A stretch of 37,279 bases of DNA, from NCBI GenBank assembly GCA_028288485.1, contig JAQBNO010000178.1, forward strand, positions 1 to 37,279, written 5' to 3'. The position numbers and the translations under genes were made by a program. Source of the DNA: Segetibacter sp. GTDB lineage: Bacteria; Bacteroidota; Bacteroidia; Chitinophagales; Chitinophagaceae. Positions 1-37,279 of this stretch are shown in pieces; positions within the stretch are counted from its first letter, which is position 1, and each line of letters begins with the position of its first letter. The notes below the pieces were generated by a model. It was not told the origin of the DNA, ran no database searches, and was given only the letters and a program-made list of their open reading frames with translations.

Positions 1-202
1 CCCACTTCCTGATTTCTAATTTCTAATTCACCAATTTCATTTAACTAAGAATTATGTAGAAAAAACAACTAGTGATTGTTTGAAAAAATCATGAAAATTA
101 TTACACAACTCTTCCTCGGTTTTTATACTGCCTGCACTTGAACGGTTCAATAATCAATTTTTTCAACGGCACGTTTTTTTACTTATTAATGAAAATACCT
201 GA
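1..202. other. Intergenic leader at window edge
   Basis: AT-rich non-coding stretch before the first response regulator. Bases 11-30 contain a short direct duplication of ATTTCTA, of a kind common between Bacteroidota genes. I see no convincing promoter or RNA gene here. Confidence 0.4.
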
Positions 203-652
203 ATGGATAAGTTTACCAATATTTTATTGGCAGAGGATGATAGTTCGGATTACGAATTTTTTGTAGAGGCGCTTGAAAAAATTTCTGCAACTTTTAAAAT
301 AACCTGGGCGAAAAATGGTCTCGATTGTATGGCTTTTCTAAAAACAAACAAACCAGACATTATTTTTCTTGACCTTAATATGCCCGGGTACAACGGGAGG
401 GATTGCCTGAAGTTTATAAAAGATAATGAAACGTTAGCAGAAGTTCCGGTAGTTATATATTCGACATCGCACTATATTAAAGATATAGATGCATGTTTTA
501 AAACCGGTGCTCATTTTTATATTGTTAAGCCTGCCGACCAAAACCTTCTCGGCAGCTGTTTAGAACGGGTAATGGCGCAGTTAAGTAACACTATGGAACA
601 ACCCGACAAACAAAATTTTGTAGTAGGGGTTTCAACAGCAATGGAAAGCTAA
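203..652 (+). CDS. Single-domain response regulator (CheY/Rcp1-like)
   Basis: A 149-residue protein that is essentially one receiver domain. The acidic pocket is at E11-D12-D13, the phospho-acceptor is D57 in the motif IFLDLNMP, the switch residue lies in VIYSTS (about 85-89), and the conserved lysine is K109 in YIVKP. A short tail of about 25 residues follows with no output domain. Such stand-alone receivers pass phosphate between kinases or act by protein binding. The ATG start is followed by a good receiver N-terminus. A CheB/CheR-kinase fusion lies 1.4 kb downstream on the same strand and is a plausible partner, but they are not in one operon. Receiver identity is certain; the partner is inferred. 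Confidence 0.93.
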   Translation: MDKFTNILLAEDDSSDYEFFVEALEKISATFKITWAKNGLDCMAFLKTNKPDIIFLDLNMPGYNGRDCLKFIKDNETLAEVPVVIYSTSHYIKDIDACFKTGAHFYIVKPADQNLLGSCLERVMAQLSNTMEQPDKQNFVVGVSTAMES

Positions 653-690
653 CAGTTAAATCAGCCTTATTGAAAACCTTGGTAAATCGA

Positions 691-981
691 ATGTCTATGA
701 AAAAGGAAACAGAATTTTCATTGAGCAGAAACAGCAGGGATAAATTTAATTGCAAAACACCTGTCTTGTTTGCCATTCCCGTAAACGAATATACAGGCGA
801 AAAAGAAAGAGATAAAGGTTGGTATTTGAAAATGCAGCAACTGGAAAAGAAATCATTCCTTCTTCGTCAGGAATTTCAATTGTTGTGTAAAACACAATTG
901 GAGCGTGTAGAAAAAACACAGCAAATTGTTGCTTTTAGCTATGCTGTTAACGAGAGGTTTATTAAACGAAGTGCAGGTTAG
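691..981 (+). CDS. Small hypothetical protein
   Basis: An open frame 38 bases downstream of the response regulator on the same strand. It is open from a TTG at 670, but ATG codons at 691 or 697 are more likely starts, giving about 95-97 residues. The product is basic and hydrophilic, with a predicted helical C-terminal half rich in Lys, Gln and Glu (LEKKSFLLRQEFQLL) and no signal peptide, membrane segment or recognised domain. It may be co-transcribed with the receiver gene. I do not recognise the family, and it could be a chance frame. Confidence 0.4.
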   Translation: MSMKKETEFSLSRNSRDKFNCKTPVLFAIPVNEYTGEKERDKGWYLKMQQLEKKSFLLRQEFQLLCKTQLERVEKTQQIVAFSYAVNERFIKRSAG

Positions 982-1100
982 ACATTGTAGTGTCGAAGGT
1001 AAAGTATCAAAGGTGAAATGTCAAAGTTGAAATGTGAAATGTCAAGCCTTGTTCGGTTCACGTTAATTTTCAGTTATCGCTTTTGACGTTTCACCATTTT
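982..1100. repeat. Intergenic hairpin with GTGAAATGTCAAA motifs
   Basis: The left arm (about 1010-1052) repeats GTGAAATGTCAA-like words two to three times. The right arm, TTTTGACGTTTCACC at 1081-1095, is its near-perfect inverse complement, so the region can fold back on itself. A related inverted pair containing AACGTCAAAGG and CCTTTGACGTTTC lies at 19485-19536. Both sit in 3' intergenic DNA. Confidence 0.5.
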
Positions 1101-1119
1101 AGCGGATGTAAGCACCCCA

Positions 1120-1178
1120 GTTGAACGGAGCGTCGCAACGATGACGACTGAAGAACGAATGCCGGTATCAAAAAAAAA
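1120..1178 (+). repeat. A-tailed ~58-bp intergenic repeat, copy 1 (CAACGATGACG type)
   Basis: It contains GCGTCGCAACGATGACG (1130-1146), then GAATGCCGGTATC, then an A-tract at 1170-1178. The copy at 24022-24079 has GCGACGCAACGATGACG and GAATGCCGGTACC with the same 21-base spacing through CCGGTA. It lies between two convergent genes. Confidence 0.65.
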
Positions 1179-1223
1179 CGGGGCAAATGTTGAAAGCTTA
1201 TGTGTTTGAAAGATTGACCTGAA

Positions 1224-1640
1224 CTACGGGTTTTTAGAGACCACATTTTCGTATTCTTTGGCAAAGATGCTCTCCAACTCTTTTTTAAGATCCTGCATGG
1301 AACTCGGCTTGGTTAGAAAATAAACAGAACCCAGTTTTCTCGTAATTTCTTTGTCTTCGTTGTTTTTAGAAGTGGAGTAAATAATAACAGGAATAGAGGC
1401 AAACTCTTCAACCTGTTTTAATTGTTCAAGGCATTGCTTGCCATTCATACGAGGCATATTGAGGTCTAAAAAGATAAAATCCGGTGCTACCTTTTTGTTT
1501 TTTAGCAGGTGTAATGCTTCCTGTGCGCCCGACGCCATCACGCACGAAATGTTGGCCCCTATTTCAGCAACAACTTCGCAGAACATTTCTTTATCATCTG
1601 CATCGTCATCAATAATTAATACAGTTAAATGTTTTTTCAT
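1224..1640 (-). CDS. Single-domain response regulator
   Basis: A 138-residue stand-alone receiver domain. The acidic residues are D11-D12-D13, the phospho-acceptor is D59 in FIFLDLNMP, the switch region is VIYSTSKN, and the conserved lysine is in FLTKPSS. No output domain follows. ATG start, with a candidate Bacteroidota promoter just upstream (see 1667-1674). It is divergent from the CheB/CheR-kinase fusion, which starts 361 bases away, so the intergenic region may regulate both. The receiver identity is clear; a phosphorelay with the divergent kinase is inferred from proximity. Confidence 0.93.
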   Translation of the reverse strand: MKKHLTVLIIDDDADDKEMFCEVVAEIGANISCVMASGAQEALHLLKNKKVAPDFIFLDLNMPRMNGKQCLEQLKQVEEFASIPVIIYSTSKNNEDKEITRKLGSVYFLTKPSSMQDLKKELESIFAKEYENVVSKNP

Positions 1641-2001
1641 TTAGGGTTGGAAATTGTAAATAAAAACAAAGGTAAAACTATCGATTACTGTAAGAGAATT
1701 TTAATGGTTTTTTAATTAAGCGCATAATATTTGCATTATTCAAAAACAATAGTAAGTTGCATTACGTGACGTTATTTGCAGCAGGAAGAAGAATATTTTG
1801 GTGTATTTCATTCTTTTATTCCTTCTGATATAGATAATGTGCAATTAGGGTTTTAAGAGATATTAAAATTTAAAGGAAGTCTGTAGCAATTCTTCACCAA
1901 AACAGAATACCACTTATCTTATTTTAGTAATTCCCTTTAAAACTATTTTTAAAATAATACAAACCCTCAAGGTAGATAACCTGTGTATATAGCATAACCT
2001 T
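1641..2001. other. Divergent intergenic region (response regulator / CheBR-kinase)
   Basis: This 361-base AT-rich region must hold the promoters for both divergent genes. Apart from the TACCTTTG element on the minus strand I see no strong motif, no hairpin with a T-tract and no short gene. Confidence 0.5.
1667..1674 (-). promoter_or_regulatory. Candidate Bacteroidota -7 element for the response regulator
   Basis: The minus strand reads TACCTTTG, an exact match to the TAnnTTTG -7 consensus of Bacteroidota housekeeping promoters, 26 bases upstream of the ATG at 1640. No good TTTG -33 element is evident, so this is a moderate call. Confidence 0.4.
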
Positions 2002-5000
2002 ATGGACGAAGAAACAGCCAAAGAGAACGGTAAACTAAAAGAAAGGGCAAAACCTTTTCCAATTGTTGCGATAGGAGCATCGGCAGGAGGAATGGCGGCT
2101 ATTACTGAACTGTTGGCTAACCTTCCCGGGGATACAGGTATGGCTTATGTTTATATTCAACACCTTAATCCAGACCATGGAAGTTCACTCGTTGAGATAT
2201 TACAACGGGTAACAAAAATGACGGTGAAGGAAGCCGAAGAAATGATGGCTATAGAAGCGAACCATCTTTTTGTTATTCCGCCAAATAAAAGCTTATCGAT
2301 TGAAAACAGCGTCTTTATCCTTACCAACAGGCCTCCAAGGCCTGAAAAACATTCTCCCATCGATAGCTTTTTTACTTCGTTAGCGGAAAAGCAAAACGTA
2401 GGAAGTATAGGTATTGTACTTTCAGGAACCGCAACCGATGGCACGCTGGGTTTGAAAGCAATTAAAACTGCCGGCGGTTTAACCTATGCGCAGGATGTAT
2501 CAGCAGAGTTTCAAAGTATGCCAACATCGGCCATTGTTGAAAATGCGGTAGATGCAGTAATGTCTCCAAAGGAATTAGCCGGTGAACTGGTACGATTAAG
2601 CAAACAAAAACATTTACTTAAGTCTATCGTTGTTCAGGAAATGAATGAAGACGGCGTGGATGGCGGCCAGGGAGATGAGGATAGCTTTAACCAACAAGTG
2701 GAGAATGTAAAGCAGGAAGACATCAATGCCATCTTGCGGATCATCAGGAACAATAACGGGGTCGATTTTTCGCACTATAAGCTTAATACAATCAGGCGAA
2801 GGATTGTGCGCAGGATGATTTTGCAAAGGTGTGAAAGCCTGGAGGAGTATATTGAGTTCCTGAAAAAGACATCCGGGGAACCAGACCTGTTATACCAGGA
2901 TATATTAATAAACGTCACCCATTTTTTCAGGGACCAAGAAGCAACAGACTATTTGAAAAAAGTGGTGTTGCCGGCACTACTAAAACATAAATCGGGGAGT
3001 AGTCCTTTACGTGTTTGGGTGCCTGCCTGTTCAACGGGGGAGGAAGCGTATTCATTGGCGATGATGATACTGGAGATAACAGCGGAAAATATAGTGAAGG
3101 CTGGTGTACAGATCTTTGCTACTGATTTAAGCGAAAAAGCTATTGCAAAGGCAAGATCAGGCGTTTATACAGTCGCCGATGTTGAAACGCTTTCAAAGGA
3201 ACAACTGCAAAGGTTTTTTGTAAAAACCGACGGGCATTACCGCATAATGAAACGGTTGCGGGATATGTGTGTATTTTCTCCGCATAATGTTTTTAAAGAC
3301 CCGCCATTTTCACGAGTCGACCTTGTAAGTTGTTGCAACCTGCTTATATACCTTGATGCGCAGCTACAGAAAAAAGTATTGATGAATTTTCATTATGCTT
3401 TAAATAAAAGCGGTTACCTGGTTTTAGGGAAGTCTGAAAGCATTGGTGCATCCATGCACCTCTTCATGCCGGTAGATAAGAAAGTGAAAATATTTCTGAA
3501 AAAGAATGATGTAGCAGCTAAAGCGGCCTTCGAAATCAACTACAGTGTTAGGGAAATGGACAGGACGGAAGTTAAGCCTGTTACAAAAGCTGCTCCGCGA
3601 AGTGAAGTAAATTCAGATATCGACCTTGATAAAATTGTAGACAATATTCTTCTTTCGCAATATACCCCTGCAGGTGTGCTTGTTAATCATGATCTGGACA
3701 TTATCCAGTTTCGTGGTTCCACCGGTTTATTCCTTGAGCCATCACCTGGTAAGGCAAGCCTCAACCTGTTGAAAATGGCACGTAGCGGGCTCGAACTGGA
3801 ATTGAGAAACGCGGCACACAAGGCAATTAAAACAGACGAGCCGGTCAGTGTAACCGGTCTCGATGTAGGCCATAAAGGAAATTTACACCATGTGTCTTTT
3901 GAGGTAAGACCACTGCACGGCCTGACAAATGAAAAGCTTTTATTGATCATATTTGAGGAAGTTAAAACACCTTCACCAGCCGACCTGAAAGCTACCTTTT
4001 CGAAGGACCGGCGTGTAAAACAGCTTGAAGCAGAATTGGTGGCTCTGAGAGAAGATATGCGTTCGATCGTGGAACAGCAGGAAGCAGCCAACGAAGAGTT
4101 GCAATCTGCAAACGAGGAGATCGTGTCGAGCAACGAAGAGTTACAAAGCATCAACGAGGAGTTGGAAACCTCGAAAGAAGAGTTGGAATCGAGCAACGAG
4201 GAGTTGATGACCATTAACCAGGAATTACAGATCAGGAACGAGCAGCTTGCAGAAGCCCACGACTACACAGAAGCTGTAATTGCAACTATAAGAGAGGCTG
4301 CCATTGTTTTAGACCGCGACTTAAGGGTCAAATCGGCTAACAGGTCTTTTCACCGTATTTTTTTAACCCGTGAGGACGAAGTAGAGGGGAAATTAATGTA
4401 TGAATTTAATAACCGCCAGTGGGACATTCCTAAATTAAAGGAGTTGCTTGAAGGCATTATACCCAGGAATTCCAGGTTTAATGGTTTTGAGCTTACTCAT
4501 AAATTTGACGGAATTGGAGAGAAGGTTTTATTATTAAATGGAAGGCAGGTCACACAAAAGAGTAACCAGCAGCAGTTCATTTTGCTGGCGATAGAAGATA
4601 TTACTGAACACAGGCAGGCTGAAAAACTGCTCGAAGAACGGGAGGCGTGGTTACGCAAAATGTCGGACAATGTGCCGGTAATGATTTGGGTAGCGGGACC
4701 TGATAAGAACTTTACCTTTTTAAATAAAACCTGGCTGGCTTATACCGGCCGCAAACTTTCAAGAGAAACCGGTATAGGCTGGACGGAAGGCGTACATAAA
4801 AACGATCTGGACCTTGTTTTGGGCACATACCATAAAAGTTTTGAATCTAAAACAGCCTTCAGTATAGAATACCGCATGAAGCGGTTTGATGGAGAGTACA
4901 GGTGGATTTTGAACAGCGGGGTTCCAACTTTTGATTCTGACGGAGAATTTACAGGATATACCGGTTCGTGTATTGAAATACATGATCATAGGCTAATGAG

Positions 5001-5823
5001 TCAGGAACTGGAAAAACTGGTGAAGGAGCGTACAGGTGAACTGGAGGAAGCAAACAGGAACCTTGAACGGTCAAATAACGAACTTGCCCAATTTGCTTAT
5101 GTAGCCAGCCACGACTTGCAGGAGCCGTTGCGTAAAATTATTACTTTTTCAACACGCGTTAAGGAACGGTTTATCGAATCGGTGCCGGCTGCGGGAAGAG
5201 AATTTATCGATAAAATAAATAATTCGGCCGAAAGGATGAGGAACCTGATCGACGACCTCCTCAACTTTTCGCGTATTTCAAAGTTTGAAAAGAAGTTTAT
5301 CAGCACCGATCTTAATAAAGTGCTTAAAGACGTTTTATCAGACTTTGACCTGATGATCCAGGAAAAAAATGCCGTAGTGCATATCGACAAATTGCCCGTC
5401 ATCCAGGCCGTTCCATTGCACATGAACCAACTTTTTTATAACCTGTTAGGTAATGCTTTAAAGTTCATTTCTCCGGGCGTCGATCCTGTAATTACCGTTA
5501 ACTGCCGCAGTTTATCTGAAAACGAAGTAAAGAAATATTCGAAATTAGATCCGGGTGTTACGCATTACTCAATAACAATAAGAGATAACGGTATTGGTTT
5601 TCCCCAGGAGTTTGCCGACCAGATTTTTGTCATTTTCCAAAGGCTCAACGATAAGGATAATTACCCTGGTACGGGAATAGGGCTGGCCTTGTGCCGCAAG
5701 ATCGTTAATAATCATAATGGGGTAATTTATGCAGAAAGCGAGGAAAACAACGGCTCTGCCTTTTATATAATACTCCCGGCGCAGCAAACTGCTAAAGCTG
5801 ATGCTGCATCGGGTTTATTGTAA
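2002..5823 (+). CDS. CheB-CheR-PAS-PAS histidine kinase fusion
   Basis: A 1273-residue multidomain protein. Residues about 18-200 are a CheB methylesterase with S27 in GASAGG, the His of IQHLNPDHGS and the Asp of SGTATDGTLG intact. Residues about 240-500 are a CheR methyltransferase (RRRIVRRM, NVTHFFRD, ACSTGEEAYS). A long coiled coil rich in 'NEEL' repeats (about 675-755) leads into two PAS domains (about 760-885 and 890-1015). The histidine kinase has H1037 in SHDLQEPLRKI and an ATP-binding domain with DNGIGF and GTGIGLALC. There is no membrane segment and no receiver. Both modification domains keep their catalytic motifs, yet no chemoreceptor, CheA or CheW is nearby, so the target is unknown. 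The family is widespread; the domain order seen here is standard for it. Confidence 0.95.
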   Translation: MDEETAKENGKLKERAKPFPIVAIGASAGGMAAITELLANLPGDTGMAYVYIQHLNPDHGSSLVEILQRVTKMTVKEAEEMMAIEANHLFVIPPNKSLSIENSVFILTNRPPRPEKHSPIDSFFTSLAEKQNVGSIGIVLSGTATDGTLGLKAIKTAGGLTYAQDVSAEFQSMPTSAIVENAVDAVMSPKELAGELVRLSKQKHLLKSIVVQEMNEDGVDGGQGDEDSFNQQVENVKQEDINAILRIIRNNNGVDFSHYKLNTIRRRIVRRMILQRCESLEEYIEFLKKTSGEPDLLYQDILINVTHFFRDQEATDYLKKVVLPALLKHKSGSSPLRVWVPACSTGEEAYSLAMMILEITAENIVKAGVQIFATDLSEKAIAKARSGVYTVADVETLSKEQLQRFFVKTDGHYRIMKRLRDMCVFSPHNVFKDPPFSRVDLVSCCNLLIYLDAQLQKKVLMNFHYALNKSGYLVLGKSESIGASMHLFMPVDKKVKIFLKKNDVAAKAAFEINYSVREMDRTEVKPVTKAAPRSEVNSDIDLDKIVDNILLSQYTPAGVLVNHDLDIIQFRGSTGLFLEPSPGKASLNLLKMARSGLELELRNAAHKAIKTDEPVSVTGLDVGHKGNLHHVSFEVRPLHGLTNEKLLLIIFEEVKTPSPADLKATFSKDRRVKQLEAELVALREDMRSIVEQQEAANEELQSANEEIVSSNEELQSINEELETSKEELESSNEELMTINQELQIRNEQLAEAHDYTEAVIATIREAAIVLDRDLRVKSANRSFHRIFLTREDEVEGKLMYEFNNRQWDIPKLKELLEGIIPRNSRFNGFELTHKFDGIGEKVLLLNGRQVTQKSNQQQFILLAIEDITEHRQAEKLLEEREAWLRKMSDNVPVMIWVAGPDKNFTFLNKTWLAYTGRKLSRETGIGWTEGVHKNDLDLVLGTYHKSFESKTAFSIEYRMKRFDGEYRWILNSGVPTFDSDGEFTGYTGSCIEIHDHRLMSQELEKLVKERTGELEEANRNLERSNNELAQFAYVASHDLQEPLRKIITFSTRVKERFIESVPAAGREFIDKINNSAERMRNLIDDLLNFSRISKFEKKFISTDLNKVLKDVLSDFDLMIQEKNAVVHIDKLPVIQAVPLHMNQLFYNLLGNALKFISPGVDPVITVNCRSLSENEVKKYSKLDPGVTHYSITIRDNGIGFPQEFADQIFVIFQRLNDKDNYPGTGIGLALCRKIVNNHNGVIYAESEENNGSAFYIILPAQQTAKADAASGLL

Positions 5824-5860
5824 ACTTTTTGAGGTTTTTTATAGGAGTTGTTTTTGGGAT

Positions 5861-5918
5861 TCTTTGTTCACCAACTTATGAATATCTATTTAGCTCCGGT
5901 TGTGTCACTCACTTGTAC
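5861..5918 (-). repeat. A-tailed ~58-bp intergenic repeat, GTACAAG type
   Basis: On the minus strand it begins GTACAAGTGAGTGACACAAC, continues CGGAGC and ends CATAAG..GGTGAACAAAG. The first 20 bases are identical to those at 22584 and 34235. It sits about 40 bases after the CheB-CheR-kinase gene. Confidence 0.75.
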
Positions 5919-6078
5919 TGCATATCATTCTCCTCGTCATTGCGAGTGGTTAATTTTTTAACCAAAAAAGTTCTTTGAATATGATATGATATTTTAAGTG
6001 TTTTATTGGTTTTTCGTCTTTCATTAACTGTAGTGTTGTCACTTTCTTTTATCTCGCGAAATGTTTAAGTTTTTATTG

Positions 6079-6135
6079 GTTTCCATGAATGTTTCGCATT
6101 TCCTTGGTGAGACGAAAGTAACCGGCGACGAAAAA
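6079..6135 (+). repeat. Diverged A-tailed repeat, CCGGCGACGAAAAAT type
   Basis: Its 3' half GTGAGACGAAAG..CCGGCGACGAAAAAT matches the element at 19411-19468. The 5' half has diverged, so membership of the larger repeat family is tentative. Confidence 0.4.
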
Positions 6136-6182
6136 TCAAGAAAGGAAAGATTACATCCCTTTCCTTTCGTTGTTCCTTGATT
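6134..6182. repeat. Nested inverted repeat
   Basis: The inner arms AAAGGAAAG (6141-6149) and CTTTCCTTT (6159-6167) are perfect with a 9-base loop; the outer arms AATCAAG (6134-6140) and CTTGATT (6176-6182) also pair. It could be a transcript 3'-end structure for either convergent gene, but there is no clean T-tract. Confidence 0.5.
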
Positions 6183-6345
6183 AAGCTTTTGTACTACTGT
6201 GAGGTTCAGCATTGGTTTTTCATGCTGTTTCAGCTAAAGCTATAAACGCGCAAATGGCTGCCGTAATAGACAATTAGTCACTTAAATCCTTATAATTGCT
6301 AGCGATTACCGGCTGCTTTGCTTGTCACAGTCAGCGTGTCGAAGT

Positions 6346-6386
6346 GTTGCACATCTTATTGCCGGGCGTTGCCCATCTTAGTGCCG
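6346..6386. repeat. Short tandem duplication
   Basis: Two adjacent imperfect copies of GTTGCMCATCTTAKTGCCG (6346-6364 and 6368-6386), about 22 bases apart. A shortened third piece (GCCGGGCATCTT) follows at 6409-6420. No coding or RNA signal is evident. Confidence 0.45.
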
Positions 6387-6490
6387 TTGCATGGCTTCGA
6401 TAAACTCAGCCGGGCATCTTTCTCCCCCCAATTGGTTAACGTGCGTTTAGTGCAGGGGGATCAATTCCTGCCTGGCTAAGCTGGTGCATT

Positions 6491-7495
6491 CTAATCCTTC
6501 TTCGTCAAAAACAACACTTCTTTAAGTTTTTGAATATGTTTTTCCAGGTCCATGGCCCGCTGCCTGTGCGACAACGCGAGGCGCGACAATCCTTTACCAG
6601 TGTCGTCTTCACTCAATTTCATTAAAAGGCTGCGCCTTTCTTCCATCATACGCAGTGCAATCCACAAAGTTGCTTCAAGGCTTTCACCCTGTTTTACCAG
6701 CAAATCCTTTTCGGTATAAGAATGACCAATATGGCAACGGTATCTTTTAATTGCATCATCCTCCAAATTCCATAATCCCCCGCCGCAATCGGGGCAGGCA
6801 TAAACAGAATGCGAGGTGCTTAATTTGGCTACATTGTCAATGCTGGTTACCACCTTTGCAGCTATTTCTGCCTCCTTCACTACTTCGGCCGGCACCGTAT
6901 TTTGTTCAGGTAATTCCTTTTCTAAGATTCCTTTAATTGTGGCGCCCATTTTGTTTAATGGCACACAAAAATCCACTTCCATACTTTCCAAAACCGACAA
7001 GGGCATGTCGGGGTATTCTGCCTGGTTAGGATCCTGCACGATACAATAACCACCACTTCGTTTTATAGCAGACATGCCCGAGGTTCCATCATTTAAAAAG
7101 CCGGTTAAAACGATCCCGATTACCCTGTTTCCATAACTTACCGCAGCCGACCTGAATAATACGTCAATAGAAGGCCTCCAACGGTTCTCTGTTGGCCCCT
7201 GGCCGATGACAATATGGCCATCTTTTACCAATAAATGCTCATCAGGTGGGGCAACATATATATGGTCAGCTTTTATACGCTCACCGTTTTCACCTAGCTT
7301 AACTCTATAGTTGGTGTATTTCTGAAGGCGATGTATAAGAAAATCTCCAAGACCTACTTTTGATAAATGAAGTACTATAAAAACTGCAGCGTTCATTTCT
7401 TCCGGTAACTGGCTTACCACTTCTGTCATTGCATTCAAGCCACCTGCTGAAGCGCCGATTGTTATAACAAATTCAGGTTTTCCTAAGTTACTCAT
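6491..7495 (-). CDS. Stand-alone CheB-type protein-glutamate methylesterase with C-terminal Cys/His motif
   Basis: A 334-residue protein lacking the N-terminal receiver of chemotaxis CheB. Residues 8-190 are the methylesterase domain with the catalytic triad visible as S16 (GASAGG), H43 (VLHLSK) and D136 (GFLNDGTSG). After a linker, C234-P-D-C237 and C254-H-I-G-H258 form a likely zinc-binding motif, followed by a helical tail. It lies 160 bases downstream of the last gene of the stressosome operon on the same strand, so it may be co-expressed. With no receptor methyltransferase partner other than the CheR domain at 2002-5823, its substrate is unknown. Family assignment is secure; role is not. 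Confidence 0.93.
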   Translation of the reverse strand: MSNLGKPEFVITIGASAGGLNAMTEVVSQLPEEMNAAVFIVLHLSKVGLGDFLIHRLQKYTNYRVKLGENGERIKADHIYVAPPDEHLLVKDGHIVIGQGPTENRWRPSIDVLFRSAAVSYGNRVIGIVLTGFLNDGTSGMSAIKRSGGYCIVQDPNQAEYPDMPLSVLESMEVDFCVPLNKMGATIKGILEKELPEQNTVPAEVVKEAEIAAKVVTSIDNVAKLSTSHSVYACPDCGGGLWNLEDDAIKRYRCHIGHSYTEKDLLVKQGESLEATLWIALRMMEERRSLLMKLSEDDTGKGLSRLALSHRQRAMDLEKHIQKLKEVLFLTKKD

Positions 7496-7496
7496 G

Positions 7497-7630
7497 CCAC
7501 TTATACAGTCAATATTCGTGCCCCCGATAGTATGATTTTTAAAAACGGCAATCAGACTTTTATGATAATACCGGCAAGTATAGGAGGGCTGATAATGTCA
7601 TAACAACACGGCGAGGCAACGTATAAGTGG
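7497..7630. repeat. Intergenic segment bounded by 10-bp inverted repeats
   Basis: CCACTTATAC at 7497-7506 is perfectly inverted as GTATAAGTGG at 7621-7630. These arms bracket almost the whole gap between the CheB gene and the receiver gene. There is no visible target-site duplication, so a small inserted element is only one possibility. Confidence 0.4.
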
Positions 7631-7655
7631 AAGTTTTCCTACGCTATAACCAAGG

Positions 7656-8054
7656 TTATTTGGTAGTGTCGCGACTGCAAAAGCTTGAAAAGTAACGGGC
7701 TGTATTTATCGTATCATTGTAGTTAACGGGCTTCACAATGTACGAGTGAGCGCCCAGTTCGATACACTTTTCCTTTTGCAAGACATTCATGGAAGTGGAA
7801 TAAATAATAACAGGAATGTGTTTAAATTTTGGATGAGCTTTCAATCTCTCTAAAGTTTCGGTGCCGTTTAATTTAGGCATATTAAGATCGAGAATGATTA
7901 AGCTCGGAAGGCTTTTGCAGCTTTCAAGATAATTTAAAGCATTCACCCCATTTTCTTCATATTGAACTACCTCGCCTTCCGAAAGTAAGGCGTCTTCAAT
8001 AAGACTTAATTCTTCGTAATCATCATCCACCATTAAGATCTTTCGTTCGTGCAC
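7656..8054 (-). CDS. Single-domain response regulator, last gene of the stressosome operon
   Basis: A 132-residue receiver with acidic residues D10-D11-D12, phospho-acceptor D56 in LIILDLNMP, switch motif VIYSTS and lysine in YIVKPVN. The start codon is GTG at 8054, which overlaps the end of the histidine kinase gene by 22 bases, indicating translational coupling. No output domain is present. It is the natural phosphate acceptor of the kinase encoded just upstream. A small palindrome ATAACCAAGGTTAT (7646-7659) overlaps the stop region. Confidence 0.93.
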   Translation of the reverse strand: MHERKILMVDDDYEELSLIEDALLSEGEVVQYEENGVNALNYLESCKSLPSLIILDLNMPKLNGTETLERLKAHPKFKHIPVIIYSTSMNVLQKEKCIELGAHSYIVKPVNYNDTINTARYFSSFCSRDTTK

Positions 8055-9709
8055 TTTATTGATTGATTGGTTGATTGATATTTAACGGGCAAAGTAATAA
8101 TAAACGTAGCTCCTTTATCTAATTCACCTTTCGCTTCAATTGTACCATTGTGTAGCTGTACTATTTTTCTGCAGATAGCCAATCCTAAACCCGTTCCTTT
8201 GTAGGAATGCTTACCATGTAGTCGTTGAAATAAAGTAAAAATCTTTTCAACGTATTTTTCTTCAAATCCAATACCATTGTCTTTAAAATAGATACTCACC
8301 GAATCGTTCTTCTGTAGTTTACTATATATTGAAATCTTTGGGGGCGTTTTTTCTTTTGAATATTTTAATGCATTCGATATGACGTTGTTGAATAACTGGC
8401 TGATCAGAACAGGGTCGGCTTCAATTGTTGGTAAAGGTTTTAGAGAGGTTACCGCCTTTTTTTCTGCAACCAATACATCCAGGTCTTGTAAAACTTCTTT
8501 TGCAATTATGTTCAGGTCTATTGGCTTTAACTCAAGTTGTTTATTGTTTACATGTGAAAAAGAAAGAATGTCGTCGATCAGGTTTCTCATTCTGTGCGAA
8601 GCGTTGATCATATTTCTTAAATAGTCAACTCCCTTTTTATCTACAACATCTTCGTACCTGTTTAATAAATAGTCGCTGTACAACATTATTTTTCGTAAGG
8701 GCTCCTGCAAGTCGTGCGAAGCAATAAAGGCAAACTGGGATAGTTCAATATTGCTCCTGTTCAACTCGTTAATATTAGCCTGCATTCCCTGTTCCTTCTT
8801 CTTCAATATCGTTTGCGCTTCCTCCAATACTTTGTTTTCCTGTAAAGTTTTTTCTACTACCTTTTGCGCATTTACATCCACTAAAAAACCAATCCAATAT
8901 AAAAGGTTATCCTTCTCGTCTTTCACCGGCGAAAGAGAGGCAAGATGCCACAGGTATTCGTTTGATGCAGCATGCCTTAACCGGCTTTGCGTTTTGATAA
9001 CAGATGCTTCAGGAATAATTTTTTCATTCAATAAAACGCAAAACTCTTTATAATCCTCGGGGTGTATTACATTCTTCCACTTATGTTTATTCAGGTCCTC
9101 GATAGTTAAGCCGGTGTAGTTGGTTAACCAGTCGTTTGCATAAATGATCTCGCGGTGTACGTTTAATGAAAAAATGATTATCGGAAGTGAATTTGTAAGG
9201 GTTTTGTATTGACTTTCACTTTCAATAAGTTTGGTAGCTACTAATTGCAGTTGCTCATTTTTGCGTTTTATTTCCTCGTACGGAGAAATAGGCGATTCTT
9301 TTCTAAAATGAATTTTCCAGGTATCGGCTATTGCAGCCGTTAATTTGTGAGACGAAGGAATAAAAAATTGGAGCTCAATAGAAGATTCATTGCCGGTATT
9401 AGAAATGAAAAACTTGTCGGCTAGTCGTTTTGCATATTCTAACCCCTCATTTGATGCAAAAGCTACTTTGCTGTCTTTTATTTCTGCAACAATATATTTA
9501 TCCTTTTTTAAGAAATCTGCAACCCCTAATAAGAGGCAACTGTTTTTCCCCTTTTCTATTGCACTCCTTGAAACCTCTGATACAGCGGTGGCGAAAGTAG
9601 TTTGTCCGCCAATGCCTAAACCCGCTAATTCTGCCAACTTCATAGCACGTTTGTTAGCTAATATCAGGTCCATCTCATTTTGTAATGTTACTTTGGCTAT
9701 TTCAAACAT
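8033..9709 (-). CDS. PAS histidine kinase with degenerate RsbT-like N-terminal domain
   Basis: A 558-residue soluble kinase. Residues 1-125 resemble the GHKL fold of RsbT: the N-box region reads E45-VSR-S49-AIE-K53, where RsbT in this operon has E-LVR-N-MLK-Y, so the metal-binding Asn is replaced by Ser and ATP binding is doubtful. A PAS domain spans about 165-290, a coiled linker follows, then the phospho-acceptor H332 in ASHDLQEPLRKI and an ATPase domain with DNGIGF and GTGLGLAIC. The gene starts 3 bases after the phosphatase gene and overlaps the receiver gene. Its position in an RsbRST operon suggests that the module controls this kinase. The N-terminal homology is my reading of the sequence and needs a profile search. 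Confidence 0.9.
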   Translation of the reverse strand: MFEIAKVTLQNEMDLILANKRAMKLAELAGLGIGGQTTFATAVSEVSRSAIEKGKNSCLLLGVADFLKKDKYIVAEIKDSKVAFASNEGLEYAKRLADKFFISNTGNESSIELQFFIPSSHKLTAAIADTWKIHFRKESPISPYEEIKRKNEQLQLVATKLIESESQYKTLTNSLPIIIFSLNVHREIIYANDWLTNYTGLTIEDLNKHKWKNVIHPEDYKEFCVLLNEKIIPEASVIKTQSRLRHAASNEYLWHLASLSPVKDEKDNLLYWIGFLVDVNAQKVVEKTLQENKVLEEAQTILKKKEQGMQANINELNRSNIELSQFAFIASHDLQEPLRKIMLYSDYLLNRYEDVVDKKGVDYLRNMINASHRMRNLIDDILSFSHVNNKQLELKPIDLNIIAKEVLQDLDVLVAEKKAVTSLKPLPTIEADPVLISQLFNNVISNALKYSKEKTPPKISIYSKLQKNDSVSIYFKDNGIGFEEKYVEKIFTLFQRLHGKHSYKGTGLGLAICRKIVQLHNGTIEAKGELDKGATFIITLPVKYQSTNQSIKCTNERS

Positions 9710-9712
9710 CTG

Positions 9713-10729
9713 TTACAGGTTTATTTTTGCAATGACAACAGAAGAGTCATCTGTATTTCTTGTATGATCTTTATATATGGCGCCGGTTAATATTGACAGA
9801 TCATTTTTAAAGATGCCGGGATAATTACTGAGTTCCCATTTTGTTTTTATGCCATCACTGCACAATACCAGGTATTGTCCTGGTTCATAAGGAGTAATTT
9901 GCTCTTTTAAACTGCCGGGGATGTTATGACCAAGGATACCATTATAACACATATAGTTTTTCGATTGAGAAAAGTTGCCGATCTTAGTAAGTATATTACC
10001 TACTCCACAAATGTTCCACTCTCTTTTTTCAAAATCAAATATCACGACAGTTCCTACAAGCCCTCTCGTCTTCTTGACTGTACTATGAATATATTTAATG
10101 ATGTCGACAGGGCTCTCCTCGTGGCAAAACTTAAAACTGTTGATTGCTTCATCAACAGCCTTAGCCGCTTCCGGACCATGACCCAGACCATCGCCCAAAA
10201 ACAATTTAAATTTATTGTTGGTCTGTTTGTAATAAAACCCGTCGCCGCATAATCTTTCTCCGGTTTTCGGTATAACCAGGCCCTTTACTTCCGTTGTAAA
10301 TTTAGGAATATAATGAGCTAAAGGATGTTGATAAAGGCGGGACAGAATTATGGTGCCCCAATCTTTCTGGGAGTAAATATCAAACTTGTCTGATAACCTT
10401 TGTATTGCTCCCAGCCCGTGACCTAATGTATTTTTTGTTGAAGTTCCATCCTGCAGCATTCTCCTTATGTCGCTTATTCCCGACCCGTTGTCGGTACATA
10501 AGATTTCAATGCCTGTATTTCCTTTCTCTTCAATAGGTTTTACTATCAGGTAACCATGACCTGCGTGTTTTACAAGATTAGAACAAAGCTCGGCTACGAT
10601 TATATCTAATTGCCCCGATCTTTCTTCTGAGAAACCCTGTTGTATGCCTACCGCACGAATGTCTTTTTTTACGAGAGCAAAATAACTCCTGTCTGCAACA
10701 TGGAATAACAATTGAGCTTTATTATCCAT
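9713..10729 (-). CDS. RsbT-like ATPase fused to PP2C/SpoIIE-type phosphatase (RsbX-like)
   Basis: A 338-residue protein. Residues about 5-135 are an RsbT/SpoIIAB-type GHKL domain with a complete N-box (AELCSNLVKH), the G1 box DNGSGI and GHGLGAI. Residues about 150-338 are a PP2C-type serine phosphatase of the RsbX/SpoIIE class, with acidic metal-site motifs in GDGFYY, GDGLGHGPEA and LCSDGI. In partner-switching systems RsbX removes phosphate from RsbS and RsbR to reset the stressosome. It overlaps the RsbT-like gene by 8 bases. The combination of a kinase-like and a phosphatase domain could let one protein both load and unload the STAS proteins; that is inference. Confidence 0.9.
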   Translation of the reverse strand: MDNKAQLLFHVADRSYFALVKKDIRAVGIQQGFSEERSGQLDIIVAELCSNLVKHAGHGYLIVKPIEEKGNTGIEILCTDNGSGISDIRRMLQDGTSTKNTLGHGLGAIQRLSDKFDIYSQKDWGTIILSRLYQHPLAHYIPKFTTEVKGLVIPKTGERLCGDGFYYKQTNNKFKLFLGDGLGHGPEAAKAVDEAINSFKFCHEESPVDIIKYIHSTVKKTRGLVGTVVIFDFEKREWNICGVGNILTKIGNFSQSKNYMCYNGILGHNIPGSLKEQITPYEPGQYLVLCSDGIKTKWELSNYPGIFKNDLSILTGAIYKDHTRNTDDSSVVIAKINL

Positions 10730-11135
10730 TCTTCCATTTTATTATTGTAACTGTTGTGCCCTTGCCAACTGTGCTTTGTATATCAAATTCACTGGAAAGT
10801 CTTTTTGCTCCGGGTAATCCCAGTCCAAGACTTTTACCGGTAGAAAAACCATCTTTCATTGCCAGGTTCAGGTCTGCTATCCCAGGCCCTTTGTCCGCAA
10901 AAACCAGCCGAATTCCGTTCTCTCTGCCCTTGCTGATAACTTCAATAGTAGTTACTCCACCGTTTGCGTACTTTAGCATATTTCTAACCAATTCACTTGC
11001 TGCTGTAATGAGTTTTGTTTGGTTTACAAGACTCATCCCAATTTTTACAGCAAATTCTTTTACCCTGTTTCTATAAGGAACCACGTCCTGTTCCTTTTCT
11101 ATTACCATCCTGTCTTTGTTCAGTACTATGTACAT
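10722..11135 (-). CDS. rsbT: RsbT-like serine/threonine kinase (switch protein)
   Basis: A 137-residue GHKL kinase of the anti-sigma/RsbT class. The N-box is SELVRNMLKYANGG, the G1 box is DKGPGI, and the lid and G2 box read GFSTGKSLGLGLPG. Length and motifs match RsbT of Bacillus (about 133 residues), which is held by RsbR/RsbS, phosphorylates them under stress and is then released to activate a target. The start codon directly abuts the stop codon of the RsbS-like gene. The usual target RsbU is absent, so the receiving protein must differ here; the adjacent PAS kinase is the best candidate. Confidence 0.92.
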   Translation of the reverse strand: MYIVLNKDRMVIEKEQDVVPYRNRVKEFAVKIGMSLVNQTKLITAASELVRNMLKYANGGVTTIEVISKGRENGIRLVFADKGPGIADLNLAMKDGFSTGKSLGLGLPGAKRLSSEFDIQSTVGKGTTVTIIKWKNG

Positions 11136-11519
11136 TTAGTCTTCCTCTGTTTCATCTTCGTCTATTAATATTTTTTCTTTCAATAATTGCATTCCTCGTT
11201 CTACGTTCAAAGCAGTATAAACTCCTTTAAGTTCAAGTCCAAGTTCAATCAGGGTGATGGCAACAGCCGGCTGCATACCTACCACTACTGTTTCTGCATC
11301 CATTATTTTAGAAACACTTCCAATATTTCCTATAATGCGACCCATGAAAGAGTCAACAATTGATAACGCTGAAATGTCAATTAATACACCTCTTGCTCCC
11401 GTTTTACTTACCATTTGAACCAGGTCTGTTTCCAAATTTTGAGCAAGGCGGTCGTATAAATCTACCTGTATTGTAACCAGTAAGTAGTTACCCATTCTGA
11501 GAATCGGAATTCTGTCCAT
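11136..11519 (-). CDS. rsbS: RsbS-like STAS-domain scaffold protein
   Basis: A 127-residue single STAS domain. The loop LIDISALSIVDSFMGR contains S57, equivalent by motif to the phosphorylated Ser59 of Bacillus RsbS. The acidic C-terminal tail (DEDETEED) is an extra. RsbS is a core component of the cytoplasmic stressosome and sequesters RsbT until phosphorylated. The gene lies 3 bases after the RsbR-like gene and its stop abuts the start of the RsbT-like gene, so the three proteins are very likely produced together. Confidence 0.92.
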   Translation of the reverse strand: MDRIPILRMGNYLLVTIQVDLYDRLAQNLETDLVQMVSKTGARGVLIDISALSIVDSFMGRIIGNIGSVSKIMDAETVVVGMQPAVAITLIELGLELKGVYTALNVERGMQLLKEKILIDEDETEED

Positions 11520-11522
11520 CTG

Positions 11523-12383
11523 CTAAAGTTCTGATTTTGTGGTTTTTTTTACTTCCAGTTTAAGCAAGGTAAATGCATAACGGAGAGCACTGGCAAGGGT
11601 TGCCTTTGTAACTATATTAGAAAGATCAATACCTAAGTGAACGACCGTTTGTGCTATCTCCGGCCTAATGCCACTGATAATACATTCGGCTCCCATTAAG
11701 CGGGTTGCACTTACGGTTTTTATTAAATGCTGGGCTACTAAACTGTCGACAGCAGGAACACCTGAAATGTCAAGAATAGCTATGCTGCTGCCACTTTCAA
11801 CAATCTCTACCAACAGGTTTTCCATTACTACCTGGGTGCGTGAACTATCAAGCGTACCAATAATCGGTAAAGCTAAAATGCCATCCCAAACACGGATAAC
11901 AGGAGTGGAGATTTCAGTAATCTCATTTGTCTGCCGAAGAATAACCTCCTCACGCCCTTTTATGAATGTTTCAAAAGTTACTACAGCAAGGTTATCTACA
12001 AGCTTTACTATCTGTATGGTTGAACTAAGAAGTTCGATAGGGTCGCCTTTAAAGTCTTTGTGTAAAGTTTCAATTAATGCTTCGCGGAGGCTAAAAATAT
12101 AACTTCCTGTTTCTTTAGGGGAAAATCCCTGCCTGGCCCTGGTTATTGAAATTCCGGATATTATCTCGTTAAGGGAATCGAATTCGGCAGAATCGGTATC
12201 GGAAATGTTTTTGTTGTTAATACTTTGCAACAAACTATCTAAAAGTTCTTCCGACTCTTTTCTCAATTCATCGTTACTCATCAGGTCCTCTCTCAAACTT
12301 TCATCTTTAAGCTGGTTCTGCACCCAGGCTTCTAAAATTTGTTTTTTCTTTTTTTGCAGGCTTTTCGCGATCTCGAACTTCAT
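11523..12383 (-). CDS. rsbR: RsbR-like stressosome protein (RsbRD-type N-terminus plus STAS)
   Basis: A 286-residue protein starting at the ATG at 12383 (MKFEIAKS). The frame stays open to 12686, but the extra 101 residues are non-native in character and overlap an intergenic repeat, so I reject the longer start. The N-terminal half (about 5-150) resembles the helical RsbRD-type sensor domain (ILEAWVQNQLKDES). The C-terminal half (about 165-280) is a STAS domain with ILDISGVPAVDSLVAQHLI and GIRPEIAQTVVHLGIDL, which closely follows Bacillus RsbR. The Thr205 equivalent appears to be Ser. It is the first gene of the operon. Confidence 0.9.
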   Translation of the reverse strand: MKFEIAKSLQKKKKQILEAWVQNQLKDESLREDLMSNDELRKESEELLDSLLQSINNKNISDTDSAEFDSLNEIISGISITRARQGFSPKETGSYIFSLREALIETLHKDFKGDPIELLSSTIQIVKLVDNLAVVTFETFIKGREEVILRQTNEITEISTPVIRVWDGILALPIIGTLDSSRTQVVMENLLVEIVESGSSIAILDISGVPAVDSLVAQHLIKTVSATRLMGAECIISGIRPEIAQTVVHLGIDLSNIVTKATLASALRYAFTLLKLEVKKTTKSEL

Positions 12384-12549
12384 AATAATAATGTATGGAT
12401 ATTTAAGGACATATAATACGCGGTAAATGTAGACCAAATAGAAGTATAAGTAGTTATTGATTTCTCCTCGATTTTCGATTCGAAATGCTGGGGGTAATAG
12501 ACTTTTTATTACCAGGATCACAACTTTAAACGTTCCATGGAAAGATGCG

Positions 12550-12607
12550 GTAGAAGTGAGTGACACAACGGAAGCTGAAGTGAAACTATATGGATGGCCC
12601 CAAAAAA
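12550..12607 (+). repeat. A-tailed ~58-bp intergenic repeat, GTACAAG type
   Basis: It begins GTAGAAGTGAGTGACACAAC (one mismatch to the copies at 22584 and 34235), continues CGGAAGC and ends GGATGGCCCCAAAAAA. Confidence 0.72.
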
Positions 12608-12663
12608 TTCCACTCAAAAGATCCTTACCCCGACGCAACCTGGAAACGAAAATAGAAATAAAA

Positions 12664-12688
12664 AGGTGGCCTTTTTTAAAGGCCACCT
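12664..12688 (-). terminator. Rho-independent terminator of the aconitase gene
   Basis: An 11-bp stem, AGGTGGCCTTT / AAAGGCCACCT, with a 3-base loop, followed on the minus strand by TTTTTATTTCTATTTT. It starts 27 bases beyond the aconitase stop codon. Confidence 0.85.
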
Positions 12689-12714
12689 GGTGATAAGATT
12701 ATAAGTGAACAGAT

Positions 12715-15006
12715 TTAAGCATTTACAACCTGTTGTTGCGCCTCTAATGCTTTTCTGCGAATAATATTCAATGCAGCACCGGCCTTAAACCATTCAATCT
12801 GCTGTTCGTTATAAGTATGATTTGCAAGAATGCTTTCCGAAGTTCCGTCAGCATGGTGCAACACCAAAGTCAAAGGAGTACCTGGTTCAAAATGGTTTAA
12901 TCCTTCGATGTCGATAATGTCATCTTCCAGGATCTTTTCATAATCTGTTTTATGGGCAAAAACAAGTGCCAGCATACCTTGTTTCTTCAGGTTAGTTTCA
13001 TGAATACGTGCAAACGATTTCACCAGTATTGCACGAACTCCTAAATGCCGGGGCTCCATAGCCGCGTGCTCTCTTGAAGAACCTTCACCGTAGTTTTCAT
13101 CACCCACCACTATACTTCCCAAACCAGCGGCCTTATATGCTCTTGCAGTAGCAGGAACGGGTCCGTACTCACCGCTTAACTGGTTCTTTACTTTATCAAC
13201 GGCGTCGTTGAAATAGTTCAGGGCACCAATCAGCATGTTGTTCGAAATGTTATCTAAGTGTCCGCGGAACTTCAACCATGGACCTGCCATTGAAATATGG
13301 TCGGTAGTACATTTTCCTCTTGCTTTAATGAGGAGGCGTAAACCTTTAATATCTGTTCCTTCCCACGCAGGAAACGGTTCGAGTAATTGAAGACGCTGAG
13401 ATTCGGGACTTACCAATATTTCAACATTGCTTGGATCTTCGGCTGGTGCCTGGTAACCTGCATCTTCAACAGAAAACCCTTTTGGAGGTAATTCAAAACC
13501 TGTCGGTTCGTCTAGTTTAACCTGCTCCCCATTTTCGTTTAACAATGTATCGGTAAGCGGGTTGAAAGTAAGATCGCCGGCAAGCGCAAAGGCAGTAACA
13601 ATTTCAGGAGACGCCACAAAAGCATGTGTTCCTGCATAACTATCGTTACGTTTTGCAAAGTTTCGGTTAAAAGAAGTAATGATGGAGTTCTTACGTGTAG
13701 GGTCATCAATATGACGGGCCCACTGACCAATGCAAGGTCCGCACGCATTTGCTAATACCAGGCCTCCCATGTTATCATAAGCTTTTAACCAGCCATCTTT
13801 TTCCACTGTGTATCTCACAAGTTCACTACCCGGAGATATTGTAAATTCAGATTTGGCTTTCAGTTTTTTATCTACCGCCTGCTGCGCTATTGAGGCAGAG
13901 CGGCTGATGTCTTCATAAGAGCTATTGGTGCACGAACCAATCAATGCTACTTCAAGTTTTTCGGGCCAGTTGTTTGCTCTTACCGCTTCAGCGAAACGGC
14001 TGATAGGCCAGGCAAGATCGGGAGTGTACGGCCCGTTGATATGCGGTTCAAGTTCACTCAGGTTGATTTCGATAACCTCGTCGTAATATTTTTTAGGAGC
14101 TGCAATTACTTCAGGATCGGGACGAAGATGGTTCATTATTCCATCGGCTAATTCAGCAATACCCGCCCTGTCCGTTACTTTTAAATAAGCGCTCATTCTT
14201 TCGTCGTAAGGAAATATAGAGCAGGTTGCGCCTACTTCGGCACCCATATTACAAATGGTTGCTTTACCGGTTGCACTGATAGCATCCGCGCCTTCTCCAA
14301 AATATTCAACAATTGCTCCGGTTCCGCCTTTTACTGTCAGGATGCCTGCAACTTTAAGAATGATGTCTTTAGGTGCGGTCCAGCCACTCATTTTACCGGT
14401 CAGTTTTATACCGATTAGTTTAGGCCATTTCAGTTCCCATGCAAGGCCTGCCATTACATCACTGGCATCAGCTCCACCTACACCTATCGCAATCATACCC
14501 AAACCACCAGCATTAGGTGTATGGCTATCTGTACCGATCATCATTCCACCCGGGAATGCGTAGTTCTCTAAAACAACCTGGTGAATAATTCCTGCACCTG
14601 GTTTCCAGAAACCAAGACCATATTTATTACAAACCGAAGCAAGAAATTCATATACTTCTTTGTTTGTATTCATTGCTGTGATTAAATCTTCGGCTGCACC
14701 AGTCTTTGCCTGTATTAAGTGATCGCAATGGACAGTGCTGGGAACAGCTACTTGTGGACGACCTGCCTGCATAAACTGCAGCAAGGCCATTTGTGCTGTG
14801 GCATCCTGCATGGCTACACGATCCGGCGCGAAATCTACGTAATGCTGACCACGCTCGAAATGTTCAAGTGGCATGTCGGTGTGCAGGTGAGCAAATAATA
14901 TTTTCTCTGCTAAAGTTAAAGGCCTGCCTACCACCGTACGCGCTGCTTCAATTTTGCCGGGCAGTTCTTCGTAGACTTTTCTGATCATTTCTATGTCAAA
15001 TGCCAT
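12715..15006 (-). CDS. acn: Aconitate hydratase (mitochondrial-type aconitase)
   Basis: A 763-residue TCA-cycle enzyme that converts citrate to isocitrate using a [4Fe-4S] cluster. The cluster ligands are C359 (GSCTNSS), C422 and C425 (ACGPCIG); their 63- and 3-residue spacing equals that of the animal mitochondrial enzyme. The C-terminal swivel domain has [17 protein letters not shown]. The length fits the family. ATG start at 15006 with a candidate promoter at 15042-15073 and a strong terminator at 12664-12688, so it is a single-gene unit. Nothing suggests damage or transfer. Confidence 0.97.
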
Positions 15007-15041
15007 GTCTAAAGATGATTTAAGTGTAAAAAAAAGTTTAG

Positions 15042-15073
15042 CAAAATTACATGAAAACTATTCTTATCCGAAA
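15042..15073 (-). promoter_or_regulatory. Candidate promoter of aconitase
   Basis: The minus strand has TAATTTTG (15049-15042), an exact TAnnTTTG match, preceded after 20 bases by TTTC (15073-15070) in the -33 position. The -7 element is 35 bases upstream of the ATG. Confidence 0.5.
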
Positions 15074-15156
15074 TCAGATTTATAAACTATCCATTTATTT
15101 TATTTGCCTAAATTGCACAGGCTACAATAGGTACAAAAATTGTATAACCGTTAGTT

Positions 15157-15378
15157 ATGAAAAGTGTAAGAGAAATTATTGAGGTGCATGCGTTCGGTGT
15201 TTGTACGGCTATCGGCGAACGCATGGGAATTGCCACCAGCAGAATACGGATGTGGTTTATCTACATATCCTTCCTTACCTTCGGATCGCCATTAATTATA
15301 TATATGGTCCTCGCCTTTTGGATTAACATCAAAAACTATATTTACTCCGCAAGAAGAAATCCTTTGCGTTATTTGTAG
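15157..15378 (+). CDS. PspC-domain small membrane protein
   Basis: A 73-residue protein matching the PspC fold: an N-terminal segment with GVCTAIGERMGIATSRIR followed by one hydrophobic helix (about 32-58, MWFIYISFLTFGSPLIIYMV). PspC-type proteins sit in the inner membrane and take part in envelope-stress signalling. The gene starts 150 bases from the divergent aconitase gene and ends 29 bases before the first AraC-type regulator, so the two may be co-transcribed. ATG start. Confidence 0.85.
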   Translation: MKSVREIIEVHAFGVCTAIGERMGIATSRIRMWFIYISFLTFGSPLIIYMVLAFWINIKNYIYSARRNPLRYL

Positions 15379-15407
15379 AACGTCAGGATGTTAAATTGTA
15401 AAAGCCG

Positions 15408-16397
15408 GTGATAAAAATTGAATTTAATCATACCGATTACGAGGAAATGCTTAAGTATTTTGCCGATATTTTCAAAGGCAAGCTTAAGAATAATACCCTA
15501 CAGTTACCCACCGATATCGGCGATGGGTACATGAAACTCATCGAACTCCCTAATGGTTTGCAAGGGGTTGTTTCTGATTATACAGTAAACCAGGACCTTT
15601 TACTCACCCGTACAAAAATTAATAAAGACTATTATACACTTCGGTTCGATGAAGTAATTATACCGGAATCGATGCCGGTAGAAAGCGGGCAGTTGTTACC
15701 ACCCGGAGTAAGCCCGGTTCGGTCGGCCGTTTTTTTAGGCAGTACCAAGTTTGACTGGATGTTCTTAAGTACCAAAGGAACCCGGGTTAAAGGCGTAAAT
15801 ATATTATTCAGCAAAGAGTGGCTTGAGCAATTTTTAGAAGTCGAAAGCGTTGGAGATATGATAAAGAAATACCTGAGCCTGAAAATGAGTGCGTTTAACT
15901 ACGAACCAATGGATATGGAGTATAAGCGTATCCTGGGCGAAATAGTTCAAACGGGGGTAGATCCGTCTTTCGAAACATTGGTAATACAGAATAGGGTTAT
16001 GTTGTTGCTTGAAAGGTTCTTTACAAGAATCTATTATAAGATGAGCGACATGCATTTTAGTGTGAAAGTGAGTAATGAAGATATTAACCGGCTGAAACTG
16101 ATAGAGAAAGAATTGGTGAAAGATTTTTCTGCAGAGCCACCGGGAATAAACAGGCTTGCGCGACTGGCGGCAATGAGCCCCAGCAAATTAAAAAACAGTT
16201 TTAAAGAAATTTACGGCCTGCCGGTTTATCAGTACTATCAAAAACACCGGATGAACAAGGCGAAGGCCATGTTGCTCAGCAGAAAATACAGTGTCAGAGA
16301 AGTGGGTATGGAAGTAGGTTACAGCAACCTGAGTAATTTTGCCAAGGCCTTTAAAAAATCTTTTGACCAGTTGCCAAGTGATCTTTTAGACCGATAG
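15408..16397 (+). CDS. AraC-family transcriptional regulator (paralog 1)
   Basis: A 329-residue regulator starting at GTG. The C-terminal 100 residues are the two helix-turn-helix motifs of the AraC family (LARLAAMSPSKLKNSFKEI and VREVGMEVGYSNLSNFAKAF). The N-terminal 220 residues are a putative sensing region without clear cupin motifs. It is followed 50 bases later by a homologous gene in the same orientation: the C-terminal blocks KLKN.FK..YGLP.Y.YYQK.RM and VGYSNLS.FA..FKK match closely, suggesting tandem duplication. Ligand and targets are unknown. The preceding PspC gene is only 29 bases upstream. Confidence 0.92.
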   Translation: MIKIEFNHTDYEEMLKYFADIFKGKLKNNTLQLPTDIGDGYMKLIELPNGLQGVVSDYTVNQDLLLTRTKINKDYYTLRFDEVIIPESMPVESGQLLPPGVSPVRSAVFLGSTKFDWMFLSTKGTRVKGVNILFSKEWLEQFLEVESVGDMIKKYLSLKMSAFNYEPMDMEYKRILGEIVQTGVDPSFETLVIQNRVMLLLERFFTRIYYKMSDMHFSVKVSNEDINRLKLIEKELVKDFSAEPPGINRLARLAAMSPSKLKNSFKEIYGLPVYQYYQKHRMNKAKAMLLSRKYSVREVGMEVGYSNLSNFAKAFKKSFDQLPSDLLDR

Positions 16398-16447
16398 ACG
16401 TTTCTCAATTTCCGGGACCTCAGTTTTTATAACCATAATTATCCTAA

Positions 16448-17443
16448 ATGCAGTTAGAAAAACCTGATTTTGTCGACCTTCTATATCTTCTCGGGGATAA
16501 GTTCAAGACGAAGGTCACCAATCAGCACTTTGCGGTAAACCCTGCTTTTGGTAAGGGTTATTTTTGGGCCGAGAAATTGCCTTCAGGTGTTATTGTCATG
16601 GTTTCAGACACCTGCTTAATCAATAACCTTGAAGTTGAGCGGATGGAAGGGGATAAAAACTATTTCCTTTTACAATTTAATGAAGAGGCTGCAGACGAAA
16701 CTGAGCTAGTGGTAAAAGGTAAACGCAATCACCACGAGTTCCAGTCGTTCATAAAACTCAGCCATACAATGGCTCCCGAAACTTTTGTATTTCCTTCGGA
16801 AAAAAGATTAAGATCGGTAAAATTCTTTTTCAATAAAAATCATCTCTCTTCGCTGCTGGGCAAACAAGCCATCGATGAGGTACTCACTCAGCATTTCCCC
16901 GTCGAGATGAAGAATGATAACCAGGAACCGATAGCAACTGAATACCGGGTAATGCTAGACGACCTGTGGACTGAAAAAATAACTGAACCTTTAAGGCTTA
17001 ATTATATACAAAACCGGGTTTTCTTATTGCTCGAAAAGTATATTGTCAAATTACACGAAAGGAGAGATCTTAAGGGCAAAAAAGTAAAACGAAGCGATGA
17101 CGAAACCTTGCGATTGATGAAAGTAGAAGCACTGCTGGTGAAAAACTTTGCAATGGCGCCGCCTACGATCGAGGAATTATCGCGCATTTCTGCAATGAGC
17201 CCTACCAAGTTAAAAAACGATTTTAAATCATTGTACGGCCTGCCGATTTACGAATATTATCAAAAAAACCGCATGCTGAAAGCAAAATCGCTACTCGTGC
17301 TCGGGAGGTACACGATCAGGGAAATTGGTATACAGGTCGGGTATTCGAATCTCAGTCATTTTGCCAATACTTTTAAGAAAGAATTTGGTTTTTTACCAAG
17401 CGAAATAGCGGCAAAAGACGGCGTATTGGTTTACAGTAAGTAA
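16448..17443 (+). CDS. AraC-family transcriptional regulator (paralog 2)
   Basis: A 331-residue paralog of the preceding gene, with the AraC DNA-binding domain at about 225-325 (LSRISAMSPTKLKNDFKSL and IREIGIQVGYSNLSHFANTF). The N-terminal half keeps equivalent landmarks in the same order (e.g. IQNRVFLLLEKY versus IQNRVMLLLERF) but is otherwise diverged, as expected if the two copies now sense different inputs. ATG start, 50 bases after paralog 1. Confidence 0.92.
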   Translation: MQLEKPDFVDLLYLLGDKFKTKVTNQHFAVNPAFGKGYFWAEKLPSGVIVMVSDTCLINNLEVERMEGDKNYFLLQFNEEAADETELVVKGKRNHHEFQSFIKLSHTMAPETFVFPSEKRLRSVKFFFNKNHLSSLLGKQAIDEVLTQHFPVEMKNDNQEPIATEYRVMLDDLWTEKITEPLRLNYIQNRVFLLLEKYIVKLHERRDLKGKKVKRSDDETLRLMKVEALLVKNFAMAPPTIEELSRISAMSPTKLKNDFKSLYGLPIYEYYQKNRMLKAKSLLVLGRYTIREIGIQVGYSNLSHFANTFKKEFGFLPSEIAAKDGVLVYSK

Positions 17444-17539
17444 CTTTTAAGCATACTTTCTTCGTTACGAAATAGCCGGCAGGGGAGAGGAAATTCAAGG
17501 CGTCTTATACTCTTACGGCTTTCTTTAGCTTGACCTTTA

Positions 17540-17598
17540 TTTTTTTTGTTTCCAGCAGCACCATTTCTATTTGGCCTCGTTGCGTCGCACTCTTTTAC
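17540..17598 (-). repeat. A-tailed ~58-bp intergenic repeat, GCGACGCAACGA type
   Basis: The minus strand reads GTAAAAGAGTGCGACGCAAC, then GAGG, then GGTGCTGCTGGAAAC and eight A residues. It links the two main sequence types: its first 20 bases align with GTACAAGTGAGTGACACAAC and its core with GCGACGCAACGATGACG. It lies between convergent genes. Confidence 0.6.
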
Positions 17599-17703
17599 TG
17601 CAACGGGAATGGCAGCAACTATTGCAACTTTTAAAGCCCTTTCCGAATGCAACGTGGTAATGCTACGGATAATTCAGACAATTCCATTTTTTCCCCTTCT
17701 GCA

Positions 17704-18372
17704 TTAAAAGGAACCGATAGTTAACCTGATACAGGAGCCGTTAGGAGTTAATTGTATCCCGCTTACGTTTGTAGCTACACTTTCTCTACCTGCAATTGAA
17801 AATTTTTGGCTCTTCAAATACCTTTCAATCTGGCGCGCCTTTATTTTATTATTAGCCGCTGCCGTTGTATGTATCTGTATGCAATTGGTACTTGATGGGT
17901 GATTTTCCTTAAACCTTGATATTCTTTTTACCAGTATTTTCAATTCTGCTTGAGTGAAAGGTTTATTAGTATCGGCGTTTTTCTTAACTGCTGCTTTTGA
18001 CGTTTTTATCTTATGTTCTTTCGTCGTTTCGATATTTTTATGCCCTTTTTTTTCTATTTCTATTAAATGAGTTATTTCCGGTACTTCCATTTTTGTTGCT
18101 GCCGTTTCGGGTATTAAGGCAGTAGTTGTATCAGAAGGCATCACCGTTATTTTCAGGGTGTCGACACTTGTTTTGCCCTTTGCGGGTTCACGGGCGTGAT
18201 TTATGGGGGAGTCTGGTGTAGCATGTTCAAAAGATTTTTCTGCAACTTTACTTTCCGGGTTGCCTTTTACGGCAGTATAATTGCTTTTAGCGATCTCAAA
18301 AAAAATGAAACAAAGCCCGGCCATTGCTAACATCCCCGTTATCCATGCAAGCCTAACTACCCATTTAAACAT
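17704..18372 (-). CDS. Membrane-anchored protein of unknown function
   Basis: The frame is open from a GTG at 18429 (241 residues), but the ATG at 18372 gives a more usual N-terminus (222 residues) with a positively charged tip and one transmembrane helix (about 5-27, LAWITGMLAMAGLCFIFFEI). A long low-complexity Lys/Thr/Glu-rich stretch follows, presumably periplasmic. The last 75 residues look folded, with helices (AELKILVKRISRF, ARQIERYLKSQ) and two Cys that could pair. I do not recognise a family. The layout recalls proteins that span the periplasm, but that is only a resemblance. It is convergent with the AraC pair. Confidence 0.65.
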   Translation of the reverse strand: MFKWVVRLAWITGMLAMAGLCFIFFEIAKSNYTAVKGNPESKVAEKSFEHATPDSPINHAREPAKGKTSVDTLKITVMPSDTTTALIPETAATKMEVPEITHLIEIEKKGHKNIETTKEHKIKTSKAAVKKNADTNKPFTQAELKILVKRISRFKENHPSSTNCIQIHTTAAANNKIKARQIERYLKSQKFSIAGRESVATNVSGIQLTPNGSCIRLTIGSF

Positions 18373-18588
18373 GTGAAGAAAGTTGATAGGGATAAAGGTA
18401 AGGGTTCTCCCAAAAAGGGAAATAGACACTTAAACAGAAGTGTTGAATTTAACAATCATCTGTGAAGTTTCAATAATGTACAGGTTCTTCGATGTATTAA
18501 CAGCGAGTTCGTTTGTATTAGCTTAACCGGTACTGGATATTCTACTGCCGGGCGCAATGTTTGCTATTATTCCACAAATCCCTTTTTT

Positions 18589-19344
18589 ATGGAGTGGTTA
18601 ATACCTTTAATAACTTTAGTGCTTCTCGAAATTGTGCTTGGCCTCGATAACGTAATTTTCATTTCAATTGTAGCAGGCCGACTTCCTGTTCACCAGCAGC
18701 AGAAAGCAAGGAGACTGGGACTAATACTTGCTATGCTTTTACGCCTGGGATTGTTAGGAATAATTTCCCTCATTTTAAAACTGGAAGGAGATCTGTTTAC
18801 AGTTTTTGAAATTGGAATTTCGGGAAAAGATTTAATTCTAATAACGGGCGGCTTATTCCTGATCTATAAAAGTTCAAGTGAAATTCACCATAAAATGGAA
18901 GGGGAGGACGGGGATACATTAAAGGATATAAAAGTCACTTCCTTCAGCAGCGTAATTGTACAAATTCTTATCCTTGACCTTGTTTTTTCTATTGATTCTA
19001 TTATTACGGCTGTTGGTATGGTCAACGAGCTTTGGATTATGTATACTGCCGTTATCATTTCTGTTGGAATAATGTTATTTGCTTCCGGACCGATCAGCAA
19101 ATTTGTTAATAAACATCCTGCTTTTAAAATGCTAGCACTCAGCTTTTTATTATTAATAGGCGTTTCTCTAATAGGAGAGGGAATGGGCTTCCATATACCA
19201 AAAGGATATATTTATTTTTCAATGGGTTTTGCTTTGTTAGTGGATGTGCTGCAGATGAAGACAACTAAAACTCCATCTAAGCCTGTTCAAACCAAAGAAC
19301 ATTATTTCCCGGAAGAGATTGAGGGTAAACCTGAGGTAAAATAA
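18589..19344 (+). CDS. TerC-family integral membrane protein
   Basis: A 251-residue polytopic membrane protein with the TerC signature: the acidic motifs VLGLDNVIF (about 17-25) and DLVFSIDSIITAVG (about 128-141) lie within hydrophobic helices and are typical metal-binding positions. About seven helices are visible. Members export metal ions such as Mn(II) or support membrane protein homeostasis. ATG start; the upstream 216 bases show no clear manganese riboswitch. It is divergent from the unknown membrane-anchored protein. Confidence 0.9.
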   Translation: MEWLIPLITLVLLEIVLGLDNVIFISIVAGRLPVHQQQKARRLGLILAMLLRLGLLGIISLILKLEGDLFTVFEIGISGKDLILITGGLFLIYKSSSEIHHKMEGEDGDTLKDIKVTSFSSVIVQILILDLVFSIDSIITAVGMVNELWIMYTAVIISVGIMLFASGPISKFVNKHPAFKMLALSFLLLIGVSLIGEGMGFHIPKGYIYFSMGFALLVDVLQMKTTKTPSKPVQTKEHYFPEEIEGKPEVK

Positions 19345-19410
19345 TTACAAGCAGAGTTCGCTGCCATGAAAAGATCCGGTATCGCGATTTATCGGGAAGT
19401 GACATTACCA

Positions 19411-19468
19411 AACGGATTCATGCGGACAACAGGCGTTGTTGTGAGAAACAAATGCCGGCGACGAAAAA
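19411..19468 (+). repeat. Diverged A-tailed intergenic repeat, CCGGCGACGAAAAAT type
   Basis: It carries ACAAC at the position expected for the family and CAAATGCCGGCGACGAAAAA at the end, giving a 58-base unit. The 3' half matches 6107-6135. Confidence 0.45.
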
Positions 19469-19582
19469 TATAAACTAGCGTCATGTCAAACGTCAAAGGT
19501 CAAAATGAGAAGGTCGTTTTTTCCTTTGACGTTTCGCTGGGCAACAATTTTAAGTTGACCCGGTACTACAAACTGGCTAAAT

Positions 19583-19618
19583 AAAAAAAGTCCCACAATC
19601 AGCAGCGGGACTTTTTTT
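19583..19618 (-). terminator. Bidirectional rho-independent terminator
   Basis: AAAAAAAGTCCC (19583-19594) and GGGACTTTTTTT (19607-19618) form a 12-bp stem around a 12-base loop. It has T-tracts in both directions and can end both the protease gene and the TerC gene. Confidence 0.8.
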
Positions 19619-19647
19619 ATATATATAAAATATTACAGAGAGAAATG

Positions 19648-20760
19648 TTACCTCGTAAAGCTTCTTACCATAAATACGCAATCTTCTATTTGCTTAACCT
19701 GTTGAACCCTGTCCATTCCTTTCATTTTTGAAATTGAAGGTGCTTTTAATTTGTTATAAGAGGTATCTTCTTTTTTGAGTTCTTCGATTGCCTGGTAAAC
19801 GTTTCTTGAATTAAGGGCAAAAACAACTCCGTCGGCTTTAGTTTCCCTCGTGCTTAAAATGCCGATTACCTCTCCGTTGTGGTTAAAAACGGGTCCGCCA
19901 CTATTTCCCGGATTGGCACTAACTGCGATCTGGCAACTCATTGTATCGCCCTTGAAGCCGGTTTTAGCACTCATATAACCTTCGTTATATACAATTTCGT
20001 CGCGGGGATAACCAAGAGTGAAAATCTGTTCGCCCAAATCAGCAGAACTTTTACGAATGCTGTAAGGCAGGGCAGTTATAGGTTTATAGTCTTCATCGTC
20101 GATTTTTAGAATAGCAAGGTCTTTCTCGTTATCAACATGCACGATGATTGCTTTAAATTCCTGACCTTTATTGTTTTGAACAAGAATGGTAGAAGAACCG
20201 GCAACAACATGGGCATTGGTCACGAGGTATCCTTTACCGTCGATAAGAAAACTGGAACCTCCGTTTAAAGCTACTTCGTTTATGGGTGCTTTTGACGATT
20301 TTATCACGGCGTTTAACTTGTTGCCCTGTACCCGCACGTTTTGCATAACCTGGTCGATTTTACGGTTTAGCTGTACGATCTGGGTTTGATTAGATGAAGG
20401 AGAAAAGTACGTAACAAGGCCACTAATAACTAAAGCGGTAACACCGGCAATTGACGCTGCGATCCCGGTAACCCTTCTGTATTTGTTCCAGAATTGAATA
20501 ACTTTCCCCCTGGGTGTCACCGCATTCTCACTTATTTCACCAGCTTCTTCTAACTGCTTGTGCACCTCATGCAACTGGTGTTTAAACTCGCGGTTGTAAC
20601 CGTAAGCATCGATCTGGTGAAGAAACATACTATGTTCCACCACCATTTGGTCTACCTCAGGAACATCTTTACGGAGTTGTTCAAAGCGCGCCTTTTCAAC
20701 GTCGCTTAGGTCTCCTTTAAAGTATCGTTCGGTGGTGTCTAATAATAAAATGTCGTCCAT
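19648..20760 (-). CDS. Membrane-tethered HtrA-like serine protease with anti-sigma-like N-terminus
   Basis: A 370-residue protein starting at the ATG at 20760 (a GTG lies immediately before it). Residues 1-90 are hydrophilic and helical, of the kind found in cytoplasmic anti-sigma domains (YFKGDLSDVEKARFEQL). One transmembrane helix (about 99-119) follows, a short coiled coil, then a trypsin-fold protease with H184 (TNAHVV), D214 (NEKDLAIL) and S287 (NPGNSGGP). No PDZ domain follows. It begins 3 bases after the sigma-factor gene. The arrangement suggests that the N-terminus holds the sigma factor while the protease domain works in the periplasm. Anti-sigma function is inferred; the protease is clear. 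Confidence 0.88.
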   Translation of the reverse strand: MDDILLLDTTERYFKGDLSDVEKARFEQLRKDVPEVDQMVVEHSMFLHQIDAYGYNREFKHQLHEVHKQLEEAGEISENAVTPRGKVIQFWNKYRRVTGIAASIAGVTALVISGLVTYFSPSSNQTQIVQLNRKIDQVMQNVRVQGNKLNAVIKSSKAPINEVALNGGSSFLIDGKGYLVTNAHVVAGSSTILVQNNKGQEFKAIIVHVDNEKDLAILKIDDEDYKPITALPYSIRKSSADLGEQIFTLGYPRDEIVYNEGYMSAKTGFKGDTMSCQIAVSANPGNSGGPVFNHNGEVIGILSTRETKADGVVFALNSRNVYQAIEELKKEDTSYNKLKAPSISKMKGMDRVQQVKQIEDCVFMVRSFTR

Positions 20761-20763
20761 CAC

Positions 20764-21330
20764 TTATTCTCCTATATTATATTGCGAAAAAAATAATTTT
20801 TTTAATCTCATCAGACATTTGTATTTCTGGTTTTTGGCATTATCGGCATTTGTGTAACCAAATGAAGCGGCAATATCAGTCATGTCTTTCTTTTCGAGGT
20901 AATAGGCTTCAAGTAAACTTTTGCAAGGTTCACCAAGGCTTCCTAAAGCCCTTTCCATGATGGCAAAATCCGCATTTCGCTTTTGCTGGAAATCTATGTC
21001 TTCTTCAACTGAAACAGTTTCTTCGAGGCTTTCTACCGGTGTCGTAAAGCGGTTAAGATATTGGAGCCGCTTCAACCACAACCTCCTGCAAATGCTATAA
21101 ACGTATGTTTTAATCTGGCAGGTTAATACAAATGATTCCAATTTTGCATTTTCATAAAGCACAATCATTGCTTCCTGAAAGATATCCCTCGCATCGTCAT
21201 AAGTTCCATTGTTATTTAATACAAACGATTGAACCATTGTAAAGTTGTTCTTATAAATCGTTTCAATGGCCTTTGCGTCATTTTTTGCCAGTCCTTTCAA
21301 TAATACCTGTTCGTTGAATTCGGCTTTCAC
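20764..21330 (-). CDS. ECF-type RNA polymerase sigma factor
   Basis: A sigma-70 family protein of the extracytoplasmic-function class. Region 2 is visible as YDDARDIFQEAMIVLYENA and region 4 as CKSLLEAYYLEKKDMTDIA with the following helix (NAKNQKYKCLMRLKKLF). I choose GTG at 21330 (188 residues, starting at KAEFNEQ) because the longer frame needs a TTG at 21372 and its extra residues are not typical of the family; no ATG is available. It is the first gene of a two-gene unit with the tethered protease. Confidence 0.88.
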   Translation of the reverse strand: MKAEFNEQVLLKGLAKNDAKAIETIYKNNFTMVQSFVLNNNGTYDDARDIFQEAMIVLYENAKLESFVLTCQIKTYVYSICRRLWLKRLQYLNRFTTPVESLEETVSVEEDIDFQQKRNADFAIMERALGSLGEPCKSLLEAYYLEKKDMTDIAASFGYTNADNAKNQKYKCLMRLKKLFFSQYNIGE

Positions 21331-21523
21331 AGATGTGTATTTAATACCATTATAATGATAAAAGTAACCCAAGATGAATTCATAATGTTTTTTTAAGAAA
21401 TTCTGCCTTGTTTTAGCCTTTTATCCCAGTTCTTTAAACGTTGAAATTGCTAGATGGAGTATCTGAAATTGGTAATGGAGATGTAGAGTTTAAGATAGCG
21501 CGGGTGAGATGCAATGAACTAAT

Positions 21524-21581
21524 AAAAAAAATGTATGTAAGGGAGTACGTTTTTCAACATAAAGATCTCCGTTGCATACAT
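21524..21581 (-). terminator. Terminator of the DinB-like gene
   Basis: Arms ATGTATGTAAGGGAG (21531-21545) and CTCCGTTGCATACAT (21567-21581) form a 15-bp stem with two mismatches and a 21-base loop. On the minus strand the stem is followed by seven T residues. It lies 38 bases beyond the dinB-like stop codon. Confidence 0.65.
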
Positions 21582-21618
21582 ACCTGATAAAAAGCTGGTT
21601 ACTTAAGTGCTATACCGA

Positions 21619-22116
21619 TTAGAAATTCATTTCGTCGGCACTTGGCCCGTAACTGCCGGGGATAGGGATATTTAACAGTCGCAAATAAACGCCTAATTGC
21701 GCCCTGTGGTGTATGGTTTGGGCAAGGGAGTGTCGTATTACCTCGTACTTGGTAAACACCGTCAGTATTTGATCACCATTTCGTAAGGTCCATTCAGGTA
21801 AAAGGTCATTTTCAGAAGCTGCACTTAGAGTTTCCTTGCCGTCTGCCAATGATTTTTCAAAGATTTCAAGTAAGTTGGCGTTACTGGCAATTGGAGTAGG
21901 AGTGTAGTCCATTGTTGCAAAGTCGAGTTCGGATGTTGTTAGTGCCATCTTCACCCAGGAAGGCAATTCTGCTATATGTACCGTTAACTGCTGCATGGTC
22001 ATGCTTTTTTCGTGAGGTTTCCAGTCGAATTTCTCGTCAGGTACCCGTTGAAGCATTTTTCTTGTAGTGGCAGCTTCCTGCTCCATCTCTTTCATTAATA
22101 ATGGAATGATTTGCAT
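21619..22116 (-). CDS. DinB-superfamily protein
   Basis: A four-helix DinB/YfiT-type protein. The metal-ligand histidines are visible in QLTVHIAELP (first helix pair) and in RHSLAQTIHHRAQLGVYLRLL near the C-terminus. I place the start at the ATG at 22116 (165 residues, MQIIPLLMKE) because family members start close to this helix; an in-frame ATG at 22149 would add 11 residues. Members include thiol S-transferases and damage-induced proteins of unknown function, so the precise reaction cannot be assigned. It has its own terminator. Confidence 0.85.
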   Translation of the reverse strand: MQIIPLLMKEMEQEAATTRKMLQRVPDEKFDWKPHEKSMTMQQLTVHIAELPSWVKMALTTSELDFATMDYTPTPIASNANLLEIFEKSLADGKETLSAASENDLLPEWTLRNGDQILTVFTKYEVIRHSLAQTIHHRAQLGVYLRLLNIPIPGSYGPSADEMNF

Positions 22117-22277
22117 AGCGAGGTTTTTATTTTCACAAAGGAAAGCCATAGCAATGAAAATGGAAAGATGCGTAAAGAGCGAAATAATAATAATGTGATT
22201 TTCGCAAATTGTGGAAACAGTTGCTTACACCTGGAAGTTCCTAAGTTTAATAGTTAAGAGCAAAAGAATCAACATAA

Positions 22278-22311
22278 AAACAAAGCGCCTGGAAAACCAG
22301 GCGCTTTGTTT
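22278..22311. terminator. Bidirectional rho-independent terminator
   Basis: A perfect 15-bp stem ACAAAGCGCCTGG / CCAGGCGCTTTGT (core shown) around an AAAA loop, flanked by A- and T-rich sequence. It begins 9 bases after the stop codon of the small disordered protein gene. Confidence 0.88.
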
Positions 22312-22319
22312 ACCGAGGA

Positions 22320-22508
22320 TTAAATGCTGTTCTCCTGTTTTTTCGTGGTATTGTGGGCCGCACCACCGGACTCATCTTTAGTATGCTTCCCCGTATTCTT
22401 TTTACTTACACTTGTAGCACCCTTTTGGTGACTTTGCTGGCTTTCTCCTTTATTTTTTGTTTTGGTGCCATCGTTACCCTGGCTGCCGCTATGGTCTTTG
22501 TTGCTCAT
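22320..22508 (-). CDS. Small disordered hydrophilic protein
   Basis: A 62-residue protein composed mostly of Lys, Gly, Ser, Thr, Asn, Gln and His, with almost no hydrophobic residues, no signal peptide and no membrane helix. It is likely to be intrinsically disordered. Support for a real gene: an ATG start, a matching promoter element (TTG-N19-TAAATTTT, 22557-22528) and a strong terminator placed directly after the stop. Its composition recalls stress-induced hydrophilic proteins, but I cannot name a family. Confidence 0.65.
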   Translation of the reverse strand: MSNKDHSGSQGNDGTKTKNKGESQQSHQKGATSVSKKNTGKHTKDESGGAAHNTTKKQENSI

Positions 22509-22527
22509 GATATTTGTTTTTATGATG

Positions 22528-22557
22528 AAAATTTAAGAAAGACTTATTGTTCTACAA
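22528..22557 (-). promoter_or_regulatory. Candidate promoter of the small disordered protein
   Basis: On the minus strand TTG (22557-22555) is followed after 19 bases by TAAATTTT (22535-22528), a one-base departure from TAnnTTTG. The element ends about 20 bases before the ATG. Confidence 0.4.
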
Positions 22558-22583
22558 CCGAAAGGTCGAATAGGATAAACACG

Positions 22584-22641
22584 GTACAAGTGAGTGACAC
22601 AACGGTGCCGATAGTAGTACTTAAGCTTGTTACAAAAAAAA
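22584..22641 (+). repeat. A-tailed ~58-bp intergenic repeat, GTACAAG type
   Basis: It begins GTACAAGTGAGTGACACAAC, then CGGTGCCG, and ends TTAAGCTTGTTACAAAAAAA. It lies between the disordered-protein gene and the dehydrogenase gene. Confidence 0.75.
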
Positions 22642-22676
22642 GTAACGGTACATCGGTTATTTCATAACAAAGACTT

Positions 22677-23480
22677 TTATTGCCCCTTGTCGCTCGGCTC
22701 CATTTGCTTTTCCACCATTTTTGCTGCAACGTTATCCGGTAATATATCTGCCATCCCAACCTGTATTTTGTTTTTTAATCCTGAAATCACTGACGCATCG
22801 CCGCTCATCAAGGCCTCGTAACCGTCTTTTGCCACTTTTGCCGGATCGCTCAGGCTTCCTTCCTGTACCATTGTTGTATTTTCCATGCCTGCTTTGCGAA
22901 AGAAGTCAGTGTCTGTTGGGCCAGGCAATAACGCGGTAATAGTTACACCGGTATCTTTCAACTCGTTCACCAGCGCGTCGGTGTGAGATACAATAAAGGC
23001 TTTGGTAGCGTGGTAAACAGACGTCAGGGGACCCGGCAACTTTCCCCCTATCGACGCCACCTGTAAAATTTTACCGCTGTTGCGCGCCACCATCTCTTTT
23101 AAGAACAATTTGGTTAAAACGAGGTAAGTCACGATGTTAAGTTGTACCATTTCAAGCTCTCTTTGTATATCTGTTTCCACAAATTGGCCGTATTGCCCTT
23201 GTGCGGCATTGTTCACCAGCACATCTACCTGTATACCTTTTGCTTTTATCTCGTCATATAAATCAAATCCACTGTTGTTTATCGACAGGTCCTTTGCTAT
23301 GGTAACTACCTCAGTTTGGTACTGGCTGTAAAACTCCGATGCTTTACTGTCGAGTTCTGTTTGATTACGTGCGACTATCACCAGCTTATAGCCATCTTTA
23401 GCAAACAGCTTTGCCAATTCGTATCCAATGCCACTTGTAGCACCTGTTATAACTGCATATCGTTCGTTTATACTTGCCAT
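22677..23480 (-). CDS. Short-chain dehydrogenase/reductase (SDR)
   Basis: A 267-residue classical SDR. The Rossmann nucleotide-binding motif TGATSGIG is at about 13-20, NNAA at about 90, the catalytic Ser in QVASIGGKL and the Tyr/Lys pair in SVYHATKAF. The RNQ after the second strand suggests NADP(H) preference. Family members reduce or oxidise alcohols and ketones; the substrate cannot be predicted here. ATG start, single-gene unit as far as can be seen. Confidence 0.9.
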   Translation of the reverse strand: MASINERYAVITGATSGIGYELAKLFAKDGYKLVIVARNQTELDSKASEFYSQYQTEVVTIAKDLSINNSGFDLYDEIKAKGIQVDVLVNNAAQGQYGQFVETDIQRELEMVQLNIVTYLVLTKLFLKEMVARNSGKILQVASIGGKLPGPLTSVYHATKAFIVSHTDALVNELKDTGVTITALLPGPTDTDFFRKAGMENTTMVQEGSLSDPAKVAKDGYEALMSGDASVISGLKNKIQVGMADILPDNVAAKMVEKQMEPSDKGQ

Positions 23481-23663
23481 AATGCCTGCTTTTAATAATA
23501 GCGAATGGAATAATAAATAGAAAGATTATGCCATAAATGGAAGTGCTTCCTTTGCTCCCTCGTTAGCCAACCTCATTAACAGGATTATGAACGGGCAGAC
23601 GGCAGGCAGCGGTTGCTTTATGTGTGTTCGACGTAAATAATAAGTTGCGAGCACTGCAGAAAC

Positions 23664-24040
23664 TCAGTTAATGTCGTGTCCTTCTTCCAGCTTTATAACC
23701 TCTTCAACAAACTTTTTATTTGGTTGATCAGGAGCAAGAGGCAAAGCGAGCCTGGCATTTTTGACGGCGTTTTTATGAGCTGCATTGGGCGGATAACCTC
23801 TCATTAATCCAGCTAATGTTGTAAATCGTTTGGGTTCTTCTGGAAATTCATTTTAAATACCTCCAGTTCTTCCCTGGCCTTTTTCTGCTGAGGCAATGAT
23901 CGTGCATAGGCATGCAGCTCCTGTAGATCTGCAAGAGGCAAAGCTGCGTTCATAATTGCATCTGCTTCCGCCGTACGGCCTAACTTATTTAAAATTTGTC
24001 GACCTGTTTGAATTGGTTGAGTTTTCTTTGGTACCGGCAT
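23664..24040 (-). pseudogene. Truncated, frameshifted TPR-like C-terminal remnant (long DUF2911-type)
   Basis: A frame from 24040 to 23813 encodes 75 residues containing LNKLGRTAEADAIMNAALPL and LEVFKMNFQKNP, then stops. The next frame immediately continues with TLAGLMRGYPPNAAH, ALPLAPDQPNKKFVEEVIK and LEEGHDIN, ending at 23664. Adding one T to the run at 23823-23825 (plus-strand A residues) rejoins the two as one protein ending. From memory this resembles the TPR-like tail of long DUF2911 proteins in Chitinophagaceae. The N-terminal domain is missing, and the apparent ATG belongs to an intergenic repeat (24022-24079). So both a 5' truncation and a frameshift are visible. Confidence 0.7.
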
Positions 24041-24079
24041 TCATTTGCATGGCGTCATCGTTGCGTCGCAATTCGTTCG
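24022..24079 (-). repeat. A-tailed ~58-bp intergenic repeat, CAACGATGACG type
   Basis: The minus strand reads GCGACGCAACGATGACG, then 21 bases ending AATGCCGGTACC, then AAAGAAAA. It matches copy 1 (1120-1178) base for base in the core. Its ATGCCGG provides the apparent start codon of the neighbouring gene remnant. Confidence 0.65.
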
Positions 24080-24238
24080 TCGGCAATACTATCAGGAGCT
24101 GCAGGCTTGTCTTTTAGTCACCCTGAAATCCCCATTTTATTACAGTTGGCTGAAGTTTAGTTGAGGCATAGTGCTACTCTTCGGGGTGCCGGTTATTTTG
24201 GAAGTTATTAAAATCTTAAATGCGGCGGACCTCGATCT

Positions 24239-25801
24239 TTACGAACTACAGCTTAGCATCGAACAACCCGCCTTTTGGCTCGCCCATCCCGGTCTTTTAA
24301 CAAAAAACTCATCAAAGTTCTTCGAGTAAGGATCTTTCATAGCCTCCTGCAATTTTGTGAAAAGCTGGTCATCTCCTTTCTCCAAATCTTCGATCGACTG
24401 GTGAAGCAGGTAATTCCGCAAAACGAACCTCGGGTTGTTTGCTCTCATTCGCTTCAATGAATCTTTTCGGCTGATAGTATTAGATTTGATTCTTTTTATG
24501 TATGTGGCGATGAAAGCAAAAAGCATTTCTATTTGTTCAGTTCCTGGCTGATTATAAAAGCTGTTTTCAAAATGGTTCATCACATCCCCGGCATTCTCAA
24601 TCGTATCTAATGGAAGGTCGTTGAGTAACTGATAAAAGATGGTCATATCCGGCTTTATTGTACTTAGCATTTGATCCAACTGCCTGAATAAATGTACGTC
24701 GTCTGCCCTGGCTTCATCTAAACCTAGTTTGTTCGCGATCATCGAATAGTATTTGCTCCAGTAGTAATTATCATAAGTATCCAGCACTTTCACCAGCTCA
24801 TCTGTGTTTGCAAATAAAGGCGCAATGGCACCGCCCAGGCAACCGAGGTTCCATTTTGCTATAGAGGGTTGTCTTCCAAAAGCATATCTTCTTCCTGGAA
24901 GATCGGTAGTATTGGGCGTAAAGTTCGGATCGTAGTCATCAACAAAAGAATAAGGACCATAATCAATCGTGAGGCCGAGTATTGACATATTATCTGTATT
25001 CATCACCCCGTGAACAAAACCGACCCTTAGCCACTCAACCATCAGGCTTGCGGTTCGCTCAACTATCTCCTGGTACCAACGCAGGATCTTGTCCTCGCCT
25101 GTAATATGCGGGTAATAGCGTTCAATTGTCCAATCTACCAGTTTTCTCAAATTATCGATTTCATTCCTTGAAGTCGGCATTTCGAAGTTGCCAAAGCGTA
25201 AAAAGCTGGGCGCAACCCTCATCACAATGGCTCCCGGTTCATATTCCGCGTTGCCATCATAAAACATGTCGCGCATTACCCTGTCGCCGGTGCTAACCAG
25301 GCTTAATGCTCTTGTTGTGGGAACTCCCAGGTGATACATGGCCTCGCTCATCAGGTATTCCCGTACCGATGATCGCAAAACCGCACGGCCATCGGCCCTG
25401 CGGCTATAGGGTGTTGGCCCAGCCCCTTTTAACTGCAGTTCCCAAATTTTGCCGGTTGACGTTTCCAATTCTCCGAGGGTTATTGCCCTGCCATCGCCTA
25501 ACTGGCCTGCCCAGTTTCCGAACTGGTGCCCTGCATAACAGGCAGCGTATGGCTGCATTGACGGGTTTACCGCATTTCCGCCGAGTATATTTATTTCGTC
25601 CTGGCCTGATGGCTTTGCTATCTCCAGTTCTTTGGCCAGGTCTTCACTCCATGCAAGCAGTTTAACGTCTCTAACGGGCGTTGGTAATGCTTTACTGTAT
25701 AACATTCCCGGTGTTTGACGTGGGTGTAGCTGGCCACTTTCGTCGCCATCAAAAGTGTTGACAAAGTCGTTCCTAAATTGCATTGATCCCAGGTTTCGCA
25801 T
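24239..25801 (-). CDS. selO: Protein adenylyltransferase SelO (YdiU family), cysteine form
   Basis: A 520-residue pseudokinase-fold enzyme that transfers AMP from ATP to Ser, Thr or Tyr of proteins and is linked to oxidative-stress responses. Visible motifs are QLGDGRAITLGE (about 100-111), K125 in LKGAGPTPYSRRADGRA, and the catalytic/metal segment MNTDNMSILGLTIDYGP with D270, N271 and D280, whose spacing equals that of the characterised Pseudomonas enzyme. The C-terminus ends S-C518-S-S, with Cys at the place of selenocysteine in animal SelO. The first ATG is used; a second in-frame ATG at 25783 (MQFRNDF) is equally plausible. Confidence 0.95.
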   Translation of the reverse strand: MRNLGSMQFRNDFVNTFDGDESGQLHPRQTPGMLYSKALPTPVRDVKLLAWSEDLAKELEIAKPSGQDEINILGGNAVNPSMQPYAACYAGHQFGNWAGQLGDGRAITLGELETSTGKIWELQLKGAGPTPYSRRADGRAVLRSSVREYLMSEAMYHLGVPTTRALSLVSTGDRVMRDMFYDGNAEYEPGAIVMRVAPSFLRFGNFEMPTSRNEIDNLRKLVDWTIERYYPHITGEDKILRWYQEIVERTASLMVEWLRVGFVHGVMNTDNMSILGLTIDYGPYSFVDDYDPNFTPNTTDLPGRRYAFGRQPSIAKWNLGCLGGAIAPLFANTDELVKVLDTYDNYYWSKYYSMIANKLGLDEARADDVHLFRQLDQMLSTIKPDMTIFYQLLNDLPLDTIENAGDVMNHFENSFYNQPGTEQIEMLFAFIATYIKRIKSNTISRKDSLKRMRANNPRFVLRNYLLHQSIEDLEKGDDQLFTKLQEAMKDPYSKNFDEFFVKRPGWASQKAGCSMLSCSS

Positions 25802-26079
25802 AATTTTCGATTAAATAATTCCCTTTTTTTAGATACCTGGCTACGTTACCGTTGGCCAGAGTTTACTGTTCCACTTTTTTATTAAATAAAGTATATGTTA
25901 CTACTTCAATTTCTCTGCCTTTCTTTATTTATTCTGAAAAAGGCGAAAATGTGAAGAAATTGTAACACAGTTGATAGAGCCATTTGTTTACTGAAGCAGT
26001 GTGTAAAATTTAAACGGCTTAAGTATTGCAGACAGAAGCTGCCTCCAGAGTTGTGGATGAACGGGTTGCCACCTCGCCA

Positions 26080-26141
26080 AAGGGATCCGTTCGAACAACG
26101 ATGAAGCTACGAATAACCCAGGCTGGTACACCTAAAAAAAA
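26080..26141 (+). repeat. A-tailed intergenic repeat, CAACGATGA type
   Basis: It contains GTTCGAACAACGATGAAG, then GAATAACCCAGGCTGGTAC and an eight-A tract. It aligns with copy 1 (1120-1178) with small spacing differences. Confidence 0.5.
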
Positions 26142-26284
26142 TTGGGCAGTGTTTAAATTTGCGGCGCGGGTAACAGGTTAACGAGGCAGTAAATTACGTT
26201 TATCTTTCCTTGCCCTTTATACCAGAGCAACTTATAATAGGGCCAACGTGTTAATGTGCAAATAATAAGTCGGCAATAAAACCG

Positions 26285-26311
26285 TTGTAATTCTTGTTTT
26301 TAGTATGTTTG
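26285..26311 (+). promoter_or_regulatory. Candidate promoter of the poly-HAMP kinase
   Basis: TATGTTTG (26304-26311) matches TAnnTTTG exactly; TTG at 26285-26287 lies 16 bases upstream as a -33 element. The -7 element ends 19 bases before the ATG. Confidence 0.5.
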
Positions 26312-26330
26312 ATTTTCAATTTCCATCCAT

Positions 26331-29300
26331 ATGAGTAATGAAACACCTCCATTCACGGCCTCGTCCGATCATATTCTAGATACGCCTGTTGATGATGTAA
26401 CTATTACACCCGCAACGAAAAAAATAACAAAAAAGAAAAGTCTGGTGACTTCACAAAGTGCAGCTTCTGTTGAAGACGAACTTGATACAAGGGAATTGCT
26501 TAAAGTTCTGTCGGAAGTGCGAAACGGAAATTTTGACGTGCGGATGTCAATAGATAAAGTAGGCCTAAGCGGGAAAATATGCGACACGTTGAACGAAATT
26601 ATCTCGTTAAATGAAATTCTCGAAAGGGAATTGATGCTGGCTCGAAATACTATCGGTAAACAGGGCAAGCTAACTCACCGGGTTGAACTACCCAAATATG
26701 CAAGAGGCTCGTGGAACTCTGGAGTAGAATCAATAAACTCACTCATCTCCGACCTTGTTCATCCTACTGTTGAGATTGCCAGTGTAATCAGCTCGGTTGC
26801 AAAAGGCAACCTGTCGCAGGAAATGCCGTTGAAAATAGGTGATCACGTATTGCAGGGAGAATTTAAAAGGATTGCGACCGAGGTTAACGACATGGTGAAG
26901 CAGTTAAACCTGTTTTCCATGGAGGTGACCCGTGTGGCACGTGAGGTGGGATCTGAAGGTAAACTGGGCGGACAGGCGAAAGTAAAAGGTGTGGCTGGTG
27001 TGTGGAAAGACCTCACCGACTCTGTAAACCAGATGGCGGGTAACCTTACGGCACAGGTGAGGAATATTGCGGAAGTGACTACCGCGGTGGCAAAAGGAGA
27101 CTTATCGAAGAAAATTACGGTGGATGTACAGGGTGAGATCCTTGAATTGAAAAATACTATTAACACGATGGTTGACCAGTTGAACTCCTTTTCATCGGAG
27201 GTAACGAGGGTTGCACGTGAGGTAGGTACCGACGGTAAATTGGGTGGACAGGCAGGTGTACCGGGTGTTGCGGGGACGTGGAAGGATTTGACGGACTCTG
27301 TAAACCAGATGGCCTCTAACCTTACAGCCCAGGTAAGAAACATTGCGGAAGTAACAACGGCCGTTGCAAAAGGTGACTTATCGAGGAAAATTACGGTGGA
27401 CGTAAAAGGAGAGATCCTGGAGCTCAAGAATACGATCAACACGATGGTGGACCAGTTGAACTCGTTCTCAGCCGAGGTAACGAGGGTGGCGCGTGAGGTA
27501 GGATCGGAAGGAAAACTGGGTGGACAGGCAACTGTAAAAGGTGTAGGTGGGGTATGGAAAGATTTGACAGAATCAGTAAACCAGATGGGTAGTAACCTTA
27601 CTGCCCAGGTAAGAAATATTGCAGACGTAACTACGGCTGTGGCCAACGGTGACCTTTCGAAAAAGATCACCGTGGATGTGCAGGGAGAGATCCTTGAACT
27701 GAAGAACACCATTAATACCATGGTGGACCAGTTGAACTCTTTTGCCTCGGAGGTAACGAGGGTTGCACTTGAGGTGGGTACAGAAGGTAAATTGGGAGGC
27801 CAGGCTAAAGTAACAGGTGTGGGCGGTACCTGGAAAGACTTGACAGATTCAGTAAACCAGATGGGTAGTAACCTTACTGCCCAGGTAAGAAATATTGCCG
27901 AAGTAACTACGGCTGTGGCAAACGGTGATCTTTCGAAGAAAATTACTGTGGACGTAGCGGGAGAGATCCTGGAACTTAAAAAGACCATCAATACGATGGT
28001 GGACCAGTTGAACTCTTTTGCCTCGGAGGTGACGAGGGTGGCGCTGGAGGTAGGTACAGAAGGTAAACTGGGCGGCCAGGCAAAAGTGCACGGTGTGGGT
28101 GGTACGTGGAAGGATCTGACAGAATCGGTAAACCAGATGGGTAGTAACCTTACTGCCCAGGTTAGAAATATTGCGGATGTGACGACGGCGGTTGCGAAAG
28201 GGGACCTGTCGCGTAAGATAACGGTGGATGTAAAAGGAGAGATCCTCGAGCTAAAGAACACTATTAACACCATGGTTGACCAGTTGAACTCTTTTGGTTC
28301 GGAGGTATTCAGGGTTGCACGTGAGGTGGGTTCTGAAGGTAAACTTGGTGGCCAGGCAGATGTGCCAGGTGTGGAAGGTCTGTGGAAAGATCTGACGGAC
28401 TCGGTGAATAAAATGGCATCTAACCTTACCTCGCAGGTAAGAAATATTGCGGAGGTAACTACAGCCGTCGCCAACGGTGACCTTTCGCGAAAAATTGAGG
28501 TGGACGTTAAAGGCGAGATATTAGAACTTAAAAACACCATTAATACGATGGTGGAACAGTTGAGAGCGTTTGCATCGGAGGTAACGAGGGTTGCCCGTGA
28601 GGTAGGTACGGAAGGTAAACTTGGTGGGCAGGCCCACGTTCCTGGCGTTGGTGGTACATGGAAAGACTTAACCGACTCTGTAAACCAGATGGCCGGTAAC
28701 CTTACTGCACAGGTACGTAACATTGCCGATGTGGCTATTGCGGTGGCAAACGGAGACATGTCGCGGAAGATTACGGTGGACGTGCGGGGAGAGATTTTGC
28801 AATTGAAAGAAACGCTGAATACGATGGTTGACCAGCTTCGTGCCTTCGCTTCGGAAGTAACGAGGGTGGCCCGTGAAGTAGGTACCGATGGTAAACTGGG
28901 TGGACAGGCATTCGTACCGGGAGTAGCTGGTACCTGGAAGGATTTGACTGACTCTGTTAACCACATGACTGGTAACCTGACGTCGCAAGTGCGTAACATT
29001 GCAGAAGTAACAAAGGCCGTGGCTTCGGGTGACCTTTCGAAGAAAGTAACGATCGACGTTAAAGGCGAGATCCTTGATTTAAAAAACACCATTAATACTA
29101 TGGTGGACCAGTTGAACTCATTCGCCTTCGAGGTAACAAGGGTTGCCCGTGAGGTAGGTACCGAAGGTAAACTGGGTGGACAGGCAGAGGTGCAGGGTGT
29201 AGCCGGTACCTGGAAAGACTTGACAGACTCGGTGAACATGATGGCCTCTAACCTTACCAACCAGGTGCGTGGAATTGCAAAGGTAGTAACGGCGGTGGCA

Positions 29301-32300
29301 AGCGGTAACCTGAAACAAAAATTATCCATCGTGTCTCGAGGTGAGGTGGCTCAATTGACGGATACCATCAACGAATTGATTGATACCCTTGCTGTATTTG
29401 CTGACCAGGTAACAACAGTTGCCCGTGAGGTGGGAGTGGATGGAAGATTGGGTGGACAGGCAAGTGTGCCGGCGGCTTCGGGGACATGGAAAGATTTGAC
29501 AGAGAACGTTAACCAGTTGGCGGAAAACCTCACAACGCAGGTGCGTGCGATCTCTGAGGTGGCCTCTGCGGTAACAAAGGGTGATCTGACCCAGATGATT
29601 CGTGTGGAAGCAAAAGGTGAAGTGGAAGAACTGAAAGATACGATCAACCAGATGATCGCCAACCTGAAAGAAACGACGTTGTTGAACCAGGAACAGGACT
29701 GGTTGAAGTCGAACCTCGCGAAGTTTACGCAGATGTTGCAGGGACAGAAGGATCTGAATACGGTAACACGCCGAATTCTTTCTGAACTTGCCCAGGTGGT
29801 AAATGCACAGCAGGGTATGTTCTATATCCTGGAACAAAGCGAAGAACAGAAAAACCAAAAATTGAAACTGTTTGCTTCTTATGCGCATAATAACCTTCTT
29901 GATATGAACAGGGAATTTGCCCTGGGAGAAGGTCTTGTTGGACAGTGTGCGGCAAACAAGGAAAGAATTCTATTATCTAACCTACCTAAGAATTATATAA
30001 AAATTGGTTCAGGTTTGGGTGAAGCCGTTCCTGCCAACCTGATCGTTTTACCGGTATTATTCGAAACTGAAATTAAGGCGGTAATTGAACTGGCTTCATT
30101 TGACAACTTTAGTGAAACACACTTAGACTTCTTAAGCCAGCTTACAGAAAGTATCGGTATCGTATTAAATACGATCGAAGCGAACTCAAGAACGGAAGAT
30201 CTGCTTGAACAGTCACAATCGTTAGCAGATGAATTAAGAAGAACGAACGAAGAATTACAGGATAAAGCTCACCTGCTGGTGAAGCAAAAGGAAGAGGTGG
30301 AAGCGAAGAACAAAGAGGTGGAAGATGCAAGGAAATCGCTGGAGGAAAAGGCAGAACAGCTCCAGTTAACCTCCAAATACAAATCGGAGTTCCTTGCAAA
30401 CATGTCGCACGAGCTACGTACACCGCTTAACTCGCTGTTAATACTGGCGCAACAATTGTTTGAGAACCATGAAGGAAACCTGTCGGAGAAACAAGTGCAG
30501 TATGCCAAAACAATCCATAGCTGTGGTGACGACCTTATTCAACTGATCAACGACATTCTTGATTTGTCTAAAATTGAGTCAGGTTATATATCTACACATT
30601 TCATCCATGTTCGCTTCAATGAAATTGCTTCGTTTGTAGAAACAACCTTCAAGCACATTTCAGAAAATAAGAACCTTAAGTTCAACATTGAAATGGATAA
30701 GGAGTTACCCGGAAGCCTTGAGACCGACGTTCAACGCCTTAACCAGATACTTAAAAACCTCCTTTCAAATGCCTTTAAATTTACTGATAAAGGTGAAGTA
30801 AAACTAAGGGTCTACGAAGCAAACCGCAATTGGAAACTGATGAACCCGAGCCTGGATAATGCAAGCAGGGTAGTCGCATTCGAAATAAAAGACACCGGGA
30901 TAGGTATTTCAAAAGACAAGCAGAACATTATATTCGAAGCCTTCCAGCAGGCAGAAGGTTCAACGAGCCGGAAATATGGTGGAACTGGTTTAGGACTTTC
31001 TATCAGCCGCGGACTCGCAGACCTCCTGGGTGGAACAATTGAACTGGAAAGCGAAGTAGGAAGAGGAAGCACCTTTACATTATTCCTCCCTACGGAATAT
31101 AACCCTTCGCTTCTTAAAAAAGAAAAGCAAAGCAGCCTTAAAATAAGCCAGTATGAATTGGCCCACAACGATGAAAAGCTGAGTATTCAGTCTGTTCCGA
31201 CTATTAAGATCTCAGAACCGAAAGAACTGGAAGTTCTAAATGAAATAATCAATGAGTCAGGTGACGACCGCAATAATATTGTGAGTTCCGATAAGGTTGT
31301 ATTGGTTATTGAAGATGACGTCAGGTTTGCACGAATCATGATTGAAAAAGCACACGAAAAAGGTTTGAAGGTAGTCGTGGCTTCTACTTTTGGAGAAGTT
31401 TTTGACCTGGCAAACCGTTTCAGGCCAATAGCTGTAACGTTAGATGTCAAACTACCGGATGCAAGCGGCTGGAAAATCCTGGATCTCTTTAAGAATGATG
31501 TCAACTTTCGCCACATCCCCGTTCATTTAATTTCAGGTGAAGAAAACCGCTTGTTGGCAATGCAACGTGCAGCAAGGAGCTTCCAGTTGAAGCCATTAAA
31601 AAATGAAGCTTTAACGGTTTTATTTACCGACGTACTCGAGTATTCTGAACGCAGCCCTAAAAGAGTATTGGTCGTTGAAGACAACGAATTAGACTCGTCA
31701 CAAATAGCTAAGATGTTAGCCAACGATAGCCTGGTTGAAATAGAAATTGCTTCAACCGGTAAGCAGGCACTGGAGATGATCAGGGAAAATGTGTACGATT
31801 GTATTACCGTAGATTATATGCTACCTGATATCACAGGAATGGCGTTTGTGACCGAAATTAATTCTATCAAGAAGTTGCAGATGACACCTGTCCTGATCTA
31901 TTCTGCAAAAGACTTTTCTCCGAAAGAAAAAACCCAGTTAAAACAGTACGCCAACCGTATTCTTTTAAAAGATGTGAACTCCCTTGAGTTGTTGCTTGAA
32001 GAAGTTGTGTTGCACTTGCACATCAACCAGCAAGACCTGTTGCCGGAAAAGCGGAAGATCATCGAGAATTTAAAGTCGAGGGAAGATGTACTGGCAGGAA
32101 AAACAGTATTGGTGGTGGATGACGATGTTCGTAACCTGTTTGCACTAACTACCGCATTTGAGCGTTATAACATAAATGCCATCACTGCTGAAAGCGGCCA
32201 GGAGGCAATTAACCTGTTAACCGAAAATAACAGTGTCGATATTGTGCTCATGGATATCATGATGCCGGAAATGGATGGTTACGAAACAACGCAGAAAATA

Positions 32301-32465
32301 AGACGTGAACATAAAAACACGAATCTGCCAATTATAGCAGTTACCGCGAAAGCGATGAAAGGCGACAGGGAAAAATGTATTGATGCAGGAGCTTCAGATT
32401 ATATAACCAAACCGGTTAAGATCGACCAGCTACTTTCGTTAATGCGTGTATGGTTGTACAAATAA
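26331..32465 (+). CDS. Poly-HAMP soluble hybrid histidine kinase with GAF and three receivers
   Basis: A 2044-residue cytoplasmic protein. After a short disordered N-terminus there are three HAMP-like modules (about 50-190), then ten tandem units of exactly 92 residues (195-1114), each a pair of HAMP modules ([18 protein letters not shown]; then [17 protein letters not shown]), giving about 23 HAMPs. A GAF domain (about 1130-1285) and coiled coil lead to H1360 ([13 protein letters not shown]) and an ATPase domain ([16 protein letters not shown]). Three receivers follow with phospho-acceptors D1705, D1828 and D1975. There are no membrane segments. The architecture recalls group III (Nik1/Os-1) fungal osmosensor kinases, in which the HAMP array is the sensor. 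Three receivers allow internal phosphorelay. The next gene is a receiver-kinase on the same strand. Confidence 0.97.
26913..29672 (+). repeat. In-gene tandem array, ten 276-bp units
   Basis: Ten head-to-tail 276-bp units, all in frame and with no length change (92 codons each). Units 1-8 are very similar; units 9 and 10 are the most diverged. This DNA is a likely site for recombination, copy-number change and assembly error. Confidence 0.95.
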
Positions 32466-32512
32466 GATTTATTTCGGGAATATTGTTTCCGAAAGGATGG
32501 ATTGGGACAATA

Positions 32513-32571
32513 TTTTTTTTGAGCCAGGTAATATTGCGGGTATGATTCATCGTTGCCTCCGATACAACGGA
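32513..32571 (-). repeat. A-tailed intergenic repeat, GGCAACGATGA type
   Basis: The minus strand reads CGGAGGCAACGATGAATC, then GCAATATTACCTGGCTC and eight A residues. The end CCTGGCTCAAAAAAA recurs at 37257-37279. Confidence 0.55.
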
Positions 32572-32654
32572 GCGGTTCCAGGTAGTTTTTCATAGCAGCC
32601 CGGAACCAGAGCTTAGTCAAAGGGTAACCCGGGCCTCACGAAGGATCACACTCG

Positions 32655-32687
32655 GGCACAGTTTGTAGCCGTTTGACAAACTGTACC
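32655..32687. repeat. Inverted repeat upstream of the receiver-kinase gene
   Basis: ACAGTTTGT (32658-32666) and ACAAACTGT (32676-32684) are a perfect 9-bp inverted pair with a 9-base loop, extended by GG/CC pairs. It lies 40 bases upstream of the ATG at 32723 and could be an operator or an mRNA hairpin. There is no T-tract. Confidence 0.5.
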
Positions 32688-32722
32688 GGGTTTTGCGAAG
32701 CAAACTATAAGAACCAAGTATA

Positions 32723-34024
32723 ATGGAATTCGGAAAAGTAAAAGAAGTTGATAAAACAGAGATAAAAATTCTTGTAGTAGATGACAGGGAAGATAATATA
32801 TTGTCTATAGAGACTATTCTTGAAAGAGAGGGCTATAACATTGTTAAAGCCCTCTCTGGTAGAGGCGCACTTAAAATTTTGTTGAACCAGCACGACTTTA
32901 CGCTCATTTTAATGGACGTTCAAATGCCCGACATGAACGGTTTTGAAACCGCCGCTCTCATTTACGAACGGGAGAAACTGCGCCACATCCCTATCATTTT
33001 CATAACCGCTCATGACTATGGAGAAGAGAATATTTTTAAAGGGTATAAAACAGGGGGCGTAGATTATATATACAAACCATATAACCCAGACCTGTTACGC
33101 TACAAGGTGAGCGTGTATGTAGAGTTATATAGAAAAAATCACCTGTTACTGCAACAGGAGCGGATATTAAAGGCAGTAAATAAAAACCTGGAAAAAGAAA
33201 TTGAAGAACGAAAGGTCATACAGGATAAGATCATCCAACTTAACAGGCAATTAATTGAAAATAATGCGCGGTTAAAAACTACCAACGAAGAACTCGACCG
33301 TTTTGCGTACGTAGCTTCACACGACCTGCAAGAACCGTTGCGGAAGATCCTGATATTCAGCGATAAGGTCTCCTCTAAATTTCTGGAAGAAGGTGACCTG
33401 GAAGTTAAAAGCTATTTACAAAAAATTGCAAGATCATCTCAAAGAATGCAGCAACTCATCAACGACTTGTTGAAGTTCTCTAGGCACACCAACGACGATT
33501 TCTGTTTCGAAGAAACAGATCTTAACGAAATTGTTAAAGAAGTGCTGGTAGATCTGGAACTGGAAATTCAGCAAAAGAACGCGGAGATCTTCACTAAAAA
33601 GCTGCCCGTAATAAGGGCCATACCTACACAAATTTCGCAGTTATTCCAGAACATCATCAGCAATTCGTTGAAGTTTTGTAAAGGTGACTGTGTGCCCCGG
33701 ATCTTCATTGAAACAGAAGAAATTAGGGGCAGCGAAATTGATGGCATCGAAAGAGAATTGGAAAATGAAAAGTTCCTGCGTATACACTTCCGCGACAACG
33801 GGATTGGCTTCGACGAAAAATATGCAGAGGATATTTTTGTTGTTTTTAAGCGACTACACAGCTACCATGAATTTGAAGGAACCGGCATCGGGTTATCGAT
33901 TTGTAAAAAGATTGTAGAGAAACATAACGGCAACATTCATGTAAAAAGCAAATTAAATGAAGGATCAACGTTTGTTGTAACACTGCCACTAACGTTGCCG
34001 GTTTTGGAAAAAGACTGTTTGTAG
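32723..34024 (+). CDS. Receiver-histidine kinase (REC-HisKA-HATPase)
   Basis: A 433-residue soluble protein. Residues 14-130 are a receiver domain (acidic D20-D21, phospho-acceptor D65 in LILMDVQMP, lysine in YIYKPYNP). A coiled linker follows, then H200 in ASHDLQEPLRKI and an ATPase domain (DNGIGF, GTGIGLSIC). With the receiver at the N-terminus, phosphate from another kinase would control this kinase. It begins 257 bases after the poly-HAMP kinase, whose receivers could be in the same relay. There is no DNA-binding domain. Confidence 0.95.
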   Translation: MEFGKVKEVDKTEIKILVVDDREDNILSIETILEREGYNIVKALSGRGALKILLNQHDFTLILMDVQMPDMNGFETAALIYEREKLRHIPIIFITAHDYGEENIFKGYKTGGVDYIYKPYNPDLLRYKVSVYVELYRKNHLLLQQERILKAVNKNLEKEIEERKVIQDKIIQLNRQLIENNARLKTTNEELDRFAYVASHDLQEPLRKILIFSDKVSSKFLEEGDLEVKSYLQKIARSSQRMQQLINDLLKFSRHTNDDFCFEETDLNEIVKEVLVDLELEIQQKNAEIFTKKLPVIRAIPTQISQLFQNIISNSLKFCKGDCVPRIFIETEEIRGSEIDGIERELENEKFLRIHFRDNGIGFDEKYAEDIFVVFKRLHSYHEFEGTGIGLSICKKIVEKHNGNIHVKSKLNEGSTFVVTLPLTLPVLEKDCL

Positions 34025-34608
34025 AAAGTTGACAGATGGCATGACAGCCGGTATTTAATGGATGACTTTTGGCAGTTGACCGGTGACGGTTGAAGATGAG
34101 CAGAAGACTGTCGACAGAGACCGGCAAACGGATTATCGATATATGATTGCATGACCGTTGGCCGTAAAATGTTTCCAGGAACACTGCTATGTATAATTCT
34201 TGCTAAACCCGGCCGGCCGCTATGAAAAGATAACGTACAAGTGAGTGACACAACCGGGGCAGAATTGGAAAACATAAGCCGGTACAAAAAACTAACAGCA
34301 TAGATTCAAAATTGCCCTTTAATTGATATTGCCTGAACATTTGCCTCCGATGTAGGGGCGCCCCGAAGAAATATAAAGCAATAGAAACTGATTTCCTACT
34401 GTTTCTACCCGCACTTCTATATTACCACCCACATTAAATTTATTGCGATCTGTTTTAAGATTTGTATCTTAACTATCACATTTCCAAAAGATAATGAAAA
34501 TTAGCGTTATTTGTGGCAGGTGGAATTTGAGGTATAACGGAACATTTTGTGATTGATCTTGCAATAAGACATTCAATGCTTGGTTTACACTTACATTATT
34601 AAAGTTTG
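34025..34608. other. Intergenic region upstream of the outer-membrane protein gene
   Basis: A 584-base gap holding one A-tailed repeat (34235-34291). The first 100 bases have repeated GTTGAC/GGTTGA-like words. No gene, RNA or clear promoter is seen; ATTAAAGTTTG just before the ATG is near but not equal to the -7 consensus. Confidence 0.45.
34235..34291 (+). repeat. A-tailed ~58-bp intergenic repeat, GTACAAG type
   Basis: It begins GTACAAGTGAGTGACACAAC, then CGGGGC, and ends CATAAGCCGGTACAAAAAA. Together with 22584-22641 and 5861-5918 it gives the best definition of the unit. Confidence 0.75.
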
Positions 34609-37215
34609 ATGATCAGACAACACACAATATTTACCGGTGCTTTATTAAAAAACCTTGTTGTCTGCTGTATTCTTTCATTTTTTCTTCAGACTTCTTTTGC
34701 CCAGGTAACCAGGGAAATAGCCGATAGTGTTACTGTTTCTATTGCTAAGGAATATGATGAGGTTAGTAGTTTTCATCGCTTCGTTTTAGGAGAAAGTTAC
34801 CGCAAACTTTGGGCAGAACCCGTAAGAATAAAAGTGTTTCACCTTGAGAAAGAAAAGGGGGGATTAACCATAACACAAAGAGGCGGTGGGCTGCAAACAA
34901 AATCGTTAAGGCTTAAAGATGCACAGGGTAGGGAATGGGTATTAAGGACTATTCAAAAATACCCTGAACAAGGTTTGCCGGAGAAACTAAGGAAAACAAT
35001 CGCCAAAGATATTTTACAGGACCAGGTTGTTACCGGACATCCTTATGCAGCCTTAACAGTTCCTCCTTTTGCAAAGGCGCTCGATATTCCGCATGCAAAT
35101 CCTCAAATCGTTTTTGTGCCTGATGATCCTGCTTTGGGATCATATCGTGGCGATTTTGCAAACTCGGTTTTGTTGTTTGAAGAAAGAGAGCCGGACTCAT
35201 TAAAGACGGATAACTCAGAAAAAGCGCAGAGTAAATTACAGGAAGATAATGATACCAGGATAGAGCAAAAGCTAGTGTTAAGAGCACGGCTGCTCGACTT
35301 GTTATTGGGCGACTGGGACCGGCATGAAGATCAGTGGAGGTGGGAAAAGAAAAAAGAAAAGAACGCGACAGTTTATCTTCCTCTGCCGAGGGATCGCGAT
35401 AAAGTTTTCTATAATACTTCTGGCGTACTTCCATGGCTACTCTCACATCAGTGGCTTAAATCGAACCTGCAGGGGTTTCACGAAGATATAAGAGATATAG
35501 CTGGCTACAATTTTAATAACCGCTATTTCGACCGCTACTTCTTAACCGCGATGAGCGAAGATGACTGGAAAGAGCAAATTCAGTATGTTCAACAGAAGAT
35601 TACTGACAGTCTTATAAGGAGTTCGATTAAATTGCTGCCGCCAAATATTTATGATCTGTCGGGCGAACAAATAATAAATACCTTAATTGCCCGGAGAAGT
35701 ATTTTGTTAAAAGAAGCATTAAACTATTACCGGTTTATCTCCAGGTATATAGATGTTCCGGCTTCAGATAAACACGAGCTTTTTGAAATCAAACATGGCG
35801 CAAACGGACATCTGGACCTCACGATTTATAAAACAAAAAAGGATCATACCAAAGACAAAGTAATTTATCGACGCGATTTTGATCCCGCCATTACTAAAGA
35901 AATAAGGCTGTACGGGTTTGCGGGCAATGACGTTTTTTCGGTTACCGGCACTGAAAAATCACCGATAAAAGTGCGTATGATAGGTGGGGACGATGTTGAT
36001 AGTTTTTATGTAGACCCTCTATTGCACAGCCGGTCTACATTAGTAGTGTACGACCGATTTGGTGAAAACAATAAATTACCGGCTCGTGGCCAGGCTGCCA
36101 TTCGTATTTCTACAGATAGCACCGTTAATACTTTTGATAAGCGTAGCTTTAAGTACGACCAGTTCGGGCCGGCTCTATTAATTCAATATAACCTCGACCA
36201 GGGATTTCAATACCGCGCAGGTATAAGGTATCAAAAGCATGGTTTTCGAAAGGAGCCTTATGCAGCCCGCCACGAGTTGTTTGGTAATTATTCCACTGTA
36301 CGTGCCTCTTTCCTGTTTACCTACGAGGGCGACATCCGGAAGTTTATCGGTCAAAATGATTTAACCGTCAATATTTTATCAAGGGGACCTCATAATGTTA
36401 GTAATTTTTACGGAATAGGAAATGAAACATCTTTTATAAGAACGGAGGACAAAGGCATATCGTATTATCGAAACAGGTACGATTATGTAAACGGCGATGT
36501 AAGGTTAAAACGAAATTTGGTAAAGAACTTTACAATAAACGCAGGTTTAGCCGCGCAGTATTATACGAGTTCGTCGGAAAATAACCGCCGTCGTTTTTTA
36601 AATGATTATAACTTCCTTTACCCTGAAGATAAAGTTTTTGCAAACCGTTTCTATGCAGGAGTTGCGATGGGGCTATCGTATAAGACACGTAAAGATGAGA
36701 TGCTGCTACACAAGAAAGGTGTTTACTGGAATGTCGACGCCAGGGCTATGCAGCAGCTTAACGGGGAAGAGAAATCTTATGGCCAGGTTACTACAGAATT
36801 CGATTTTTACATACCTGTTTTTAACGACACAAATATTATTATTGCCAACCGCTTTGGTGCCGGTACAACAATAGGAAAGCCTGCTTTTTTTCAGCAAATG
36901 CAATTAGGAGGCGTTCGCAACCTTCGCGGTTTTCACTCAATACGTTTTACCGGTAAAAGTATGGTTTACAACAACGTGGAGTTGAGAGTGAAACTATTTG
37001 ATTTCACTTCATTTCTTTTGCCCGGCACCGTTGGCCTTATTGGTTTTAACGATGTTGGCAGGGTATGGGTTCCCGGTGAGTCATCCAATAAATGGCACGA
37101 TGGCTATGGTGGCGGATTATATATTATTCCTGCTGATTATGTTCTGATACAAGCTGTAATAGGGCATTCAATAGAAGGTACACAACCTTTTATAACCATA
37201 GGGATGCAATTTTAA
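34609..37215 (+). CDS. Secreted GDWDRH-domain protein fused to an Omp85/BamA-type barrel
   Basis: An 868-residue outer-membrane protein. I start at the ATG at 34609, because the preceding in-frame TTG at 34606 adds only one residue. A signal peptide (about 1-31, ending SFA) is followed by a periplasmic region of about 300 residues with LKDAQGREWVLRT, D235-W-D237-R-H239 and PRDRDKVF (D262, D264). The C-terminal half is a beta barrel with YGIGNETS, the LRGF motif (GGVRNLRGF) and a terminal Phe, as in BamA/TamA proteins. In many Bacteroidota proteins this domain sits after a metallophosphoesterase; here that domain is absent. The DRH and DRD motifs recall HipA/PI3K-like catalytic loops, but that similarity is speculative. 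Confidence 0.88.
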   Translation: MIRQHTIFTGALLKNLVVCCILSFFLQTSFAQVTREIADSVTVSIAKEYDEVSSFHRFVLGESYRKLWAEPVRIKVFHLEKEKGGLTITQRGGGLQTKSLRLKDAQGREWVLRTIQKYPEQGLPEKLRKTIAKDILQDQVVTGHPYAALTVPPFAKALDIPHANPQIVFVPDDPALGSYRGDFANSVLLFEEREPDSLKTDNSEKAQSKLQEDNDTRIEQKLVLRARLLDLLLGDWDRHEDQWRWEKKKEKNATVYLPLPRDRDKVFYNTSGVLPWLLSHQWLKSNLQGFHEDIRDIAGYNFNNRYFDRYFLTAMSEDDWKEQIQYVQQKITDSLIRSSIKLLPPNIYDLSGEQIINTLIARRSILLKEALNYYRFISRYIDVPASDKHELFEIKHGANGHLDLTIYKTKKDHTKDKVIYRRDFDPAITKEIRLYGFAGNDVFSVTGTEKSPIKVRMIGGDDVDSFYVDPLLHSRSTLVVYDRFGENNKLPARGQAAIRISTDSTVNTFDKRSFKYDQFGPALLIQYNLDQGFQYRAGIRYQKHGFRKEPYAARHELFGNYSTVRASFLFTYEGDIRKFIGQNDLTVNILSRGPHNVSNFYGIGNETSFIRTEDKGISYYRNRYDYVNGDVRLKRNLVKNFTINAGLAAQYYTSSSENNRRRFLNDYNFLYPEDKVFANRFYAGVAMGLSYKTRKDEMLLHKKGVYWNVDARAMQQLNGEEKSYGQVTTEFDFYIPVFNDTNIIIANRFGAGTTIGKPAFFQQMQLGGVRNLRGFHSIRFTGKSMVYNNVELRVKLFDFTSFLLPGTVGLIGFNDVGRVWVPGESSNKWHDGYGGGLYIIPADYVLIQAVIGHSIEGTQPFITIGMQF

Positions 37216-37256
37216 AGTTCGTGTAATCTATACTACTCGTTGCTGGAGGTGTGTTG

Positions 37257-37279
37257 TTTTTTTGAGCCAGGCATTGCGA
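37257..37279 (-). repeat. A-tailed intergenic repeat, truncated by window end
   Basis: The minus strand reads TCGCAATGCCTGGCTC followed by seven A residues, matching the 3' end of the copy at 32513-32571. The rest lies beyond the window. Confidence 0.5.

Follow-up and report, generated by a model that had tools for sequence, protein, structure and literature searches.

An abundant, oriented intergenic repeat of Chitinophagaceae as a candidate polar, protein-bound boundary site

The stretch of DNA from the soil bacterium Segetibacter sp. considered here, 37,279 nucleotides long and referred to as the window, carries a family of short, A-tailed repeats between its genes. A preliminary description had listed 12 copies, and all 12 stretches are present at the coordinates given there. 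They are a heterogeneous set, which includes eight matches to the profile described below (seven with E ≤2e-6, and 32511-32559 at E 1e-3), two copies of a long variant, one copy truncated at the end of the window, and another, at 6079, whose membership is doubtful:

1115..1178, + strand: unit of subtype ..GGAGCGTCG-CAACGATG, between convergent genes (profile E 2.9e-10)
5858..5927, - strand: unit of subtype GTACAAGTGAGTGACA-CAACCGG (profile E 3.3e-9)
6079..6135, + strand: possible degenerate unit, doubtful; the CCGG..AAAAA end alone matches and the core is absent (no profile match)
12528..12609, + strand: unit, GTAGAAGTGAGTGACA-CAACGG (profile E 4.9e-11)
17539..17614, - strand: unit, GTAAAAGAGTGCGACG-CAACGAGG, between convergent genes (profile E 1.1e-12)
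19390..19468, + strand: long variant with split core, AAGTGACATTACCAAACGGATTCATGCGGA-CAAC..GCCGGCGACGAAAAA (by pattern; no profile match)
22562..22641, + strand: unit, GTACAAGTGAGTGACA-CAACGGTG (profile E 3.4e-12)
24021..24092, - strand: unit, CGAACGAATTGCGACG-CAACGATG (profile E 1.9e-6)
26059..26141, + strand: long variant, CACCTCGCCAAAGGGATCCGTTCGAA-CAACGATG..GCTGGTACACCTAAAAAAAA (by pattern; profile E 9.9, noise level)
32511..32559, - strand: unit with altered core, ..CGGAGG-CAACGATG (profile E 1e-3)
34220..34292, + strand: unit, GTACAAGTGAGTGACA-CAACCGGGG (profile E 5.2e-9)
37257..37279, - strand: possible unit truncated at the window edge, with only its A-tract end present (from the sequence alone; no profile match)

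The copy at 17539..17614 has a counterpart in a related genome, G005, where a unit also follows the corresponding gene (C116:35032-35095). Rfam covariance models gave no match in the window at gathering score, and three weak matches far below that score (12652-12758, 19582-19677 and 20751-20819) lie outside the unit cores.

The stretch of ~58 bp originally reported is real and forms a portion of a longer intergenic unit of ~80 bp, which extends from about -22 to about +58 relative to the 20-mer GTACAAGTGAGTGACACAAC. The unit contains a core of 18-20 bp, AAGNGNGYGNNRCAACNATG (in oligonucleotide form, AAGTGTGCGACGCAACGATG), flanked by degenerate, A/T-rich sequence; an A-tract lies ~50 bp downstream of the core. 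In the long variant, represented by the 19411 and 26080 copies, some 22-24 nt interrupt the core, and the long variants look codon-like; some other subtypes carry a CCCTTCGACAAGCTCAGGGT-like hairpin. The two sequence types first distinguished have the GCCGG block in common, as well as the core and a 5' flank of the GCTGAATA type, i.e., they form a single family and share more than the A-tract. The family itself is real, with 601 places genome-wide for the 20-mer (≤3 mismatches) against 0 for the reversed-pattern control, and 438 places for a second 20-mer, GCGACGCAACGATGACG, against 9. A profile of 86 positions, built iteratively from both types, matched 113 units in 437 kb of the Segetibacter sp. 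genome (control 0) and 225 units in 837 kb (reversed control 0), so that the profile search proposed in the preliminary description, run on this part of the genome, finds the family well beyond chance. Extrapolation from the 837 kb gives an estimated ~1,700 copies per genome. Units with E >0.1 were not counted, except for possible partners in the synteny test below (E ≤1).

The repeats are almost entirely intergenic, as had been claimed: 219 of 225 units lie between two called genes, three inside genes, and three at edges (111, 1, and 1 of the set of 113, the last at a contig edge), with genes called by an in-house codon-usage ORF caller instead of a published gene finder. Among intergenic regions ≥150 bp long, about half (184/362 in the 837 kb) bear a unit, namely 47/69 convergent, 117/218 tandem, and 20/75 divergent regions. 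The A-end is the end closer to a gene in 175/219 units (median 61 vs 212 bp), and in tandem regions it faces the stop in 86 cases and the start in 56, i.e., orientation is weakly tied to gene direction.

This near-freedom from gene strand, together with the result of RNAalifold, which found 0 conserved pairs over 101 units (6 of 107 being omitted from the alignment), speaks against a transcribed 3' element, as one of the earlier suggestions had it. The reading as an intrinsic terminator was likewise rejected, because no hairpin abuts the A/T run beyond chance in 113 units: the mean fold energy beside the A-tract is -4.2, compared with -3.9 for shuffled sequence and -4.7 farther out, and values below -8 occur in 12/113 and 17/113 units beside the tract and farther out, respectively. 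Intrinsic terminators are found at 24/71 gene ends that meet the A-end first and at 18/78 gene ends without units, and since they are at least as frequent at the former, the unit is not a simple terminator replacement. Insertion at terminators, whether as an A-tailed retroelement or in the manner of a group IIC intron, was discarded as well: a small number of striking hairpins adjoin the A-tracts, at chance level in the 113 units. A stem that ends at CAAC, with a score ≥8 that exceeds those of all 20 shuffles, is present in 10/111 units, two of 113 being omitted as they have no CAAC/CAAG at the expected place (four of 113 were omitted from another analysis for this reason), and a further group of units has short CCACGCT/AGCGTGG stems. 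Protein coding was also rejected: one frame of the core gives V-Q-x-[SC]-[DV]-[TA]-T, and by eye many copies have stops in this frame. A hairpin or RNA panhandle between neighbours was not retained either, the concordance of subtypes being overall at background; some neighbour classes with few pairs in G005 and a second relative, G009, exceed background, e.g., 12/23 vs 0.35.

The repeat was found in 28 of 59 relatives searched, all 28 in Chitinophagaceae, and in none of the 23 searched genomes from other families; a plasmid search with the consensus gave no match. Genera differ in their variants, or dialects, and among nine genomes of the same genus the number of 20-mer places (≤2 mismatches) ranges from 1 to 724. 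When the congeners G009 and G005 are compared, 20/21 units are matched at the syntenic position by a unit (E ≤1) of like orientation, and one additional unit is present in G005 only. At these syntenic units core identity is 0.933, against 0.734 for shuffled partners (maximum of 2000 shuffles, 0.833), while flank identity is 0.81 at +4 to +7 and 0.35-0.69 elsewhere. Because syntenic cores are 93% identical and most flanking positions only 35-69%, the aligned sequences indicate that the core is under purifying selection, locus by locus. At a greater distance, between the Segetibacter sp. genome and G009, units are found in both in 5/10 unit-bearing syntenic regions. The idea that the repeat was spread by copying keeps its plausibility for the origin (restriction to one bacterial family, lineage variants, and counts of 1-724), but the repeat is not at present drifting mobile DNA, given the 20/21 syntenic sites and the selected core.

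The arrangement of the units along the chromosome was analysed in the Segetibacter sp. genome and in G034, G005, and G009, the last two of which have orthologous units in common, so that p values pooled over them are non-independent. Overall, unit spacing is more even than chance (CV 0.51 vs 0.80 for one per region), and the units are unbiased with respect to GC skew (90:103). Within one orientation, the Segetibacter sp. genome (n=203) has 4.9% of units less than 3 kb apart, compared with 15.6% for permuted labels and 30% for random intergenic placement, and its spacing CV is 0.46 (random placement 0.87, permuted labels 0.65). The corresponding CV in G034 is 0.34 (random 0.76, permuted 0.51), with 0.8% of distances below 2 kb (random 24.8%, permuted 7.9%), and in G005 it is 0.57 (0.90 and 0.76). 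In G009 the CV is not low (1.21 vs 0.98 random), and short same-orientation distances are depleted, with 2.7% below 3 kb vs 17.4%. Opposite orientations, in contrast, share an intergenic region as often as expected by shifting, namely 31 vs 31.1 times in the Segetibacter sp. genome, 10 vs 10.1 in G005, and 7 vs 6.1 in G009, with G034 (40 vs 33.1) just over the 95% range of 27-39. The two orientations are therefore largely independent, and avoidance acts mainly within one orientation.

As a consequence of this same-orientation avoidance and of the near-independence of the orientations, close neighbours are nearly always inverted: mutual nearest neighbours are so in 205/215 cases, and single-single neighbours less than 2.5 kb apart in 92/96. 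In the first of these counts same-strand matches ≤30 bases apart were merged. Across all neighbour pairs, the inclusion of 14 long-variant units contributes 6 alternating and 8 same-orientation pairs (164:51 becoming 170:59). Some coupling between the orientations remains beyond independence, as each of the four genomes has more single-single alternation than shifted series predict (e.g., 0.826 vs 0.734, range 0.672-0.793). Alternation is weaker beside doublets (80/127), and singles that flank a doublet are randomly oriented to each other (8, 7, 6, 7). Gene strand was rejected as the cause of alternation, since inverted pairs bracket single genes whatever their strand (82/90, four genomes), as was exclusive pairing, the alternation being mostly accounted for by spacing within each orientation. 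The genes bracketed by units look ordinary by eye. A further genome, G013, with 10 units in 400 kb and 5/9 opposite neighbours, is uninformative as an independent replication.

The reading that we favour, tentatively, is that the repeat may be a polar, protein-bound intergenic boundary site with a host function. Among the suggestions made at the outset, that of a protein-binding element fits best, binding being predicted here, while its alternative of a transcribed element is not borne out by any conserved RNA fold. The core would most likely be bound by a sequence-specific DNA-binding factor and read as double-stranded DNA, given the lack of a conserved RNA fold and an orientation almost independent of gene strand. 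Each site would act one way and so make another site of like direction within ~3 kb redundant, but not one of opposite direction; the A-tract end of a site usually lies on the side of the closest gene border. The process most likely involved would be a one-way boundary to machinery travelling along DNA, with transcription leaving gene blocks or entering antisense as the foremost candidate; transcription is not singled out because of the weak tie to gene direction noted for tandem regions, and other polar processes, such as recombination, uptake, or translocation, are possible. The family probably originated by copying within Chitinophagaceae and would then have been retained for its boundary role.

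Three other explanations have to be weighed against the polar boundary site. That the repeat is a REP/REPIN- or MITE-like non-autonomous family, moved in trans, whose singles are remnants of head-to-head doublets, is unlikely in our view, even though it would account for the very high copy number, the intergenic and family-specific occurrence, the range of 1-724 in congeners, and the hairpin of some subtypes. Pairs within a region are mostly head-to-head (27/31 in the Segetibacter sp. genome, 37/37 in G034, and 10/12 in G005, but 4/7 in G009), and in G034 7/36 pairs overlap in one palindromic joint (of five joints displayed out of the seven, two are perfect palindromes and three have mismatches). 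Against this, pair frequency equals the independent-orientation expectation in three of the four genomes and is slightly higher in G034, the arms of doublets share a subtype at chance level (8/27 vs 7.3 and 25/37 vs 23.1), singles are kept at syntenic sites, and the unit is not palindromic. According to PMC3116915, REPIN doublets make up 61% vs 17% expected, and P. fluorescens REPs are without distance effects beyond 400 bp. Mobilisation in trans, as first supposed, finds no support, since Y1 transposases do not track the units: they occur in 8/9 unit-bearing and 4/6 unit-free genomes tested and are absent from one unit-rich genome. G033 has no PF01797 match, yet at least 76 units; G007 has seven matches and 16 units among 76 scored; and 27 PF01797 loci (79.9 kb) hold nine units, in six loci. 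The REPIN reading and RAYT mobilisation were both rejected on these grounds, as was the idea that the unit is one terminal inverted repeat of a larger element whose partner repeat has diverged, given that 0/122 5' flanks of singles score >6 on the minus strand. The repeat may still have a MITE origin.

Similarly unlikely, as we judge it, is a DNA uptake signal in a lineage of Bacteroidota capable of natural transformation, where biased uptake and recombination would preserve and spread the cores. It would suit the ~1,700 extrapolated copies, the density and strand symmetry (225 units/837 kb; 90:103 with GC skew), the non-palindromic core with A/T-rich flanks, the genus dialects, and the orthologous conservation; for H. 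influenzae, PMC7811141 reports 1,465 copies of the core or 2,206 of the motif, with AT-rich flanks and motifs that are specific to lineages. PMC1939737 cites Karlin et al. for an even spacing of uptake sequences, but in its own discussion, and in PMC7811141, the distribution is described as uneven or not that even. Uptake is described as orientation-independent (PMC1939737), which predicts avoidance among all neighbours and not mainly within one orientation; the plain uptake-sequence reading fails this test, which is one of distribution and not of uptake. Moreover, only 3/225 units lie inside genes, whereas in two species 65% and 35% of the uptake sequences do (PMC1939737), and an origin by point mutation instead of insertion, as stated for uptake sequences in PMC7811141, is at odds with the ~80 bp common to the copies. 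ComEC (PF03772), present in the Segetibacter sp. genome and in five unit-free genomes and not found in the unit-bearing drafts G005 and G025, is uninformative as a discriminator. Still less probable is that spacing and alternation merely reflect the avoidance of closely placed direct repeats, since these would delete the intervening genes. The rarity of same-orientation single-single neighbours below 2.5 kb (4/96) and the isolation of doublets, which lie that close in 9/91 single-doublet and 0/21 doublet-doublet distances, agree with it; however, identities of ~20 bp would presumably recombine too rarely for such selection without a site-specific recombinase, and with one, inverted pairs should flip, whereas the genes keep their order and the units their orientation. 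This explanation also leaves core conservation unaccounted for.

If the polar-site reading is true, about half of the intergenic regions ≥150 bp long (184/362, 837 kb) carry a selected site, and a single short oligonucleotide could serve to capture the putative factor. Avoidance among sites of one orientation, but not between the two orientations, is a statistical mark of polar sites and can be searched for in other phyla. The full-text literature searches made here gave no description of such a family in Chitinophagaceae; should the repeat prove to be an uptake signal, these searches suggest that Bacteroidota would have no earlier example.

Several known systems resemble the repeat in part. 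Like REP/REPIN elements with their RAYT, it is short, intergenic, present in hundreds to thousands of copies, and found in head-to-head pairs, but it is non-palindromic, with pairs at or near chance frequency, conserved singles, and no matching transposase. With CGTC-tagged REPs, a class also without a dedicated transposase and present in Bacteroidetes among other phyla, it shares CGTC on one strand (GTTGCGTCGC); these are described as 20-40 bp stem-loops (PMC3733652), whereas a clear stem is present in 10/111 units. Intrinsic terminators also lie near gene ends and have an A/T run, but in the repeat hairpins abut that run no more than expected by chance. The USS of Haemophilus and the DUS of Neisseria are alike in their ~1,500-2,200 copies, strand symmetry, non-palindromic core with A/T tracts, and dialects; the repeat differs in that its 18-20 bp core sits in a unit of ~80 bp, is about 99% intergenic, and shows mainly same-orientation avoidance. 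Finally, a bolder and rather doubtful extension of the polar-site reading would see a chromosome-wide lattice of one-way boundary elements, in which each direction might have its own spaced series of sites with a bound protein, at a density of one per about 4.5-9 kb and rarely less than 2 kb apart, over ~1,700 selected loci; such a lattice would split the chromosome into direction-specific segments and would be a bacterial functional parallel to oriented insulators.

The repeats that the preliminary description reported in the window belong to a real family that recurs far above chance and is larger than stated. A profile, that is, an 86-position model built iteratively from both sequence types of that description, was scanned against 437 kb and later 837 kb of the window's own genome, giving 113 matches at E ≤ 0.1 (none in reversed sequence) and 225 matches (control 0), respectively. 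Genome-wide, the 20-mer GTACAAGTGAGTGACACAAC occurs 601 times at up to three mismatches (control 0), and GCGACGCAACGATGACG 438 times (control 9). Eight of the eleven or twelve copies proposed for the window are profile matches and two more are a long variant. The proposed unit length of about 58 bp fell short: in 38 copies of the own genome and 110 copies in public records, the conserved stretch spans roughly −22 to +58 relative to the 20-mer and ends there. The window features that call for comment are as follows:

19411 and 26080: long-variant units, with about 22–24 nt separating two core halves
37257: a possible copy truncated by the window edge
6079: a doubtful member of the family
26331–32465: a separate feature, a 2,044-aa ORF with nine to ten tandem 276-bp repeats and, judging from the surrounding genes, a putative multi-repeat sensor kinase

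The unit comprises an A-rich segment with GCTGAATAGAA..TGCA, then GTACAAGTGAGTGACA-CAACGATG, a segment beginning TTGAATAGAA.., and finally GCCGG..CC and AAAAAA, and there are distinct core subtypes (..GAGTGACA-CAAC, ..GTGCGACG-CAAC, ..GAGCGTGG-CAAC, ..GAGCGTAG-CAAC, and ..GAGCGTCG-CAAC). An alignment of 101 units, drawn from the 107 that reached E ≤ 1e-3, shows four core columns without variation, and no base pair of a conserved RNA fold is predicted from it; an Rfam search of the window gave no match on the units. A stem terminating at CAAC clearly exceeds shuffles in 10 of 111 units, and some carry a CCCTTCGACAAGCTCAGGGT-like hairpin immediately upstream. Some units of the own genome (G000 C13:95356, C146:22397, and C217:5675) seem broken: a CCCTTCGACAAGCTCAGGGT-like hairpin block sits after GTGCG(A), and a second core comes behind it, a pattern that another REP-like element targeting the core might leave. 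In G034, a genome of another genus, 7 of the 36 pairs that lie in one region overlap to form a single palindromic joint, GTTGCGTCGCAC..TTCAGCTGAA..GTGCGACGCAAC (perfect in two of five joints read), and some pair spacers hold another repeated A/T-rich palindrome.

Neighboring units tend to face opposite ways: 164 of 214 neighbors in the own genome (maximum of 2000 permutations, 137), 53 of 76 in the congener G009 (53), 63 of 85 in the congener G005 (57), and 120 of 139 in G034 (94). Adjacent single units are opposite in 237 of 301 cases, a share that drops with the number of intervening genes (one, 67/73; two, 72/83; three, 40/50; four, 31/41; five, 9/17; six or more, 18/37), and beside a doublet, i.e., two units in one intergenic region, the count is 80 of 127. 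Pairs around a single gene are inverted regardless of gene strand (82/90), and mutual nearest neighbors are inverted in 205 of 215 cases. Long-variant units, located by a separate pattern, oppose their standard neighbor in 11 of 12 relations within 3 kb and 12 of 19 within 6 kb (counted from the listing), and their inclusion in the whole series adds six alternating and eight same-orientation pairs.

Most of this alternation follows from spacing within each orientation, where the signal is strong. Same-orientation distances in the own genome have a median of 6.9 kb and a CV of 0.46 (random 0.87, permuted labels 0.65), with 4.9% under 3 kb (30% and 15.6%); in G034 the median is 4.5 kb and the CV 0.34 (0.76 and 0.51), with 0.8% under 2 kb (24.8% and 7.9%). 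G005 has a median of 6.9 kb and a CV of 0.57 (0.90 and 0.76), and in G009 2.7% of distances lie under 3 kb (17.4% and 9.8%), its CV of 1.21 not being low (0.98 and 1.19). When the minus series was displaced against the plus series, preserving the spacing inside each, regions with both orientations were about as frequent as observed in the own genome (31 observed vs 31.1 shifted), G009 (7 vs 6.1), and G005 (10 vs 10.1); in G034 the observed count lay just over the shifted 95% range (40 vs 33.1). Each direction thus has its own spaced set, and the two hardly interact. Shifted data reproduce most of the alternation (own genome, 0.734 of the observed 0.826); in each of the four genomes the observed value exceeds the shifted 95% range, which leaves some coupling between orientations.

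The G009 and G005 regions compared share aligned blocks about 73–89% identical, and 57 reciprocal protein pairs average 77% identity. A syntenic place in G005 exists for 21 G009 units, and at 20 of these places G005 carries a unit of equal orientation; one unit is confined to G005. Ungapped identity is 0.93–0.95 over the core (−14 to +3), 0.81 at +4 to +7, 0.69 at +8 to +19, and 0.35–0.58 further out. Since mean core identity is 0.933 with orthologous partners vs 0.734 with shuffled ones (maximum of 2000 shuffles, 0.833) and the flanks have diverged, the subtype belongs to the locus and the core is under purifying selection, the rest of the intergenic region having drifted apart. Between G009 and the more distantly related own genome (62% protein identity), five syntenic regions hold units in both, three in the own genome only, and two in G009 only. 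This locus-level selection, and avoidance inside but not across orientations, were unexpected.

Such avoidance is the expected signature of a polar site, redundant if repeated in the same direction, and the simplest reading is that the unit would be a protein-bound, one-way boundary to something moving along the DNA. Transcription would be the first candidate for the process concerned, because units avoid divergent regions, adjoin gene borders, and face stop codons more than start codons with their A-tract end (A-end). In 837 kb of the own genome, units occupy 47 of 69 convergent, 117 of 218 tandem, and 20 of 75 divergent intergenic regions of at least 150 bp, with 3 of 225 within called genes and 3 of 225 at contig edges. 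The A-end is closer to the gene border in 175 of 219 units (median 61 vs 212 bp), and in tandem regions it points to the stop codon in 86 cases and to the start in 56. However, the link between unit and gene strand is weak, and intrinsic terminators lie beside many A-ends (24/71, vs 18/78 gene ends without units and 6/45 where the unit's 5′ end is met first; 437 kb), so that transcription is not singled out. Sequence, placement, conservation, and spacing are observed facts; the bound protein, the one-way action, and the process affected are inferred. Orientation bias relative to GC skew is absent (90:103).

A pattern scan of named genomes found at least 106 stretches with the pattern; among the matches listed, most come from Segetibacter (a genus of Chitinophagaceae according to the lineage record), Ferruginibacter, Niabella, Foetidibacter, Limnovirga, and other Chitinophagaceae, and some are labeled no further than Bacteroidetes, Bacteroidota, or Sphingobacteriales. 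With a sequence-only model, units occur in 28 of 59 relatives, all within the window's family (28/36), and in none of 23 genomes of other families; the scores cover at most 76 candidates per genome, and the counts are not copy numbers. Across nine same-genus genomes, places matching the 20-mer at up to two mismatches range from 1 to 724. One of them, G007, has 16 model matches among 76 candidates scored (at least 76 in each of the other eight), which may reflect loss of the family or branching before its expansion. The 16-mer AAGTGAGTGACACAAC matches exactly in 27 stretches of IMG/VR contigs, which may represent prophage, host contamination, or phage-borne units.

Several known systems resemble this family. 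Bacteroidetes possess Y1 transposase subclasses (PMC6006769), and the sole intact Y1 transposase found in the own genome (G000 C195:8051-8395) is followed by its own small palindromes, GTTGGGCTCTGCCCAAC and GTTGAGCTCTGCTCAAC, unlike the present repeat. REPINs (PMC3116915) are alike in size, location, and head-to-head pairs; REPIN doublets exceed expectation and REPIN singlets show less conservation, whereas in the present family the pair frequency is at the chance level or close to it and single units are conserved. No Y1 transposase tracks the family across the genomes tested. The earlier proposal of a mobile element is only partly supported. CGTC-tagged REPs also lack a transposase, yet form stem-loops, unlike the present units (PMC3733652). 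Uptake signal sequences (PMC7811141 and PMC1939737) resemble the family in copy number, in strand symmetry, in having dialects, and in a non-palindromic core accompanied by A/T tracts; statements on the evenness of their spacing conflict, and uptake is described as orientation-independent, whereas the spacing rule of the present units depends on orientation. Given these mismatches, the repeat is filed under none of the three, and we call it a variant within the broad kind of abundant short intergenic signal families.
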